A stretch of DNA of 64,000 nucleotides from Pegea sp. RAD2-039 (Eukaryota; Chordata; Thaliacea; Salpida; Salpidae). The notes beneath the pieces are model-generated. The model made no database searches. It saw only the letters and a program-made list of their open reading frames with translations, and was not told where the DNA came from. The translations under genes were made by a program, and so were the position numbers. Shown here piece after piece: positions 1-64,000 of this stretch (position 1 is its first letter; each line of letters opens with the position of its first letter). The stretch spans positions 1-64,000 of the forward strand of contig JAQGEQ010000267.1 in the NCBI GenBank assembly GCA_034620365.1, written 5' to 3'.

Positions 1-1640
1 AACTTGTCATTACATAATTCGTGATCTTCATTAGTCGATTAAGTCATAAAAGGAAATTAATTAATCAAAACAAATCGGCGCATCGCAAATATCAATCTTC
101 CAGTAAATACGAAACTGCTTAAACTAGAAGTGAAAATGTTTAGAAGTTCTTCACTACTCGTCACCATGTATCCATAGTTGCACTCATCATCATTTCATCA
201 TCAACAACTAAAGACTCATGCCTAGATGCATCTAATCGAGTATATATTATCATTTGATGCTAATATCGAAAACGTTAGTAATGTGAGACACAGTTTTTGG
301 TCAGTTTTCATGAAAGAGAATGGAGTAAAAAAAAGCTCACAACCAAAAAAATCAAATAAAAAATTTAATTAGTTTTAAAACCATGAAACCCAGAATGGAA
401 TTGTTACCATGATTAATTTGAAGATTGTCTTTTTGCGGTTTACTTGCTATCTATAAAATTTTACATTTTGTGATTTTTTTGTAGAATAAAGCAGAGGATG
501 AAAGGAAGTTTATACTTTTTTGTGTTTGCAGATTTGCTTTGATTATTTTAGAGATTTCAAACTACTCGCCCAACAATTGATCTTCGTAGTCAAGGGTGAT
601 AAATTGTTTTACAAACAAAAATATATCTAACAATTATTAATTTAGTTCGTTAAACATGATACTATTGAAATACTAATCGGCTATTTATACAAATTAGCAC
701 TTCAACTTTTTAAAACATCTCTGCTAACCGTAAGAAAATGATATAAACTTTTTTTACGAAGAATTCTATTGTTTGGTTTTTAAAGGTGCTGAGGTCTCAT
801 CTGCATTATAGCAACTTAAAATATAAAACTTTTCAATCAACCAGACAAAAACAATAACAACTTTTAATACATAATTAATTACCAACTAAATACAAGTTAA
901 TCGTCAAGACCCTGTGACGTCAGTGAGAATGAATTGAAGATGAAATAACGAAATGATCACTAAAATAAAGTGATCCTAACAGAATAAGGATCAATAAAAG
1001 TTTGATGATTTTGTAATCTGATAATAAATTCAAAAAACTAACACACGGACACTCAGCAATACTGCAGTGTTGTTGTTGAAAAAGAAAAAGTTGGAAAGAT
1101 TAGCCATTGAATAAAGTGAACAATAAACTTCTTTACAGAAATGAGATGCTGTTCAGAATGGCTTCAATTTTCTTAAGTGTCTTTTGATTAATTTTATTTA
1201 GGGTTAATTTCAAATTCAAAAAAGTTTCAAAATTAAAAAAATAACTTCTTAAAAAAAGATTAAACAATTTAACTCGTTTAAAAATAGTTTAGTTAATAAT
1301 TAAATTTGGTTTTATTAAAAATTAAAATAAAGTCTTTTAAGAAATTAAATTATTATTCAAATACTTTCAATGACGTAACTGGGTCAGGATGACCGCCTAT
1401 AGTTATTTGGAAATTAAGTTTTGTATTCAAAATTTTTATTAACTTGTGTTATTAGTCAAATTTCAAGTCAACGTGCTGAAGCAAAACAGTTCTCAGCACC
1501 TTAATTCACTAAGCAATATTTATCTTTATATATATATATAGTTAAAAAGTGTTAAATATTGAGATGCCGATTTGATAAATTCAAGATTCATCGGCTAATA
1601 AAGCTCAATAATTATGTAATAAAAAGTTTCTGTTGTAAGT
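1..1640 (+). repeat. S1 segment, copy 1 (cut by window start)
   Basis: S1 is a noncoding repeat of about 1.65 kb with further copies near 12.6, 27, 33.4 and 47.2 kb. In order it holds the start AACTTGTCATTACATAAT, a CAT-rich stretch (185-205), an arm-like tail (TTTGCAGATTTGC near 526, GTGATAA at 596-602), a CRE-type palindrome TGACGTCA (915-922), overlapping GATC hairpins (955-992), the H block (1066-1160) and a perfect 7-bp stem GTGCTGA/TCAGCAC (1473-1499). No reading frame is kept between copies. Its left A arm lies outside the window. Confidence 0.88.
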
Positions 1641-1710
1641 CTTATTTATCTTTTATAAAACTAACAATAAGCTTAATTAGAGTCAAGTAATTAACTATTA
1701 TTTTAAATTT

Positions 1711-1940
1711 AACAAGAATGACTAACAATTATCAGATGTTATCTACAAAAGTTAGTCAAAAAAATTGTAGGAGTTTTAGACTGAAATTCAACCGCAAAAA
1801 CGCGGTTTCCAAATTAAACACGAATTAAAAAAATGAAGTTATTCACAATTTTGTGGAGCTTTTTTCTGAGTATTATTAAAGTAAAGAAGTCTAGTGTTTG
1901 TGGCTCAGTGTTATTTTGGAATGTAAAGAAAGTTTTAAAA
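1711..1940 (-). repeat. A arm 1 (A-ii subfamily)
   Basis: On the minus strand the box CTGAGCCACAAACACTA (about 1891-1907) is followed by the hairpin AACCGC/GCGGTT (1790-1807) and the pair CTACAA...TTGTAG interleaved with GACTAAC...GTTAGTC, which could form an H-type pseudoknot. The spacer is of the A-ii kind, but its middle reads TTATTCACAATTTTG, a small variation. Confidence 0.85.
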
Positions 1941-2050
1941 CTATATCAGTAAAATATATCTAATCGTCGACGTCTTTCAGTTGTGAAAGCGTTTCTTGTC
2001 ACGTAAATGTCACGTTTCAATAAATCACTAAATTAAATCAGTTAATTAAA
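1941..2050 (-). repeat. P segment, copy 1
   Basis: This block of about 110 bases always lies outside an A-arm box. It carries ACGTCGACGA, GAAACGCTTTC and spaced CGTGACA motifs, so it is locally richer in CpG than its surroundings. Here it joins CTTCAGTAAATATTG directly, without the vWA exon segment seen in copies 4, 6, 7, 8 and 9. Confidence 0.82.
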
Positions 2051-2556
2051 CTTCAGTAAATATTGAAATTATTTTAGAAGATAGTGGAGTTTTGTTGATA
2101 AGATAAAAATAAAATTACAATTTTCAGTTGTTACAGTTGAGTGATTTCTAATAAGTTTGAATAAAACTTAAAGTTTACAAAAATGAAAATTATTTTAAAA
2201 GAAAATCTTCAAACTATTTGAAATTCAAATGTTCTTTTAGATGACTTGATAATTTAGTAGCTAAATTTTTAATTTATTATCAACTGATTTTTTCAAAAAT
2301 AAAAAACAAATGCAAAAATAAAAAAGTTGAATAAGAATAAAATATAAACAGCTTGATTATTTATACTATTGTTTAAATTAAATTACAAATATATTTTTTA
2401 TCATTGAAAGATCAATTAATAGAAGATTAAAGATTTAGTAATTAGTCTTTAAATTCTACTTAAAATTAATTTAATTAACTTTTTCAAACTTACAACTTTA
2501 TATAAACGTTTTATTCTTGTATTTTAACAATTTAATTTTTCAAATTTTAAAATCTT
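2051..2556. repeat. L2-end / D linker
   Basis: The stretch begins with the L2 end (CTTCAGTAAATATTG, GTTACAGTTGAGTGATTTC near 2130) and passes into AT-rich sequence shared only with about 49780-50340. No gene or stable reading frame is visible. Confidence 0.7.
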
Positions 2557-2975
2557 TGAACCACAAATACTAAACTTCTCTAAATTAATAAATAGTGAAA
2601 ATCAGCAGAAAGAAATGTTCTATTCCAATCAAACCATTTCAGTATTACTTCTGAAGTTAATTTTGAAACCGTTTATTGACGGTTAACTTTCCGACTAAAA
2701 ACTCTACATTTTCGACTACTTACTTCGTAGATAACTTCTGATATTTGTTAGTCATTTGTGTGAAATTAATTAAAAAATAAGTAAATAAGTTGAAATATTC
2801 GAATCTAATAAATATTAATTGTGGTTCTAAAAGTAACAAATATAAACTTTATTTTAAAAACATGGTTGTGAGTAACAACTTAAAAAGCTCTTATCGAAGC
2901 AAAAACACATCGATACTAAAGTTGCAATTGGTAGTTGCAGATGCAAATGTTTCAAAATATAAAACTAAGTAAATG
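2557..2975 (+). repeat. D arm 1
   Basis: This is one of two copies of a rare arm family. The box is GAACCACAAATACTAAAC (2557-2574) and the hairpin AACCGT-ttattg-ACGGTT is at about 2667-2684. A CTAC...GTAG stem and GACTA...TAGTC follow (about 2710-2755). The tail TTGCAATTGGTAGTTGCAG (about 2923-2942) resembles the tail of segment M. A 60-codon open frame over 2790-2972 begins at TTG and is very AT-rich, so I do not call a gene. Confidence 0.78.
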
Positions 2976-4299
2976 TTGAATCTAATAACTATCAGTCTTA
3001 TGCTTTAAACACGAAACTTATAAAAATCATCTAACTTAAAGAACTTTGGTTAGTAAATAAACAAATATCAAATCGATATAAACTTTTCTTGAAAAGTTAT
3101 GAAAAAATTATGAATAAATTTAAATGGTAATATGAAATTTGAGATTCAATAATTTTATAATAATTTTAAAGAAAAGAGAAATATTTTAATTTCAAAAATT
3201 TCAATTCCTAAAGATTTTGAGAAATGGATATGAATTAGATGAACCAATTCTGAAAAGATAATTTATGTGATGCTCATACTTTAAATCTTTATAAATTTTT
3301 TAGCTTTTAGATTTTCAAGTCTTTCAGAAAAATAATCAAATATAAAAAAGTTTGCAAAAAAAGAATACATTTTATGAAAACAGAAATTTCTGAAATTTAT
3401 TTTCAACTTTTTCTGCAGTTTTTTAACTATTTCCAAAAATTTGTTTTCTATAAAAACTTATTTTTGTAATTTTATAATAAAACAAAATTTATATTTTTGC
3501 GAAATTATATTTTCAAAAACTCTTTGGAAATAATTTCAGATTTAAATATTTACTAAACAAAAATAATTTTAATTTTAATCTATTTTTTCAATTAACAACA
3601 ATTCGATAGAAAAAAGTAGAAGCTTTAAATATTTAGTGAAAGAAAATCAGAATTTCAAATATTCTATTTTTAATATTTAATATTTTAGATATTCTGTAAA
3701 ATTAAAAAACCTTTTAAAAATAAACTCAAAGAAAAATTAAATATTAATGATATTAAAATAATTGTGATGTAAAAACAACAGATATTTATCTGTAGTGGTG
3801 TTCAATGTATTTTTTAACATGTTTGTTTTAAAGAAATGATTTCTCCTGAGAAATAAATAAAAAAATTATTTATTATTTTTATCATATAAATTTACATGAA
3901 GTATTTAAGAAAATCGTTTTATAAAAAAATACAAAAAATTTGTTCAAGAATTAAAAAAATATTCAAAAATTATATTTGACCAAAACAAAAACAAAATTTT
4001 AAAAAGTTCGTATTTAACGAAATTATTGAGTTTTCGGCAATCTATTCAACTTATTTAAATAAAATGTTTAATTTTAGTTTAATTTTTGAAAAGATTCTTT
4101 GATAGGACTTTTAGCTTTCAGTGTTTAAACATTCTAGAAGCAAAAATTATTTTAAAATAATTATAAAAGTAAAACTAAATAAATTTCAATTAAATGTAGA
4201 AAAATTTAAAAAATCACTTCAAATTTTAAAAATTAATTTTTTAAACAAAATAATTAAAATAATTTTATAATAAAAAAATGAATTCAGTTTTTTAACAAA
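2976..4299 (-). repeat. L1 segment, copy 1
   Basis: L1 normally links two facing arm boxes. This copy starts with the C-side end (GAACTTTGGTTAGTAAATAAAC) and ends at the B1 box, so D1 takes the place of a C arm. The 16-mer ACAGATATTTATCTGT (3778-3793; 7-bp stem, 2-base loop) is in every L1 copy. Long A and T runs; no gene. Confidence 0.82.
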
Positions 4300-4630
4300 A
4301 TTTTAGATAAAACTGTTTTCACATTTTTAATAAACTGCGCCACAAACACTAAGTTTCATTATTAGTTTAAATAATACAAAAAGCTAACTAACTCCAGATT
4401 TGTAATATTTCGAACGATTCATTTGTCCAAATTTGGAAACCGTTTCTTTTACGGTTGATAATTTATCAATACTTTCTACTTATTTTAAGTAATTTTGTAG
4501 AAACTGAAGAAATAGATGGAAGGTATGTAATGCCACTACATTCTATCTGCTTGCAGATTGGGTGTGATAATAATAAATACTAGAAACTTCTCGTCTATCA
4601 ACTGCACCTGATAGTCAAAGGTGATAAAAT
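4300..4630 (+). repeat. B arm 1
   Basis: The box is GCGCCACAAACACTAAG (4338-4354). The hairpin AACCGT-ttctttt-ACGGTT (about 4438-4456) is followed by the stem TTTCTAC...GTAGAAA. The tail has CTTGCAGATTGGGTG, CTATCAACTGCACCTGATAG and GGTGATAAAATG. Hairpin and stem pairing are intact. Confidence 0.86.
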
Positions 4631-5540
4631 GTTTTGAAGAAAAAAATTAGTAAATTTTTAGACTTAGTATCTGTTAGTTAGAGGAACAAAAAAGATTTAA
4701 TTAATTGTAAGATCACAAACTGTAATGTTGATAGTATGAAGTATGATCATAAACTTAACTTATGTTTTGATGATAGTTTCAAATATGTGTTTTTATACAC
4801 AGAAAATAATAACTTTTGTGGTGTTCAGTATAATTTTAATAAATATTTTAATTATTTCTACAAAATGTGTAAAATTGTGTTAAGTTTGTAACAGAAGTTT
4901 TCTTCTTATTATTTATTAGTTTACAGAAAGAATTTAATAATGAAATTTTCCAATTGATAGAAATAAAAATTGAAGTTAAAATTTGCATGAATATTTTCTT
5001 TCAAGTTATGTAATTGCTTTTCTAAAATATTTGCACGGAAATTTTTTTATTGAATAAAATGATTTGAATATCTTTTTTGCAAAATAATGGTAAAAAAAAG
5101 TGAACATGGGGATCTTAAAAACATAATTTAGAAGTTTCTCATTTCTGTATACTTTAAGTTTTATTCAAACTTGTTAGAAATCACTCAACTGTAACAACTA
5201 TAAATTTTAGTTATCACCAAATCTCCTACTACAAACATACAAGGCTTACTGAAATTTAAAGAACTTGTAACAAATTGATGCTAACTTGTCTCACAAAGCA
5301 ATCTTTTGCTTAGTGGTTGAAGATGCTGATGACTCTTCTGCTTCTAGCACAATCACTTGTAAACATTCTTTGACTGATAACATCAAGTTAATAAAATTTG
5401 AAACATAAAACTTAAATTCCAAAGTATTTTTTTATAAATCTTTAATAAAGAGAAATTTCACTTTCAACAAAACTTTTTTTAAACAACTAATCTAAGAAAA
5501 CTTAATCTTATTTAAAAAAGTATTTATTTAAAAAGTTTTA
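4631..5540 (+). repeat. K segment, copy 1
   Basis: K joins a B arm to an A arm. From 4738 it carries a short open frame starting MKYDHKLNLCF (50 codons or fewer). It then holds TTAGAAATCACTCAACTGTAAC (5175-5196) and the stem-loop region TGCTGATGAC...TAGCAC (5322-5350). The open frame shifts between copies by small indels, so coding is unlikely. Confidence 0.78.
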
Positions 5541-5770
5541 AAACTTTTTTTCACTTTTACAAAAACCACTAAGCCATAAACACTAAACTTTTTAAACTTT
5601 ATAAAACTCAGAAAAAATCTCAACGAAACCGAAATTTATTAAAGCTCCACTTTTGTAGATCGTTTTTATTTGGAAACCGCGTTATTGCGGTTGAATTTCA
5701 GTCTAAAACTCCTACAATTTTTTGACTAACTTTTGTGGATAACATCTGATAATTGTTAGTCATTCTTGTT
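5541..5770 (+). repeat. A arm 2 (A-i subfamily)
   Basis: The box is slightly altered (AAGCCATAAACACTAAAC, 5570-5587). The hairpin AACCGC-gttatt-GCGGTT has a loop change only, and the possible pseudoknot strands follow to GTTAGTC (about 5755-5761). The spacer is of the A-i kind shared with arms 4, 6 and 11. Confidence 0.84.
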
Positions 5771-6540
5771 AAATTTAAAATAATAGTTAACTACTTGACT
5801 CTGATTAAGCTTATTGTTAGTTTTATAAAAGATAAATAAGACTTAAAACAGAAACTTGTCATTACATAATCCGTGATCTTCATTAGTCGATAGAGGCTTA
5901 AAAGGATAATAATTAATCAAAACAAATCGGCGCTTCAATTGTTGAGCGAGTAGTTTGAAATCTCTAAAATAATCAAAGCAAATCTGCAAACACAAAAAAG
6001 TATAAACTTCATTTCATCCTTATTAGGTTTTATAAGAACATTTCTTTTCAACCATTATTTCTTAGTTCTTAATTTCGTGTATTTTTAAAACCAAATTACA
6101 TTTTTAGTGAAAAATTTTCATCAAATTAAATAGAAATAAGATTATTACTAATCATTTAAATTTAAGGTTTTAAATTTAGTATACTATGACTGAAGAAAAT
6201 ACGAAACTATGTAAGAAGTAGTAGCAATAAAAACTCCTTCAAGCCAAGAAATAAAAAAAGATAATTTCTTAATCTTATTGCAAGTGAAATTTTTACTTAT
6301 TTTGCAAAATAATAACTGCTAAGACTTGAAACCATTTAAGCTTCGTCTAAATATTTCCTTCAAGTATACTGGGCATGACCACGAAACACAAAGATATTTT
6401 TAAATCAATCTGGTATTGACTTGGTGTTATTGGTGGAAGTATATCTAAGTGTCAAGATGTTAAGATCCTCAGTACTTTCAACCACTCAGTAGATTTGATG
6501 ATAAGATAACTAATACTAATAGTCGTTACAGTTGAGTGAT
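5771..6540 (+). repeat. S2 segment, copy 1
   Basis: S2 replaces S1 beside some A arms. It opens with the A tail (CAGAAACTTGTCATTAC), passes AATCGGCGCTTCAATTGTTGAGC, carries an inverted copy of the TTTGCAGATTTGC tail (about 5975) and ends with CAAGTATACTGGGCATGACC and a TTAGTGGTTG-like inverted motif near 6480. No recognisable gene. Confidence 0.8.
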
Positions 6541-7821
6541 TTCTAACAAGTTTGAATAAAACTTAAAGTTTTCAGAAATGAGAAACTTCTAAATTATGTT
6601 TTTAAGATTCTCATGTTCAATTTTTTTTACTATTATTTTGCTAAAAAAATTATTTCTATTCATTTTATTGAAGGAAAATATTTTTGTAATTTTTTAATTC
6701 AATTAAATAGAACAAATAGAAAAGCACTTTTCTAAATACTTTTTATAAATTAATTAATTATTAGTAAACATAAACCTCTTTTACATACTTAACACAATTT
6801 GCAGAAATAATTTCACATTTTTGAAAATTATACTAAACACCAGAAAAGTTATCTTTTCTATTTATACAAAGCGCAAATTTGCAGCTATCATCGAAATATT
6901 TGAAAAACTGTTTTTCTGTTAACTGAATATCCAATTTATTTTACTTTTTCTACTAATTTGTTGTAAAATGACAAAGTAGATGGAGATGTGTTTGAAATAT
7001 TTCTTTTATATGATGATCACCTTATGATGATCACAAACTTAACTTATGTTTTTATGATAGCTCCAAATGTGCACTTTGTAAAAACAGGAAAAAAAATTAT
7101 TTATCAATATACAATTTAAGTGTTTGCTCACTTAATATAAAAACTGTCTTTTAAGTTTATTATTTATTCATAAATTCTACTTTAGTTCTCATTAATATTT
7201 GCATAATTTCAATCAATTGATAGAAGAGGTCTTCTGCATGCACAAGAAGTAAAAACTCTTCGACCAAAATTGCAATTAGTAGTTGCAGGAGATTTGTGAA
7301 AGTTAAAACTTAAAAGACAACAATAAAGAAGACAAATCAATTTAAATCACAGATTTTTCAACTTTTTACTCAAAACAAACAACATTTCAGGTTTAGTGAT
7401 TTAGTGTGTTTTGAAAAACGTTTGAGTAAAATTTCTTTATTTTTTAAGAGATGTGAAAAAATTTCTTTTTTAGTTTACACAGAAGAATTTAACTCAAAGA
7501 TTTTAAAAATAAATTTTTACTAAAAATTAATCTTTCTAATAAAATGACATTAAATAGAATATTGGAAGTTTATATTTATAATCTAATAACATTTTTATAA
7601 AAAAATAAGTTTTAATTTTTTCAAACTTTTAATAGATTGCTTAAATGTAGAAACTAAAACTTTTAATCAAATATTATTATTAATAATTATCCGTAAATTT
7701 CGAAAAGTAATTTGTATATATAATGATTTTAAATAAGTTGTTTAAAGTCTTTTTAACAAAACTTTTTTGTTCTTTTGACTAACAATAATTAACTCCAAAT
7801 ATTTTACAAATTTTTATTCAA
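6541..7821 (+). repeat. M segment, copy 1
   Basis: M is found only here and at 55641-56931. It holds the direct repeat ATGATGATCAC at 7010-7020 and 7024-7034, a diverged K-like stretch after it, and TTGCAATTAGTAGTTGCAG (about 7269-7287). AT-rich; no supported gene. Confidence 0.75.
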
Positions 7822-8050
7822 AACACTTTATCACCTTTGACTATCAATTAAGTGACCTTAAATTAGTAGAAATTATTGATAGATTTTCAACCGTAAACAG
7901 GACAGTTTACAAAATGACTTTTATCAGACACCAAAAGAGAAACATCAGACAACAGCTTTTTCTGTATTTAAACAACCAATAAAGCTTAGTGTTTGTGGCT
8001 CAGTGTATTCAACAAATGTGAAAATAGTTTTCTGTAAATTTTGTTAAAAC
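7822..8050 (-). repeat. E arm 1 (tail deleted)
   Basis: On the minus strand the box is CTGAGCCACAAACACTAAG (about 7985-8003). Its hairpin differs from the rest: the outer half reads GTAAAC-tgtcct-GTTTAC just before GGTTGA, so a stem is possible with other bases. GTGATAA joins the GTAG region directly at TTAAGTGACC, meaning most of the conserved tail is missing, as in E arm 3 but not E arm 2. Confidence 0.75.
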
Positions 8051-9195
8051 AGTGAATAATTTTTTGATCAACTTTTTGTTGCTTACGAACCGAGTTTAAA
8101 AGCAAAAAAATTGAAAATCTTTATTATCAACTCCATCTGAAAATCAAAGTTCTAAGGTTCTTAAAACAAAACTCAACAAATAATTGAATCTGTTATTTTT
8201 AGCTCTACAAAAAAGTTGTTTGAAAAATAATGAAAAAAATAAATTTAAAAAATTAAAAAATTTAATATATAAACAAATAATTTCATAAAATTAGTAAGAT
8301 TTGCTGATAATGAAATGTAATTACAATTTGTCATTGCTAAAGTTGAGTAGTACTATAAATGTTTGAAAATATTAAAGAATAAAATTTCATAAAAAAGTTT
8401 AATCTTTTTAACTATAAATCTAAATTTGTTACATTCTATTTCAAATAATTTTTTTAGATTAATTAAATTTTAGCAGAAAATATTTTTAAAAACTTTCGAT
8501 GTCAACAAATTTATAATTTACTGAAAAGCTAGTAGAGTGAGACTCGGCAATACTCCATAAAGACTCAATGTGTTGTTGTTAAAAATAAAAAAGTTGGAAA
8601 GATTGGCCATTGAATAAAGTGAACAATAAACTTCTTTACAGAAATGAGATGCTGTTCAGAATACATGGTGACGAGTAGTCTTCTACATTAATATATATTG
8701 CTCAACTAGCTTCTCTATATTTAACTTTGTTTATATTTATCTTTAATACTTTGACTCAAAGCACAGCCACCCTCTAATATATTATTATTATTATTTAATA
8801 TTAATATTATTTAATAATCCACTTTAATCTTTTATTTTTTGCTTTTTGAAAAGATGTGATTTAAAAGCAAAATTTTGCTAAAAATTAATCGATCTCAAAA
8901 ATTGATATAAAAAAGAATAACAAAAAATTATAAATAAAAAAATAGATTTAAACTATAATACTTTTTATAAAATTAAATTTATATTATTTTTTTAACTGTT
9001 AAAATATTACTTAACTGTAGCAACTAAAACTCTTATTAAACCTTATTATTAGTAATTATCTGCATTTTTAAGTAAAAATTTTATATACTGAATAATTTTA
9101 GACAATTCTTTTTTGTTACAATTGATTAAATCTTTTTTGTTCTTATAACTAACAAATATTAACTCCAAAAATTTACAATTTATTTTTTCAAAACA
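8051..9195 (-). repeat. E linker and S3 segment, copy 1
   Basis: After about 220 bases of E-specific linker comes S3, which always abuts the tail of a B arm. It has TTGTCATTGCTAAAGTTGAG (near 8330), the H block (about 8570-8665), ACATGGTGACGAGTAGTC, and an AT palindrome of TTATT/AATATT repeats (about 8778-8818). No gene is visible. Confidence 0.8.
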
Positions 9196-9526
9196 TTTTA
9201 TCACCTTTGACTATCAGGTGCAGTTGATAGACGAGAAGTTTCTAGTATTTATTATTATCACATCCAATCTGCAAGCAGATAGAATGTAGTGGCATTATAT
9301 ACCTACCATCTATTTCTTCAGTTTCTACAAAATTATTTAAAATAAGTAGAAAGTATTGAAAAATTATCAACCGTAAAAGAAACGGTTTCCAAAATTTGGA
9401 CAAATGAATCATTCGAAACATTACAAATCTGGAGTTAGTTAGCTTTTTGCATTATTTAAACTAATAATGAAACTTAGTGTTTGTGGCGCAGTTTATTAAA
9501 AATGTGAAAACTGTTTCATCTAAAAT
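9196..9526 (-). repeat. B arm 2
   Basis: Read on the minus strand: box GCGCCACAAACACTAAG (about 9475-9491), hairpin AACCGT/ACGGTT (about 9369-9387) and the tail ending GTGATAA (9198-9204 on plus as TTATCAC). With C arm 1 it bounds an inverted-arm cassette of 2051 bp (9198-11248). Confidence 0.86.
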
Positions 9527-10803
9527 TTTGTTAAAAAACTGAATTCATTTTTTTTATTATAAAATTGTTTTACATATTTCATTTGAAAAATTAATTTTTA
9601 AAATTTGAAGTGATTTTTAAAATTTTTCTGCATTTAATTGAAATTTATTTAGTTTTACATTTATAAATATTTTAAAATAATTTTTGCTTCTAGAAAGTTT
9701 AAACACTGAAAGCTAAAAGTCCTATCAAAGAATCTTTACAAAAATTAAACTAAAATTAAAAAATTTTATTTAAATAAGTTGAATAGATTGCCGAAAACTC
9801 AATAATTTCGTTAAATACGAACTTTTTAAAATTTTGTTTCTGTTTTGGTCAATTATATATTTTTAAGTGTTATTTTAAGTTTAAACATATTGATTGTCTT
9901 TTTTTTGAAAAAGATTTTCTTAAATACTTCATGTAAATTTATATGATAAAAATAATAAACAATTTTTTTATTTATATATTAGCAGAAATATTTCGTGTTT
10001 AAAACAAACATGTTTAAAAATACATTGAACACCACTACAGATAAATATCTGTTGTTTTTACATCACAAACATTTTAATATCATTAATATTTAATTTTTCT
10101 TTGAGTTTATTTTTAAAAGGTATTTTTAATTTTACAGAATATCTAAAATATTAAATATTAAAAATAGAATATTTGAAATTCTGATTTTTTGTTTACTAAA
10201 TATTTAAAGCTTCTACTTTTTTCTATCGAATTGTTGTTAATTGAAAAAGTAGATTAAAATTAAAATTATTTTTGTTTAGTAAATATTTAATTCTGAAATT
10301 ATTTCCAAAGAGTTTTTGAAAATATATTTTTGCAAAAATAGAAAATTTGTTTTATTATGAAATTACAAAAATAAGCTTTTATAGAAAACAAATTTTTGGA
10401 AATAGTTAAAAAACTACAGTAAAAGTTGAAAATAAATTTCAGAAATTTATGTTTTCATAAAATGTATTCTTTTCTTGCAAACTTTTTTATATTTGATTAT
10501 TTTTCTGAAAGACTTGAAAATCTAAAAGCTAAAAAATTTCTAAAGATTTAAAGTATGAGCATCACATAAATTATCTTTTCAGAATTGGTTCATCTAATTC
10601 ATATCCATTTCTCAAAATCTTTAGGAGTTGAAATTTTTGAAATTAAAATATTTCTCCCTTCTTTAAAATTATTATAAAATCATTGAATCTCAAACTTCAT
10701 ATTACCATTTAAATTTATTCATAATTTTTTCATATCTTTTCAAGAAAAGTTTATATCGATTTGATATTTGTTTATTTACTAACCAAAGTTCTCTAAGTTA
10801 AAT
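9527..10803 (+). repeat. L1 segment, copy 2
   Basis: Full-length L1 between facing boxes of B arm 2 and C arm 1. The invariant ACAGATAAATATCTGT is at 10037-10052. Other islands are TTCTATCGAATTGTTG (about 10222) and GAGCATCACATAAATTATC (about 10557). No open frame. Confidence 0.85.
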
Positions 10804-11250
10804 GATTTTTATCTGAATTTGAGCCACAAACACTAAATTTCTTTGAAATTATAAAGTCAGCAAATATTCCCATGACAACCGGAAACGTAATACTCTATTT
10901 ACTTGAAGTTATTATATTTTGGAGAACCGTTATTTACGGTTTGATTTCTATTTGTAAATTCTACTTTTTCTACAACTGCATATATTCAAATTAAAGTTGT
11001 AGACGGATGGGTAGTTCATATGAATACTTGTATTTTACACTGGCGTAAGCTTTGATTATAGTAAAAAGTAAAAATCAACAAACATTAAAATTCTAATTTA
11101 TGAATCCAAGATTTTACTTTTGCTATATTTTATTTTTGCCCCAACCAGTTAATACCCATGCATCTTTTCTGCTTGTCATTCAGTTTGATAATAATGAAGA
11201 CTAAACCTTGCTCTTCTATCAACTGCATCTGATAATCAAAAGTGATAAGG
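10804..11250 (+). repeat. C arm 1
   Basis: A good reference copy of family C. The box GAGCCACAAACACTAA (10820-10835) is followed by a spacer with ATGACAACCGGAAACG. The hairpin is AACCGT-tattt-ACGGTT (about 10925-10941). The stem CTACAAC/GTTGTAG encloses a TGAATATATTCA-like palindrome, written TGCATATATTCA in this copy. The tail has CTATCAACTGCATCTGATAATC and GTGATAA (11242-11248). Confidence 0.87.
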
Positions 11251-12340
11251 ACTTTTAAAACAAATCTCAACAAATATTTGCATCTGAAATTTTAACAGCT
11301 TCTAAAATATTGTTTAAAAAATTGTCATAAAAAATTTGTTCAACATTTTATATATAAATAAGTTTTTTATAAAATAGGAATATTTGTTGATAAAAATTGT
11401 AATTAAAAGCTAAATCTAGAATATTTTTAAAACATTAACATTAAAACAGTTTCAAAAATAAATTGAAATAATTAAAAATTATATCTAATTATCTGTTTAC
11501 AAAAATAAAGCGCTAGTTCTATCAAATTAGATTTTACTTATTTCATAAAACAGACTATTTGTAAGATTTTGAAAATGATTCGAATTTATTTGCAAAAAGT
11601 AAAATCAAAAGTAAAAAACTTTGATTCATAAATGAAATGTTTATTATTTCTATAAAATTGAAAATTTCATTTCAACTTTTCAAAAAATATTCAAGCATAA
11701 CAACTGAAAAGTTCATTTTATTTTTGTTATCAGCAATTCTCTGCAATTTCCAAATATCAATTCAAAATTTAGTTTATTTCCAAAACTAGAAATTGTCATT
11801 CAAACAACTCATTAAAATTAAAAAAATTCTAAAAAATAATCTATTTATTGGCTAATTATCTAAAAGTAACTATTACCTAATAAACAAATAAAGGAAATTG
11901 ATTTTTCATCTAATATTAAAATTAAAGATCACATTTCTATCAAATTATTCAAACTTATTAGAAATCACTCAACTGTAACAACTGAAAATTGTAATTTTAT
12001 TTTTATCTTATCAACAAATCTCCACTATCTTCTAAAATAAATTCAATATTTACTGAAGTTTGAAGGACATGTAACAAATCGATATTAACTTCTCTCACAA
12101 AGCAATCTTTTGCTTAGTGGTTGAAGATGCTGATGACTCTTCTGCTTCTAGCACAATCACTTGTAATCACTCTTTGACTGATAACATCAAGTTAATAAAA
12201 TTTGAAACACAAAAATTAAGTTCCAAAGTATTTTTTTATAACTCTTTAATAAAGAGAAATTTCACTTTCAACAAAACTATTTTTTAAACAACTAATCTAA
12301 GAAAACTTAATCTTAATTTAAAAATGTATTTATTTAAAAA
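11251..12340 (+). repeat. L2 segment, copy 1
   Basis: L2 joins a C arm tail to an A arm box. Conserved islands are AACAACTGAAAAGTTCATTTT (near 11700), TTAGAAATCACTCAACTGTAAC (near 11960), TCCACTATCTTCT, and TTGCTTAGTGGTTGAAGATGCTGATG (about 12110-12135). No P or vWA segment here. Confidence 0.83.
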
Positions 12341-12555
12341 GTTTTAAAACTTTTTTCACGTTTAAAAATAACACTGAGCCACAAACACTAAACTTTTTTA
12401 CTTTATTAATACTCAGAAAAAAGATTAAAAAAATTGTGAATGCCTTCATTTTTTTAATTCGTGTTTAATTTGGAAACCGCGTTTTTGCGGTTGAATTTCA
12501 GTCTAAAACTCCTACAATTTTAGATAACATCTGATAATTGCTTGTCATTCTTGTT
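12341..12555 (+). repeat. A arm 3 (A-ii, pseudoknot strand deleted)
   Basis: The box CTGAGCCACAAACACTAAAC (12374-12393) and hairpin AACCGC-gttttt-GCGGTT are intact. Right after CCTACAATTTT the TTGACTAACTTTTG stretch is missing, so the interleaved GACTAAC strand is gone. A arm 10 has the same deletion. Confidence 0.85.
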
Positions 12556-14351
12556 AAATTTAAAAAAAATAGTTAACTACTTGACTCTAATTAAGCTTAT
12601 TGTTAGTTTTATAAAAGTTAAAAAAGACTTAAAACAGAAACTTGTCATTACATAATCCGTGATCTTCATTAGCTGATAAAGTCATAAAAGGAAATTAATT
12701 AATCAAAACAAATCGGCGCATCGCAAATATCAATCTTCCAGAAAATACGAAACTGCTTAAACTAGAAATGAAAATGTTTAGAAGTTCTTCACTACTCGTC
12801 ACCATGTATCTAAAGATGCACTCATCATCATTTCATCATCATCAACAACTAAAGACTCATGCCTAGATGCATCTAATCGAGTATATATTATCATTTGATG
12901 CTAATATCGAAAACGTTAGTAATGTGAGACACAGTTTTTGGTCGGTTTCATGAAAGAGAATGGAGTAAAAAAAAGCTCACAACCGAAAAAATCAAATCAA
13001 AAATTTAATTAGTTTTAAAAACATGAAACCCAGAATGGAACTGTTACCATGATTAATTTGAAGATTGTCTTTTTGAAGTTTACTTGCTATCTATAAAATT
13101 TTACATTTTGTGATTTTTTTGTAGAATAAAGCAGAGGATGAAAGGAAGCTTATACTTTTTTGTGTTTGCAGATTTGCTTTGATTATTTTAGAGATTTCAA
13201 ACTACTCGCCTAACAATTGATCTTCGTAGTCAAGGGTGATAAATTGTTTTACAAACAAAAATATATCTAATAATTATTAATTTAGTTTGTTAAACATGAT
13301 ACTATTGAAATACTAATTGGATATTTATACAAATTAGCACTTCGATTTTTTTAAACATCTCTGCTAACCGTAAGAAAACGATATAAACTTTTGTTACGAA
13401 GAATTCTATTGTTTGGTTTTTTAAGGTGCTGAGGTCTCATCTGCATTATAGCAACCTAAGATGTAAAACTTTTCGACCAACCAGACAAAAACAATAACAA
13501 CTTTTAATACATAATTAATTACCAACTAAATACAAGTTAATCGTCAAGACCCTGTGACGTCAGTGAGAATGAATTGAAGATGAAATAATGAAATGATCAC
13601 TAAAATAAAGTGATCCTAACAGAATAAGGATCAATAAAAGTTTGATGATTTTGTAATCTGATAATAAATTCAAAAAACTAGCACACGGACACTCAGCAAT
13701 ACTGCAGTGTTGTTGTTGAAAAATAAAAAAGTTGGAAAGATTGGCCATTGAATAAAGTGAACAATAAACTTCTTTACAGAAATGAGATGCTGTTCAGAAT
13801 GGCTTCAATTTTCTTAAGTGTATTTTGATTAATTTTATTTAGGGTTAATTTCAAATTCAAAAAGTTTCAAAATTAAAAAAATAACTTCTTAAAAAAAGAT
13901 TAAACAATTTAACTCGTTTAAAAATAGTTTAGTTAATAATGAATTTTGGTTTTATTAAAAATCAAAAAAAAAGTCTTTGAGGAAATTAAATTATTATTCA
14001 AATACTTTCAATGACGTAACTGGGTCAGGATGACCGCCTATAGTTATTATGAAATTAAGTTTTGTATTCAAAATTTTTATTAACTTGTGTTATTAGTCAA
14101 ATTTCAAGTCAACGTGCTGAAGCAAAAGAGTTCTCAGCACCTTAATTTACTAAGCAATATATATCTTTATTTATATATATAGTTAAAAAGTGTTAACTAT
14201 TGAGATGCCGATTTGATAAATTCAAGATTCATCGGCTAATAAAGCTCAAAAATTACGTATTAAAAAGTTTCTGTTTTAAGTCTTATTCATCTTTTATAAA
14301 ACTAACTATAAGCTTAATCAGAATCAAGTAAATAACTATTATTTTAAATTT
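12556..14351 (+). repeat. S1 segment, copy 2 (palindrome centre)
   Basis: Complete S1 copy between A arms 3 and 4, which point towards it. TGACGTCA is at 13555-13562, the H block at about 13710-13800, and GTGCTGA...TCAGCAC near 14115-14140. A 62-codon minus-strand frame over 13560-13748 exists only because of a one-base difference in the AACTTTTTTATTTTTC run, so it is not treated as a gene. Confidence 0.87.
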
Positions 14352-14580
14352 AACAAGAATGACTAACAATTATCAAATGTTATCTACAAAAGTTAGTCAA
14401 AAAATTGTAGGAGTTTTAGACTGAAATTCAACCGCAAAATGCGGTCTCCAAATAAAAACGATCTAAAAAAGTGGAGATTTAATAAATTTCGTTAATGTTG
14501 AGATTTTTTCTGAGTTTTATAAAGTATAAAAAGTTTATTGTTTGTGGCTCTGGGTTACTTTTAAATGTGAAAAAAGTTTT
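14352..14580 (-). repeat. A arm 4 (A-i subfamily)
   Basis: Minus-strand arm. The hairpin reads GACCGC-atttt-GCGGTT, where the A-to-G change keeps a G-T pair. The box is CAGAGCCACAAACAATAAAC (about 14535-14553), with CCCAGAG instead of CACTGAG on its outer side. Confidence 0.84.
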
Positions 14581-14694
14581 AAAACTTTATCAGTAAAATA
14601 TATCTAATCGTCGACGTCTTTCAGTTGTGAAAGCGTTTCTTGTCACGTAATTGTCACGTTTCAATAAATCACTAAATTAAATCAGTTAATTAAA
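14581..14694 (-). repeat. P segment, copy 2
   Basis: Joined to the box side of A arm 4. It keeps CGTCGACG and both TGTCACGT motifs and runs straight into CTTCAGTAAATATTG of L2, with no vWA exon between. Confidence 0.82.
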
Positions 14695-15478
14695 CTTCAG
14701 TAAATATTGAATTTATTTTAGAAGATAGTGGAGATTTGTTGATAAGATAAAAATAAAATTACAATTTTCAGTTGTTACAGTTGAGTGATTTCTAATAAGT
14801 TTGAATAATTTGATAGAAATGTGATCTTTAATTTTAATACTAGATGAAAAATCAAGTTCCTTTATTTGTTTATTAGGTAATAGTTATTTTTAGATAATTA
14901 GCCAATAAATAGATTATTTTTTAGAATTTTTTTAATTTTAATCAGTTGTTTTGAATGACAATTTCTAGTTTTGGAAATAAACTAAATATTGAATTGATAT
15001 TTGGAAATTGCAGAGAATTGCTGATAACAAAAATAAAATGAACTTTTCAGTTGTTATGCTTGAATATTTTTTGAAAAGTTGAAATGAAATTTTCAATTTT
15101 ATAGAAATAATAAACATTTCATTTATGAATCAAAGTTTTTTACTTTTGATTTTACTTTTTGCAAATAAATTCGAATCATTTTCAAAATCTTAAAAAAAGT
15201 ATTTTTTCTAAAATAAGTAAAATCTAATTTGATAGAACTAGCGCTTTATTTTTGTAAACACACATTTAAACATAATTATTAATTTTTTCAATTTAATTTT
15301 GAAACTATTCTAGATTTAGCTTTTAATTACATTTTTTATCAACAAATATTCCTATTTTATAAAAAACTTATTTATATATAAAATGTTGAACAAATTTTTT
15401 ATGAAAATTTTTTAAACAATATTTTAGAAGCCGTTAAAATTTCAGAAGAAAATATTTGTTGAGATTTGTTTTATAAGT
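14695..15478 (-). repeat. L2 segment, copy 2
   Basis: Inverted L2 between P copy 2 and C arm 2. It lacks the TTGCTTAGTGG/TGCTGATG island that plus-strand copy 1 has, so P apparently replaces that part. No gene. Confidence 0.82.
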
Positions 15479-15928
15479 CCTTATCACTTTTGATTATCAG
15501 ATGCAGTTGATAGAAGAGCAAGGTTTAGTCTTCATTATTATCAAACTGAATTGACAAGCAGAAAAGATGCATGGGTATTAACTGGTTGGGGCAAAAATAA
15601 AATATAGCAAAAGTAAAATCTTGGATTCATAAATTAGAATTTTAATGTTTGTTGATTTTTACTTTTTACTATAATCAAAGCTTACGCCAGTGTAAAATAC
15701 AAGTATTCATATGAAATACCCATCCGTCTACAACTTTAATTTGAATATATTCAGTTGTAGAAAAAGTAGAATTTACAAATAGAAATCAAACCGTAAATAA
15801 CGATTCTCCAAAATATAATAACTTCAAGTAAATAGAGTATTACGTTTCCGGTTGTCATGGGAATATTTGCTGACTTTATAATTTCAAAGAAATTTAGTGT
15901 TTGTGGCTCAAATTCAGATAAAAATCAT
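15479..15928 (-). repeat. C arm 2
   Basis: Minus-strand C arm. TTATCAC at 15481 starts its tail. The hairpin is AATCGT-tattt-ACGGTT (about 15788-15807), where C-to-T leaves a T-G pair, so pairing is preserved. With B arm 3 it bounds an 1828-bp cassette. Confidence 0.86.
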
Positions 15929-16980
15929 CCAACTTAGAGAACTTTGGTTAGTAAATAAACAAATATCAAATCGATATAAACTTTTCTTGAAAAGTTAAAA
16001 AAAATTTTATGAATAAATTTAAATGGTAATATGAAGTTTGAGATTCAATGATTTTATAATCATTTTAAAGAAAAGAGAAATATTGTAATTTCAAAAATTT
16101 CAATTCCTAAAGATTTTGAGAAATGGATATGAATTAGATGAACAAATTCTGAAAAGATAATTTATGTGATGCTCATACTTTAAATCTTTATAAATTTTTT
16201 AGCTTTTAGTTTTTCAGGTCTTTCAGAAAAATAATCAAATATAAAAAAGTTTGCAAAAAAAGATTACATTTTATGAAAACAGAAATTTCTGAAATTTATT
16301 TTCAACTTTTTTCTGCAGTTTTTTAACTATTTCCCAAAATTTGTTTTCTATAAAAACTTATTTTTGTAATTTCATAATAAAACAAAATTTCTATTTTTGC
16401 GAAATTATATTTTCAAAAACTCTTTGGAAATAATTTCAGATTTAAATATTTACTAAACAAAAATAATTTTAATTTTAATCTACTTTTTCAATTAACAACA
16501 ATTCGATAGAAAAAAGTAGAAGCTTTAAATATTTAGTGAAAAAAAATCAGAATTTCAAATCTTCTATTTTTAATATTTAATATTTTAGATATTCTGTAAA
16601 ATTAAAAAATACTTTTTAAAAATAAACTCAAAGAAAAATTAAATATTAATGATATTAAAATGTTTGTGATGTAAAAACAACAGATATTTATCTGTAGTGG
16701 TGTTCAATGTATTTTTAAACATGTTTGTTTTAAACACAAAATATTTCTGCTAATATATAAACAAAAAAATTGTTTATTATTTTTATCATATAAATTTACA
16801 TGAAGTATTTAAGAAAATCTTTTTCAAAAAAAAAGACAATCAATATCTTTAAACTTAAAATAACGCTTAAAAATATATAATTGACCAAAACAAAAACAAA
16901 ATTTTAAAAATTAATTTTTCAAATGAAATATGTAAAATAATTTCATAATAAAAAAAAAATGAATTCAGTTTTTTAACAAA
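15929..16980 (-). repeat. L1 segment, copy 3 (short form)
   Basis: L1 with the end next to the B arm shortened: TTAAACTTAAAATAACGCTT (near 16850) is followed at once by ATAATTGACCAAAAC, and the GCAATCTATTCAAC island of longer copies is missing. ACAGATATTTATCTGT is at 16680-16695. Confidence 0.83.
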
Positions 16981-17311
16981 ATTTTAGATAAAACTGTTTT
17001 CACCTTTTTAATAAAATGCGCCACAAACACTAAGTTTCATTATTAGTTTAAATAATGCAAAAAGCTAACTAAATCCGAATTTGTAATGTTTCGAATGATT
17101 CATTTGTCTAAATTTGGAAACCGTTTCTTTTACGGTTGATAATTTATCAATACTTTCTACTTATTTTAAATAATTTTGTAGAAACTGAAGAAATAGATGG
17201 AAGGTATATAATGCCACTACATTCTATCTGCTTGCAGATTGGGTGTGAAAATAATAAATACTAGAAACTTCTCGTCTATCAACTGCACCTGATAGTCAAA
17301 GGTGATAAAAT
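16981..17311 (+). repeat. B arm 3
   Basis: The box GCGCCACAAACACTAAG is at 17019-17035. The hairpin AACCGT/ACGGTT (about 17119-17138) and the TTTCTAC/GTAGAAA stem are intact, and GTGATAA is at 17302-17308. It mirrors B arm 2 across the palindrome centred near 13.4 kb. Confidence 0.86.
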
Positions 17312-18240
17312 GTTTTGAAGAAATAAATTGTAAATTTTTGGAGTTAATATTTGATAGTTATAAGAACAAAAAAGATTTAATTAATTGTAACAAAAAAGAA
17401 TTGTCTAAAATTATTCAGTATATAAAATTTTTATTTAAAAATGCAGATAATTAATAATAATAAGGTTTAATTAACAGTTTTAGTTTCTACAGTTAAGTAA
17501 TATTTTAACAATTAAAAAAATAATATAAATTTAATTTTATAAAAAGTATTATAGTTTAAAACTATTTTTTTATTTATAATTTTTTGTTATTCTATTTTAT
17601 ATCAATTTTTAAGATCGATTAATTTTTAGCAAAATTTTGCTTTCAAATCACATCTTTTCAAAAAGCAAAAAAAAAAGATTGAAGTGGATTATTAAATAAT
17701 ATTAATATTAAATAATAATAATAATATATTAGAGGGTGGCTGCGCTTTGAGTCAAAGTATTAAAGATAAATATAAACAAAGTTAAATATAGAGAAGCTTG
17801 TTGAGAAATATATATTAATGTAGAAGACTACTCGTCACCATGTATTATGAACAACATCTCTTTTCTGTAAAGAAGTTTATTGTTCACTTTATTCAATAGA
17901 AAATCTTTCCAACTTTTTTTATTTTTAACAACAACACATTGAGTCTTTATGGAGTATTGCCGAGTCTCACTCTACTAGCTTTTCAGTAAATCATAAATTT
18001 GTTGACATCGAAAGTTTTTAAAAATATTTTTTGCTAAAATTTAATTAATCTAAAAAAATTATTTGAAATAGAATGTAACAAATTTAGATTTATAGTTAAA
18101 AAGATTAAACTTTTTTATGAAATTTTATTCTTTAATATTTTCAAACATTTCTAATACTACTCAACTTTAGCAATGACAAATTGTAATTACATTTCATTAT
18201 CAGCGATTGTTCCTAATTTTATAAAATTATTTGTTGATAT
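17312..18240 (+). repeat. S3 segment, copy 2
   Basis: Mirror copy of S3 copy 1. It has the AT palindrome (about 17690-17735), AGAGGGTGGCTGCGCTTTG, GTAGAAGACTACTCGTCACC, and the inverted H block (about 17850-17945). Confidence 0.82.
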
Positions 18241-18471
18241 ACTTTATATCGACTTGCTTTGTTCATTAAATGCTAATGTGGAGCGGTCAGCATAATTAGA
18301 GCATTCATCGGAGGACACATGGTGAAGAGTAGTAACGAACTTCCAAATTTGTTTGGTTGAGAAACAGTTTTATTATTTTAGTAAAAAAATTTAGTAACCG
18401 ATTTGGTTCTTAACAAAAATCTTAGAATATTTTTATATAAATTGTAATTTACAATTATTATAATTTTTGTA
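18241..18471 (+). repeat. W segment, copy 1
   Basis: Found only here and inverted at 59048-59254. It carries ATGCT-N14-AGCAT (18270-18293), on the minus strand ATGCTGACCG..., which looks like a form of the TGCTGA stem-loop of S1 and K with an A-T closing pair. ACACATGGTGAAGAGTAGTAACG lies beside it. No open frame of note. Confidence 0.7.
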
Positions 18472-18905
18472 ATTTGAGCCTCAAACACTAAATTTCTTTG
18501 AAATTATAAAGTCAGCAAATATTCCCATGACAACCGGAAACGTAATACTCTATTTACTTGAAGTTATTATATTTTGGAGAACCGTTATTTACGGTTTGAT
18601 TTCTATTTGTAAATTCTACTTTTTCTACAACTGAATATATTCAAATTAAAGTTGTAGACGGATGGGTACTTCATATGAATACTTGTATTTTACACTGGTG
18701 GAAGCTTTGATTATAGTAAAAAGTAAAAATCAACAAACACTAAAATTCTAATTTATGAATCCAAGATTTTACTTTTGCTATAGTTTATTTTTGCCCTAAC
18801 CAGTTAATACCCATGCATCTTTTCTGCTTGTCAATTCAGTTTGATAATAATGAAGACTAAACCTTGCTCTTCTATCAACTGCATCTGATAATAGAAAGTG
18901 ATAAA
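18472..18905 (+). repeat. C arm 3
   Basis: The box is altered to GAGCCTCAAACACTAA (18477-18492). The hairpin AACCGT-tattt-ACGGTT, the CTACAAC/GTTGTAG stem and the GATAATAGAAAGTGATAA tail are present. It follows W rather than L1, so it is not part of a facing-box cassette. Confidence 0.85.
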
Positions 18906-19974
18906 GACTTCTAAAACAAATCTCAACAAATATTTGCATCTGAAATTTTAACGGCTTCTAAAATATTGTTTAAAAATTTGTCATAAAAAATTTGTTCAAC
19001 ATTTTATATATAAATAAGTTTTTATAAATTGGGAATATTTGTAATAAGAAATGTAATTAAAAGCTAATTTTAAATATTTTTAAAATTAAATTGAAATAAT
19101 TAATAATTATGTTTAAATGTGTGTTTGCAAGCATAAAGCAATAACTCAATCAAAATAGATTTTTTCTTATTTTATAAAACAGACTATTTTTAAGATTTTG
19201 AAAATGATTCGAAATTATTTGCAAAAAGTAAAATCAAAAGTAAAAAACTTTGATTCATAAATGAAATGTTTATTATTTCTATAAAATTGAAAATTTCATT
19301 TCAACTTTTCAAAAAATATTCAAACATAACAACTGAAAAGTTCATTTTATTTTTGTTATCAGCAATTTTCTGCAAATTCCAAATATCAATTCAATATTTA
19401 GTTTATTTCCAAAACTAGAAATTGTCATTCAAACAACTGATTAAAATTAAAACAATTTCTAAAAAATAATCTATTTATTGGCTAAATATTTAAAAGTAAC
19501 TATTACCTAATAAACATATAAAGGAACTTGATTTTTCATCTATTATTAAAATTAAAGATCACATTTCTATCAAAGTATTCAAACTTATTAGAAATCACTC
19601 AACTGTAACAACTGAAAATTGTAATTTTATTTTTATCTTATCAACAAATCTCCACTATCTTCTAAAATAAATTCAATATTTACTGAAGTTTGAAGGACAT
19701 GTAACAAATCGATATTAACTTCTCTCACAAAGTAATCTTTTGCTTAGTGGTTGAAGATGCTGATGACTCTTCTGCTTCTAGCACAATCACTTGTAAACAC
19801 TCTTTGACTGATAACATCAAGTTAATAAAATTTGAAACACAAAACTTAAGTTCCAAAGTATTTTTTATAACTCTTTAATAAAGAGAAATTTCACTTTCAA
19901 CAAAGCTATTTTGTAAACAACTAATCTAAGAAAACTTAATCTTATTTTAAAAAAGTATTTATTTAAAAAATTGG
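18906..19974 (+). repeat. L2 segment, copy 3
   Basis: Complete L2 including the TGCTGATGAC...TAGCAC island (about 19755-19790) and TTCCAAAGTATTTTTT. It leads into the box of A arm 5. No P or vWA segment. Confidence 0.83.
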
Positions 19975-20375
19975 AAAACCCTTTTCACATTTAAAAATAA
20001 CACTGAGCCACAAATACTAAACTTTTTTAAATTATTAATAATCAGAAGAAACTCAACAAAATTGTGATCCCCTTCATTTTTTTAATAGTTGATTAATTTG
20101 GAGACCGCATTTTTGCGGTTGAATTTAAGTCTACAACTTCTACAATTGTTGACTAACTTTTTATTTACGGTTGAAAATCTATAAATAAATTCTACTAATT
20201 TTGAATAATTGTGTAGATGTTAAACAACAGATGCAAGATGTTTTATGCCAATGCATTCTATCTACTTGCAAAAATTGGGTTTAATAATAATGAAAAGTAA
20301 AAACTTCTTCTTTATCATCTGCACTTGATAGTCAAAGCTGATAAAGTCTTCTGAAAACAAAATTTAACAAATTAA
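19975..20375 (+). repeat. A arm 5 / E arm 4 chimera
   Basis: The first half is a normal A-ii arm with box CTGAGCCACAAATACTAAAC (20003-20022) and hairpin GACCGC-attttt-GCGGTT (about 20103-20120). At about 20160, inside the GACTAACTTTT motif, it switches to the hairpin half of an E arm (TTTACGGTTGAAAATC) and continues with the full E tail, CTGCACTTGATAGTC and CTGATAA. It therefore has two CGGTTGA motifs. Comparison with E arm 2 places the join. Confidence 0.8.
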
Positions 20376-20625
20376 TAATTGTAATATCAGTTAGTCATAA
20401 ATGTTATAAATTTGGAATAAAACGACATTAATAAGAATATTTTGTTTATAAATTGTTTTTTTTTTAATCGGTAAGATATATAGATAATAAAGTTTAATTG
20501 AAACTTTTAATTGGCATCATTAGTTTTATAAAAGCTTGAAAAATAAAAAATTATCATTTTTAAAGAAATCGGGTATTTCAAAACTATTAAGGAAGGAGTA
20601 AAATAATTGAAACTTTTTCTTATAG
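20376..20625 (+). repeat. E-tail linker before exon remnant
   Basis: Shared only with the inverted copy around 41918-42192. It contains ATTAGTTTTATAAAAGCTTG and ends in TCTTATAG, which has the form of a splice acceptor just before the exon remnant. Otherwise featureless AT-rich sequence. Confidence 0.65.
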
Positions 20626-20851
20626 AAGACATTTGTGGACAGATTTTCTTAGAAGGGATTTTCTCAATACTAATAATAGAATGTTGTTTGAATTTGGATA
20701 ATTACCTGATGACATAGTAGTAGATGTATGTTTGTGTTGTTGTCAAAGATAATGTCAGGATATTCATGTTCTTCTCAAACTTAATACTTGGCTGGAGGCT
20801 GGTAAATCTATAAGCTATAACAAATATAACAAAAAAGAAACTAATATATAA
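20626..20851 (+). pseudogene. Degenerate exon remnant, F-box-like, copy 1
   Basis: Codons from 20627 read through a protein-like stretch broken by two in-frame TAA (20699-20701 and 20750-20752), then a final TAA at 20849-20851. Readable pieces are RMLFEFG, LPDDIVVDV and CQDIHVLLKLNTWLEAGK. The spacing LPDD...(C)QDI..LL.LN.W matches the general form of an F-box, the domain that binds SKP1 in ubiquitin ligases, but that is a tentative family guess. TATAG directly precedes it. The inverted copy at 41692-41917 is the same length and has GAA where the first stop is here, so the stop arose in this copy. A captured, decayed exon of a host gene is the simplest reading. Confidence 0.5.
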
Positions 20852-21220
20852 ACAAATTCTTTAGGAATTTATTTATATTTTTTAATTATAAATTGAAATT
20901 AAATTATGTTCAAACTCAGTGGAATCCCAAAAAGTAAACTTCTTTAAATTGTAAAAATTAGTAAATAAGTTGACAACATTGCTACATATCTTGATATTAA
21001 CTTTATTAAAAAATTGAAAACTGTTATTCTACAGCTTTTTTATATCTATAAATTCTAGCTTTTTTGTAAGTAATTTATGTGAATAACAACAGAGAATGGA
21101 AAGAAGCTTTATACATATATTTCCTTTATGATTGCAGATTTGCTTTGACTATAATGAAGTTAAGAAACCACTCGACCAAACATTGTGTTAAGTAGTATAA
21201 GGTGAAAAAGTTTTTTAAAC
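20852..21220 (+). repeat. F arm 1 with flank
   Basis: A strongly diverged arm. The box is reduced to ACTCAGTGGAATCCCAAAAA (about 20915). The hairpin has decayed to AAACTGTTATTCTACAGCTT (about 21019-21040). The tail GATTGCAGATTTGCTTTGAC (about 21131), CCACTCGACCAAACATTG and AAGGTGAAAAAG still align to families A to E. Its only other copy is inverted at 41326-41634. Confidence 0.68.
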
Positions 21221-21779
21221 CAAAACAAAGTGAATCTTAGAATGTAAAAATTAATAGTTGGGAGTTCTTGTTTACTTTCTATTATAATTAAAACCCTGTT
21301 TACAAAAACTTAATACTTAGATTATTAGTAGGAAGTTAAAAGTATGATTTCAAAAGATGTTAACAATAATCAAATCAAATGTGAAACTATAAAAGAAATC
21401 CTAAAAACACATTTCCATCTACTTTTCAATTTACAACAAGTTTGTAGAAAAAAAGTAAAAGATTTAGATATTCAGTAAACAGAAAAACAAGTATTCAAAT
21501 TATGATAATCACAAACTTAACTTATGTTTTTATGATAGCTCCAAATTTGGGTTTTGTATAAACAGAAAAAAATAACTTTTGTTGTGTTCAGAATAATTTT
21601 AAAAAAATGTGAAATTTTTTCTGCAAAATGTGTTAAGTATGAAAAAGAGGTTTTTTCTTATTATTATTTAGTTGAGAAAAAGAATTTAAAAACGACATTT
21701 TTCAATTGATAGAAATAAATATGGAATTTATAATTTGCATGAATATTTTTTTTTTGATAAAATGAATTATAGTTTTTTT
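21221..21779 (+). repeat. N segment, copy 1
   Basis: Linker shared with the inverted copy at 40741-41325. The part from about 21500 (GATAATCACAAACTTAACTT) is a diverged K-like sequence whose short frame has early stops. It ends near GGCAAAAATATTTACTGAAG. No gene. Confidence 0.65.
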
Positions 21780-22596
21780 TTGGCAAAACAAATGGCAAAA
21801 ATATTTACTGAAGTTTGAAGGACATGTAACAAATCAATATTGACTTCTTTCACAAAGCAATCGTTTGCTTAGTGGTTGAAATTACTGAGGATCTTGACAT
21901 CTTGATATCTTTACATCACCTTTACACTTCCACCAATAACACCAAGTCAATACCAGATTGATTTAAAAATATATTTGTGTTTCGTGGTCATGCCCAGTAT
22001 ACTTGAAGGAAATGTTTAGACGAAGCTTAAATGGTTTCAAGTCTTAGCAGTTATTATTTTGCAAAATAAGTAAAAATTTCTCTTACATTAAGATTAAGAA
22101 GTTATCTTTTTTTATTTCTTGGCTTGAAGGAATTTTTATTGCTACTACTTCTTACATATTTTCGTATTTTCTTCTGTCATAGTATACTAAATTTAAAACC
22201 TTAAATTTAAATGATTAGTAATAATCTTATTTCTATTTAATTTGATGAAAATCTTTGACTAAAATTGTAAATTGGTTTTAAAAATACACGAAATTAAGAA
22301 CAAAGAAATAATGGTTGAAAAAGAAATGTTCTTGTAAAACCTAATAAGGATGAAAGGAAGTTTATACTTTTTTGTGTTTGCAGATTTGCTTTGATTATTT
22401 TAGAGATTTCAAACTACTCGCTCAACATTTGAAGCGCCGATTTGTTTTGATTAATTATTATCCTTTTAAGCCTTTATCGACTAATGAAGATCACGGATTA
22501 TGTAATGACAAGTTTCTGTTTTAAGTCTTATTTATCTTTTATAAAACTAACAATAAGATTAATCAGAGTCAAGTAGTTAACTATTGTTTTAAATTT
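21780..22596 (-). repeat. S2 segment, copy 2
   Basis: Inverted S2: the CACAAAGCAATCGTTTGC / TTGAAATTACTGAGG island (about 21850-21890), GGTCATGCCCAGTATACTTG (about 21987), the TTTGCAGATTTGC tail (about 22377) and AAGCGCCGATTTG, ending in the A tail. Part of the 5.6-kb inverted duplication with 36.8-42.4 kb. Confidence 0.8.
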
Positions 22597-22826
22597 AACA
22601 AGAATGACTAACAATTATCAGATGTTATCTACAAAAGTTAGTCAAAAATTGTAGGAGTTTTAGACTGAAATTCAACCGCAAAAACGCGGTTTCCAAATAA
22701 ACACGAACTACAAAAGTGGAGCTTTAATAATTTTCGTTTTTGTTGAGATTTTTTCTGAGCTTTATAAAGTTTAAAAAGTTTAGTGTTTGTGGCTCAGTGG
22801 TTTTTGTAAATGTGAAAAAAGTTTTA
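22597..22826 (-). repeat. A arm 6 (A-i subfamily)
   Basis: Clean minus-strand A arm: box CTGAGCCACAAACACTAAAC (about 22779-22798), hairpin AACCGC/GCGGTT (about 22674-22691), and both interleaved pairs CTACAA/TTGTAG and GACTAAC/GTTAGTC. Confidence 0.86.
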
Positions 22827-23731
22827 AAACTTTTTAAATAAATACCTTTTTTAAATTTAAGATTAAGTTTTCTTAGATTAGTTGTTTTAAAGAATAGTTT
22901 TGTTGAAAGTGAAATTTCTCTTTATTAAAGATTTATAAAAAAATACTTTGGAACTTAAGTTTTGTGTTTCAAATTTTATTAACTTGATGTTATCAGTCAA
23001 AGAGTGTTTACAAGTGATTGTACTAGAAGCAGAAGAGTCATCAGCATCTTCAACCACTAAGCAAACGATTGCTTTGTGAGAGAAGTTAATATCAATTTGT
23101 TACAAGTTCTTTAAATTTCAGTAAGCCTTGTATGTTTGTAGCAGGAGATTTGGTGATAACTAAAATTTAGAGTTGTTACAGTTGAGTGATTTCTAACAAG
23201 TTTGAATAAAACTTAAAGTTTTCAGAAATGAGAAACTTCTAAATTATGTTTTTAAGATCCTCATGTTCACTTTTTTTACCCTTATTTTGCAAAAAAGATA
23301 TTCAAATCATTTTATTCAAAAAAAAATTTCCGTGCAAATATTTTAGAAAAGCAATTACATAACTTGAAAGAAAATATTCATGGAAATTTTAATTTCAATT
23401 TTTATTTCTATCAATTGGAAAATTTCATTATTAAATTCTTTCTGTAAACTAATAAATAATAAGAAGAAAACTTCTGTTACAAACTTAACACAATTTACAT
23501 ATTTTGTAGAAATAAAATATTTATGAAAATTATACTGAACACCACAAAAGTTATTATTTTCTGTGTATAAAAACACATATTTGAAACTATCATCAAAACA
23601 TAAGTTAAGTTTATGATCATACTTCATACTATCAACATTACAGTTTGTGATCTTACAATTAATTAAATCTTTTTTGTTCCTCTAACTAACAAATATTAAC
23701 TCCAAAAATTTACAATTTATTTTTTCAAAAC
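22827..23731 (-). repeat. K segment, copy 2
   Basis: Inverted K between A arm 6 and B arm 4. It has the longest form of the K open frame (90 codons, 23355-23627, minus). A 4-base deletion relative to other copies shifts its second half, so the lengths differ from copy to copy. The composition is F, N, I, Y and K, as expected from AT-rich chance frames. Confidence 0.76.
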
Positions 23732-24062
23732 ATTTTATCACCTTTGACTATCAGGTGCAGTTGATAGACGAGAAGTTTCTAGTATTTATTATTATCACAC
23801 CCAATCTGCAAGCAGATAGAATGTAGTGGCATTATATACCTTCCATCTATTTCTTCAGTTTCTACAAAATTACTTAAAATAAGTAGAAAGTATTGATAAA
23901 TTATCAACCGTAAAAGAAACGGTTTCCAAATTTGGACAAATGAATCATTCGAAACATTAAGAATCTGGAGTTAGTTAGCTTTTTGTATTATTTAAACTAA
24001 TAATGAAACTTAGTGTTTGTGGCACAGTTTATTAAAAATGTGAAAACAGTTTTATCTAAAAT
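23732..24062 (-). repeat. B arm 4
   Basis: Minus-strand arm with box GTGCCACAAACACTAAG (about 24009-24025) and intact hairpin (about 23906-23925). TTATCAC at 23735 and the GTGATAA of C arm 4 bound a 2045-bp cassette. Confidence 0.86.
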
Positions 24063-25333
24063 GTTGTTAAAAAACTGAATTCATTTTATTTTATTATAAA
24101 ATTATTTTACATATTTCTTTTAAAAATTAATTTTTAAAATTTGAAGTTTTTTTAGAATTTTTCTACATTTAATTGAAATTTATTTAGTTTTACTTTTATA
24201 ATTATTTTAAAATAATTTTTGCTTCTAGAAAGTTTAAACACTGAAAGCTAAAAGTCCTATCAAAGAATCTTTACAAAAATTAAACTAAAATTAAACATTT
24301 TATTTAAATAACTTGAATAGATTGCCGAAAACTCAATAATTTCGTTAAATACGAACTTTTTAAAATTTTGTTGTTGTTTTGGTCAAATATCATTTTTGAA
24401 TATTTTTTTAATTCTTGAACAAATTTATTGTCTTTTTTTGAAAAAGAATTTCTTAAATACTTCATGTAAATTTATATGATAAAAATAATAAACAATTTTT
24501 TTGTTTATATATTAGCAGAAATATTTTATGTTTAAAACAAACATGTTTAAAAATACATTGAACACCACTACAGATAAATATCTGTTGTTTTTACATCACA
24601 AACATTTTAATATCATTAATATTTAATTTTTCTTTGAGTTTACTTTTAAAAGGTATTTTTAATTTACAGAATATCTAAAATATTAAATATTAAAAATGGA
24701 ATATTTGAAATTCTGATTTTTTTCACTAAATATTTAAAGCTTCTACTTTTTTCTATCGAATTGTTGTTAATTGAAAAAATAGATTAAAATTAAAATTATT
24801 TTTGTTTAGTAAATATTTAAATCTGAAATTATTTCCAAAGAGTTTTTGAAAATATCTTTTTGCAAAAATAGAAATTTTGTTTTATTATGAAATTACAAAA
24901 ATAAGTTTTTATAGAAAACAAATTTTTGGGAAAAAGTTAAAAAACTGCAGAAAAAAGTTGAAAATAAATTTCAGAAATTTCTGTTTTCATAAAATGTAAT
25001 CTTTTTTTGCAAACTTTTTTATATTTGATTATTTTTCTGAAAGACCTGAAAATCTAAAAGCTAAAAAATTTATAAAGATTTAAACCATGAGCATCACATA
25101 AATTATCTTTTCAGAATTTGTTCATCTAATTCATATCCATTTCTCAAAATCTTTAGGAATTGAAATTTTTGAAATTAAAATATTTCTCTTTTCTTTAAAA
25201 TTATTATAAAATTATTGAATCTCAAACTTCATATTACCATTTAAATTTATTCATAATTTTTTCATAATTTTCAAGAAAAGTTTATATCGATTTGATATTT
25301 CTTTATTTACTAATCAAAGTTCTCTAAGTTAGA
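24063..25333 (+). repeat. L1 segment, copy 4
   Basis: Full-length form that keeps GATTGCCGAAAACTCAATAA (about 24320) and TTCTTGAACAAATTTATTG. ACAGATAAATATCTGT is at 24570-24585. No open frame. Confidence 0.84.
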
Positions 25334-25781
25334 TGATTTTTATCTGAATTTGAGCCACAAACACTAAATTTCTTTGAAATTATAAAGTCAGCAAATATTC
25401 CCATGACAACCGGAAACGTAATACTCTATTTACTTGAAGTTATTATATTTTGGAGAACCGTTATTTACGGTTTGATTTCTATTTGTAAATTCTACTTTTT
25501 CTACAACTGAATATATTCAAATTAAAGTTGTAGACGGATGGGTACTTCATATGAATACTTGTATTTTACACTGGCGTAAGCTTTGATTATAGTAAAAAGT
25601 AAAAATCAACAAACATTAAAATTTTAATTTATGAATCCAAGATTTTACTTTTGTTATATTTTATTTTTGCCCCAACCAGTTAATACCCATGCATCTTTTC
25701 TGCTTGTCATTCAGTTTGATAATAATGAAGACTAAACCTTGCTCTTCTATCAACTGCATCTGATAATCAAAAGTGATAAGG
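25334..25781 (+). repeat. C arm 4
   Basis: Box GAGCCACAAACACTAA (about 25352-25367), spacer with ATGACAACCGGAAACG, and hairpin AACCGT-tattt-ACGGTT (about 25456-25472). The CTACAAC/GTTGTAG stem encloses TGAATATATTCA. GTGATAA at 25773-25779. Confidence 0.87.
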
Positions 25782-26564
25782 ACTTCTAAAACAAAACTCA
25801 ACAAATATTTGCATCTGAAATTTTAACAGCTTCTAAAATATTGTTTAAAAAATTGTCATAAAAAGTTTGTTTAACATTTTATATTTAAATAAGTTTTTAT
25901 AAATTGTGAATATTTGGTGATAAAAAATGTAATTAAAAGCTAAATTTAAATATTTTTAAAATTAAATTGAAATAATTAATAATCATGTTTAAATGTGTGT
26001 TTACAAAAATAAAGCGCTAGTTCTATCAAATTAGATTTTACTTATTTTAGAAAAAATACTTTTTTTAAGATTTTGAAAATGATTCGAAATTATTTGCAAA
26101 AAGTAAAATTAAAAGTAAAAAACTTTGATTCATAAATGAAATGTTTATTATTTCTATAAAACTGAAAATTTCATTTCAACTTTTCAAAAATTATTCAAAC
26201 ATAACAACTGAAAAGTTCATTTTATTTTTGTTATCAGCAATTCTCTGCAATTTCCAAATATCAATTCAATATTTAGTTTATTTCCAAAACTAGAAAATTG
26301 TCATTCAAAAAACTCATTAAAATTAAAAAAATTCTAAAAAATAATCTATTTATTGGCTAAATATCTAAAAGTAACTATTACCTAATAAACAAATAAAGGA
26401 ACTTGATTTTTCACCTAGTATTAAAATTAAAGATCACATTTCTATCAAAGTATTCAAACTTATTAGAAATCACTCAACTGTAACAACTGAAAATTGTAAT
26501 TTTATTTTTATCTTATCAACAAATCTCCACTATCTTCTAAAATAAATTCAATATTTACTGAAGT
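25782..26564 (+). repeat. L2 segment, copy 4
   Basis: L2 ending at ATATTTACTGAAGTT where P begins. The TGCTGATG island is missing, as in other P-bearing copies. Conserved TTAGAAATCACTCAACTGTAAC near 26462. Confidence 0.82.
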
Positions 26565-26672
26565 TTAATTAACTGATTTAATTTACTGATTTATTGAAAC
26601 GTGACAATTACGTGACAAGAAACGCTTTCACAACTGAAAGACGTCGACGATTAGATATATTTTAGTGATATA
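26565..26672 (+). repeat. P segment, copy 3
   Basis: Plus-strand P: TTAATTAACTGATTTAATTT, CGTGACAATTACGTGACAAG, AAACGCTTTC and GACGTCGACGA in order, directly before A arm 7. No vWA exon. Confidence 0.83.
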
Positions 26673-26912
26673 GTTTTAAAACGTTCTTCACATTTAAAAA
26701 TAACACTGAGCCACAAACACTAAACTTTTTTACTTTAATAATATTCAGAAAAAGTTCTGTAAATATTGAAACCTATTCTAAGTTTCTTCTCCCAACCTTT
26801 TTTATTGTTAATTTGGAAACCGCGTTTTTGCGGTTGAATTTCAGTCTAAAACTCCTACAAGTTTTTGACTAACTTTTGTAGATAACATCTGATAATTGTT
26901 AGTCATTCTTGT
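26673..26912 (+). repeat. A arm 7 (A-iii subfamily)
   Basis: Box CTGAGCCACAAACACTAAAC (26706-26725). The long spacer with TTCTTCTCCCAACC defines A-iii and is shared with arms 9 and 12. Hairpin AACCGC-gttttt-GCGGTT (26818-26836). Confidence 0.86.
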
Positions 26913-28702
26913 TAAATTTAAAAAAAATAGTTAATTACTTGATTCTGATTAAGCTTAATGTTAGTTTTATAAAAGATAAATAAGACTTACAACAGAAACT
27001 TTTTATTACGTAATTTTTGAGCTTTATTAGCCGATGAATCTTGAATTTATCAAATCGGCACCTCAATATTTAACACTTTTTAACTATATATATATATAAA
27101 GATATATATTGCTTAGTGAATTAAGGTGCTGAGAACTGTTTTGCTTCAGCACATTGACTTGAAATTTGACTAATAAAACAAGTTAATAAAAATTTGGAAT
27201 ACAAAACTTAATTTCCAAATAACTATAGGCGGTCATCCTGACCCAGTTACGTCATTGAAAGTATTGGAATAATAATTTAATTTCTTAAAAGACTTTATTT
27301 TAATTTTTAATAAAACCAAATTTCATTATTAACTAAACTATTTTTAAACGAGTTAAATTGTTTAATCTTTTTTTAAGAAGTTATTTTTTTAATTTTGAAA
27401 CTTTTTTTAATTTGAAATTAACCCTAAATAAAATTAATCAAAATACACTTAAGAAAATTGAAGCCATTCTGAACAGCATCTCATTTCTGTAAAGAAGTTT
27501 ATTGTTCACTTTATTCAATGGCCAATCTTTCTAACTTTTTCTTTTTCAACAACAACACTGCAGTATTGCTGAGTGTCCGTGTGCTAGTTTTTTGAATTTA
27601 TTATCAGATTACAAAATCATCAAACTTTTATTGATCCTTATTATGTTAGGATCACTTTATTTTAGTGATCATTTCATTATTTCATCTTCAATTCATTCTC
27701 ACTGACGTCACAGGGTCTTGACGATTAACTTGTATTTAGTTGGTAATTAATTATGTATTAAAAGTTGTTATTGTTTTGTATGATTGGTCGAAAAGTTTTA
27801 TATTTTAAGTTGCTATAATGCAGATGAGACCTCAGCACATTTAAAACCCAAACAATAGAATTCTTCGTAACAAAAGTTTATATCATTTTCTTACGGTTAG
27901 CAGAGATGTTTTAAAAAGTCGAAGTGCTAATTTGTATAAATAGCTGATTAGTATTTCAATAGTATCATGTTTAACAAACTAAATTAATAATTGTTAGATA
28001 TATTTTTGTTTGTAAAACAATTTATCACCCTTGACTACGAAGATCAATTGTTAGGCGAGTAGTTTGAAATCTCTAAAATAATCAAAGCAAATCTGCAAAC
28101 ACAAAAAAGTATAAACTTCCTTTCATCCTCTGCTTTATTCTACAAAAGAATCACAAATGTAAAATTTTATAGATAGCAAGTAAACTTCAAAAAGACATTC
28201 TTCAAATTAATCATGGTAACAGTTCCGTTCTGGGTTTCATGGTTTTAAAACTAATTAAATTTTTGATTTGATTTTTTCGGTTTTGAGCTCTTTTTTACTC
28301 CATTCTCTTTCATGAAAACCGACCAAAAACTGTGTCTCACATTACTAACGTTTTCGATATTAGCATCAAATGATAATATATACTCGATTAGATGCATCTA
28401 GGCATGAGTCTTTAGTTGTTGATGACAAAATGATGATGAGTGCATCTTTAGATATATGGTGACGAGTAGTGAAGAACTTCCAAACATTTTCACTTCTAGT
28501 TTAAGCAGTTTCGTATTTTCTGGAAAATTGATATTTGCGATGCGCCGATTTGTTTTGATTAATTAATTTCCTTTTATGACTTCATCGGCTAATGAAGATC
28601 ACGGATTATGTAATGACAAGTTTCTGTTGTAAGTTTTATTTATCTTTTATAAAACTAACAATAAGCTTAATTAGAGTCAAGTAGTTAATTATTTTTTTAA
28701 TT
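26913..28702 (-). repeat. S1 segment, copy 3
   Basis: Complete inverted S1. Stem TGCTGA...TCAGCA near 27125-27155, H block about 27465-27555, TGACGTCA at 27703-27710, the arm-like tail TATCACCC...GCAAATCTGCAAAC (28023-28100), and GTGACGAGTAGTGAAGAACTTCC near 28460. Confidence 0.87.
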
Positions 28703-28938
28703 TAACAAGAATGACTAACAATTATCAGATGTTATCTACAAAAGTTAGTCAAAAAAATGTAGGAGTTTTAGACTGAAATTCAACCGCAAAAACGCGGTTT
28801 CCAAATATCAATAAAAAGGTTAGATGTAGAAAACAATGTGCTTCATTATTTACAGAACTTTTTCTGAATATTATTAAATTAAAATAGTTTAGTGTTTGTG
28901 GCTCTGGGTTACTTTTAAATGTGAAAAAAGTTTTAAAA
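28703..28938 (-). repeat. A arm 8 (A-iii-like)
   Basis: Minus-strand arm with normal hairpin (about 28781-28799) and box CAGAGCCACAAACACTAAAC. Its spacer (AAAAGGTTAGATGTAGAAAAC on plus) is a distinct variant nearest to A-iii. Confidence 0.84.
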
Positions 28939-29048
28939 CTATATCAGTAAAATATATCTAATCGTCGACGTTTTTCAGTTGTGAAAGCGTTTTTTGTCAC
29001 GTAAATGTCACGTTTCAATAAATCAGTAAATTAAATCAGTTAATTAAA
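28939..29048 (-). repeat. P segment, copy 4
   Basis: Standard P with one change (GTTTTTTGTCACG). It ends at TCAGTTAATTAAA, where the vWA exon segment begins with TTGGTGATCAG. Confidence 0.83.
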
Positions 29049-29270
29049 TTGGTGATCAGTTGTCGTAACACAAATCTTTTCCAGTAAGGTCTCCTTGCCC
29101 AATATATTCAAGATCTTTAATTGCTTTTGTGACTTCTTCTTTTGTAGTATAAGTGTTAAAATCAAATATAATGTGTACTTCTTTTGAGTATCTAGCTAAT
29201 CCAATCTATAAACTTCCTTATTAGCCAACAAATATTTTATAAAAAGGTTCTAAGTACTCAATTGTTAAAA
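29049..29270 (-). pseudogene. vWA-domain exon fragment, copy 1
   Basis: The minus strand from 29205 to 29056 gives 49 codons then TGA, starting right after TATAG, a consensus intron acceptor end. The peptide begins IGLARYSKEV and contains FNTYTTKEEVTKAIKDLEY and GQGDLTGKDL. This is the mid-domain part of a von Willebrand factor A domain (the strand VG..YS, then F.LN.Y.TK..V..AI..L.Y.GG.T.TG.AL), a fold of extracellular matrix and adhesion proteins. The position that is usually the metal-site Thr is Asp here. Only one exon's worth is present, with no other domain around it, and the flanks (ATTTGTTGGCTAATAAGGAAG on minus) look like residual intron. All five copies have exactly 150 bp and sit next to P, so the exon was captured once and spread with the repeat. 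Confidence 0.75.
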
Positions 29271-30166
29271 TTTTTTAAATAAATACATTTTTTAAATTAA
29301 GATAAAGTTTTCTTAGATTAGTTGTTTAAAAAAAGTTTTGTTGAAAGTGAAATTTCTCATTAGTAAAGAGTTTTAAAAAAATACTTTGGAACTTAAGTTT
29401 TGTGTTTCAAATTTTATTAACTTGATGTTATCAGTATTTACAAGTGATTGTGCTAGAAGCAGAAGAGTCATCGGCAACTTCAACCACTAGACAAACAATC
29501 ACTTTGTGAGACAAGTTAGCATCAATTTGTTACAAGTTCTTTAAACTTCAGTAAATATTGTATGTTTGTAGCAGGAGATTTGGTGATAACAAAAATTTGT
29601 AGTTGTTACAGTTGAGTGATTTCTAACAAGTTTGAATAAAACTTAAAGTTTACAGAAATGAGAAACTTGTAAATTATGTTTTTAAGATTCTCATGTTCAC
29701 TTTTTTTACGATTATTTTGCAAAAAAGATATTCAAATCATTTTATTCAAAAAAAAATTTCCGTGCAAATATTTTAGAAAAGCAATTACATAACTTGAAAG
29801 AAAATATTCATGGAAATTTTAATTTCAATTTTTATTTCTATCAATTGGAAAATTTCATTATTAAATTCTTTCTGTAAACTAATAAATACTAAGAAGAAAA
29901 CTTCTGTTACAAACTTAACACATTTTACACATTTTGTAGAAATAATTAAAATATTTATGAAAATTATACAGAACACCACAAAAGTTATTATTTTCTGTGT
30001 ATAAAAACACATATTTGGAACTATCATCAAAACATAAGTTAAGTTTATGATCATACTTCATACTATCAACATTACAGTTTGTGATCTTACAATTAATTAA
30101 TTCTTTTTTGTTCCTCTAACTAACAGATACTAAGTCTAAATATTTACAATTTATTTCTTCAAAACA
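29271..30166 (-). repeat. K segment, copy 3
   Basis: Inverted K following the vWA segment. The TGCTGATG island is altered (AGTCATCGGCAACTTC, about 29465-29480). The start codon of the short K frame is at 30061-30059; the frame that stays open to 89 codons is a different one (29785-30054). This frame switching argues against a gene. Confidence 0.76.
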
Positions 30167-30500
30167 TTTTATCACCTTTGACTATTAGGTGCAGTTGATA
30201 GACGAGAAGTTTCTAGTATTTATTATTATCACACCCAATCTGCAAGCAGATAGAATGTAGTGGCATTATATACCTTCCATCTATTTCTTCAGTTTCTACA
30301 AAATTTTTTAAAATAAGTAGAAAGTATTGATAAATTATCAACCGTAAAAGAAACGGTTTCCAAAATTTGGACAAATGAATCATTCGAAACATTAAGAATC
30401 TGGAGTTAGTTAGCTTTTTGTATTATTTAAACTAATAATGAAACTTAGTGTTTGTGGTGCAGTTTATTAAAAATGTGAAAACAGTTTTATCTAAAATTTT
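30167..30500 (-). repeat. B arm 5
   Basis: Minus-strand B arm: TTATCAC at 30169-30175, hairpin about 30339-30358, and box CTGCACCACAAACACTAAG (about 30443-30462). First member of a 2065-bp facing-box cassette ending at 32233. Confidence 0.86.
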
Positions 30501-31787
30501 GTTAAAAAACTGAATTCATTTTTTTTTATTATAAAATCATTTTAATTATTTTGTTTAAAAAATTAATTTTTAAAATTTGAAGTTTTTTTAGAATTTTTCT
30601 ACACTTAATTGAAATTTATTTAGTTTTACTTTTATAATTATTTTAAAATAATTTTTGCTTCTAGAATGTTTAAACACTGAAAGCTAAAAGTCCTATCAAA
30701 GAATCTTTACAAAAATTAAACTAAAATTAAAAGTTTTATTTAAATAAGTTGAATAGATTGCCGAAAACTCAATAATTTCGTTAAATACGAACTTTTTAAA
30801 ATTTTGTTTTTGTTTTGGTCAAATATAATTTTTGAATATTTTTTTAATTCTTGAACAAATTTATTGTCTTTTTTTGAAAAAGATTTTCTTAAATACTTCA
30901 TGTAAATTTATATGATAAAAATAATAAACAATTTTTTTATTTATATATTAGCAAAAATATTTTGTGTTTTAAACAAACATGTTTAAAAATACATTGAACA
31001 CCACTACAGATAAATATCTGTTGTTTTTACATCACAAACATTTTAATATCATTAATATTTAATTTTTCTTTGAGTTTACTTTTAAAAGTTATTTTTTAAT
31101 TTTACAGAATATCTAAAATATTAAATATTAAAAATAGAATATTTGAAATTCTGATTTTTTTCACTAAATATTTAAAGCTTCTACTTTTTTCTATCGAATT
31201 GTTGTTAATTGAAAAAGTAGATTAAAATTAAAATTATTTTTGTTTAGTAAATACTTAATTCTGAAATTATTTCCAAAGAGTTTTGAAAATATAATTTCGC
31301 AAAAACTAATTAAAAACTAAAATATAATTTTGTTTTATTATAAAATTACAAAAATAAGTTTTTATAGAAAACAAATTTTTGGAAAAAGTTAAAAAACTGC
31401 AGAAAAAAGTTGAAAATAAATTTCAGAAATTTCTGTATTCATAAAATGTATTCTTTTTTTGCAAACTTTTTTATATTTGATTATTTTTCTGAAAGACCTG
31501 AAAATCTAAAAGCTAAAAAATTTATAAAGATTTAAACCATGAGCATCACATAAATTATCTTTTCAGAATTGGTTCATCTAATTCATATCCATTTCTCAAA
31601 ATCTTTAGGAATTGAAATTTTTGAAATTAAAATATTTCTCTTTTCTTTAAAATTATTATAAAATCATTGAATCTCAAACTTCATATTACCATTTAAATTT
31701 ATTCATAATTTTTTCATAAATTTTCAAGAAAAGTTTATATCGATTTGATATTTGTTTATTTACTAACCAAAGTTCTCTAATTTAGAT
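30501..31787 (+). repeat. L1 segment, copy 5
   Basis: Full-length L1. ACAGATAAATATCTGT at 31006-31021. A local duplication-like difference, AAAACTAATTAAAAACTAAAA, sits near 31300 in the CAAAAATAGAAATTTTG island. Confidence 0.84.
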
Positions 31788-32234
31788 GATTTTTATCTGA
31801 ATTTGAGCCACAAACACTAAATTTCTTTGAAATTATAAACTCACCAAATATTCCCATGACAACCGGAAACGTAATACTCTATTTATTTGAATTTATTATA
31901 TTTTGGAGAATCGTTATTTACGGTTTGATTCCTATTTGTAAATTCTACTTTTTCTACAACTGAATATATTCAAATTAAAGTTATAGACGGATGGGTAGTT
32001 CATATGAATACTTGTATTTTACACTGGCGTAAGCTTTGATTATAGTAAAAAGTAAAAATCAACAAACATTAAAATTCTAATTTACGAATCCAAGATTTTA
32101 CTTTTGCTATATTTTATTTTTGCCCCAACCAGTTAATACCCATACATCTTTTCAGCTTGTCAATTCAGTTTGATAATAATGAAGACTAAACCTTGCTCTT
32201 CTATCAACTGCATCTGATAATCAAAAGTGATAAA
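31788..32234 (+). repeat. C arm 5
   Basis: Box GAGCCACAAACACTAA (31806-31821). The hairpin is AATCGT-tattt-ACGGTT, again the T-G tolerated form. CTACAAC...GTTATAG is weakened by one mismatch. GTGATAA at 32227-32233. Confidence 0.86.
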
Positions 32235-33020
32235 GACTTCTAAAATAAAACTCAACAAATATTTGCATCTGAAATTTTAAGGGCTTCTAAAATATTGTTT
32301 AAAAAATTGTCATAAAAAGTTTGTTCAACATTTTATATTTAAAGAAGTTTTTTATAAATTAGGAATATTTGTTGATGAAAATTGTAATTAAAAGCTAAAT
32401 TTTAAATATTTTTAAAATTAAATTGAAAAAATTAATAATTATGTTTAAATGTGTGTTTGCAAAAATAAAGCGCTAGTTCTATCAAATTAGATTTTTTCTT
32501 ATTTTATAAAACAGACTATTTGTAAGATTTTGAAAATGATTCGAAATTATTTAAAAAAAGTAAAATCAAAAGTAAAAAACTTTGATTCATAAATGAAATG
32601 TTTATTATTTTTATAAAATTGAAAATTTCATTTCAACTTTTCAAAAAATATTCAAGCATAACAACTGAAAAGTTCATTTTATTTTTGTTATCAGCAATTC
32701 TCTGCAATTTCCAAATATCAATTCAATATTTAGTTTATTTCCAAAACTAGAAATTGTCATTCAAACTACTCATTAAAATTAAAAAAAATTCTAAAAAATA
32801 ATCTATTTAGTGGCTAAATATCTAAAAGTAACTATTACCTAATAAACAAATAAAGGAAATTGATTTTTCATCTAGTAGTAAAATTAAAGATCACATTTCT
32901 ATTAAATTATTCAAACTTATTAGAAATCACTCAACTGTAACAACTGAAAATTGTAATTTTATTTTTATCTTATCAACAAATCTCCACTATCTTCTAAAAT
33001 AAATTCAATATTTACTGAAG
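32235..33020 (+). repeat. L2 segment, copy 5
   Basis: P-type L2 that parallels copy 4. AACAACTGAAAAGTTC near 32660 and TTAGAAATCACTCAACTG near 32920 are kept. No gene. Confidence 0.82.
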
Positions 33021-33130
33021 TTTAATTAACTGATTTAATTTAGTGATTTATTGAAACGTGACAATTACGTGACAAGAAACGCTTTCACAACTGAAAGACG
33101 TCGACGATTAGATATATTTTACTGATATAG
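33021..33130 (+). repeat. P segment, copy 5
   Basis: Plus-strand P with CGTGACAATTACGTGACAAG and GACGTCGACGATTAG intact, before A arm 9. Confidence 0.83.
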
Positions 33131-33370
33131 TTTTAAAACTTTTTTCACATTTAAAAGTAACCCAGAGCCACAAACACTAAGCTTTTTTACTTTAATAATA
33201 CTCAGAAAAAGTTCTGTAAATATTGAAACATATTCTAAGTTTCTTCTCCCAACCTTTTTTATTGTTAATTTGGAAACCGCGTTTTTGCGGTTGAATTTCA
33301 GTCTAAAACTCCTACATTTTGTTGATCAACTTTTGTAGATAACATCTGATAATTGTTAGTCATTCTTGTA
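33131..33370 (+). repeat. A arm 9 (A-iii subfamily)
   Basis: Box CAGAGCCACAAACACTAAG (33165-33183), A-iii spacer, hairpin AACCGC-gttttt-GCGGTT (about 33275-33293). The interleaved strand reads TTGATCAACTTTTG instead of TTGACTAACTTTTG, which would weaken pairing with GTTAGTC. Confidence 0.85.
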
Positions 33371-35142
33371 AAATTTAAAATAATAGTTAACTACTTGACT
33401 CTAATTAAGAGATAAATAAGACTTACAACAGAAACTTTTTATTACGTAATTTTTGAGCTTTATTAGCCGATGAATCTTGAATTGATCAAATCGGCACCTC
33501 AATAGTTAACACTTTTTAACTATATATATATATATAAAGATATATATTGCTTAGTGAATTAAGGTGCTGAGAACTGTTTTGCTTCAGCACGTTGACTTGA
33601 AATTTGACTAATAACACAAGTTAATAAAAATTTGGAATACAAAACTTAATTTCCAAATAACTATAGGCGGTCATCCTGACCCAGTTACGTCATTGAAAGT
33701 ATTGAATAATAATTTAATTTCTTAAAAGACTTTTTTTTAATTTTTAATAAAACCAAATTTCATTATTAACTAAACTATTTTTAAACGAGTTAAATTGTTT
33801 AATCTTTTTTTAAGAAGTTATTTTTTTAATTTTGAAACTTTTTTGAATTTAAAATTAACCCTAAATAAAATTAATCAAAATACACTTAAGAAAATTGAAG
33901 CCATTCTGAACAGCATCTCATTTCTGTAAAGAAGTTTATTGTTCACTTTATTCAATGGCTAATCTTTCCAACTTTTTCTTTTTCAACAACAACACTGCAG
34001 TATTGCTGAGTGTCCGTGTGCTAGTTTTTTGAATTTATTATCAGATTACAAAATCATCAAACTTTTATTGATCCTTATTCTGTTAGGATCACTTTATTTT
34101 AGTGATCATTTCGTTATTTCATCTTCAATTCACTCTCACTGACGTCACAGGGTCTTGACGATTAACTTGTATTTAGTTGGTAATTAATTATGTATTAAAA
34201 GTTGTTATTGTTTTTGTCTGGATGGTCGAAAAGTTTTACATCTTAGGTTGCTATAATGCAGATGAGACCTCAGCACATTTAAAAACCAAACAATAGAGTT
34301 CTTCGTAACAAAAGTTTATATCATTTTCTTACGGTTAGCAGAGATGTTTAAAAAAATCGAAGTGCTAATTTGTATAAATAGCCGGTTAGTAATTCAATAG
34401 TATCATGTTTAACGAACTAAATTAATAATTGTTAGATATATTGTTGTTTGTAAAACAATTTATCACCCTTGACTACGAAGATCAATTGTTAGGCGAGTAG
34501 TTTGAAATCTCTAAAATAATCAAAGCAAATCTGCAAACACAAAAAAGTATAAACTTCCTTTCATCCTCTGCTTTATTCTACAAAAAAATCACAAATTGTA
34601 AAATTTTATAGATAGCAAGTAAACCGCAAAAAGACATTCTTCAAATTAATCATGGTAACAGTTCCATTCTGGGTTTCATGTTTTTAAAACTAATTAAATT
34701 TTTGATTTGATTTTTCGGTTGTGAGCTCTTTTTTACTCCATTCTCTTTCATGAAACCGACCAAAAACTGTGTCTCACATTACTAACGTTTTCGATATTAG
34801 CATCAAATGATAATATATACTCGATTATATGCATCTTGGCATGAGTCTTTAGTTGTTGATGATGAAAAGATGATGAGTGCAACTATGGATACATGGTGAC
34901 GAGTAGTGAAGAACTTCCAAACATTTTCATTTCTAGTTTAAGCAGTTTCGTATTTTCTGGAAGATTGATATTTGCGATGCACCGATTTGTTTTGATTAAT
35001 TAATTTCCTTTTATGACTTCGTCGACTAATGAAGATCACGAATTATGTAATGACAAGTTTCTGTTTTAAGTCTTTTTTAACTTTTATAAAACTAACAATT
35101 AACTTAATTAGAGTCAAGTAGTTAACTATTTTTTTTTAATTT
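33371..35142 (-). repeat. S1 segment, copy 4
   Basis: Complete inverted S1. The A tail at its left end lacks the AGCTTATTGTTAG stretch (ATTAAGAGATAAATAAG, near 33405). H block about 33905-33990, TGACGTCA at 34140-34147, arm-like tail near 34460-34550. Confidence 0.87.
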
Positions 35143-35355
35143 AACAAGAATGACAAGCAATTATCAGATGTTATCTAAAATTGTAGGAGTTTTAGACTTA
35201 AATTCAACCGCAAAAACGCGGTTTCCAAATTAAACACGAATTAAAAAAATGAAGGCATTCACAATTTTTTTAATCTTTTTTCTGAGTATTATTAAAGTAA
35301 AAAAGTTTAGTGTTTGTGGCTCTGGGTTACCTTTAAATGTGAAAAAAGTTTTAAA
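35143..35355 (-). repeat. A arm 10 (A-ii, pseudoknot strand deleted)
   Basis: Shares with A arm 3 the loss of the GACTAAC stretch (ATCTAAAATTGTAGG on plus, about 35173-35187) and the GACAAGC variant. The hairpin is intact (about 35206-35223). The box has CAGAGCC on its outer side. Confidence 0.85.
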
Positions 35356-35466
35356 ACTATATCAGTAAAATATATCTAATCGTCGACCTCTTTCAGTTGT
35401 GAAAGCGTTTCTTGTCACGTAATTGTCACGTTTCAATAAATCACTAAATTAAATCAGTTAATTAAA
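35356..35466 (-). repeat. P segment, copy 6
   Basis: P with GTCGACCTC in place of GTCGACGTC, one change in the CpG palindrome. It leads into vWA segment copy 2. Confidence 0.83.
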
Positions 35467-35689
35467 TTGGTGATCAGTTGTCGTAACACAAATCTTTTCC
35501 AGTAAGGTCTCCTTGCCCAATATATTCAAGATCTTTAATTGCTTTTGTGACTTCTTCTTTTGTAGTATAAGTGTTAAAATCAAATATAATGTGTACTTCT
35601 TTTGAGTATCTAGCTAATCCAATCGATAAACTTCCTTATTAGCAAACAAATATTTTGTAAAAATGTTTTAAGTACTCACTTGTTAAAAC
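35467..35689 (-). pseudogene. vWA-domain exon fragment, copy 2 (acceptor lost)
   Basis: The 150-bp frame (35623 to 35474, minus) encodes the same 49 residues as copy 1, with GQGDLTGKDL and the same TGA. The base before the acceptor G differs: plus-strand CGATA gives TATCG where the others have TATAG, so the AG needed for splicing is gone. The frame is intact, which suggests it is recent rather than used. A arm 10, P copy 6 and L2 copy 6 surround it. Confidence 0.73.
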
Positions 35690-36765
35690 TTAAAAAAAAA
35701 TAAATTTAAATAAATACATTTTTAAATTAAGATTAAGTTTTCTTAGATTAGTTGTTTAAAAAAAGTTTTGTTGAAAGTGAAATTTCTCTTTATTAAAGAG
35801 TTTTAAAAATACTTTGGAACTTAAGTTTTGTGTTTCAAATTTTATTAACTTGATGTTATCAGTCAAAGAGTGTTTACAAGTCATTGTGCTAGAAGCAGAA
35901 GAGTCATCAGCATCTTCAACCACTAAGCAAAAGATTGCTTTGTGAGAGAAGTTAATATCGATTTGTTACATGTCCTTCAAACTTCAGTAAATATTGAATT
36001 TATTTTAGAAGATAGTGGAGATTTGTTGATAAGATAAAAATAAAATTACAATTTTCAGTTGTTACAGTTGAGTGATTTCTAATAAGTTTGAATAATTTGA
36101 TAGAAATGTGATCTTTAATTTTAATATTAGATGAAAAATCAAGTTCCTTTATTTGTTTATTAGGTAATAGTTATTTTTAGATATTTAGCCAATAAATAGA
36201 TTATTTTTTAGAAATCGTCTTAATTTTAATGAGTTGTTTGAATGACAATTTCTAGTTTTGGAAAAAAACTAAATATTGAATTGATATTTGGAAATTGCAG
36301 AGAATTGCTGATAACAAAAATAAAATGAACTTTTCAGTTGTTATGTTTGAATATTTTTTGAAAAGTTGAAATGAAATTTTCAATTTTATAGAAATAATAA
36401 ACATTTCATAAATGAATCAAAGTTTTTTACTTTTGATTTTACTTTTTGCAAATAATTTCGAATCAATTTCAAAATCTTACAAATAGTCTGTTTTCTAAAA
36501 TAAGAATAAATCTAATTTGATAGAACTAGCGCTTTATTTTCTTAAACAGATATTTAAACATAATTTTTAATTATATAAATTTAATTTTGAAAATGTTTTA
36601 AAGTTATCTTTTAATTATATTTTTATCAACAAATATTCCTAATTTATAAAAACTTATTTAAATATAAAATGTTGAACAAACTTTTTTATGACAATTTTTT
36701 AAACAATATTTTAGAAGCCGTTAAAATTTCAGATGCAAATATTTGTTGAGATTTGTTTTAGGAGT
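35690..36765 (-). repeat. L2 segment, copy 6
   Basis: Unusual in holding both the TGCTGATG island (about 35888-35930, inverted) and the P/vWA pair on one side. That shows the vWA segment was inserted beside the island and not in its place. It ends at the C arm tail. Confidence 0.82.
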
Positions 36766-37215
36766 CCTTATCACTTTTGATTATCAGATGCAGTTGATAG
36801 AAGAACAAGGTTTAGTCTTCATTATTATCAAACTGAATTGACAAGCAGAAAAGATGCATGGTTATTAACTGGTTGGGGCAAAAATAAAATATAGCAAAAG
36901 TAAAATCTTGGATTCATAAATTAGAATTTTAATGTTTGTTGATTTTTACTTTTTACTATAATCAAAGCTTACACCAGTGTAAAATACAAGTATTCATATG
37001 AAGTACCCATCCGTCTACAACTTTAATTTGAATATATTCATTTGTAGAAACAGTAGAATTTACAAATAGAAATCAAACCGTAAATAACGGTTCTCCAAAA
37101 TATAATAACTTCAAGTAAATAGAGTATTACATTTCCGGTTGTCATGGGAATATTTGCTGACTTTATAATTTCAAAGAAATTTAGTGTTTGTGGCTCAAAT
37201 TCAGATAAAAATCAT
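36766..37215 (-). repeat. C arm 6
   Basis: TTATCAC at 36768, hairpin AACCGT-tattt-ACGGTT (about 37075-37094), box GAGCCACAAACACTAA (about 37181-37196, minus). It is the counterpart of C arm 4 at the outer edge of the 5.6-kb inverted duplication. Confidence 0.86.
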
Positions 37216-38480
37216 CTAACTTAGAGAACTTTGGTTAGTAAATAAAAAATTATCAAATCGATATAAACTTTTCTTGAAAAGATATGAAAAAATTATGAAT
37301 AAATTTAAATGGTAATATGAAGTTTGAGATTCAATAATTTTATAATAATTTTTAAGAAAAGAGAAATATTTTAATTTCAAAAATTTCTATTCCTAAAGAT
37401 TTTGAGAAATGGATATGAATTAGATAAACAAATTCTGAAAAGATAATTTATGTGATGCTCATACTTTAAATCTTTATAAATTTTTTAGCTTTTAGATTTT
37501 CAGGTCATTCAGAAAAATAATCAAATATAAAAAAGTTTGCAAAAAAAGAATACATTTTATGAAAACAGAAATTTCTGAAATTTATTTTCAACTTTTTCAG
37601 CAGTTTTTTAACTATTTCCAAAAATTTGTTTTCTATAAAAACTTATTTTTGTAATTTCATAATAAAACAAAATTTCTATTTTTGCAAAATTATATTTTCA
37701 AAAATTCTTTGGAAATAATTTCAGATTTAAATATTTACTAAACAAAAATAATTTTAATTTTAATCTACTTTTTCAATTAACAACAATTCGATAGAAAAAA
37801 GTAGAAGCTTTAAATATTTAGTGAAAAAAATCAGAATTTCAAATATTTTATCTTTAATATTTAATATTTTAGATATTCTGTAAATTAAAAAATACTTTTA
37901 AAAATAAAATGAAAGAAAAATTAAATATTAATGATATTAAAATGTTTGTGATGTAAAAACAACAGATATTTATCTGTAGTGATGTTCAATGTATTTTTAA
38001 ACATGTTTGTTTTAAACACAAAATATTTCTGCTGATATATAAATAAAAAAATTGTTTATTATTTTTATCATATAAATTTACATGAAGTATTTAAGAAAAT
38101 CTTTTTCAAAAAAAGATAATAAATTTGTTCAAGAATTAAAAAAATATTCAAAAATTATATTTGACCAAAACAAAAACAAAATTTTAAAAAGTTCGTATTT
38201 AACGAAATTATTGAGTTTTCGGCAATCTATTCAACTTATTTAAATAAAATTTTTAATTTTAGTTTAATTTTTGTAAAGATTCTTTGAGAGGACTTTTAGC
38301 TTTCAGTGTTTAAATTTTCTAGAAGCTTATTTTAAAATAATTATAAAAGTAAAACTAAATAAATTTCAATTAAATGTAGAAAAATTTAAAAAATCACTTC
38401 AAATTTTAAAAATTAATTTTTTAAACAAAATAATTAAAATAATTTTATAATAAAAAAAATGAATTCAGTTTTTTAACAAA
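37216..38480 (-). repeat. L1 segment, copy 6
   Basis: Full-length L1 in inverse orientation. ACAGATATTTATCTGT at 37962-37977. The TTTCTAGAAGC island near 38315 lost a few bases compared with other copies. Confidence 0.84.
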
Positions 38481-38810
38481 ATTTTAGATAAAACTGTTTT
38501 CACATTTTTAATAAACTGCGCCACAAACACTAAGTTTCATTATTAGTTTAAATAATGCAAAAAGCTAACTAAATCCAGATTCTTAATGTTTCGAAAGATT
38601 CATTTGTCCAAATTTGGAAACCGTTTCTTTTACGGTTGATAATTTATCAATACTTTCTACTTATTTTAAATAATTTTGTAGAAACTGAAAAATTGATTGA
38701 AGGTATATAATGCCACTACATTCTATCTGCTTGCAGATTGGGTGTGATAATAATAAATACTAGAAACTTCTCGTCTATCAACTGCACCTGATAGTCAAAG
38801 GTAATAAAAT
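38481..38810 (+). repeat. B arm 6
   Basis: Box GCGCCACAAACACTAAG (38518-38534), hairpin AACCGT/ACGGTT (about 38618-38637). The terminal motif is GTAATAA (38801-38807) instead of GTGATAA. It bounds a 2040-bp cassette with C arm 6. Confidence 0.86.
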
Positions 38811-39720
38811 GCTTTGAAGAAAAAAATTGTAAATATTTAGACTTAGTATCTGTTAGTTAGAGGAACAAAAAAGAATTAATTAATTGTAAGATCACAAACT
38901 GTAATGTTGATAGTATGAAGTATGATCATAAACTTAACTTATGTTTTGATGATAGTTCCAAATATGTGTTTTTATACACAGAAAATAATAACTTTTATGG
39001 TGTTCAGTATAATTTTCATAAATATTTTAATTATTTCTACAAAATGTGTAAATTGTGTTAAGTTTGTAACAGAAGTTTTCTTCTTAGTATTTATTAGTTT
39101 ACAGAAAGAAATTAATAATGAAATTTTCCAATTGATAGAAATAAAAATTGAAATTAAATTTTGCATGAATATTTTCTTTCAAGTTATGTAATTGCTTTTC
39201 CAAAATATTTGCACAGAAATTTTTTTTTGAATAAAATGATTTGAATATCTTTTTTGGAAAATAATCGTAAAAAAAGTGAACATGAGAATCTTAAGAACAT
39301 AATTTAGAAGTTTCTCATTTCTGAAAACTTTAAGTTTTATTCAAACTTGTTAGAAATCACTCAACTGTAACAACTATAAATTTTAGTTATCACCAAATCT
39401 CCTGCTACAAACATACAAGGTTTACTGAAGTTTAAAGGACTTGTAACAAATTGATGCTAACTTGTCTCACAAAGTGATTGTTTGCTTAGTGATTGAAGAT
39501 GCTGATGACTCTTCTGCTTCTAGCACAATCACTTGTAAACATTCTTTGACTGATAACATCAAGTTAATAAAATTTGAAATACAAAACTTAAGTTCCAAAG
39601 TATTTTTTTAAAACTCTTTAATAAAGAGAAATTTCACTTTCAACAAAACTATTTTTTAAACAACTAATCTGAGAAAACTTAATCTTATTTAAAAAAGATA
39701 TTTATTTAAAAAGTTTTAAA
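38811..39720 (+). repeat. K segment, copy 4
   Basis: The K short frame starts at 38917 (MKYDHKLNLCFDDSSKYVF). A cysteine codon is TAT here (TTTTATGGTG), a replacement change, so the frame is not held by purifying selection as far as can be seen. TGCTGATGAC...TAGCAC about 39500-39530. Confidence 0.77.
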
Positions 39721-39948
39721 ACTTTTTTCACATTTACAGAAACCACTGAGCCACAAACACTAAACTTTTTAAACTTTATAAAACTCAGAAAAATCTCAAC
39801 AAAAACGAAATTTATTAAAGCTGCATTTTTTTAGTTCGTGTTTATTTGGAAACCGCGTTTTTGCGGTTGAATTTCAGTCTAAAACTCCTACAATTTTTTG
39901 ACTAACTTTTGTAGATAACATCTGATAATTGTTAGTCATTATTGTTAA
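39721..39948 (+). repeat. A arm 11 (A-i subfamily)
   Basis: Box CTGAGCCACAAACACTAAAC (39746-39765), hairpin AACCGC-gttttt-GCGGTT (about 39851-39869), and both interleaved pairs present up to GTTAGTC. Confidence 0.86.
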
Positions 39949-40740
39949 ATTTAAAATAATAGTTAACTACTTGACTCTGATTAAGCTTATTGTTAGTTTT
40001 ATAAAAGATAAATAAGATTTAAAACAGAAACTTGTCATTACATAATTCGTGATCTTCATTAGTCGATAAAGGCTTAAAAGGATAATAATTAATCAAAACA
40101 AATCGGCGCTTCAATTGTTGAGCGAGTAGTTTGAAATCTCTAAAATAATCAAAGCAAATCTGCAAACACAAAAAAGTATAAACTTCCTTTCATCCTTATT
40201 AGGTTTTATAAAAACATTTCTTTTTCAGCTATTATTTCTTAGTTCTTAATTTCGTGTATTTTTAAAACCAAATTACATTTTTAGTCAAAGATTTTCATCA
40301 AATTAAATAGAAATAAGATTATTACTAATCATTTAAATTTAAGGTTTTAAATTTAGTATACTATGACTGAAGAAAATACGAAACTATGTAAGAAGTAGTA
40401 GCAATAAAAACTCCTTCAAGCCAAGAAATAAAAAAAGATAACTTCTTAATCTTAATGTAAGAGAAATTTTTACTTATTTTGCAAAACAATAACTGCTAAG
40501 ACTTGAAACCATTTAAGCTTCGTCTAAACATTTCCTTCAAGTATACTGGGCATGGCCACGAAACACAAAGATATTTTTAAATCAATCTGGTATTGACTTG
40601 GTGTTATTGGTGGAAGTGTAAAGGTGGTGTAAGGATATCAAGATGTCAAGATCCTCAGTAATTTTAACCAATAAGCAAACGATTGCTTTGTGAAAGAAGT
40701 CAATATTGATTTGTTACATGTCTTTCAAACTTCAGTAAAT
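39949..40740 (+). repeat. S2 segment, copy 3
   Basis: S2 with CAAGTATACTGGGCATGGCC (A-to-G change) and GGTGTAAGGATATCAAGATG, the longer form that S2 copy 2 also has. Ends in TTACATGTCTTTCAAACTTC. Confidence 0.8.
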
Positions 40741-41325
40741 ATTTTTGCCATTTGTTTTGCCAAAAAAAAAACTATAATTCATTTTATTAAAAAAAAAATA
40801 TTCATCCAAATTAAAATTCCATATTTATTTCTATCAATTGGAAAATGTCATTTTAAAATTATTTTTCTAAACTAAATAATAATAAGAAAAAAAACTCTTT
40901 TTCATACTTAACACATTTTGCAGAAAAAATTTCACATTTGTTAAAATTATTTTAAACACAACAAAAGTTATTTTTTTCTGTTTATACAAAACCCAAATTT
41001 GGAGCTATCATAAAAACATAAGTTAAGTTTGTGATCATCATAATTTGAATACTTGTTTTTCTGTTTACTGAATATCTAAATCTTTTACTTTTTTTCTACA
41101 AACTTGTTGTAAATTGAAAAGTAGATGGAAATGTGTTTTTAGGATTTCTTTTATAGTTGCACATTTGATTTGATTATTGTTAACATCTTTTGAAATCTTA
41201 CTTTTAACTTCCTAATAATAATCTAATTATTAAGTTTTTGTAAACAGGATTTTAATTATAATAGAAAGTAAACAAGAACTCCCAACTATTAATTTTTACA
41301 TTCTAAGATTCACTTTGTTTTGGTT
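40741..41325 (-). repeat. N segment, copy 2
   Basis: Inverted partner of 21221-21779. A 61-codon frame over 40690-40875 lies across the S2/N join and is made of I, F and K codons, so it is not a gene. It contains a K-like GTTAAGTTTGTGATCATC (about 41023). Confidence 0.65.
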
Positions 41326-41691
41326 TAAAAAACTTTTTCACCTTATACTACTTAACACAATGTTTGGTCGAGTGGTTTCTTAACTTCATTATAGTCAAAG
41401 CAAATCTGCAAGCATAAAGGAAATATATGTATAAAGCTTCTTTCCATTCTCTGTTGTTATTCATATAAATTAGTTACAATAAAGCTAGAATTTATAGAAA
41501 TAAAAAAGCTGTAGAATAACAGTTTTCAATTTTTTAATAAAGTTAATATCAAGATATATAGCAATGTTGTCAACTTATTTTCTCATTTTTACAATTTAAA
41601 GAAGTTTACTTTTAGGGATTCCACTGAGTTTGAACATAATTTAATTTCAATTTATATTTTAAAAACTTAAATAAATTCTTAAAGATTTTGT
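41326..41691 (-). repeat. F arm 2
   Basis: Inverted partner of F arm 1, with the tail CTTTTTCACCTTATACTACTT (about 41332) and GCAAATCTGCAAGC (about 41399). The box remnant is TTTTAGGGATTCCACTGAG (41612-41630). The GCTGTAGAATAACAGTTTTC hairpin (41508-41527) can still form a short stem. Confidence 0.68.
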
Positions 41692-41917
41692 TTATATATT
41701 AGTTTCTTTTTTGTTATATTTGTTATAGCTTATAGATTTACCAGCCTCCAGCCAAGTATTAAGTTTGAGAAGAACAAGAATGTCCTGACATTATCTTTGA
41801 CAACAACACAAACATACATCTACTACTATGTCATCAGGTAGTTCTCCAAATTCAAACAACATTCTATTATTAGTATTGCGAAAATCCCTTCTAAGAAAAT
41901 CTGTACACAAATGTCAT
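41692..41917 (-). pseudogene. Degenerate exon remnant, F-box-like, copy 2
   Basis: Minus-strand partner of the remnant at 20626-20851, equal in length (226 bp). After TATAG it reads, with one early TGA and one TAA shared with copy 1, RNTNNRMLFEFGELPDDIV, then CQDILVLLKLNTWLEAGK. Here FGELPDD is unbroken, where copy 1 has a stop after FG. The LP-D, QDI, LL and W spacing fits an F-box, but the cysteine-rich middle (CLCCCQ) is not typical, so the family is uncertain. No start codon or partner exon is near. Confidence 0.5.
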
Positions 41918-42192
41918 CTATAAGAAAAAGTTTCAATTATTTTACTCCTTCCTTAATAGTTTTGAAATACCCGATTTCTTTAAAAATGATAATTTTTTAT
42001 TTTTCAAGCTTTTATAAAACTAATGTTGCAAATTAAAAGTTTCAATTAAACTTTATTATCTATATATTCTACCGATAAAAAAAACAATTTATGAACAAAA
42101 TATTCTTATTAATGTCGTTTTATTCCAAATTTATAACATTTATGACTAACTGATATTACAATTATTAATTTGTTAAATTTTGTTTTCAGAAG
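41918..42192 (-). repeat. E-tail linker
   Basis: Inverted partner of 20376-20625, with TATAAGAAAAAGTTTC at the acceptor side. No gene. Confidence 0.65.
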
Positions 42193-42535
42193 ACTTTATC
42201 AGCTTTGACTATCAAGTGCATTTGATAAAGAAGAAGTTTTTACTTTTCATTATTATTAAACCCAATTTTTGCAAGTAGATAGAATGCATTGGCATAAAAC
42301 ATCTTGCATCCGTTGTTTGACATCTACACAATTCTTCAAAATTAGTAGAAAATATTGATAGATTTTCAACTGTAATTAGGAAGGTTTTAAAAATAGATAT
42401 AATCAGAAAATGTTAAGTGATACAAAAGACATCAGCTTTTTGCACTATTTAAACAACCAATGAAGCTTAGTGTTTGTGGCTCAGTGTATTCAACAAATGT
42501 GAAAATAGTTTTCTGTAAATTTTGTTAAAACAGTG
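42193..42535 (-). repeat. E arm 2 (full length)
   Basis: The only complete E arm. The tail has TTATCAGCTTTGAC, then TGCATTTGATAAAG, GTAGATAGAATGCATTGGC, a GTGTAGATG stem and the decayed hairpin CTTCCTAATTACAG (about 42371-42384). The box is CTGAGCCACAAACACTAAGC (42464-42483). E arms 1 and 3 are this with the tail removed. Confidence 0.77.
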
Positions 42536-43675
42536 AATACTTTTTTGATCAATTTTTTGTTGCTTACGAACCGAGTTTAAAAGTAAAAAAATTAAAAATC
42601 TTTATTATCAACTCCATCTGAAAATCAAAGTTATAAGGTTCTTAAAACAAAACTCAACAAATAATTGAATCTGTTTTTTTTAGCTCTACAAAAAAGTTGT
42701 TTGAAAAATAATGAAAAAATGAAATTAAAAAAATTAAAAAATTTAATATATAAACAAATAATTTTATAAAATTAGTAAGATTTGCTGATAATGAAATGTA
42801 ATTACAATTTGTCATTGCTAAAGTTGAGTAGTATTAGAAATGTTTGAAAATATTAAAGAATAAAATTTCATAAAAAAGTTTAATCTTTTTAACTATAAAT
42901 CTAAATTTGTTACATTCTATTTCAAATAATTTTTTTTAGATTAATTAAATTTTAGTAAAAAATATTTTAAAAACTTTTAATGTCAATAAATTTATAATTT
43001 AGTGAAAAGCTATTAGAGTGAGACTCGGCAATACTCCATAAAGACTCAATGTGTTGTTGTTAAAAATAAAAAAGTTGGAAAGATTATCCATTGAATAAAG
43101 TGAACAATAAACTTCTTTACAGAAAAGAGATGTTGTTCAGAATACATGGTGACGAGTAGTCTTCTACATTAATATATATTGCTCAACTAGCTTCTCTATA
43201 TTTAACTTTGTTTATCTTTATCATTAATACTTTGACTCAAAGCACAGCCACCCTCTAATATATTATTATTATTATTTAATATTAATATTATTTAATATTC
43301 CACTTTAATCTTTTTTTTTGCTTTTTGAAAAGATGTGATTTGAAAGCAAAATTTTGCTAAAAATTAATCGATCTTAAAAATTGATATAAAATAGAATAAC
43401 AAAAAAATATAAATAAAAAAATAGTTTTAAACTATAATACTTTTTATAAAATTAAATTTATAGTAATTTTTTTAATTGTTAAAATATTACTTAACTGTAG
43501 CAACTAAAACTGTTAATTAAACCTTATTATTAGTAATTATCTGCATTTTTAAATAAAAATTTTATATACTGAATAATTTTAGACAATTCCTTTTTGTTAC
43601 AAATGATTAAATCTTTTTTGTTCTTATAACTAAAAAATATTAACTCCAAAAATTTACAATTTATTTCTTCAAAAC
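42536..43675 (-). repeat. E linker and S3 segment, copy 3
   Basis: E linker to about 42740, then S3: TTGTCATTGCTAAAGTTGAG (about 42809), H block (43050-43145), ATACATGGTGACGAGTAGTC, and the AT palindrome (43255-43300). Confidence 0.81.
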
Positions 43676-44007
43676 ATTTTATCACCTTTGACTATCAGGT
43701 GCAGTTGATAGACGAGAAGTTTCTAGTATTTATTATTATCACACCCAATCTGCAAGCAGTTAGAATGTAGTGGCATTATATACCTTCCATCTATTTCTTC
43801 AGTTTCTACAAAATTATTTAAAATAAGTAGAAAGTATTGATAAATTATCAACTGTAAAAGAAACGGTTTCCAAATTTGGACAAATGAATCATTCGAAACA
43901 TTACAAATCTGGAGTTAGTTAGCTTTTTGTATTATTTAAACTTATAATGAAACTTAGTGTTTGTGGCGCAGTTTATTAAAAATGTGAAAACTGTTTTATC
44001 TAAAATG
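43676..44007 (-). repeat. B arm 7
   Basis: TTATCAC at 43679. The hairpin half reads AACTGT on plus, so one C-A mismatch breaks the 6-bp stem, the only B arm with that. Box GCGCCACAAACACTAAG. It starts a 1814-bp cassette. Confidence 0.85.
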
Positions 44008-45047
44008 TTGTTAAAAAACTGAATTCATTTTTTTTTATTATGAAATTATTTTACATATTTCATTTGAAAAATTAATTTTTAAAATTTTGCTTTTGTTTTG
44101 GTCAATTATATATTTTTAAGTGTTATTTTAAGTTTAAACAAATTGATTGTCTTTTTTTTGAAAAAGATTTTCTTAAATACTTCATGTAAATTTATATGAT
44201 AAAAATAATAAACAATTTTTTTATTTATATATTAGCAGAAATATTTTGTGTTTAAAACAAACATGTTTAAAAATACATTGAATACCACTACAGATAAATA
44301 TCTGTTGTTTTTACATCACAAACATTTTAATATCATTAATATTTAATTTTTCTTTGAGTTTATTTTTAAAAGGTATTTTTTAATTTACAGAATATCTAAA
44401 ATATTAAATATTAAAAATAGAAGATTTGAAATTCTGATTTTTTTGTCACTAAATATTTAAAGCTTCTACTTTTTTCTATCGAATTGTTGTTAATTGAAAA
44501 AATAGATTGAAATTAAAATTATTTTTGTTTAGTAAATATTTAAATCTGAAATTATTTCCAAAGAGTTTTTGAAAATATAATTTCGCAAAAATAGAAATTT
44601 TGTTTTATTATGAAATTACAAAAATAAGTTTTTATAGAAAACAAATTTTTGAAATAGTTAAAAAACTGCAGAAAAAGTTGAAAATAAATTTCAGAAATTT
44701 CTGTTTTCATAAAATGTAATCTTTTTTGCAAACTTTTTATATTTGATTATTTTTCTGAAAGACCTGAAAATCTAAAATCTAAAAAATTTATAAAGATTTA
44801 AAGTATGAGCATCACATAAATTATCTTTTCAGAATTTGTTCATCTAATTCATATCCATTTCTCAAAATCTTTAGGAATTGAAATTTTTGAAATTAAAATA
44901 TTTCTCTTTTCTTTAAAATTATTATAAAATTATTGAATTTCAAACTTCATGTTACCATTTAAATTTATTCATAATTTTTCTTTTCAAGAAAAGTTTATAT
45001 CGATTTGATATTTGTTTATTTACTAACCAAAGTTCTCTAATTTAGAT
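44008..45047 (+). repeat. L1 segment, copy 7 (short form)
   Basis: Same B-side shortening as copies 3 and 8 (AAAATTTTGCTTTTGTTTTG, then GTGTTATTTTAAG). ACAGATAAATATCTGT at 44290-44305. Confidence 0.83.
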
Positions 45048-45493
45048 GATTTTTATCTGAATTTGAGCCACAAACACTAAATTTCTTTGAAATTATAAAG
45101 TCAGCAAATATTCCCATGACAACCGGAAACGTAATACTCTATTTACTTGAAGTTATTATATTTTGGAGAACCGTTATTTACGGTTTGATTTCTATTTGTA
45201 AATTCCACTTTTCTACAACTGAATATATTCAAATTAAAGTTGTAGACGGATGGGTAGTTCATATGAATACTTGTATTTTACACTGGCGTAAGCTTTGATT
45301 ATAGTAAAAAGTGAAAATCAACAAACATTAAAATTCTAATTTATGAATCAAAGATTTTACTTTTGCTATATTTTATTTTTGCCCCAACCAGTTAATACCC
45401 ATGCATCTTTTCTGCTTGTCAATTCAGTTTGATAATAATGAAGACTAAACCTTGCTCTTCTATCAACTGCATCTGATAATCAAAAGTGATAAC
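45048..45493 (+). repeat. C arm 7
   Basis: Box GAGCCACAAACACTAA (45066-45081), hairpin AACCGT-tattt-ACGGTT, CTACAAC/GTTGTAG stem, GTGATAA 45486-45492. A 60-codon frame over 45116-45298 runs through the hairpin and is not conserved in other C arms, so it is rejected as a gene. Confidence 0.86.
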
Positions 45494-46567
45494 GACTTCT
45501 AAAACAAATCTCAACAAATATTTGCATCTGAAATTTTTAAGTCTTTTAAAATATTGTTTAAAAAATTGTCATAAAAAAATTGTTCAACATTTTATATATA
45601 AATAAGTTTTTATAAATTAGGAATATTTGTTGATAAAAATTATAATAAAAGCTAAATTTAAACATTTTCAAAATTAAATTAAAATAATTAAAAATTATAT
45701 CTAAATATCTGTTTACAAAAATAAAGCGTTAGTTCTATCAAATTAGATTTTTTTTTATTTTATAAAACAGACTATTTTTAAGATTTTGAAAATGATTCGA
45801 AATTATTTGCAAAAAGTAAAATCAAAAGTAAAAAACTTTAATTCATAATTGAAATGTTTATTATTTCTATAAAATTGAAAATTTCATTTCAACTTTTCAA
45901 AAAATATTCAAACATAACAACTGAAAAGTTCATTTTATTTTTGTTATCAGCAATTCTCTGCAATTTCCAAATATCAATTCAATATTTAGTTTATTTCCAA
46001 AACTAGAAATTGTCATTCAAACTACTCATTTAAATTAAAACAATTTAAAAAAATTTCTAAAAAATAATCTATTTATTGGCTAAATATTTAAAAATAACTA
46101 TTACCTAATAAACAAATAAAGGAAATTGATTTTTCATCTAGTATTAAAATTAAAGATCACATTTCTATCAATTTATTCAAACTTATTAGAAATCACTCAA
46201 CTGTAACAACTGAAAATTGTAATTTTATTTTTATCTTATCAACAAATCTCCACTATCTTCTAAAATAAATTTAATATTTACTGAAGTTTGAAGGACATGT
46301 AACAAATTGATATTAACTTCTCTCACAAAGCAATCTTTTGCTTAGTGGTTGAAGATGCTGATGACTCTTCTGCTTCTAGCACAATCACTTGTAATCACTC
46401 TTTGACTGATAACATCAAGTTAATAAAATTTGAAGCAAAAAAATTAAATTCCAAAGTATTTTTCAAAACTCTTTAATAAAGAGAAATTTCACTTTCAACA
46501 AAACTATTTTTAAACAACTAATCTAAGAAAACTTAATCTTAATTTAAAAAGGTATTTATTTAAAAAG
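45494..46567 (+). repeat. L2 segment, copy 7
   Basis: Complete L2 with the TGCTGATGAC...TAGCAC island (about 46355-46384). It runs into the vWA segment at TTTTAACAATTGAG, the mirror of the join in copies 1, 4 and 5. Confidence 0.82.
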
Positions 46568-46790
46568 TTTTAACAATTGAGTACTTAAAACAGTTTTATA
46601 AAATATTTGTTGGCTAATAAGGAAGTTTATAGATTGGATTAGCTAGATACTCAAAAGAAGTACACATTATATTTGATTTTAACACTTATACTACAAAAGA
46701 AGAAGTCACAAAAGCAATTAAAGATCTTGAATATATTGGGAAAGGAAACCTTACTAGAAAAGATTTGTGTTACGACAACTGATCACCAAT
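46568..46790 (+). pseudogene. vWA-domain exon fragment, copy 3
   Basis: The only plus-strand copy: 49 codons from 46633 and TGA at 46780-46782, after TTTATAG. IGLARYSKEV and YTTKEEVTKAIKDLEY are unchanged, but the next part reads IGKGNLTRKDL where copies 1 and 2 have IGQGDLTGKDL. The glycine after LT and the residue at the usual metal-site Thr position have both changed. The length is still exactly 150 bp. L2 copy 7 precedes it and P copy 7 follows. Confidence 0.74.
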
Positions 46791-46904
46791 TTAATTAACT
46801 GATTTAATTTACTGATTTATTGACACGTGACAATTACGGGACAAGAAACGCTTTCACAACTGAAAGACGTCGACGATTAGATATATTTTACTGATATAGT
46901 TTTA
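46791..46904 (+). repeat. P segment, copy 7
   Basis: P with two changes in its first motifs: GACACGTGACAATTACGGGAC. GACGTCGACGATTAG is intact. Confidence 0.82.
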
Positions 46905-47140
46905 AAACGTTCTTCACATTTAAAAGTAACCCAGAGCCACAAACACTAAACTTTTTTACTTTAATAATACTCAGAAAAAGTTCCGTAAATATTGAAACAT
47001 ATTCTAAGTTTCTTCTCCCAACCTTTTTTATTGTTAATTTGGAAACCGCGTTTTTGCGGTTGAATTTTAGTCTAGAACTCCTACAATTTTTTTGACTAAC
47101 TTTTGTAGATAACATCTGATAATTGTTAGTCATTCTTGTT
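46905..47140 (+). repeat. A arm 12 (A-iii subfamily)
   Basis: Box CAGAGCCACAAACACTAAAC (46933-46952), A-iii spacer, hairpin AACCGC-gttttt-GCGGTT (47044-47062), GACTAAC/GTTAGTC present. An 81-codon minus-strand frame (46888-47133) merely runs through this arm, and no equivalent stays open in the other A arms. Confidence 0.86.
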
Positions 47141-48932
47141 AAATTTAAAATAATAGTTAACTACTTGACTTTGATTAAGCTTATTGTTAGTTTTAAAAAA
47201 GCTAGATAAGACTTAAAACAGAAACTTGTCATTACATAATCCGTTATCTTCATTAGCCGATGAAGTCATAAAAGGACATTGATTAATCAAAACAAATCGG
47301 CGCATCGCAAATATCAATCTTCCAGAAAATACGAAACTGCTTAAACTAGAAGTGAAAATGTTTAGAGGTTCTTCACTACTCGTCACCATGTATCCAAAGT
47401 TGCACTCATCATCTTTTCATCATCAACAACTAAAGACTCATGCCTAGATGCATCTAATCGAGTATATATTATCATTTGATGCTAATATCGAAAACGTTAG
47501 TAATGTGAGACACAGTTTTTGGTCGGTTTTCATGAAAGAGAATGGAGTAAAAAAAAGCTCAAAACCGAAAAAATCAAATCAAAAATTTAATTAGTTTTAA
47601 AACCATGAAACCCAGAATGGAACTGTTACCATGATTAATTTGAAGATTGTCTTTTTGCGGTTTACTTGCTATCTATAAAATTTTACATTTTGTGATTCTT
47701 TTTTGTAGAATAAAGCAGAGGATGAAAGGAAGTTTATACTTTTTTGTGTTTGCAGATTTGCTTTGATTATTTTAGAGATTTCAAACTACTCGCCTAACAA
47801 TTGATCTTCGTAGTCAAGGGTGATAAATTGTTTTACAAACAACAATATATCTAACAAATATTAAGTTAGTTCGTTAAACATGATACTATTGAAATACTAA
47901 TTGGATATTTATACAAATTAGCACTTCGATTTTTTAAAACATCTCTGTTAACCGTAAGAAAATGATATAAACTTTTGTTACGAAGAATTCTATTGTTTGG
48001 TTTTTAAAGGTGCTGAGGTCTCATCTGCATTATAGCAACTTAAAATATAAAACTTTTCGACCAATCATACCAAAACAATAACAACTTTTAATACATAATT
48101 AATTACCAACTAAATACAAGTTAATCGTCAAGACCCTGTGACGTCAGTGAGAATGAATTGAAGATGAAATAATGAAATGATCACTAAAATAAAGTGATCC
48201 TAACAGAATAAGGATCAATAAAAGTTTGATGATTTTGTAATCTGATAATAAATTCAAAAAACTAACACACGGACACTCAGAAATACTGCAGTGTTGTTGT
48301 TGAAAAAGAAAAAGTTGTAAAGATTGGCCATTGAATAAAGTGAACAATAAACTTCTTTACAGAAATGAGATGCTGTTCAGAATGGCTTCAATTTTCTTAA
48401 GTGTATTTTGATTAATTTTATTTAGGGTTAATTTTAAATGCAAAAAAGTTTCAAAATTAAAAAAATAACTTCTTAAAAAAAGATTAAACAATTTAACTCG
48501 TTTAAAAATAGTTTAGTTAATAATGAAATTTGGTTTTATTAAAAATTAAAAAAAAGTCTTTTAAGAAATCAAATTATTATTCAAATACTTTCACTGACGT
48601 AACTGGGTCAGGATGACCGCCTATAGTTAATTGGAAATTAAGTTTTGTATTCCAAATTTTTATTAACTTGTGTTATTAGTCAAATTTCAAGTCAACGTGC
48701 TGAAGCAAAACAGTTCTCAGCACCTTAATTCACTAAGCAATATATATCTTTATATATATATATAGTTAAAAAGTGTTAAATATTGAGGTGCCGATTTGAT
48801 AAATTCAAGATTCATCGGCTATTAAAGCTCAAAAATTACGTAATAAAAAGTTTCTTTTGTAAGTCTTATTTATCTTTTTTAAAACTAACAATAAGCTTAA
48901 TCAGAGTCAAGTAGTTAACTATTTTTTAAATT
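47141..48932 (+). repeat. S1 segment, copy 5
   Basis: Complete plus-strand S1 aligning with copy 1 at the window start. TGACGTCA at 48139-48146, H block about 48295-48385, GTGCTGA...TCAGCAC near 48700-48725. A minus frame (48144-48347) starts at TTG and its reading frame is not the one open in S1 copy 2. Confidence 0.87.
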
Positions 48933-49164
48933 TAACAAGAATGACTAACAATGATCAGATGTTATCTACAAAAGTTAGTCAAAAAAAATTGTAGGAGTTT
49001 TAGACTGAAATTCAACCGCAAAAACGCGGTTTCCAAATTAAACACGAATTAAAAAAATGAAGGTATTCACAATTTTTTTAATCTTTTTTCTGAGTATTAT
49101 TAAAGTAAAGAAGTCTAGTGTTTGTGGCTCAGTGTTATTTTGGAATGTAAAGAAAGTTTTAAAA
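48933..49164 (-). repeat. A arm 13 (A-ii subfamily)
   Basis: Nearest to A arm 1: both have TAGTGTTTGTGGCTCAGTG then TTATTTTGGAATGTAAAG. Hairpin about 49014-49031. Confidence 0.85.
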
Positions 49165-49274
49165 CTATATCAGTAAAATATATCTAATCGTCGACGTCTT
49201 TCAGTTGTGAAAGCGTTTCTTGTCACGTAAATGTCACTTTTCAATAAATCACTAAATTAAATCAGTTAATTAAA
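49165..49274 (-). repeat. P segment, copy 8
   Basis: Close to P copy 1 (GTAAATGTCAC), with CACTTTTC replacing CACGTTTC. It is followed by a vWA segment, which copy 1 lacks. Confidence 0.82.
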
Positions 49275-49497
49275 TTGGTGATCAGTTGTCGTAACACAAA
49301 TCTTTTTAAGTAAGGTCTCCTTGCCCATTATATTCAAGATCTTTAATTGCTTTTGTGACTTCTTCTTTTGTAGTATAAGTGTTAAAATCAAATATAATGT
49401 GTACTTCTTTTGAGTATCTAGCTAATCCAATCTATAAACTTCCTTATTAGCCAACAAATATTTTATAAAAAGGTTCTAAGTACTCAATTGTTAAAAT
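49275..49497 (-). pseudogene. vWA-domain exon fragment, copy 4 (premature stop)
   Basis: The 150-bp frame (49431 to 49282, minus) has TTAAG where the others have TCCAG or TCTAG on plus. GQGDLTGKDL therefore becomes GQGDLT-stop-KDL, and IG near the start of this part reads NG. TATAG is intact. This copy cannot give the full fragment. It lies between P copy 8 and a partial L2. Confidence 0.73.
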
Positions 49498-50340
49498 TTT
49501 TTAAATAAATACATTTTTTAAATTAAGATAAAGTTTTCTTAGATTAGTTGTTTAAAAAAAGTTTTGTTGAAAGTGAAATTTCTCTTTAGTAAAGAGTTTT
49601 AAAAAAATACTTTGGAACTTAAGTTTTGTGTTTCAAATTTTATTAACTTGATGTTATCAGTCAAAGAGTGATTACAAGTGATTGTGCTAGAAGCAGAAGA
49701 GTCATCAGCATCTTCAACCACTAAGCAAAAGATTGCTTTGTGAGACAAGTTAATATCAATTTGTTACATGTCCTTCAAACTTCAGTAAATATTGAATTTA
49801 TTTTAGAAGATAGTGGAGATTTGTTGATAAGAAAAAAATAAAATTAAAATTTTTAGTTGTTACAGTTGAGTGATTTCTAATAAGTTTGAATAATTTGATA
49901 GAAATGCGATGACATATTTATGCAAATAAAACAATTGCTTTTTTTTACATTGACTAAAAATTTAATTTAAATGAAACAAATTATGAGAAAAGTACTTTAA
50001 AAATTGCAAAAAATTAAAACTTATTCAAAAATAAATAAATTAAGTTTATATTGTAGTAAAATTCTTCTAAATTTTTTAATTTATTATCAACTGATTTTTC
50101 CAAAAATAAAAAACAAATGCAAAAATAAAAAAGTTGAATAAGAATAAGATATAAATAGCTTGATTATTTATACTATTGTTTAAATTAAATTTCAAATAAA
50201 TTTTTTATCATTGAAAGATCAATTAATAGAAGATTAAAGATTTAGTAATTAGTCTTTAAATTCTACTTAAAATTATTTAATTTAATTTTTCAAACTTACA
50301 ACTTTATATAAACGTTTTATTCTTGTATTTTAACAATTTA
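49498..50340 (-). repeat. Partial L2 and D linker
   Basis: L2 island part (TGCTAGAAGCAGAAGAGTCATCAGC, written in pieces 49686-49710), then GTTACAGTTGAGTG, then AT-rich D linker matching about 2230-2556. About 500 bases (vWA segment plus the L2 part) are here but absent from the parallel copy after 2050. Confidence 0.73.
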
Positions 50341-50790
50341 ATTTTTCAAATTTTAAAATCTTTGAACCACAAATACTAAACTTATCTAAATTAATAAATA
50401 GTGAAAATCAGCAGAAAGAAATGTTCTATTCCAATCAAACCATTTCAGTAATATTTCTAAAGTTAATTTTGAAACCGTTTATTGACGGTTAAATTTCCGA
50501 CTAAAAACTCTACATTTTCGACTACTTACTTCGTAGATAACTTCTGATATTTGTAAGTCATTTGTGTAAAATTAATTAAAAATTACGTAAATAAGTTGAA
50601 ATATTCGAATATAATAAATATTAATTGTGTTTCTAAAAATAACAAATATAAACTTTATTTTAAAAACATGGTTGTTAGTAACAACTTAAAAAGCTCTTAT
50701 AGGAAGCAAAAACACATCGATATTAAAGTTGCAATTGGTAGTTGCAGATGCAAATGTTTCAAAATATAAAACTAAGTAAATGTTGAATCT
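50341..50790 (+). repeat. D arm 2
   Basis: Second D arm: box GAACCACAAATACTAAAC (50364-50381), hairpin AACCGT-ttattg-ACGGTT (about 50473-50490), CTAC...GTAG, and the TTGCAATTGGTAGTTGCAG tail. The 60-codon frame of D arm 1 is broken here, supporting its rejection. Confidence 0.78.
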
Positions 50791-51888
50791 AATTACTATC
50801 AGTCTTATGCTTTAAACACGAAACTTATAAAAATCAACTAACTTAGAGAACTTTGGTTAGTAAATAAACAAATATCAAATCGATATAAGCTTTTCTTGAA
50901 ATGATATGAAAAAATTATGAATAAATTTAAATGGTAATATGAAGTTTGAGATTCAATGATTTTTATAATAATTTTAAAGAAAAGAGAAATATTTTAATTT
51001 CAAAAATTTCAATTCCTAAAGATTTTGAGAAATGGATATGAGTTAGATGAACCAATTCTGAAAAGATAATTTATGTGATGCTCATACTTTAAATCTTTAT
51101 AAATTTTTTAGCTTTTAGATTTTCAGATCTTTCAGAAAAATAATCAAATATAAAAAAGTTTGCAAAAAAAAAGAATACATTTTATGAAAACAGAAATTTC
51201 TGAAATTTATTTTCAACTTTTTTCTGCAGTTTTTTAACTATTCCCAAAAATTTGTTTTCTATAAAAACTTATTTTTGTAATTTTATAATAAAACAAAATT
51301 TTTATTTTTGCAAAAAGATATTTTCAAAAATTCTTGGGAAATAATTTCAGATTTAAATATTTACTAAACAAAAATAATTTTAATTTTAATCTATTTTTTC
51401 AATTAACAACAATTCGATAGAAAAAAGTAGAAGCTTTAAATATTTAGTGAAAAAAATCAGAATTTCAAATATTCTATTTTTAATATTTAATATTTTAGAT
51501 ATTCTGTAAATTAAAAAATACCTTTTAAAAGTAAACTCAAAGAAAAATTAAATATTAATGATATTAAAATGTTTGTGATGTAAAAACAACAGATATTTAT
51601 CTGTAGTGGTGTTCAATGTATTTTTAAACATGTTTGTTTTAAACATAAAATATTTCTGCTAATATATAAATAAAAAAATTGTTTATTATTTTTATCATAT
51701 AAATTTACATGAAGTATTTAAGAAAATCTTTTTCAAAAAAAGACAATCAATATGTTTAAACTTAAAATAACACTTAAAAATATATAATTGACCAAAACAA
51801 AAGCAAAATTTTAAAAATTAACTTTTTAAACAAAATAATTAAAATAATTTCATAATAAAAAAAAATGAATTCAGCTTTTTAACAAAAT
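50791..51888 (-). repeat. L1 segment, copy 8 (short form)
   Basis: C-side end beside D arm 2, as in copy 1, but with the B-side shortening of copies 3 and 7. ACAGATATTTATCTGT at 51589-51604. Confidence 0.83.
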
Positions 51889-52217
51889 TTTAGATAAAAC
51901 TGTTTTCACATTTTTAATAAACTGCGCCACAAACACTAAGTTTCATTATTAGTTTAAATAATACAAAAAGCTAACTAGTTCCAGATTTGTAATGTTTCGA
52001 ATGATTCATTTGTCCAAATTTGGAAACCGTTTCTTTTACGGTTGATAATTTATCAATACTTTCTACTTATTTTAAATAATTTTGTAGAAACTGAAGAAAT
52101 AGATGGAAGGTATATAATGTCACTACATTCTATCTGCTTGCAGATTGGTTGTGATAATAATAAATACTAGAAACTTCTCGTCTATCAACTGCACCTGATA
52201 GTCAAAGGTGATAAAAT
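51889..52217 (+). repeat. B arm 8
   Basis: Box GCGCCACAAACACTAAG (51924-51940), hairpin about 52025-52042. The tail has GCAGATTGGTTGTGATAA (one change) and GGTGATAAAATG. Confidence 0.86.
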
Positions 52218-53124
52218 GTTTTGAAGAAATAAATTGTAAATATTTAGACTTAGTATCTGTTAGTTAGAGGAACAAAAAAGAATTAATTAATTGTAAGATC
52301 ACAAACTGTAATGTTGATAGTATGAAGTATGATCATAAACTTAACTTATGTTTTGATGATAGTTTCAAATATGTGTTTTTATACACAGAAAATAATAACT
52401 TTTGTGGTGTTCAGTATAATTTTCATAAATATTTTAATTATTTCTACAAAATGTGTAAAATGTGTTAAGTTTGTAAAAGAAGTTTTCTTCTTATTATTTA
52501 TTAGTTTACAGAAAGAATTTAATAATGAAATTTTCCAATTGATAGAAATAAAAATTGAATTTAACATTTTGCATGAATATTTTCTTTCAAGTTATGTAAT
52601 TGCTTTTCTAAAATAATTGCACAGAAATTTTTTTTTGAATAAAATGATTTGAATATCTTTTTTGTAAAATAATGGTAAAAAAAAGTGAACATGAGGATCT
52701 TAAAAACATAATTTAGAAGTTTCTCATTTCTGTAAACTTTAAGTTTTATTCAAACTTGTTAGAAATCACTCAACTGTAACAACTATAAATTTTTGATTTC
52801 ACCAAATCTCCTGCTACAAACATACAAGGTTTACTGAAGTTTAAAGGACTTGTAACAAATCGATGCTAACTTGTCTCACAAAGCAATCTTTTGCTTAGTG
52901 GTTGAAGATGCTGATGACTCTTCTGCTTCTAGCACAATCACTTGTAAACACTCTTTGACTGATAACATCAAGTTAATAAAATTTGAAACACAAAACTTAA
53001 GTTCCAAAGTATTTTTTAAAACTCTTTAATAAAGAGAAATTTCACTTTCAACAAAACTATTTTTAAACAACTAATCTAAGAAAACTTAATCTTAATTTAA
53101 AAAAGTATTTCTTTAAAAAGTTTT
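52218..53124 (+). repeat. K segment, copy 5
   Basis: The K frame from 52323 reads MKYDHKLNLCFDDSFKYVF and stops after KMCKMC. A different frame (52329-52616) stays open for 95 codons. TGCTGATGAC...TAGCAC about 52907-52935. Confidence 0.77.
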
Positions 53125-53837
53125 AAAACTTTTTTTCACGTTTACAAAAACCACTGAGCCACAAACAATAAACTTTTTAAACTTAATAATACTCAGAAAA
53201 ATCTCAACAAAAACCTCAAATAGAATAATTTTATACAAATACAATAATTATATAAATAATTTGGAAATTTTATTTGGTAACACTTTGTAAAAACCTAAAA
53301 CAATAATGAGAAACATAATTTGGAAATATTATTTGGTAACACTTTGTAAAAAACTAAATAAATATTAAGAAACATAATTTGGAAATATTGTTTGGTAACA
53401 CTGGGTAAAAAACTAAATAAATAATAAGAAACATAATTTGGAAATATTGTTTGGTAACACTTTGTAAAAAACTAAATAAATAATAAGAAACATAATTTGG
53501 AAATATTGTTTGGTAACACTGGGTAAAAAACTAAATAAATAATAAGAAACATAATTTGTGAATATTGTTTGGTAACTCTTTGTAAAAAACTAAATAAATA
53601 ATGAGAAACATAATTTGGAAATATTATTTGGCAACACTTTGTAAAAAACTAAATAAATAATGAGAAACATAATTTGGAAATATTGTTTGGTAACACTGGG
53701 TAAAAAACTAAATAAATAATCCAATCTTTTTTATAAATTGGAAACAGCGTTTTTGCGGTTGAATTTCAGTCTAAAACTCCTACAATTTTTTGAATAACTT
53801 TTGTAGATAACATCTGATAATTGTTATTCATTCTTGT
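53125..53837 (+). repeat. A arm 14, split by tandem array
   Basis: The box side (CTGAGCCACAAACAATAAAC, 53154-53173) ends at about 53221, and the hairpin side starts after 53720. The hairpin is damaged (AACAGC-gttttt-GCGGTT). TTGAATAACTTTTG and GTTATTC show a paired change relative to GACTAAC/GTTAGTC: GAATAAC and GTTATTC remain complementary. Confidence 0.82.
53222..53720 (+). repeat. 59-bp tandem array, about 8.4 units
   Basis: CACTTTG or CACTGGG recurs at 53281, 53340, 53399, 53458, 53517, 53576, 53635 and 53694, spaced by exactly 59 bases, with one more partial unit before. Units share AACATAATTTGGAAATATTG and TTTGGTAACAC. TTTG and GGG forms partly alternate, hinting at a dimer of 118. Not seen elsewhere in the window. 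Confidence 0.95.
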
Positions 53838-54049
53838 TAAATTAAAAAATAGTTAACTACTTGACTCTGATTAAGCTGATCTAACAAAATTATAAATTTA
53901 TTTTTGGTTCTTCAGAAGATTACTTAATAAAAAACTAAATTTTTAGCTTTTTTCTTAAAGGTCTTTCAAAGTAAAAACTGTTTCGAGAAATTTGGAAAGA
54001 TTAAAAAATTAAAATTTCTGTTTAAAGTGCTGAACACTTTATAAAACTA
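53838..54049 (+). other. Linker between A arm 14 and C arm 8
   Basis: Begins as the A tail (AGTTAACTACTTGACTCTG) and leaves it at about 53877 for AT-rich sequence I could not match elsewhere in the window. No gene. Confidence 0.6.
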
Positions 54050-54483
54050 AATTTTGAGCCACAAACACTAAAGTTTTTTGAAATTATAAAGTTAGCAAAT
54101 ATACCTAAATTGACACAAAAGCAAAAATCTTTCATATAAGTTTGAAAATTTTGGAGAATCGTTATTTACGGTTTGATTTCTATTTGTAAATTCTACTTTT
54201 TCTACAACTGAATATATTCAAATTAAAGTTGTAGACGGATGGTACTTCATGTGAATACTTGTATTTTACACTGGCGTAAGCTTTGATTATAGTAAAAAGT
54301 AAAAATCAACAAACATTAAAATTCTAATTTATGAATCCAAGATTTTACTTTTGCTATATTTTATTTTTGCCCAAACCAGTTAATACCCATGCATCTTTTC
54401 TGCTTGTCAATTCAGTTTGATAATAATGAAGACTAAACCTTGCTCTTCTATCAACTGCATCTGATAATCAAAAGTGATAAGGA
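54050..54483 (+). repeat. C arm 8 (variant spacer)
   Basis: Box GAGCCACAAACACTAA (54057-54072). The spacer departs from other C arms (ATACCTAAATTGACACAAAA replaces CCCATGACAACCGG). Hairpin AATCGT-tattt-ACGGTT with the T-G form. The tail is normal and ends GTGATAA. Confidence 0.84.
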
Positions 54484-54870
54484 CTTCTAAAACAAAACTC
54501 AACAAATATTTTCATCTGAAATTTTAACGGCTTCTAAAATATTGTTTAAAAAATTGTCATAAAAAGTTTCTTCAACATTTTATATTTAAATAAGTTTTTT
54601 ATAAAATAGGAATATTTGTTGATAAAAAATGTAATTAAAAGCTAATTTTAAATATTTTTAAAATTAAATTGAAATATTTAATAATTATGTTTAAATGTGT
54701 GTTTGCAAGCATAAATCTAGTTCAATCAAAATAGATTTTTCTTATTTTAGAAAAAATACTATTTGTAAGATTTTGAAAATGATTCGAAATTATTTGCAAA
54801 AAGATAAAGAATAAAAGAGAAAATTTGATTCATAATTGAAATGTTTAATAATTCTATAAAATTGAAAATT
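54484..54870 (+). repeat. L2 segment, copy 8 (truncated)
   Basis: L2 stops at about 54870 (GAAAATTTCTTTATGAG) and is fused to an A tail. The arm itself, with box and hairpin, is missing at this junction. Confidence 0.78.
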
Positions 54871-55640
54871 TCTTTATGAGTTTAAAATAATAGTTAACTA
54901 CTTGATACTGATTAAGCTTATTGTTAGTTTTATAAAAGATAAATAAGACTTAAAACAGAAACTTATCATTACATAATCCGTGATTTTCATTAGTCGATAA
55001 AGGCTTAAAAGGATAATAATTAATCAAAACAAATCGGCGCTTCAATTGTTGAGCGAGTAGTTTGAAATCTCTAAAATAATCAAAGCAAATCTGCAAACAC
55101 AAAAAAGTATAAACTTCCTTTCATCCTTATTAGGTTTTATAAAAACATTTCTTTTTCAACTATTATTTCTTAGTTCTTAATTTCGTGTATTTTTAAAACC
55201 AAATTACATTTTTAGTCAAAGATTTTCATCAAATTAAATAGAAATAAGATTATTACTAATCATTTAAATTTAAGGTTTTAAATTTAGTATACTATGACTG
55301 AAGAAAATACGAAACTATGTAAGAAGTAGTAGCAATAAAAATTCCTTCAAGCCAAGAAATAAAAAAAGATAACTTCTTAATCTTAATGTAAGAGAAATTT
55401 TTACTTATTTTGCAAAACAATAACTGCTAAGACTTGAAACCATTTAAGCTTCGTCTAAACATTTCCTTCAAGTATACTGGGCATGACCACGAAACACAAA
55501 GATATTTTTAAATCAATCTGGTATTGACTTGGTGTTATTGGTGGAAGTGTATCTAAGTGTCAAGATGTTAAGATCCTCAGTACTTTCAACCACTAAGTAG
55601 ATTTGATGATAAGATAACTAAAATTTGTAGTCGTTACAGT
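54871..55640 (+). repeat. A tail and S2 segment, copy 4
   Basis: TTTAAAATAATAGTTAACTACTTG, then S2 as in copy 1: AATCGGCGCTTCAATTG, GTATACTGGGCATGACC, and GTGTATCTAAGTGTC, the short ending shared only with copy 1. Confidence 0.8.
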
Positions 55641-56931
55641 TGAGTGATTTCTAACAAGTTTGAATAAAACTTAAAGTTTACAGAAATGAGAAACTTGTAA
55701 ATTATGTTTTTAAGATCCCCATGCTCACTTTTTTTTACTATTATTTTGCTAAAAAAATTTATTTCTATTCATTTTATTAAAGAAAAATATTTTTGTAATT
55801 TTTTAATTCAATTAAATAGAACAAATAGAAAAGCACTTTTTTAAATACTTTTTATAAATTAATTAATTATTAGTAAACATAAACCTCTTTTACATACTTA
55901 ACACAATTTACAGAAATAATTTCACGTTTTTGAAAATTATACTAAACACCACAAAAGTTATCTTTTCTATTTATACAAAGTGCAAATTTGCAGCTATCAT
56001 CGAAATATTTGAAAACCTGTTTTTCTGTTAACTGAATATCCAATTTATTTTACTTTTTCTACTAATTTGTTGTAAAATGACAAAGTAGATGGATATGTGT
56101 TTGAAATATTTCTTTTATATGATGATCACCTTATGATGATCACAAACTTAACTTATGTTTTTATGATAGCTCCAAATGTGCACTTTGTAAAAACAGAAAA
56201 AAAATTATTTATCAATATACAATTTAAGTGTTTGCTCACTTAATATGAAAACTGTCTTTTAAGTTTATTGTTTATTTATAAATTCTACTTTATCTCTCAC
56301 TAATATTTGCATAATTTCAATCAATTGATAGAAGAGTTCTTCTGCATGCACAAGAAGTAAAAACTCTTCAACCAAAATTGCAATTAGTAGTTGCAGGAGC
56401 TTTGTGAAAGTTAAAACTTGAAAGACAACAATAAAGAAGACAAATCAATTTAAATCACAGATTTTTCAACTTTTTACTCAAAACAAACAACATTTCAGGT
56501 TTAGTGATTTAGTGTGTTTTGAAAAACGTTTGAGTAAAATTTCTATATTTTTTCAGAGATGTGAAAAAATTTCTTTTTTAGTTTACACAGAAGAATTTAA
56601 CTCAAAGATTTTAAAAATAAATTTTTACTAAAAATTAATCCTTCTAATAATATGACATTAAATAGAATATTGGAAGTTTATATTTATAATCTAATAACAT
56701 TTTTATACAAAAATAAGTTTTAATTTTTTTCAAACTTTTAATAGATTGCTTAAATGTAGAAACTAAAACTTTTAATCAAATACTATTATTAATAATTATC
56801 CGTAAATTTCGTAAAGCAATTTGTATATATAATGATTTTAAATAAGTTGTTTAAAGTCTTTCTAACAAAACTTTTTTGTTCTTTTGACTAACAATAATTA
56901 ACTCCAAAACTTTTACAAATTTTTATTCAAA
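55641..56931 (+). repeat. M segment, copy 2
   Basis: Matches 6541-7821 over its length. ATGATGATCAC at 56119-56129 and 56133-56143, TTGCAATTAGTAGTTGCAG near 56378. Small indels break any shared reading frame. Confidence 0.76.
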
Positions 56932-57170
56932 ACACTTTATCACCTTTGACTATCAATTAAGTGACCTTAAATTAGTAGAAATTATTGATAGATTTTCAAC
57001 CGTAATTAGGAAGGTTTTCAAACTGGATATAATCAGAAAATGTTAAGTGATACAACAGACATCAGCTTTTTCGGTATTTAAACAACCAATGAAGCTTAGT
57101 ATTTGTGGCTCAGTGTATTCAACAAATGTGAAAATAGTTTTTTGTAAATTTTGTTAAAAGAGTGAATACT
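56932..57170 (-). repeat. E arm 3 (tail deleted)
   Basis: Same deletion join TATCAATTAAGTGACC as E arm 1, so the two are from one duplication. The hairpin side reads CAACCGTAATTAGGAAGG as in E arm 2, not the GTAAAC/GTTTAC form of E arm 1. Box CTGAGCCACAAATACTAAGC. Confidence 0.75.
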
Positions 57171-58305
57171 TTTTTGATCAACATTTTGTTGCTTACGAAC
57201 CGAGTTTAAAAGAAAAAAATTAAAAATCTTTATTATCAACTCCATCTGAAAATCAAAGTTATAAGGTTCTTAAAACAAAACTCAACAAATAATTGAATCT
57301 GTTATTTTTAGCTCTACAAAAAAGTTGTTTGAAAAATAATGAAAAAAATAAATTTAAAAAATTAAAAAATTTAATATATAAACAAATAATTTTATAAAAT
57401 TAGTAAGATTTGCTGATAATGAAATGTAATTACAATTTGTCATTGCTAAAGTTGAGTAATATTAGAAATGTTTGAAAATATTAAAGAATAAAATTTCATA
57501 AAAAAGTTTAATCTTTTTAACTATAAATCTAAATTTGTTATATTCTATTTCAAATAATTTTTTTAGATTAATTAAATTTTAGCAAAAAATATTTTTAAAA
57601 ACTTTCGATGCCAACAAATTTATAATTTACTGAAAAGCTAGTAGAGTGAGACTCGGTAATGCTCCATAAAGACTCAATGTGTTGTTGTTAAAAATAAAAA
57701 AAGTTGGAAAGATTGGCCATTGAATAAAGTGAACAATAAACTTCTTTACAGAAATGAGATGCTGTTCAGAATACATGGTGACGAGTAGTCTTCTACATTA
57801 ATATATATTTCTCAACTAGCTTCTCTATATTTAACTTTGTTTATTTTTATCTTTAATACTTTGACTCAAAGCACAGCCACCCTCTAATATATTATTATTA
57901 TTATTTAATATTAATATTATTTAATAATCCACTTTAATCTTTTTTTTTTGCTTTTTGAAAAGATGTGATTTGAAAGCAAAATTTTGCTAAAAATTAATCG
58001 ATCTTAAAAATTGATATAAAATAGAATAACAAAAAATTATAAATAAAAAAATAGTTTTAAACTATAATACTTTTTATAAAATTAAATTTATAGTATTTTT
58101 TTTAACTTTTAAAATATTACTTAACTGTAGCAACTAAAACTGTTAATTAAACCTTATTATTAATAATTATCTGCATTTTTAAATAAAAATTTTATATACT
58201 GAATAATTTTAGACAATTCTGTTTTGCTACAATTGATTAAATCTTTTTTGTTCGTATAACTAACAAATATTAACTCCAAAAATTTACTAATTTTTTTTCG
58301 AAACA
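57171..58305 (-). repeat. E linker and S3 segment, copy 4
   Basis: S3 in full: GACTCGGTAATGCTCC, H block (57680-57770), ACATGGTGACGAGTAGTC, and the AT palindrome (57885-57925), then B arm 9. Confidence 0.81.
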
Positions 58306-58635
58306 TTTTATCACCTTTGACTATCAGGTGCAGTTGATAGACGAGAAGTTTCTAGTATTTATTATTATCACACCCAATCTGCAAGCAGATAGAATGTAGT
58401 GGCATTATATACCTTCCATCTATTTCTTCAGTTTCTACACAATTATTTAAAATAAGTAGAAAGTATTGATAAATTATCAACCGTAAAAGAAACGGTTTCC
58501 AAATTTGGACAAATGAATCATTCGAAACATTACAAATCTAGAGTTAGTTAGCTTTTTGCATTATTTAAACTAATAATGAAACTTAGTGTTTGTGGCGCAG
58601 TTTATTAAAAATGTGAAAACAGTTTTATCTAAAAT
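58306..58635 (-). repeat. B arm 9
   Basis: Complete minus-strand B arm, TTATCAC at 58308, hairpin about 58478-58498, box GCGCCACAAACACTAAG. The 1-kb L1 that should follow is almost wholly missing. Confidence 0.86.
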
Positions 58636-59047
58636 TTTGTTAAAAAACTGAATTCATTTTATTTTATGAAATTATTTTACATATTTTGTTCGTAAAATTA
58701 ATTTTTCAAAGGAAATATGTAAAATAATTAATAATAAGTAATTTAATAAGTAAAATCTTGGATTCATTAATTAGAATTTTAATGTTTGTTGATTTTCACT
58801 TTTTACTATAATCAAAGCTTACGCCAGTGTAAAATACAAGTATTCATATGAACTACCCATCCGTCTACAACTTTAATTTGAATATATTCAGTTGTAGAAA
58901 AAGTAGAATTTACAAATAGAAATCAAACCGTAAATAACGGTTCTCCAAAAGAATTAACCAATAATGATATAAAGGGTGTTAAGTTGTCATTGGAATATTT
59001 GCTGACTTTATAATTTCAAAGAACTTTAGTCTTTGTGGCTCAAATTA
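58636..59047 (-). repeat. L1 remnant joined to truncated C arm 9
   Basis: About 100 bases of L1 end near 58740, where AATTTAATAAG meets GTAAAATCTTGG from the middle of a minus-strand C arm. C arm 9 lacks its GTGATAA tail. Its hairpin AACCGT/ACGGTT (about 58925-58943) is intact, the spacer is altered (AATTAACCAATAATG), and the box reads GAGCCACAAAGACTAA. Confidence 0.8.
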
Positions 59048-59254
59048 TAAAAAAATATTCTAAGATTTTTTGTTAAGAACCAAATCGGTTACTAAATTTT
59101 TTTACTAAAATAATAAAACTGTTTCTGAACCAAACAAATTTGGAAGTTCGTTACTACTCTTCACCATGTGTCCTCCGATGAATGCTCTAATTATGCTGAC
59201 CGCTCCACATTAGCATTTAATGAACAAAGCAAGTCTATATAAAGTAAATAAACA
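59048..59254 (-). repeat. W segment, copy 2
   Basis: Inverted partner of 18241-18471: TTACTACTCTTCACCATGTG, then ATGCTGACCGCTCC...TTAGCAT, with both 5-bp stem halves intact. As at copy 1, it lies between a C arm box and S3. Confidence 0.7.
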
Positions 59255-59640
59255 AATAATTTCATAAAATTAGTAAGATTTGCTGATAATGAAATATAAT
59301 TACAATTTGTCATTGCTACAGTTGAGTAGTATTAGAAATGTTTGAAAATATTACAGAATAAAATTTCATAAAAAAGTTTAATCTTTTTAACTATAAATCT
59401 AAATTTGTTACATTCTATTTCAAATAATTTTTTTAGATTAATTAAATTTTAGCAAAAAATATTTTTCAAAACTTTCGATGTCAACAAATTTATAATTTAC
59501 TGAAAAGCTAGTAGAGTGAGACTTGGCGATACTCCATAAAGACTCAATGTGTTGTTGTTAAAAATAAAAAAAGTTGGAAAGATTTTCTATTGAATAAAGT
59601 GAACAATAAACTTCTTTACAGAAATGAGATGCTGTTCAGA
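59255..59640 (-). repeat. S3 segment, copy 5 (partial)
   Basis: S3 from TTTGCTGATAATG to the H block (59545-59640), then it changes to S1 at the ATACATGGTGACGAGTAGT motif that both share. Confidence 0.78.
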
Positions 59641-59892
59641 ATACATGGTGACGAGTAGTGAAGAACTTCCAAACATTCTCACTTCTAGTTTAAGCAATTT
59701 CGTATTTTCTGGAAGATTGATATTTGCGATGCGCCGATTTGTTTTGATTAATTATTATCCTTCTATGACTTTATCGACTAATGAAGATCACGGATTATGT
59801 AATGACAAGTTTCTGTTGTAAGTTTTATTTATCTTTTAAAAAACTAACAATAAGCTTAATCAGAGTCAAGTAGTTAACTATTTTTTTAAATT
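59641..59892 (-). repeat. S1 segment, copy 6 (end piece only)
   Basis: About 200 bases of S1, GAAGAACTTCCAAACATTC to the A tail. A 65-codon plus-strand frame from ATGAGATGCTGTTC (59624) to 59821 spans the S3/S1 join and stops beside GTTGTAAGT, which has the form of a 5' splice site. I do not recognise the peptide and treat it as chance. Confidence 0.78.
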
Positions 59893-60120
59893 TAACAAGA
59901 ATGACAAACAATTATCAGATGTTATCTACAAAAGTTAGTCAAAAAAATGTAGGAGTTTCAGACTTAAGATCAACCGCAAAAACGCGGTTTCCAAATTAAA
60001 CACGAATTAAAAAAATGAAGGTATTCACAATTTTGTTAATCTTTTTTCTGAATATTATTAAAGTAAAAAAGTTTAGTGTTTGTGGCTCAGTGTTATTTTT
60101 AAATGTGAAGAAAGTTTTAC
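59893..60120 (-). repeat. A arm 15 (A-ii subfamily)
   Basis: Hairpin AACCGC/GCGGTT (about 59971-59989). The following strand is GACTTAAGATC, a change after the hairpin. Box CTGAGCCACAAACACTAAAC. Confidence 0.85.
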
Positions 60121-60232
60121 AACTATATCAGTAAAATATATCTAATCGTCGACGTCTTTCAGTTGTGAAAGCGTTTCTTGTCACGTAATTGTCACGTTTC
60201 AATAAATCACTAAATTAAATCAGTTAATTAAA
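60121..60232 (-). repeat. P segment, copy 9
   Basis: Standard P, ATCGTCGACGTC and CACGTAATTGTCACG intact, leading to vWA segment copy 5. Confidence 0.83.
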
Positions 60233-60453
60233 TTGGTGATCAGTTGTCGTAACACAAATCCTTTCCAGTAAGGTCTCCTTGCCCAATATATTCAAGATGT
60301 TTAATTGCTTTTGTGACTTCTTCTTTTGTAGTATAAGTGTTAAAATCAAATATAATGTGTACTTCTTTTGAGTATCTAGCTAATCCAATCTATAAACTTT
60401 CTTCTTAGCCAACAAATATTTTGTGAAAAGGTTCTAAGTACTCAATTGTTAAA
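60233..60453 (-). pseudogene. vWA-domain exon fragment, copy 5
   Basis: Open 49-codon frame (60389 to 60240, minus) with TATAG before it and the same TGA. One replacement, AIKHLEY for AIKDLEY (plus AAGATG for AAGATC), and a silent change (CCT for TTT at the lysine codon). GQGDLTGKDL as in copies 1 and 2. Next to P copy 9 and a partial L2. Confidence 0.74.
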
Positions 60454-60690
60454 ACTTTTTAAATAAATAACTTTTTTAAATTAAGATAAAGTTTTCTTAG
60501 ATTAGTTGTTTAAAAAAGTTTTGTTGAAAGTCAAATTTCTTTTTATTTAAGAGTTTTAAAAAATACTTTGGAACTTAAGTTTTGTGTTTCAAATTTAATT
60601 AACTTGATGTTATCAGTCAAAGAGTGTTTACAAGTGATTGTGCTAGAAGGAGAAGAGTCATCAGCATCTTCAACCACTAACGATTGCTTT
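60454..60690 (-). repeat. L2 fragment
   Basis: The island part of L2 only (GCTAGAAGGAGAAGAGTC, CAACCACTAACGATTGC). It breaks off at about 60690. Confidence 0.75.
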
Positions 60691-61579
60691 ATTTGCGGAC
60701 TTTATAATTTCAAAGAATTTCGTTTTGTTGACTAACTTTTTTAGATTGAATTGGATAACCGTTACTCTTTCTTGTCAAATTTAATAAATAATCGGCTATT
60801 TGACTCTAATTCAAATCTTTGGATTTAAAAAAGATCTTTAAGATTGAAAACTAAAACTTTTCATCACTCAATCCGTGAGCTTCCTTAGCCGATGATGTCA
60901 AAAAAGGACATTAATTATTTGAAACAAATCCGCACAACAAACATTAACAACTTGAAAAGAATACAAAACTCTTTAGAATAGAAGTAAACATACAAATTAC
61001 AGAAGTTCTTCATTAACCATTTTCATGTATCCTTATCAACTTTTCAAATTATTTCGAAAACTTAAAAAAAATGAATTTTTTATTTTCAGAAATATGTTTT
61101 TAAATATTTTACGTGAATTAACTTTGTATAAACGAATGAAGATTTTCTAAACATTTAACAAAGTTTAGCATAGATAGTTTTACAATTTTAATACACTGAA
61201 CCACAAACTCTATTATAATTCAAAGTTAAAACAACTCGTAACTGATCATTATTAGATTGTAAAATCATTTATGTTTTAAAAAGGTCTTCAACCTTTACTA
61301 CTTGATGTAATCTTAATTAACTTATTATTAATTATTACTTCATCAACCATAACTACCAAGTACAACTATTACAAATTTTAAGTGATATAAATGAATTGTA
61401 TCACAGAAATGTTAAAAATAAGATTTCTAATTTGACTTATCAGCTGATTATTTCGTAATATTTCAGTAATATAATGTTTAAATCAAAAAACTAAATATTA
61501 CTCGATTCAAAAAGTTAATAAATTTTGTTTTGAAAAACAATCTTCTAACTCGACTATCCATTGAAATTTTTGGTGACGA
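60691..61579 (+). repeat. Old, diverged arm and S1-like stretch
   Basis: The first 40 bases resemble the C-arm box side (GGACTTTATAATTTCAAAGAA). Then TTGACTAACTTTTTTAGA...TTGACTCTAATTCAAAT follows the A tail order, and CAATCCGTGAGCTTCCTTAGCC to CATTTTCATGTATCC follows the start of S1 with many changes. At 61192-61212 CACTGAACCACAAACTCTA is a recognisable box. The rest to 61579 shows no match I can see and no gene. Confidence 0.6.
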
Positions 61580-61850
61580 TTTTACTTTTTACTATAATCA
61601 AAGCTTACGCCAGTGTAAAATACAAGTATTCATATGAAGTACCCATCCGTCTACAACTTTAATTTGAATATATTCAGTTGTAGAAAAAGTAGAATTTACA
61701 AATAGAAATCAAACCGTAAATAACGGTTCTCCAAAATATAATAACTTCAAGTAAATAGAGTATTACGTTTCCGGTTGTCATGGGAATATTTGCTGACTTT
61801 ATAATTTCAAAGAAATTTAGTGTTTGTGGCTCAAATTCAGATAAAAATCA
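61580..61850 (-). repeat. C arm 10 (tail missing)
   Basis: Starts abruptly inside the C arm at TTTACTTTTTACTATAATC. Hairpin AACCGT/ACGGTT (about 61713-61732), CTACAAC/GTTGTAG stem and box GAGCCACAAACACTAA (about 61818-61833, minus) are intact. Confidence 0.85.
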
Positions 61851-63114
61851 TCTAACTTAGAGTACTTTGGTTAATAAATAAACAAATATCAAATCGATAT
61901 AAACTTTTCTTGAAAAGATATGAATAAATTTAAATGGTAATATGAAGTTTCAGATTCAAAAATTTTTATAATAATTTTAAAGAAAAGAGAAATATTTTAA
62001 TTTCAAAAATTTCAATTCCTAAAGATTTTGAGAAATGGATATGAATTAGATGAACAAATTCTGAAAAGATAATTTATGTGATGCTCATACTTTAAATCTT
62101 TATAAATTTTTTAGCTTTTAGATTTTCAGGTCTTTCAGAAAATTAATCAAATATAAAAAAATTTGCAAAAAAAGATTACATTTTATGAAAACAGAAATTT
62201 CTGAAATTTATTTTCAACTTTTTCTGCAGTTTTTTAACTATTTCCAAAAATTTGTTTTCTATAAAAACTTATTTTTGTAATTTCATAATAAAACAAAATT
62301 TTTATTTTTGCGAAATTATATTTTCAAAAACTCTTTGGAAATAATTTCAGATTAAAATATTTACTAAACAAAAATAATTTTAATTTTAATCTATTTTTTC
62401 AATTAACAACAATTCGATAGAAAAAAGTAGAAGCTTTAAATATTTAGTGAAAAAAAATCAGAATTTCAAATATTCTATTTTTAATATTTAATATTTTAGA
62501 TATTCTGTAAATTAAAAAATACCTTTTAAAAGTAAACTCAAAGAAAAATTAAATATTAATGATATTAAAATGTTTGTGATGTAAAAACAACAGATATTTA
62601 TCTGTAGTGGTGTTCAATGTATTTTTAAACATGTTTGTTTTAAACATAAAATATTTCTGCTAATATATAAATAAAAAAATTGTTTATTATTTTTATCATA
62701 TAAATTTACATGAAGTATTTAAAAAAATCTTTTTTAAAAAAAAGACAATAAATTTGTTCAAGAATTTAAAAAATATTCAAAAATTATATTTGACCAAAAC
62801 AAAAACAAAATTTTAAAAAGTTCGTATTTAACGAAATTATTGAGTTTTCGGCAATCTATTCAACTTATTTAAATAAAATGTTTAATTTTAGTTTAATTTT
62901 TGAAAAGATTCTTTGATAGGACATTTAGCTTTCAGTGTTTAAACTTTCTAGAACCAAAATTATTTTAAAATAATTATAAAAGTAAAACTAAATAAATTTC
63001 AATTAAATGTAGAAAAATTTAAAAAATCACTTCAAATTTAAAAAATTAATTTTTTAAACAAAATATGTAAAACAATTTTATAATAAAAAAAATGGAATTC
63101 AGTTTTTTAACAAA
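61851..63114 (-). repeat. L1 segment, copy 9
   Basis: Full-length form, with a short deletion at its C side (GAAAAGATATGAATAAATTT). ACAGATATTTATCTGT at 62590-62605. GGCAATCTATTCAAC near 62850. Confidence 0.84.
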
Positions 63115-63445
63115 ATTTTAGATAAAACTGTTTTCACATTTTTAATAAACTGCACCACAAACACTAAGTTTCATTATTAGTTTAAATAATGCATAAAGCT
63201 ATCTAACTCCAGATTTGTAATGTTTCGAATGATTCATTTGTCCAAATTTGGAAACCGTTTCTTTTACGGTTGATAATTTATCAATACTTTCTACTTATTT
63301 TAAATAATTTTGTAGAAACTGAAGAAATAGATGGAAGGTATATAATGCCACTACATTCTATCTGCTTGCAGATTGGGTGTGATAATAGTAAATACTAGAA
63401 ACTTCTCGTCTATCAACTGCACCTGATAGTCAAAGGTGATAAAAT
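63115..63445 (+). repeat. B arm 10
   Basis: Box CTGCACCACAAACACTAAG (63150-63168), hairpin AACCGT-ttctttt-ACGGTT (about 63252-63271), TTTCTAC/GTAGAAA stem, tail with GTGATAA at about 63437-63443. Confidence 0.86.
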
Positions 63446-64000
63446 GTTTTGAAGAAATAAATTGTAAATATTTGGAGTTAATATTTGTTAGTTATAAGAA
63501 CAAAAAAGATTTAATCAATTGTAACAAAAGAATTGTCTAAAATTATTCAGTATATAAAATTTTTATTTAAAAATGCAGATAATTACTAATTATAAGGTTT
63601 AATTAACAGTTTTAGTTGCTACAGTTAAGTAATATTTTAACCATTAAAAAAAGAATAATATAAATTTAATTTTATAAAAAGTATTATAGTTTAAAACTAT
63701 TTTTTTATTTATAATTTTTTGTTATTCTATTTTATATAAATTTTTAAGATCGATTAATTTTTAGCAAAATTTTGCTTTCAAATCACATCTTTTCAAAAAG
63801 CAAAAAAAAAAGATTAAAGTGGAGTATTTAATAATATTAATATTAAATAATATTAATAATATATTAGAGGGTGGTTGTGCTTTGAGTCAAAGTATTAAAG
63901 ATAAAGATAAACAAAGTTAAATATAGAGAAGCTAGTTGAGAAATATATATTAATGTAGAAGACTACTCGTCACCATGTATTCTGAACAGCATCTCTTTTC
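63446..64000 (+). repeat. S3 segment, copy 6 (cut by window end)
   Basis: S3 to the start of the inverted H block (GAACAGCATCTC at the last bases). The AT palindrome (63820-63870) has one TTATT unit changed. AGAGGGTGGTTGTGC replaces GGTGGCTGCGC, two C-to-T changes. Confidence 0.8.

Follow-up and report, generated by a model that had tools for sequence, protein, structure and literature searches.

Putative short snRNA-type genes, some with fast-diverging 5' segments, in arrays of the Pegea sp. RAD2-039 genome

The DNA analyzed here, referred to as the window, is a stretch of 64,000 nucleotides (positions 1 to 64,000 of contig JAQGEQ010000267.1, assembly GCA_034620365.1) from the salp Pegea sp. 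RAD2-039. A 16-base box was matched 42 times in the window (≤3 mismatches, both strands), compared to a mean of 0.48 matches expected in shuffles, and 39 of the 42 matches were followed, about 95 to 110 nt past the box start, by an AACCG/CGGTT hairpin. This bears out the first-pass annotation, which had described about 40 copies of one module. Counted on both strands there were 61 such hairpins in the window, compared to 1.05 per mononucleotide-shuffled window, and the 30 listed hairpins without an upstream box were all antisense readings of units. The hairpin 17-mer GTTGAACAAGTTTCAAC had 209 exact sites versus 0 in the control. No Rfam family matched the window at the gathering threshold, and seven loci with units gave seven matches up to an E value of 5, none of them near its own gathering score. 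U7 snRNA was rejected as a candidate after no Rfam U7 match was found at gathering in the window or up to an E value of 5 at the seven loci. A tRNA scan found no tRNAs, and no open reading frames of ≥150 amino acids were found. Nematode SL1 had no exact match and COX1 had none, whereas TTAGGG repeats gave 86 matches; PF01060 and PF01484 also had no match, a result that carries no information because the controls gave none either. The box 16-mer matched once in each of 30 stretches of prokaryote contigs, which was taken as chance.

The 39 hairpin-bearing units, delimited from the box to the end of the 3' hairpin, fell into five families of 15, 10, 10, 2, and 2 units. Family 0 included units at 5571..5692, 12376..12492, 20005..20120 (a mosaic), 26708..26835, 33165..33292, 39748..39868, and 46934..47061 on the forward strand and at 1790..1906, 14430..14550, 22674..22795, 28782..28904, 35206..35322, 49014..49130, and 59972..60088 on the reverse strand. 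The clustering also chained into family 0 a reverse-strand unit (42368..42482) whose promoter and RNA part resemble those of family 3 and which has two broken stem pairs. Family 1 lay at 10821..10941, 18476..18596, 25352..25472, 31805..31925, 45065..45185, and 54056..54173 (forward) and at 15789..15909, 37076..37196, 58926..59041, and 61712..61832 (reverse). Family 2 lay at 4337..4456, 17018..17137, 38518..38637, 51924..52043, and 63152..63271 (forward) and at 9369..9489, 23906..24025, 30340..30460, 43850..43969 (one broken stem pair), and 58479..58598 (reverse). The two family 3 units, 7889..8001 and 56998..57111 (the latter with one broken stem pair), were on the reverse strand, and the two family 4 units, 2558..2684 and 50364..50490, were on the forward strand. 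The boxes at 18728, 53156, and 61198 lacked a hairpin; the second of these (53156..53171, forward) is a PSE-like box that lacks an RNA part and has a 59-bp tandem repeat after it. When 90 box hits were taken in from C188, C224, and the end of C107, five were outside the five families: 18728, 53156, 61198, and 69447 of C188 and 9954 of C224.

The families have in common the box, an Sm-type site, and the hairpin, and the remaining sequence differs between families; families 0 and 3 show some mosaic structure. Within some families the sequence from box to hairpin varies strongly, which had been overlooked in the first-pass annotation. Of the module order that it had proposed for all families, the box and hairpin stood, and the CTAC...GTAG stem and the GTGATAA tail did not hold for all of them in that form. 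The CTAC...GTAG pattern was absent from 5 of the 39 units (5571, 7986, 12376, 35307, and 57096), and of the family units, those of families 2 and 3 alone had GTGATAA ≤340 nt from the box. At the sixth hairpin pair, most units of one family had C-G and nearly all other units had T-A, as had been noted.

In this genome, the U1, U2, U3, U6, and RNase MRP genes are preceded, at a distance of 58 to 66 nt, by the box or by a sequence close to it. Of the U2 matches, 12 of 19 were read, and all 12 genes had the box or a variant with 3 to 5 mismatches to the 16-mer at -59 or -60. Among the 12 of 15 U6 matches that were read, 11 loci had such a box or variant (again 3 to 5 mismatches to the 16-mer) at -60 to -66, and the twelfth locus had an altered 5' end. 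Box matches with five mismatches are weak on their own, and it is the fixed distance to the gene start that carries the weight. An exact 13-base core was present 251 times genome-wide versus 7 times for the reversed control. It was located 58 to 64 nt upstream of four U1 genes, three U3 genes, and one RNase MRP gene (Rfam calls), and 8 of the 18 dispersed core sites that were fetched belonged to U1, U3, or MRP. Judged from this placement, the box is the snRNA promoter element (PSE) of this genome and lies outside the predicted RNA. The proposal that the box is part of a structured RNA is contradicted by the presence of the same box upstream of the U1, U2, U3, U6, and MRP genes.

Each unit has the same order of parts: the box, a TATA-like run, the point about 60 nt past the box start at which the RNA is predicted to begin, a 5' part, an Sm-type site (in most units), and the AACCG/CGGTT hairpin. 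In the family 1 unit at 10821..10941, for example, the predicted PSE occupies 10821-10836, the RNA would start at about 10881 if spaced as in U2, and the hairpin ends at 10941. The TATA-like run begins about 28 to 30 nt past the box start, a spacing that by eye resembles that of U2 (about 36 nt in U6); its pattern is permissive in DNA that is about 77% A+T. The 5' part is 28 to 43 nt long, and 53 to 68 nt separate the predicted start from the hairpin end; the predicted products would measure roughly 53 to 70 nt. By pattern match, the Sm-type site was directly 5' of the hairpin in 36 of the 39 units in the window. Both family 3 units and the unit at 42368..42482 had no match in the stretch scanned, which was limited to unit offsets 90 to 125, a limit that affects units 7986 and 42467. 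The hairpin was present in all 39 family units, with broken pairs in some. The stretch past it resembles by eye the sequence downstream of U2 (3' box) and differs from that downstream of U1; the CTAC stem and the tail fall past the 3' end of the predicted RNA. An array on C102 follows the same plan with another hairpin (45 units read of at least 69 core sites).

By comparison of their box and anatomy with this genome's U1, U2, U3, U6, and MRP genes, the units are probably RNA polymerase II snRNA-type genes making short Sm-class RNAs. The window would then lie inside a chromosomal array of such genes, in which SNAPc presumably binds the box and polymerase II would transcribe an Sm-class RNA from about 60 nt past the box start. 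The suggestion of a noncoding RNA family is thus very probably right, on other grounds and with other boundaries than those first given: the RNA would begin about 60 nt past the box start and end shortly after the AACCG hairpin.

The 5' segment diverged faster than its surroundings. In 33 close pairs, it had 86 substitutions in 1,102 positions (7.8%), compared to 363 in 16,389 (2.2%) for the flanks (Fisher P = 6.8e-21; disjoint nearest-flank pairs with flanks <8%, substitutions only), a rate about 3.5 times higher overall. The excess was strong in families 0 and 3, and in family 3 variability was deepest exactly in the predicted 5' part of the RNA. It was weak in families 1 (P = 0.012) and 2 (P = 0.0081), and families 2 and 4 (P = 0.52 in the latter) had little 5' variation, as did, by eye, several C92 units. 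On C102, the 5' part differed by 16% versus 7.2% just downstream (22 pairs). The PSE (7/480) and TATA stretch (3/270) were somewhat below the flanks in close pairs and were the only parts that were. The stem (13/360) and Sm site (7/240), counted in 30 of the 33 close pairs, were no more conserved than the flanks (363/16,389), and the close pairs therefore give no clear sign of present-day purifying selection on single copies. The 5' segments did not exceed dinucleotide-shuffled sequence in folding, with a mean z of -0.04 over 55 different segments and of +0.07 over 45 on C102.

These features suggest a guide mechanism, which we put forward tentatively and rate somewhat short of an even chance: the Sm core and hairpin would stabilize a scaffold, and pairing with other RNAs would fall to the 5' segment, which is unstructured and diverges fast. 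The arrays would then encode a set of small RNPs that differ in their targets. The larger proposition, that Sm-RNP guides form a large and actively diversifying repertoire, is possible but rather unlikely. In that case a few hundred snRNA-type genes, spread over several arrays, would share an invariant promoter, Sm site, and hairpin, and many of them would carry a hypervariable 5' guide whose diversity is maintained by selection. A search with 37 5' segments against the genome, of low sensitivity (40 of 82 candidates scored), found only array sites. Duplex energies of 5' segments with U1, U2, U3, and U6 were near those of shuffles in eight set-by-target tests, the largest shift being that of C102 with U3 (-12.78 versus -12.15; standard deviation of means, 0.27; about 2.3 standard deviations).

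It is a serious possibility, if not the expected one, that the units are snRNA-type genes whose 5' part is unconstrained and has no targets, its divergence reflecting redundant or decaying copies, transcription-linked mutation, or gene conversion from diverged copies. Consistent with this, the stem and Sm site diverge at the pace of the flanks in close pairs, stems are broken in 9 of 85 units, families 0 and 3 are in part mosaics, families 1, 2, and 4 show a 5' excess that is weak at most, and the target searches found none. However, the distal flanks should themselves be near neutral, yet the 5' segment changes 3.5 times faster. Moreover, the promoter and downstream sequence stay alike while the segment diverges, and the C102 array repeats the plan with another hairpin.

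It is improbable that the units are precursors of other small RNAs, be they spliced leaders or piRNA-like guides processed from 5' ends. The 5' segments, of about 23 to 43 nt, do begin near the predicted transcription start, and the promoters of nematode piRNAs arose from SNAPc motifs, as described in passages of PMC6436959. However, a piRNA precursor would have no need of an Sm-type site and a hairpin, and a spliced leader RNA was rejected because several 5' segments, such as those of C188:94362-, L108, and L140, lack a GT donor that would end a 5' exon before the Sm site. A foldback or satellite repeat, in which the hairpins matter as DNA and transcription is incidental, seems very unlikely. 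Large inverted units are present, and the strand order of the boxes is - - + + along much of the contig, as such a repeat would have it. This reading leaves unexplained why a PSE-like box is accompanied by a hairpin and an Sm-type site at matching distances, and why variability in family 3 is concentrated in the predicted 5' part of the RNA.

Selection on pairing, which the first-pass annotation had proposed, was evaluated by a tally of stem forms. The 85 units had 14 stem forms, with one pair changed on both sides, and beyond that one stem pair covariation gave no support for selection on pairing. In the 12 nonstandard forms, 5 of 14 changes kept the pair, all as wobbles, and 9 broke it; 5 of 9 transitions kept pairing, compared to a chance of 1/2 (1/6 over all changes). 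The pairing-preserving changes listed earlier are of a kind that does exist, and the changes that break pairing had been omitted from that list. By unit, 60 stems were perfect, 16 had a wobble, and 9 had a broken pair, related copies not being independent. Thus, despite the one pair changed on both sides and the 16 wobbles versus 9 broken pairs by unit, a structured RNA that reaches from the box through the hairpin and CTAC stem to the tail can hardly be correct, given that U1, U2, U3, U6, and MRP genes have the box as their PSE, that most changes in the nonstandard forms break pairing, and that not all units have the CTAC stem and tail in the form claimed.

If the guide repertoire were real, it would be a new RNA-guided system, with a logic like that of piRNA clusters but built on snRNPs. 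Sm-class RNAs are usually thought of as a small conserved set, and one lineage would have made a repertoire system out of the snRNP. After nematode piRNAs, it would also be the second example of variable small RNAs made by snRNA-type transcription. No published description of this design was found in a literature search that had most subscription journals outside its scope.

The units resemble the U1 and U2 genes of the same genome in having a PSE at -58 to -60, counted in the units from the predicted start, and an Sm-type site with a 3' hairpin, and they resemble U2 by eye in TATA spacing and 3' box. In contrast to those genes, the array units are far shorter, occur in large arrays, and have a 5' part that, in some families, is not conserved from copy to copy. 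U7 snRNA has an Sm-type site followed by one hairpin, and its 5' end pairs with the target. The primary transcript of nematode 21U-RNAs is about 28 nt long and is not known to have an Sm-type site or a hairpin. The predicted RNAs are like U7, for which sections of PMC4053861 give lengths of 71 nt in Drosophila and 63 in human, in being very short and having an Sm-type site and one hairpin, but their 5' end is not constant. Nematode 21U-RNA loci, as portrayed in portions of PMC6436959, are clustered short polymerase II units with an snRNA-related promoter and a variable 5' product, as here, whereas the promoter here is the snRNA PSE itself. The LU (Like-U) snRNA of Drosophila, characterized in parts of PMC4053861 as an extra, lineage-restricted Sm-class RNA with an snRNA-type promoter, an Sm site, and stem loops, is not arrayed. 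HSUR1 and HSUR2 of Herpesvirus saimiri, which excerpts of PMC13158664, PMC6763288, and PMC9226524 present as Sm-class RNAs that base-pair with miRNAs or mRNAs, offer a parallel for pairing by such RNAs, but they are viral and few and do not form arrays with variable 5' ends.

The 16-base box that heads each repeat unit is, judging from its placement in other genes of the same eukaryotic genome (105.7 Mb, 387 contigs), the promoter element (PSE) of the snRNA-type genes there, and this is the central result. Rfam models gave 19 matches for U2 genes and 15 for U6 genes, and 12 loci were read for each. In all 12 U2 loci, the box or a variant of it (3 to 5 mismatches) begins at −59 or −60 relative to the RNA, with a TATA-like run between the two, and 11 of the 12 U6 loci have it at −60 to −66 (3 to 5 mismatches); the twelfth had no box and an altered 5′ end. 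The 13-base core, CCACAAACACTAA, has 251 genome sites, compared to 7 for the reversed control. Among 18 dispersed core sites that were fetched, 8 lie 58 to 64 nt upstream of Rfam-matched U1 (four), U3 (three), and RNase MRP (one; 51.5 bits versus a cut-off of 50). The position shared with U1, U2, U3, U6, and RNase MRP genes thus identifies the box as a PSE.

The other 10 sites (L083 and nine others among the fetched stretches L082 to L099) had no Rfam match up to an E value of 1. L083, in which a PSE and TATA-like run are accompanied by GC-richer downstream sequence, is possibly a previously unrecognized snRNA-type gene. All four U1 genes read (L094, L095, L096, and L097) begin with ACTTACTTGGCAG, with T in place of the C of the usual U1 start, ACTTACCTGG, which would change pairing at 5′ splice sites.

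The repetition of one arm module reported in the first-pass annotation was borne out, with 42 box matches in the window versus 0.48 expected (≤3 mismatches). The window comprises bases 1 to 64000 of contig C188 (115,703 bp). Boxes on C188 range from position 1891 to 113870, and C224 (18.5 kb) and the first 3606 bp of C107 (471 kb) carry the same repeats at 91 to 98% identity to C188 (best 40 alignments listed for each). The exact box occurs 47 times genome-wide (40 on C188, 6 on C224, 1 on C107). These three regions hold 90 box matches, 85 of them in five families (31, 23, 21, 7, and 3 units) and 5 partial or unrelated; units 105293, 108602, and 42467, with family 3-like promoter and RNA, were chained into family 0 via mosaic units. 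Box order is − − + + across much of the window, with large inverted repeats within its first 16 kb. The array is known from one genome's assembly and is possibly collapsed or misassembled in places.

At window positions 53156 to 53720, a box without an RNA part precedes a 59-bp repeat present ∼8 times in tandem; this is a truncated or invaded unit, and the box at C224 9954 resembles it. A ∼124-bp piece at 12075 to 12204 is about 78 to 82% like a 113-bp tandem satellite found on C284, C132, C40, C207, C73, and other contigs. On C107 the array ends at 3606, followed by unique sequence (stretch L047, 3600 to 7000) with a minus-strand exon matching PDB chains of cytosolic carboxypeptidase-like protein 5 (AGBL5; E = 3.5e−35) and Pfam M14, the latter below the Pfam cut-off. 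Beyond this exon, tandem copies of a ∼110-bp repeat can be seen by eye. TTAGGG telomere-type repeats occur on C108, C125, C139, and C342, at the very start of the first two.

A TATA-like run follows the PSE in all 39 window units in which the hairpin is present (permissive pattern). Transcription by Pol II is suggested by the PSE-to-TATA distance, which by eye is U2-like and not U6-like, and by the T-run of the Sm-type site. In 36 of the 39, this site (ATTTGG, ATTTTGG, or ATTTTGA) immediately precedes the AACCG..CGGTT hairpin; no match was found in the scanned stretch of units 7986, 42467, and 57096. Analogy with U1, U2, and U3 places the predicted RNA start near box+60, giving an RNA of 53 to 68 nt from start to hairpin end (both ends predicted). 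The sequence 3′ of the hairpin is similar by eye to that following the U2 genes of this genome, and the CTAC stem and tail lie further 3′, past the hairpin.

The noncoding RNA reading of the units stands on promoter and Sm-site anatomy; the argument from paired-base conservation originally put forward for it does not hold. Among 85 units there are 14 stem forms, and the sixth pair (C-G and T-A) does show a two-sided change but is the sole pair to do so. The 12 nonstandard forms contain 14 changes, of which 5 keep the pair as a wobble and 9 break it; transitions keep pairing in 5 of 9 cases (chance, 1/2), and all five transversions break it. Counted per unit, 60 stems are perfect, 16 have a wobble, and 9 a broken pair. 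Between close pairs of units, stem positions change no less than the flanks (13/360), and the PSE (7/480) and TATA stretch (3/270) change somewhat less.

The 5′ part, which extends from the predicted start to the Sm-type site, differs strongly among units of some families even with nearly identical flanks, and in family 3 it forms the deepest dip in a 1300-column profile. Mean distances over pairs with close flanks, gaps counted, were 0.32 in the 5′ part versus 0.035 upstream and 0.029 downstream in family 3 (18 pairs), 0.23 versus 0.041 and 0.037 in family 0 (30 pairs), 0.099 versus 0.039 and 0.041 in family 1 (48 pairs; identical in 22, >15% in 8), 0.062 versus 0.042 and 0.046 in family 2 (19 pairs), and 0.048 versus 0.032 and 0.034 in family 4 (3 pairs). 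Substitutions in 33 disjoint closest-flank pairs numbered 86/1102 in the 5′ part versus 363/16389 in the flanks (Fisher P = 6.8e−21); the counts for the promoter stretch and for the Sm site plus hairpin were 44/1484 and 37/888, respectively. The P values for families 0 to 4 (4e−16, 0.012, 0.0081, 3.3e−7, and 0.52) indicate an effect that comes mainly from families 0 and 3, is weak in 1 and 2, and is absent in 4. Dinucleotide-shuffled sequences fold as well as the 5′ parts do.

Contig C102 (250.8 kb) carries a second array of the same plan, with 69 core sites listed and 45 units read. Their order is PSE, TATA-like run, conserved stretch, 5′ part, Sm-type site (AATTTTTGG-like in most cases), and a hairpin unlike that of the window units, GTTGAACAAGTTTCAAC in most units read. 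The 5′ part (23 to 38 nt) varies in sequence and length, with a median nearest-neighbor edit distance of 0.12 (range, 0 to 0.41); over 22 disjoint pairs it changed at 90/564 positions versus 94/1310 just downstream (P = 1.6e−8). The 17-mer GTTGAACAAGTTTCAAC has 209 genome sites and none in the control, with those listed lying on C23, C92, C96, and C102. The hairpin and a preceding T-rich Sm-type site were present in all 20 stretches fetched from C92 (L142 to L155 and L161), C96 (L160), and C23 (L156 to L159), and most had a variant PSE by eye, with none seen in L142, L143, and L160. On C92 (650 kb) the hairpin is present at 40 sites, one to tens of kilobases apart, and 37 of these are on the minus strand. 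Several units read there combine a variant PSE with a small palindrome such as ACCTGAAATTCAGGT in the 5′ part, which in several units of this contig is much less variable. C247 holds C102-kind units, the Sm-type site being damaged in one of the two fetched.

Most likely, SNAPc would bind the PSE, Pol II would make a short capped RNA, and Sm proteins would bind before the hairpin; the single-stranded 5′ part may be the working end. The chief alternative is a 5′ part under no constraint, diverging by mutation or conversion; in keeping with this, an insensitive target search and a duplex test found no pairing partner for it. A guide role for the 5′ part is plausible by analogy with known pairing Sm RNAs. 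U7 is an Sm RNA that acts by pairing. HSUR1 and HSUR2 are likewise reported to act by pairing, and pairing to U6 has been proposed for the LU snRNA (PMC4053861). In nematodes, piRNA promoters descend from SNAPc motifs (PMC6436959).
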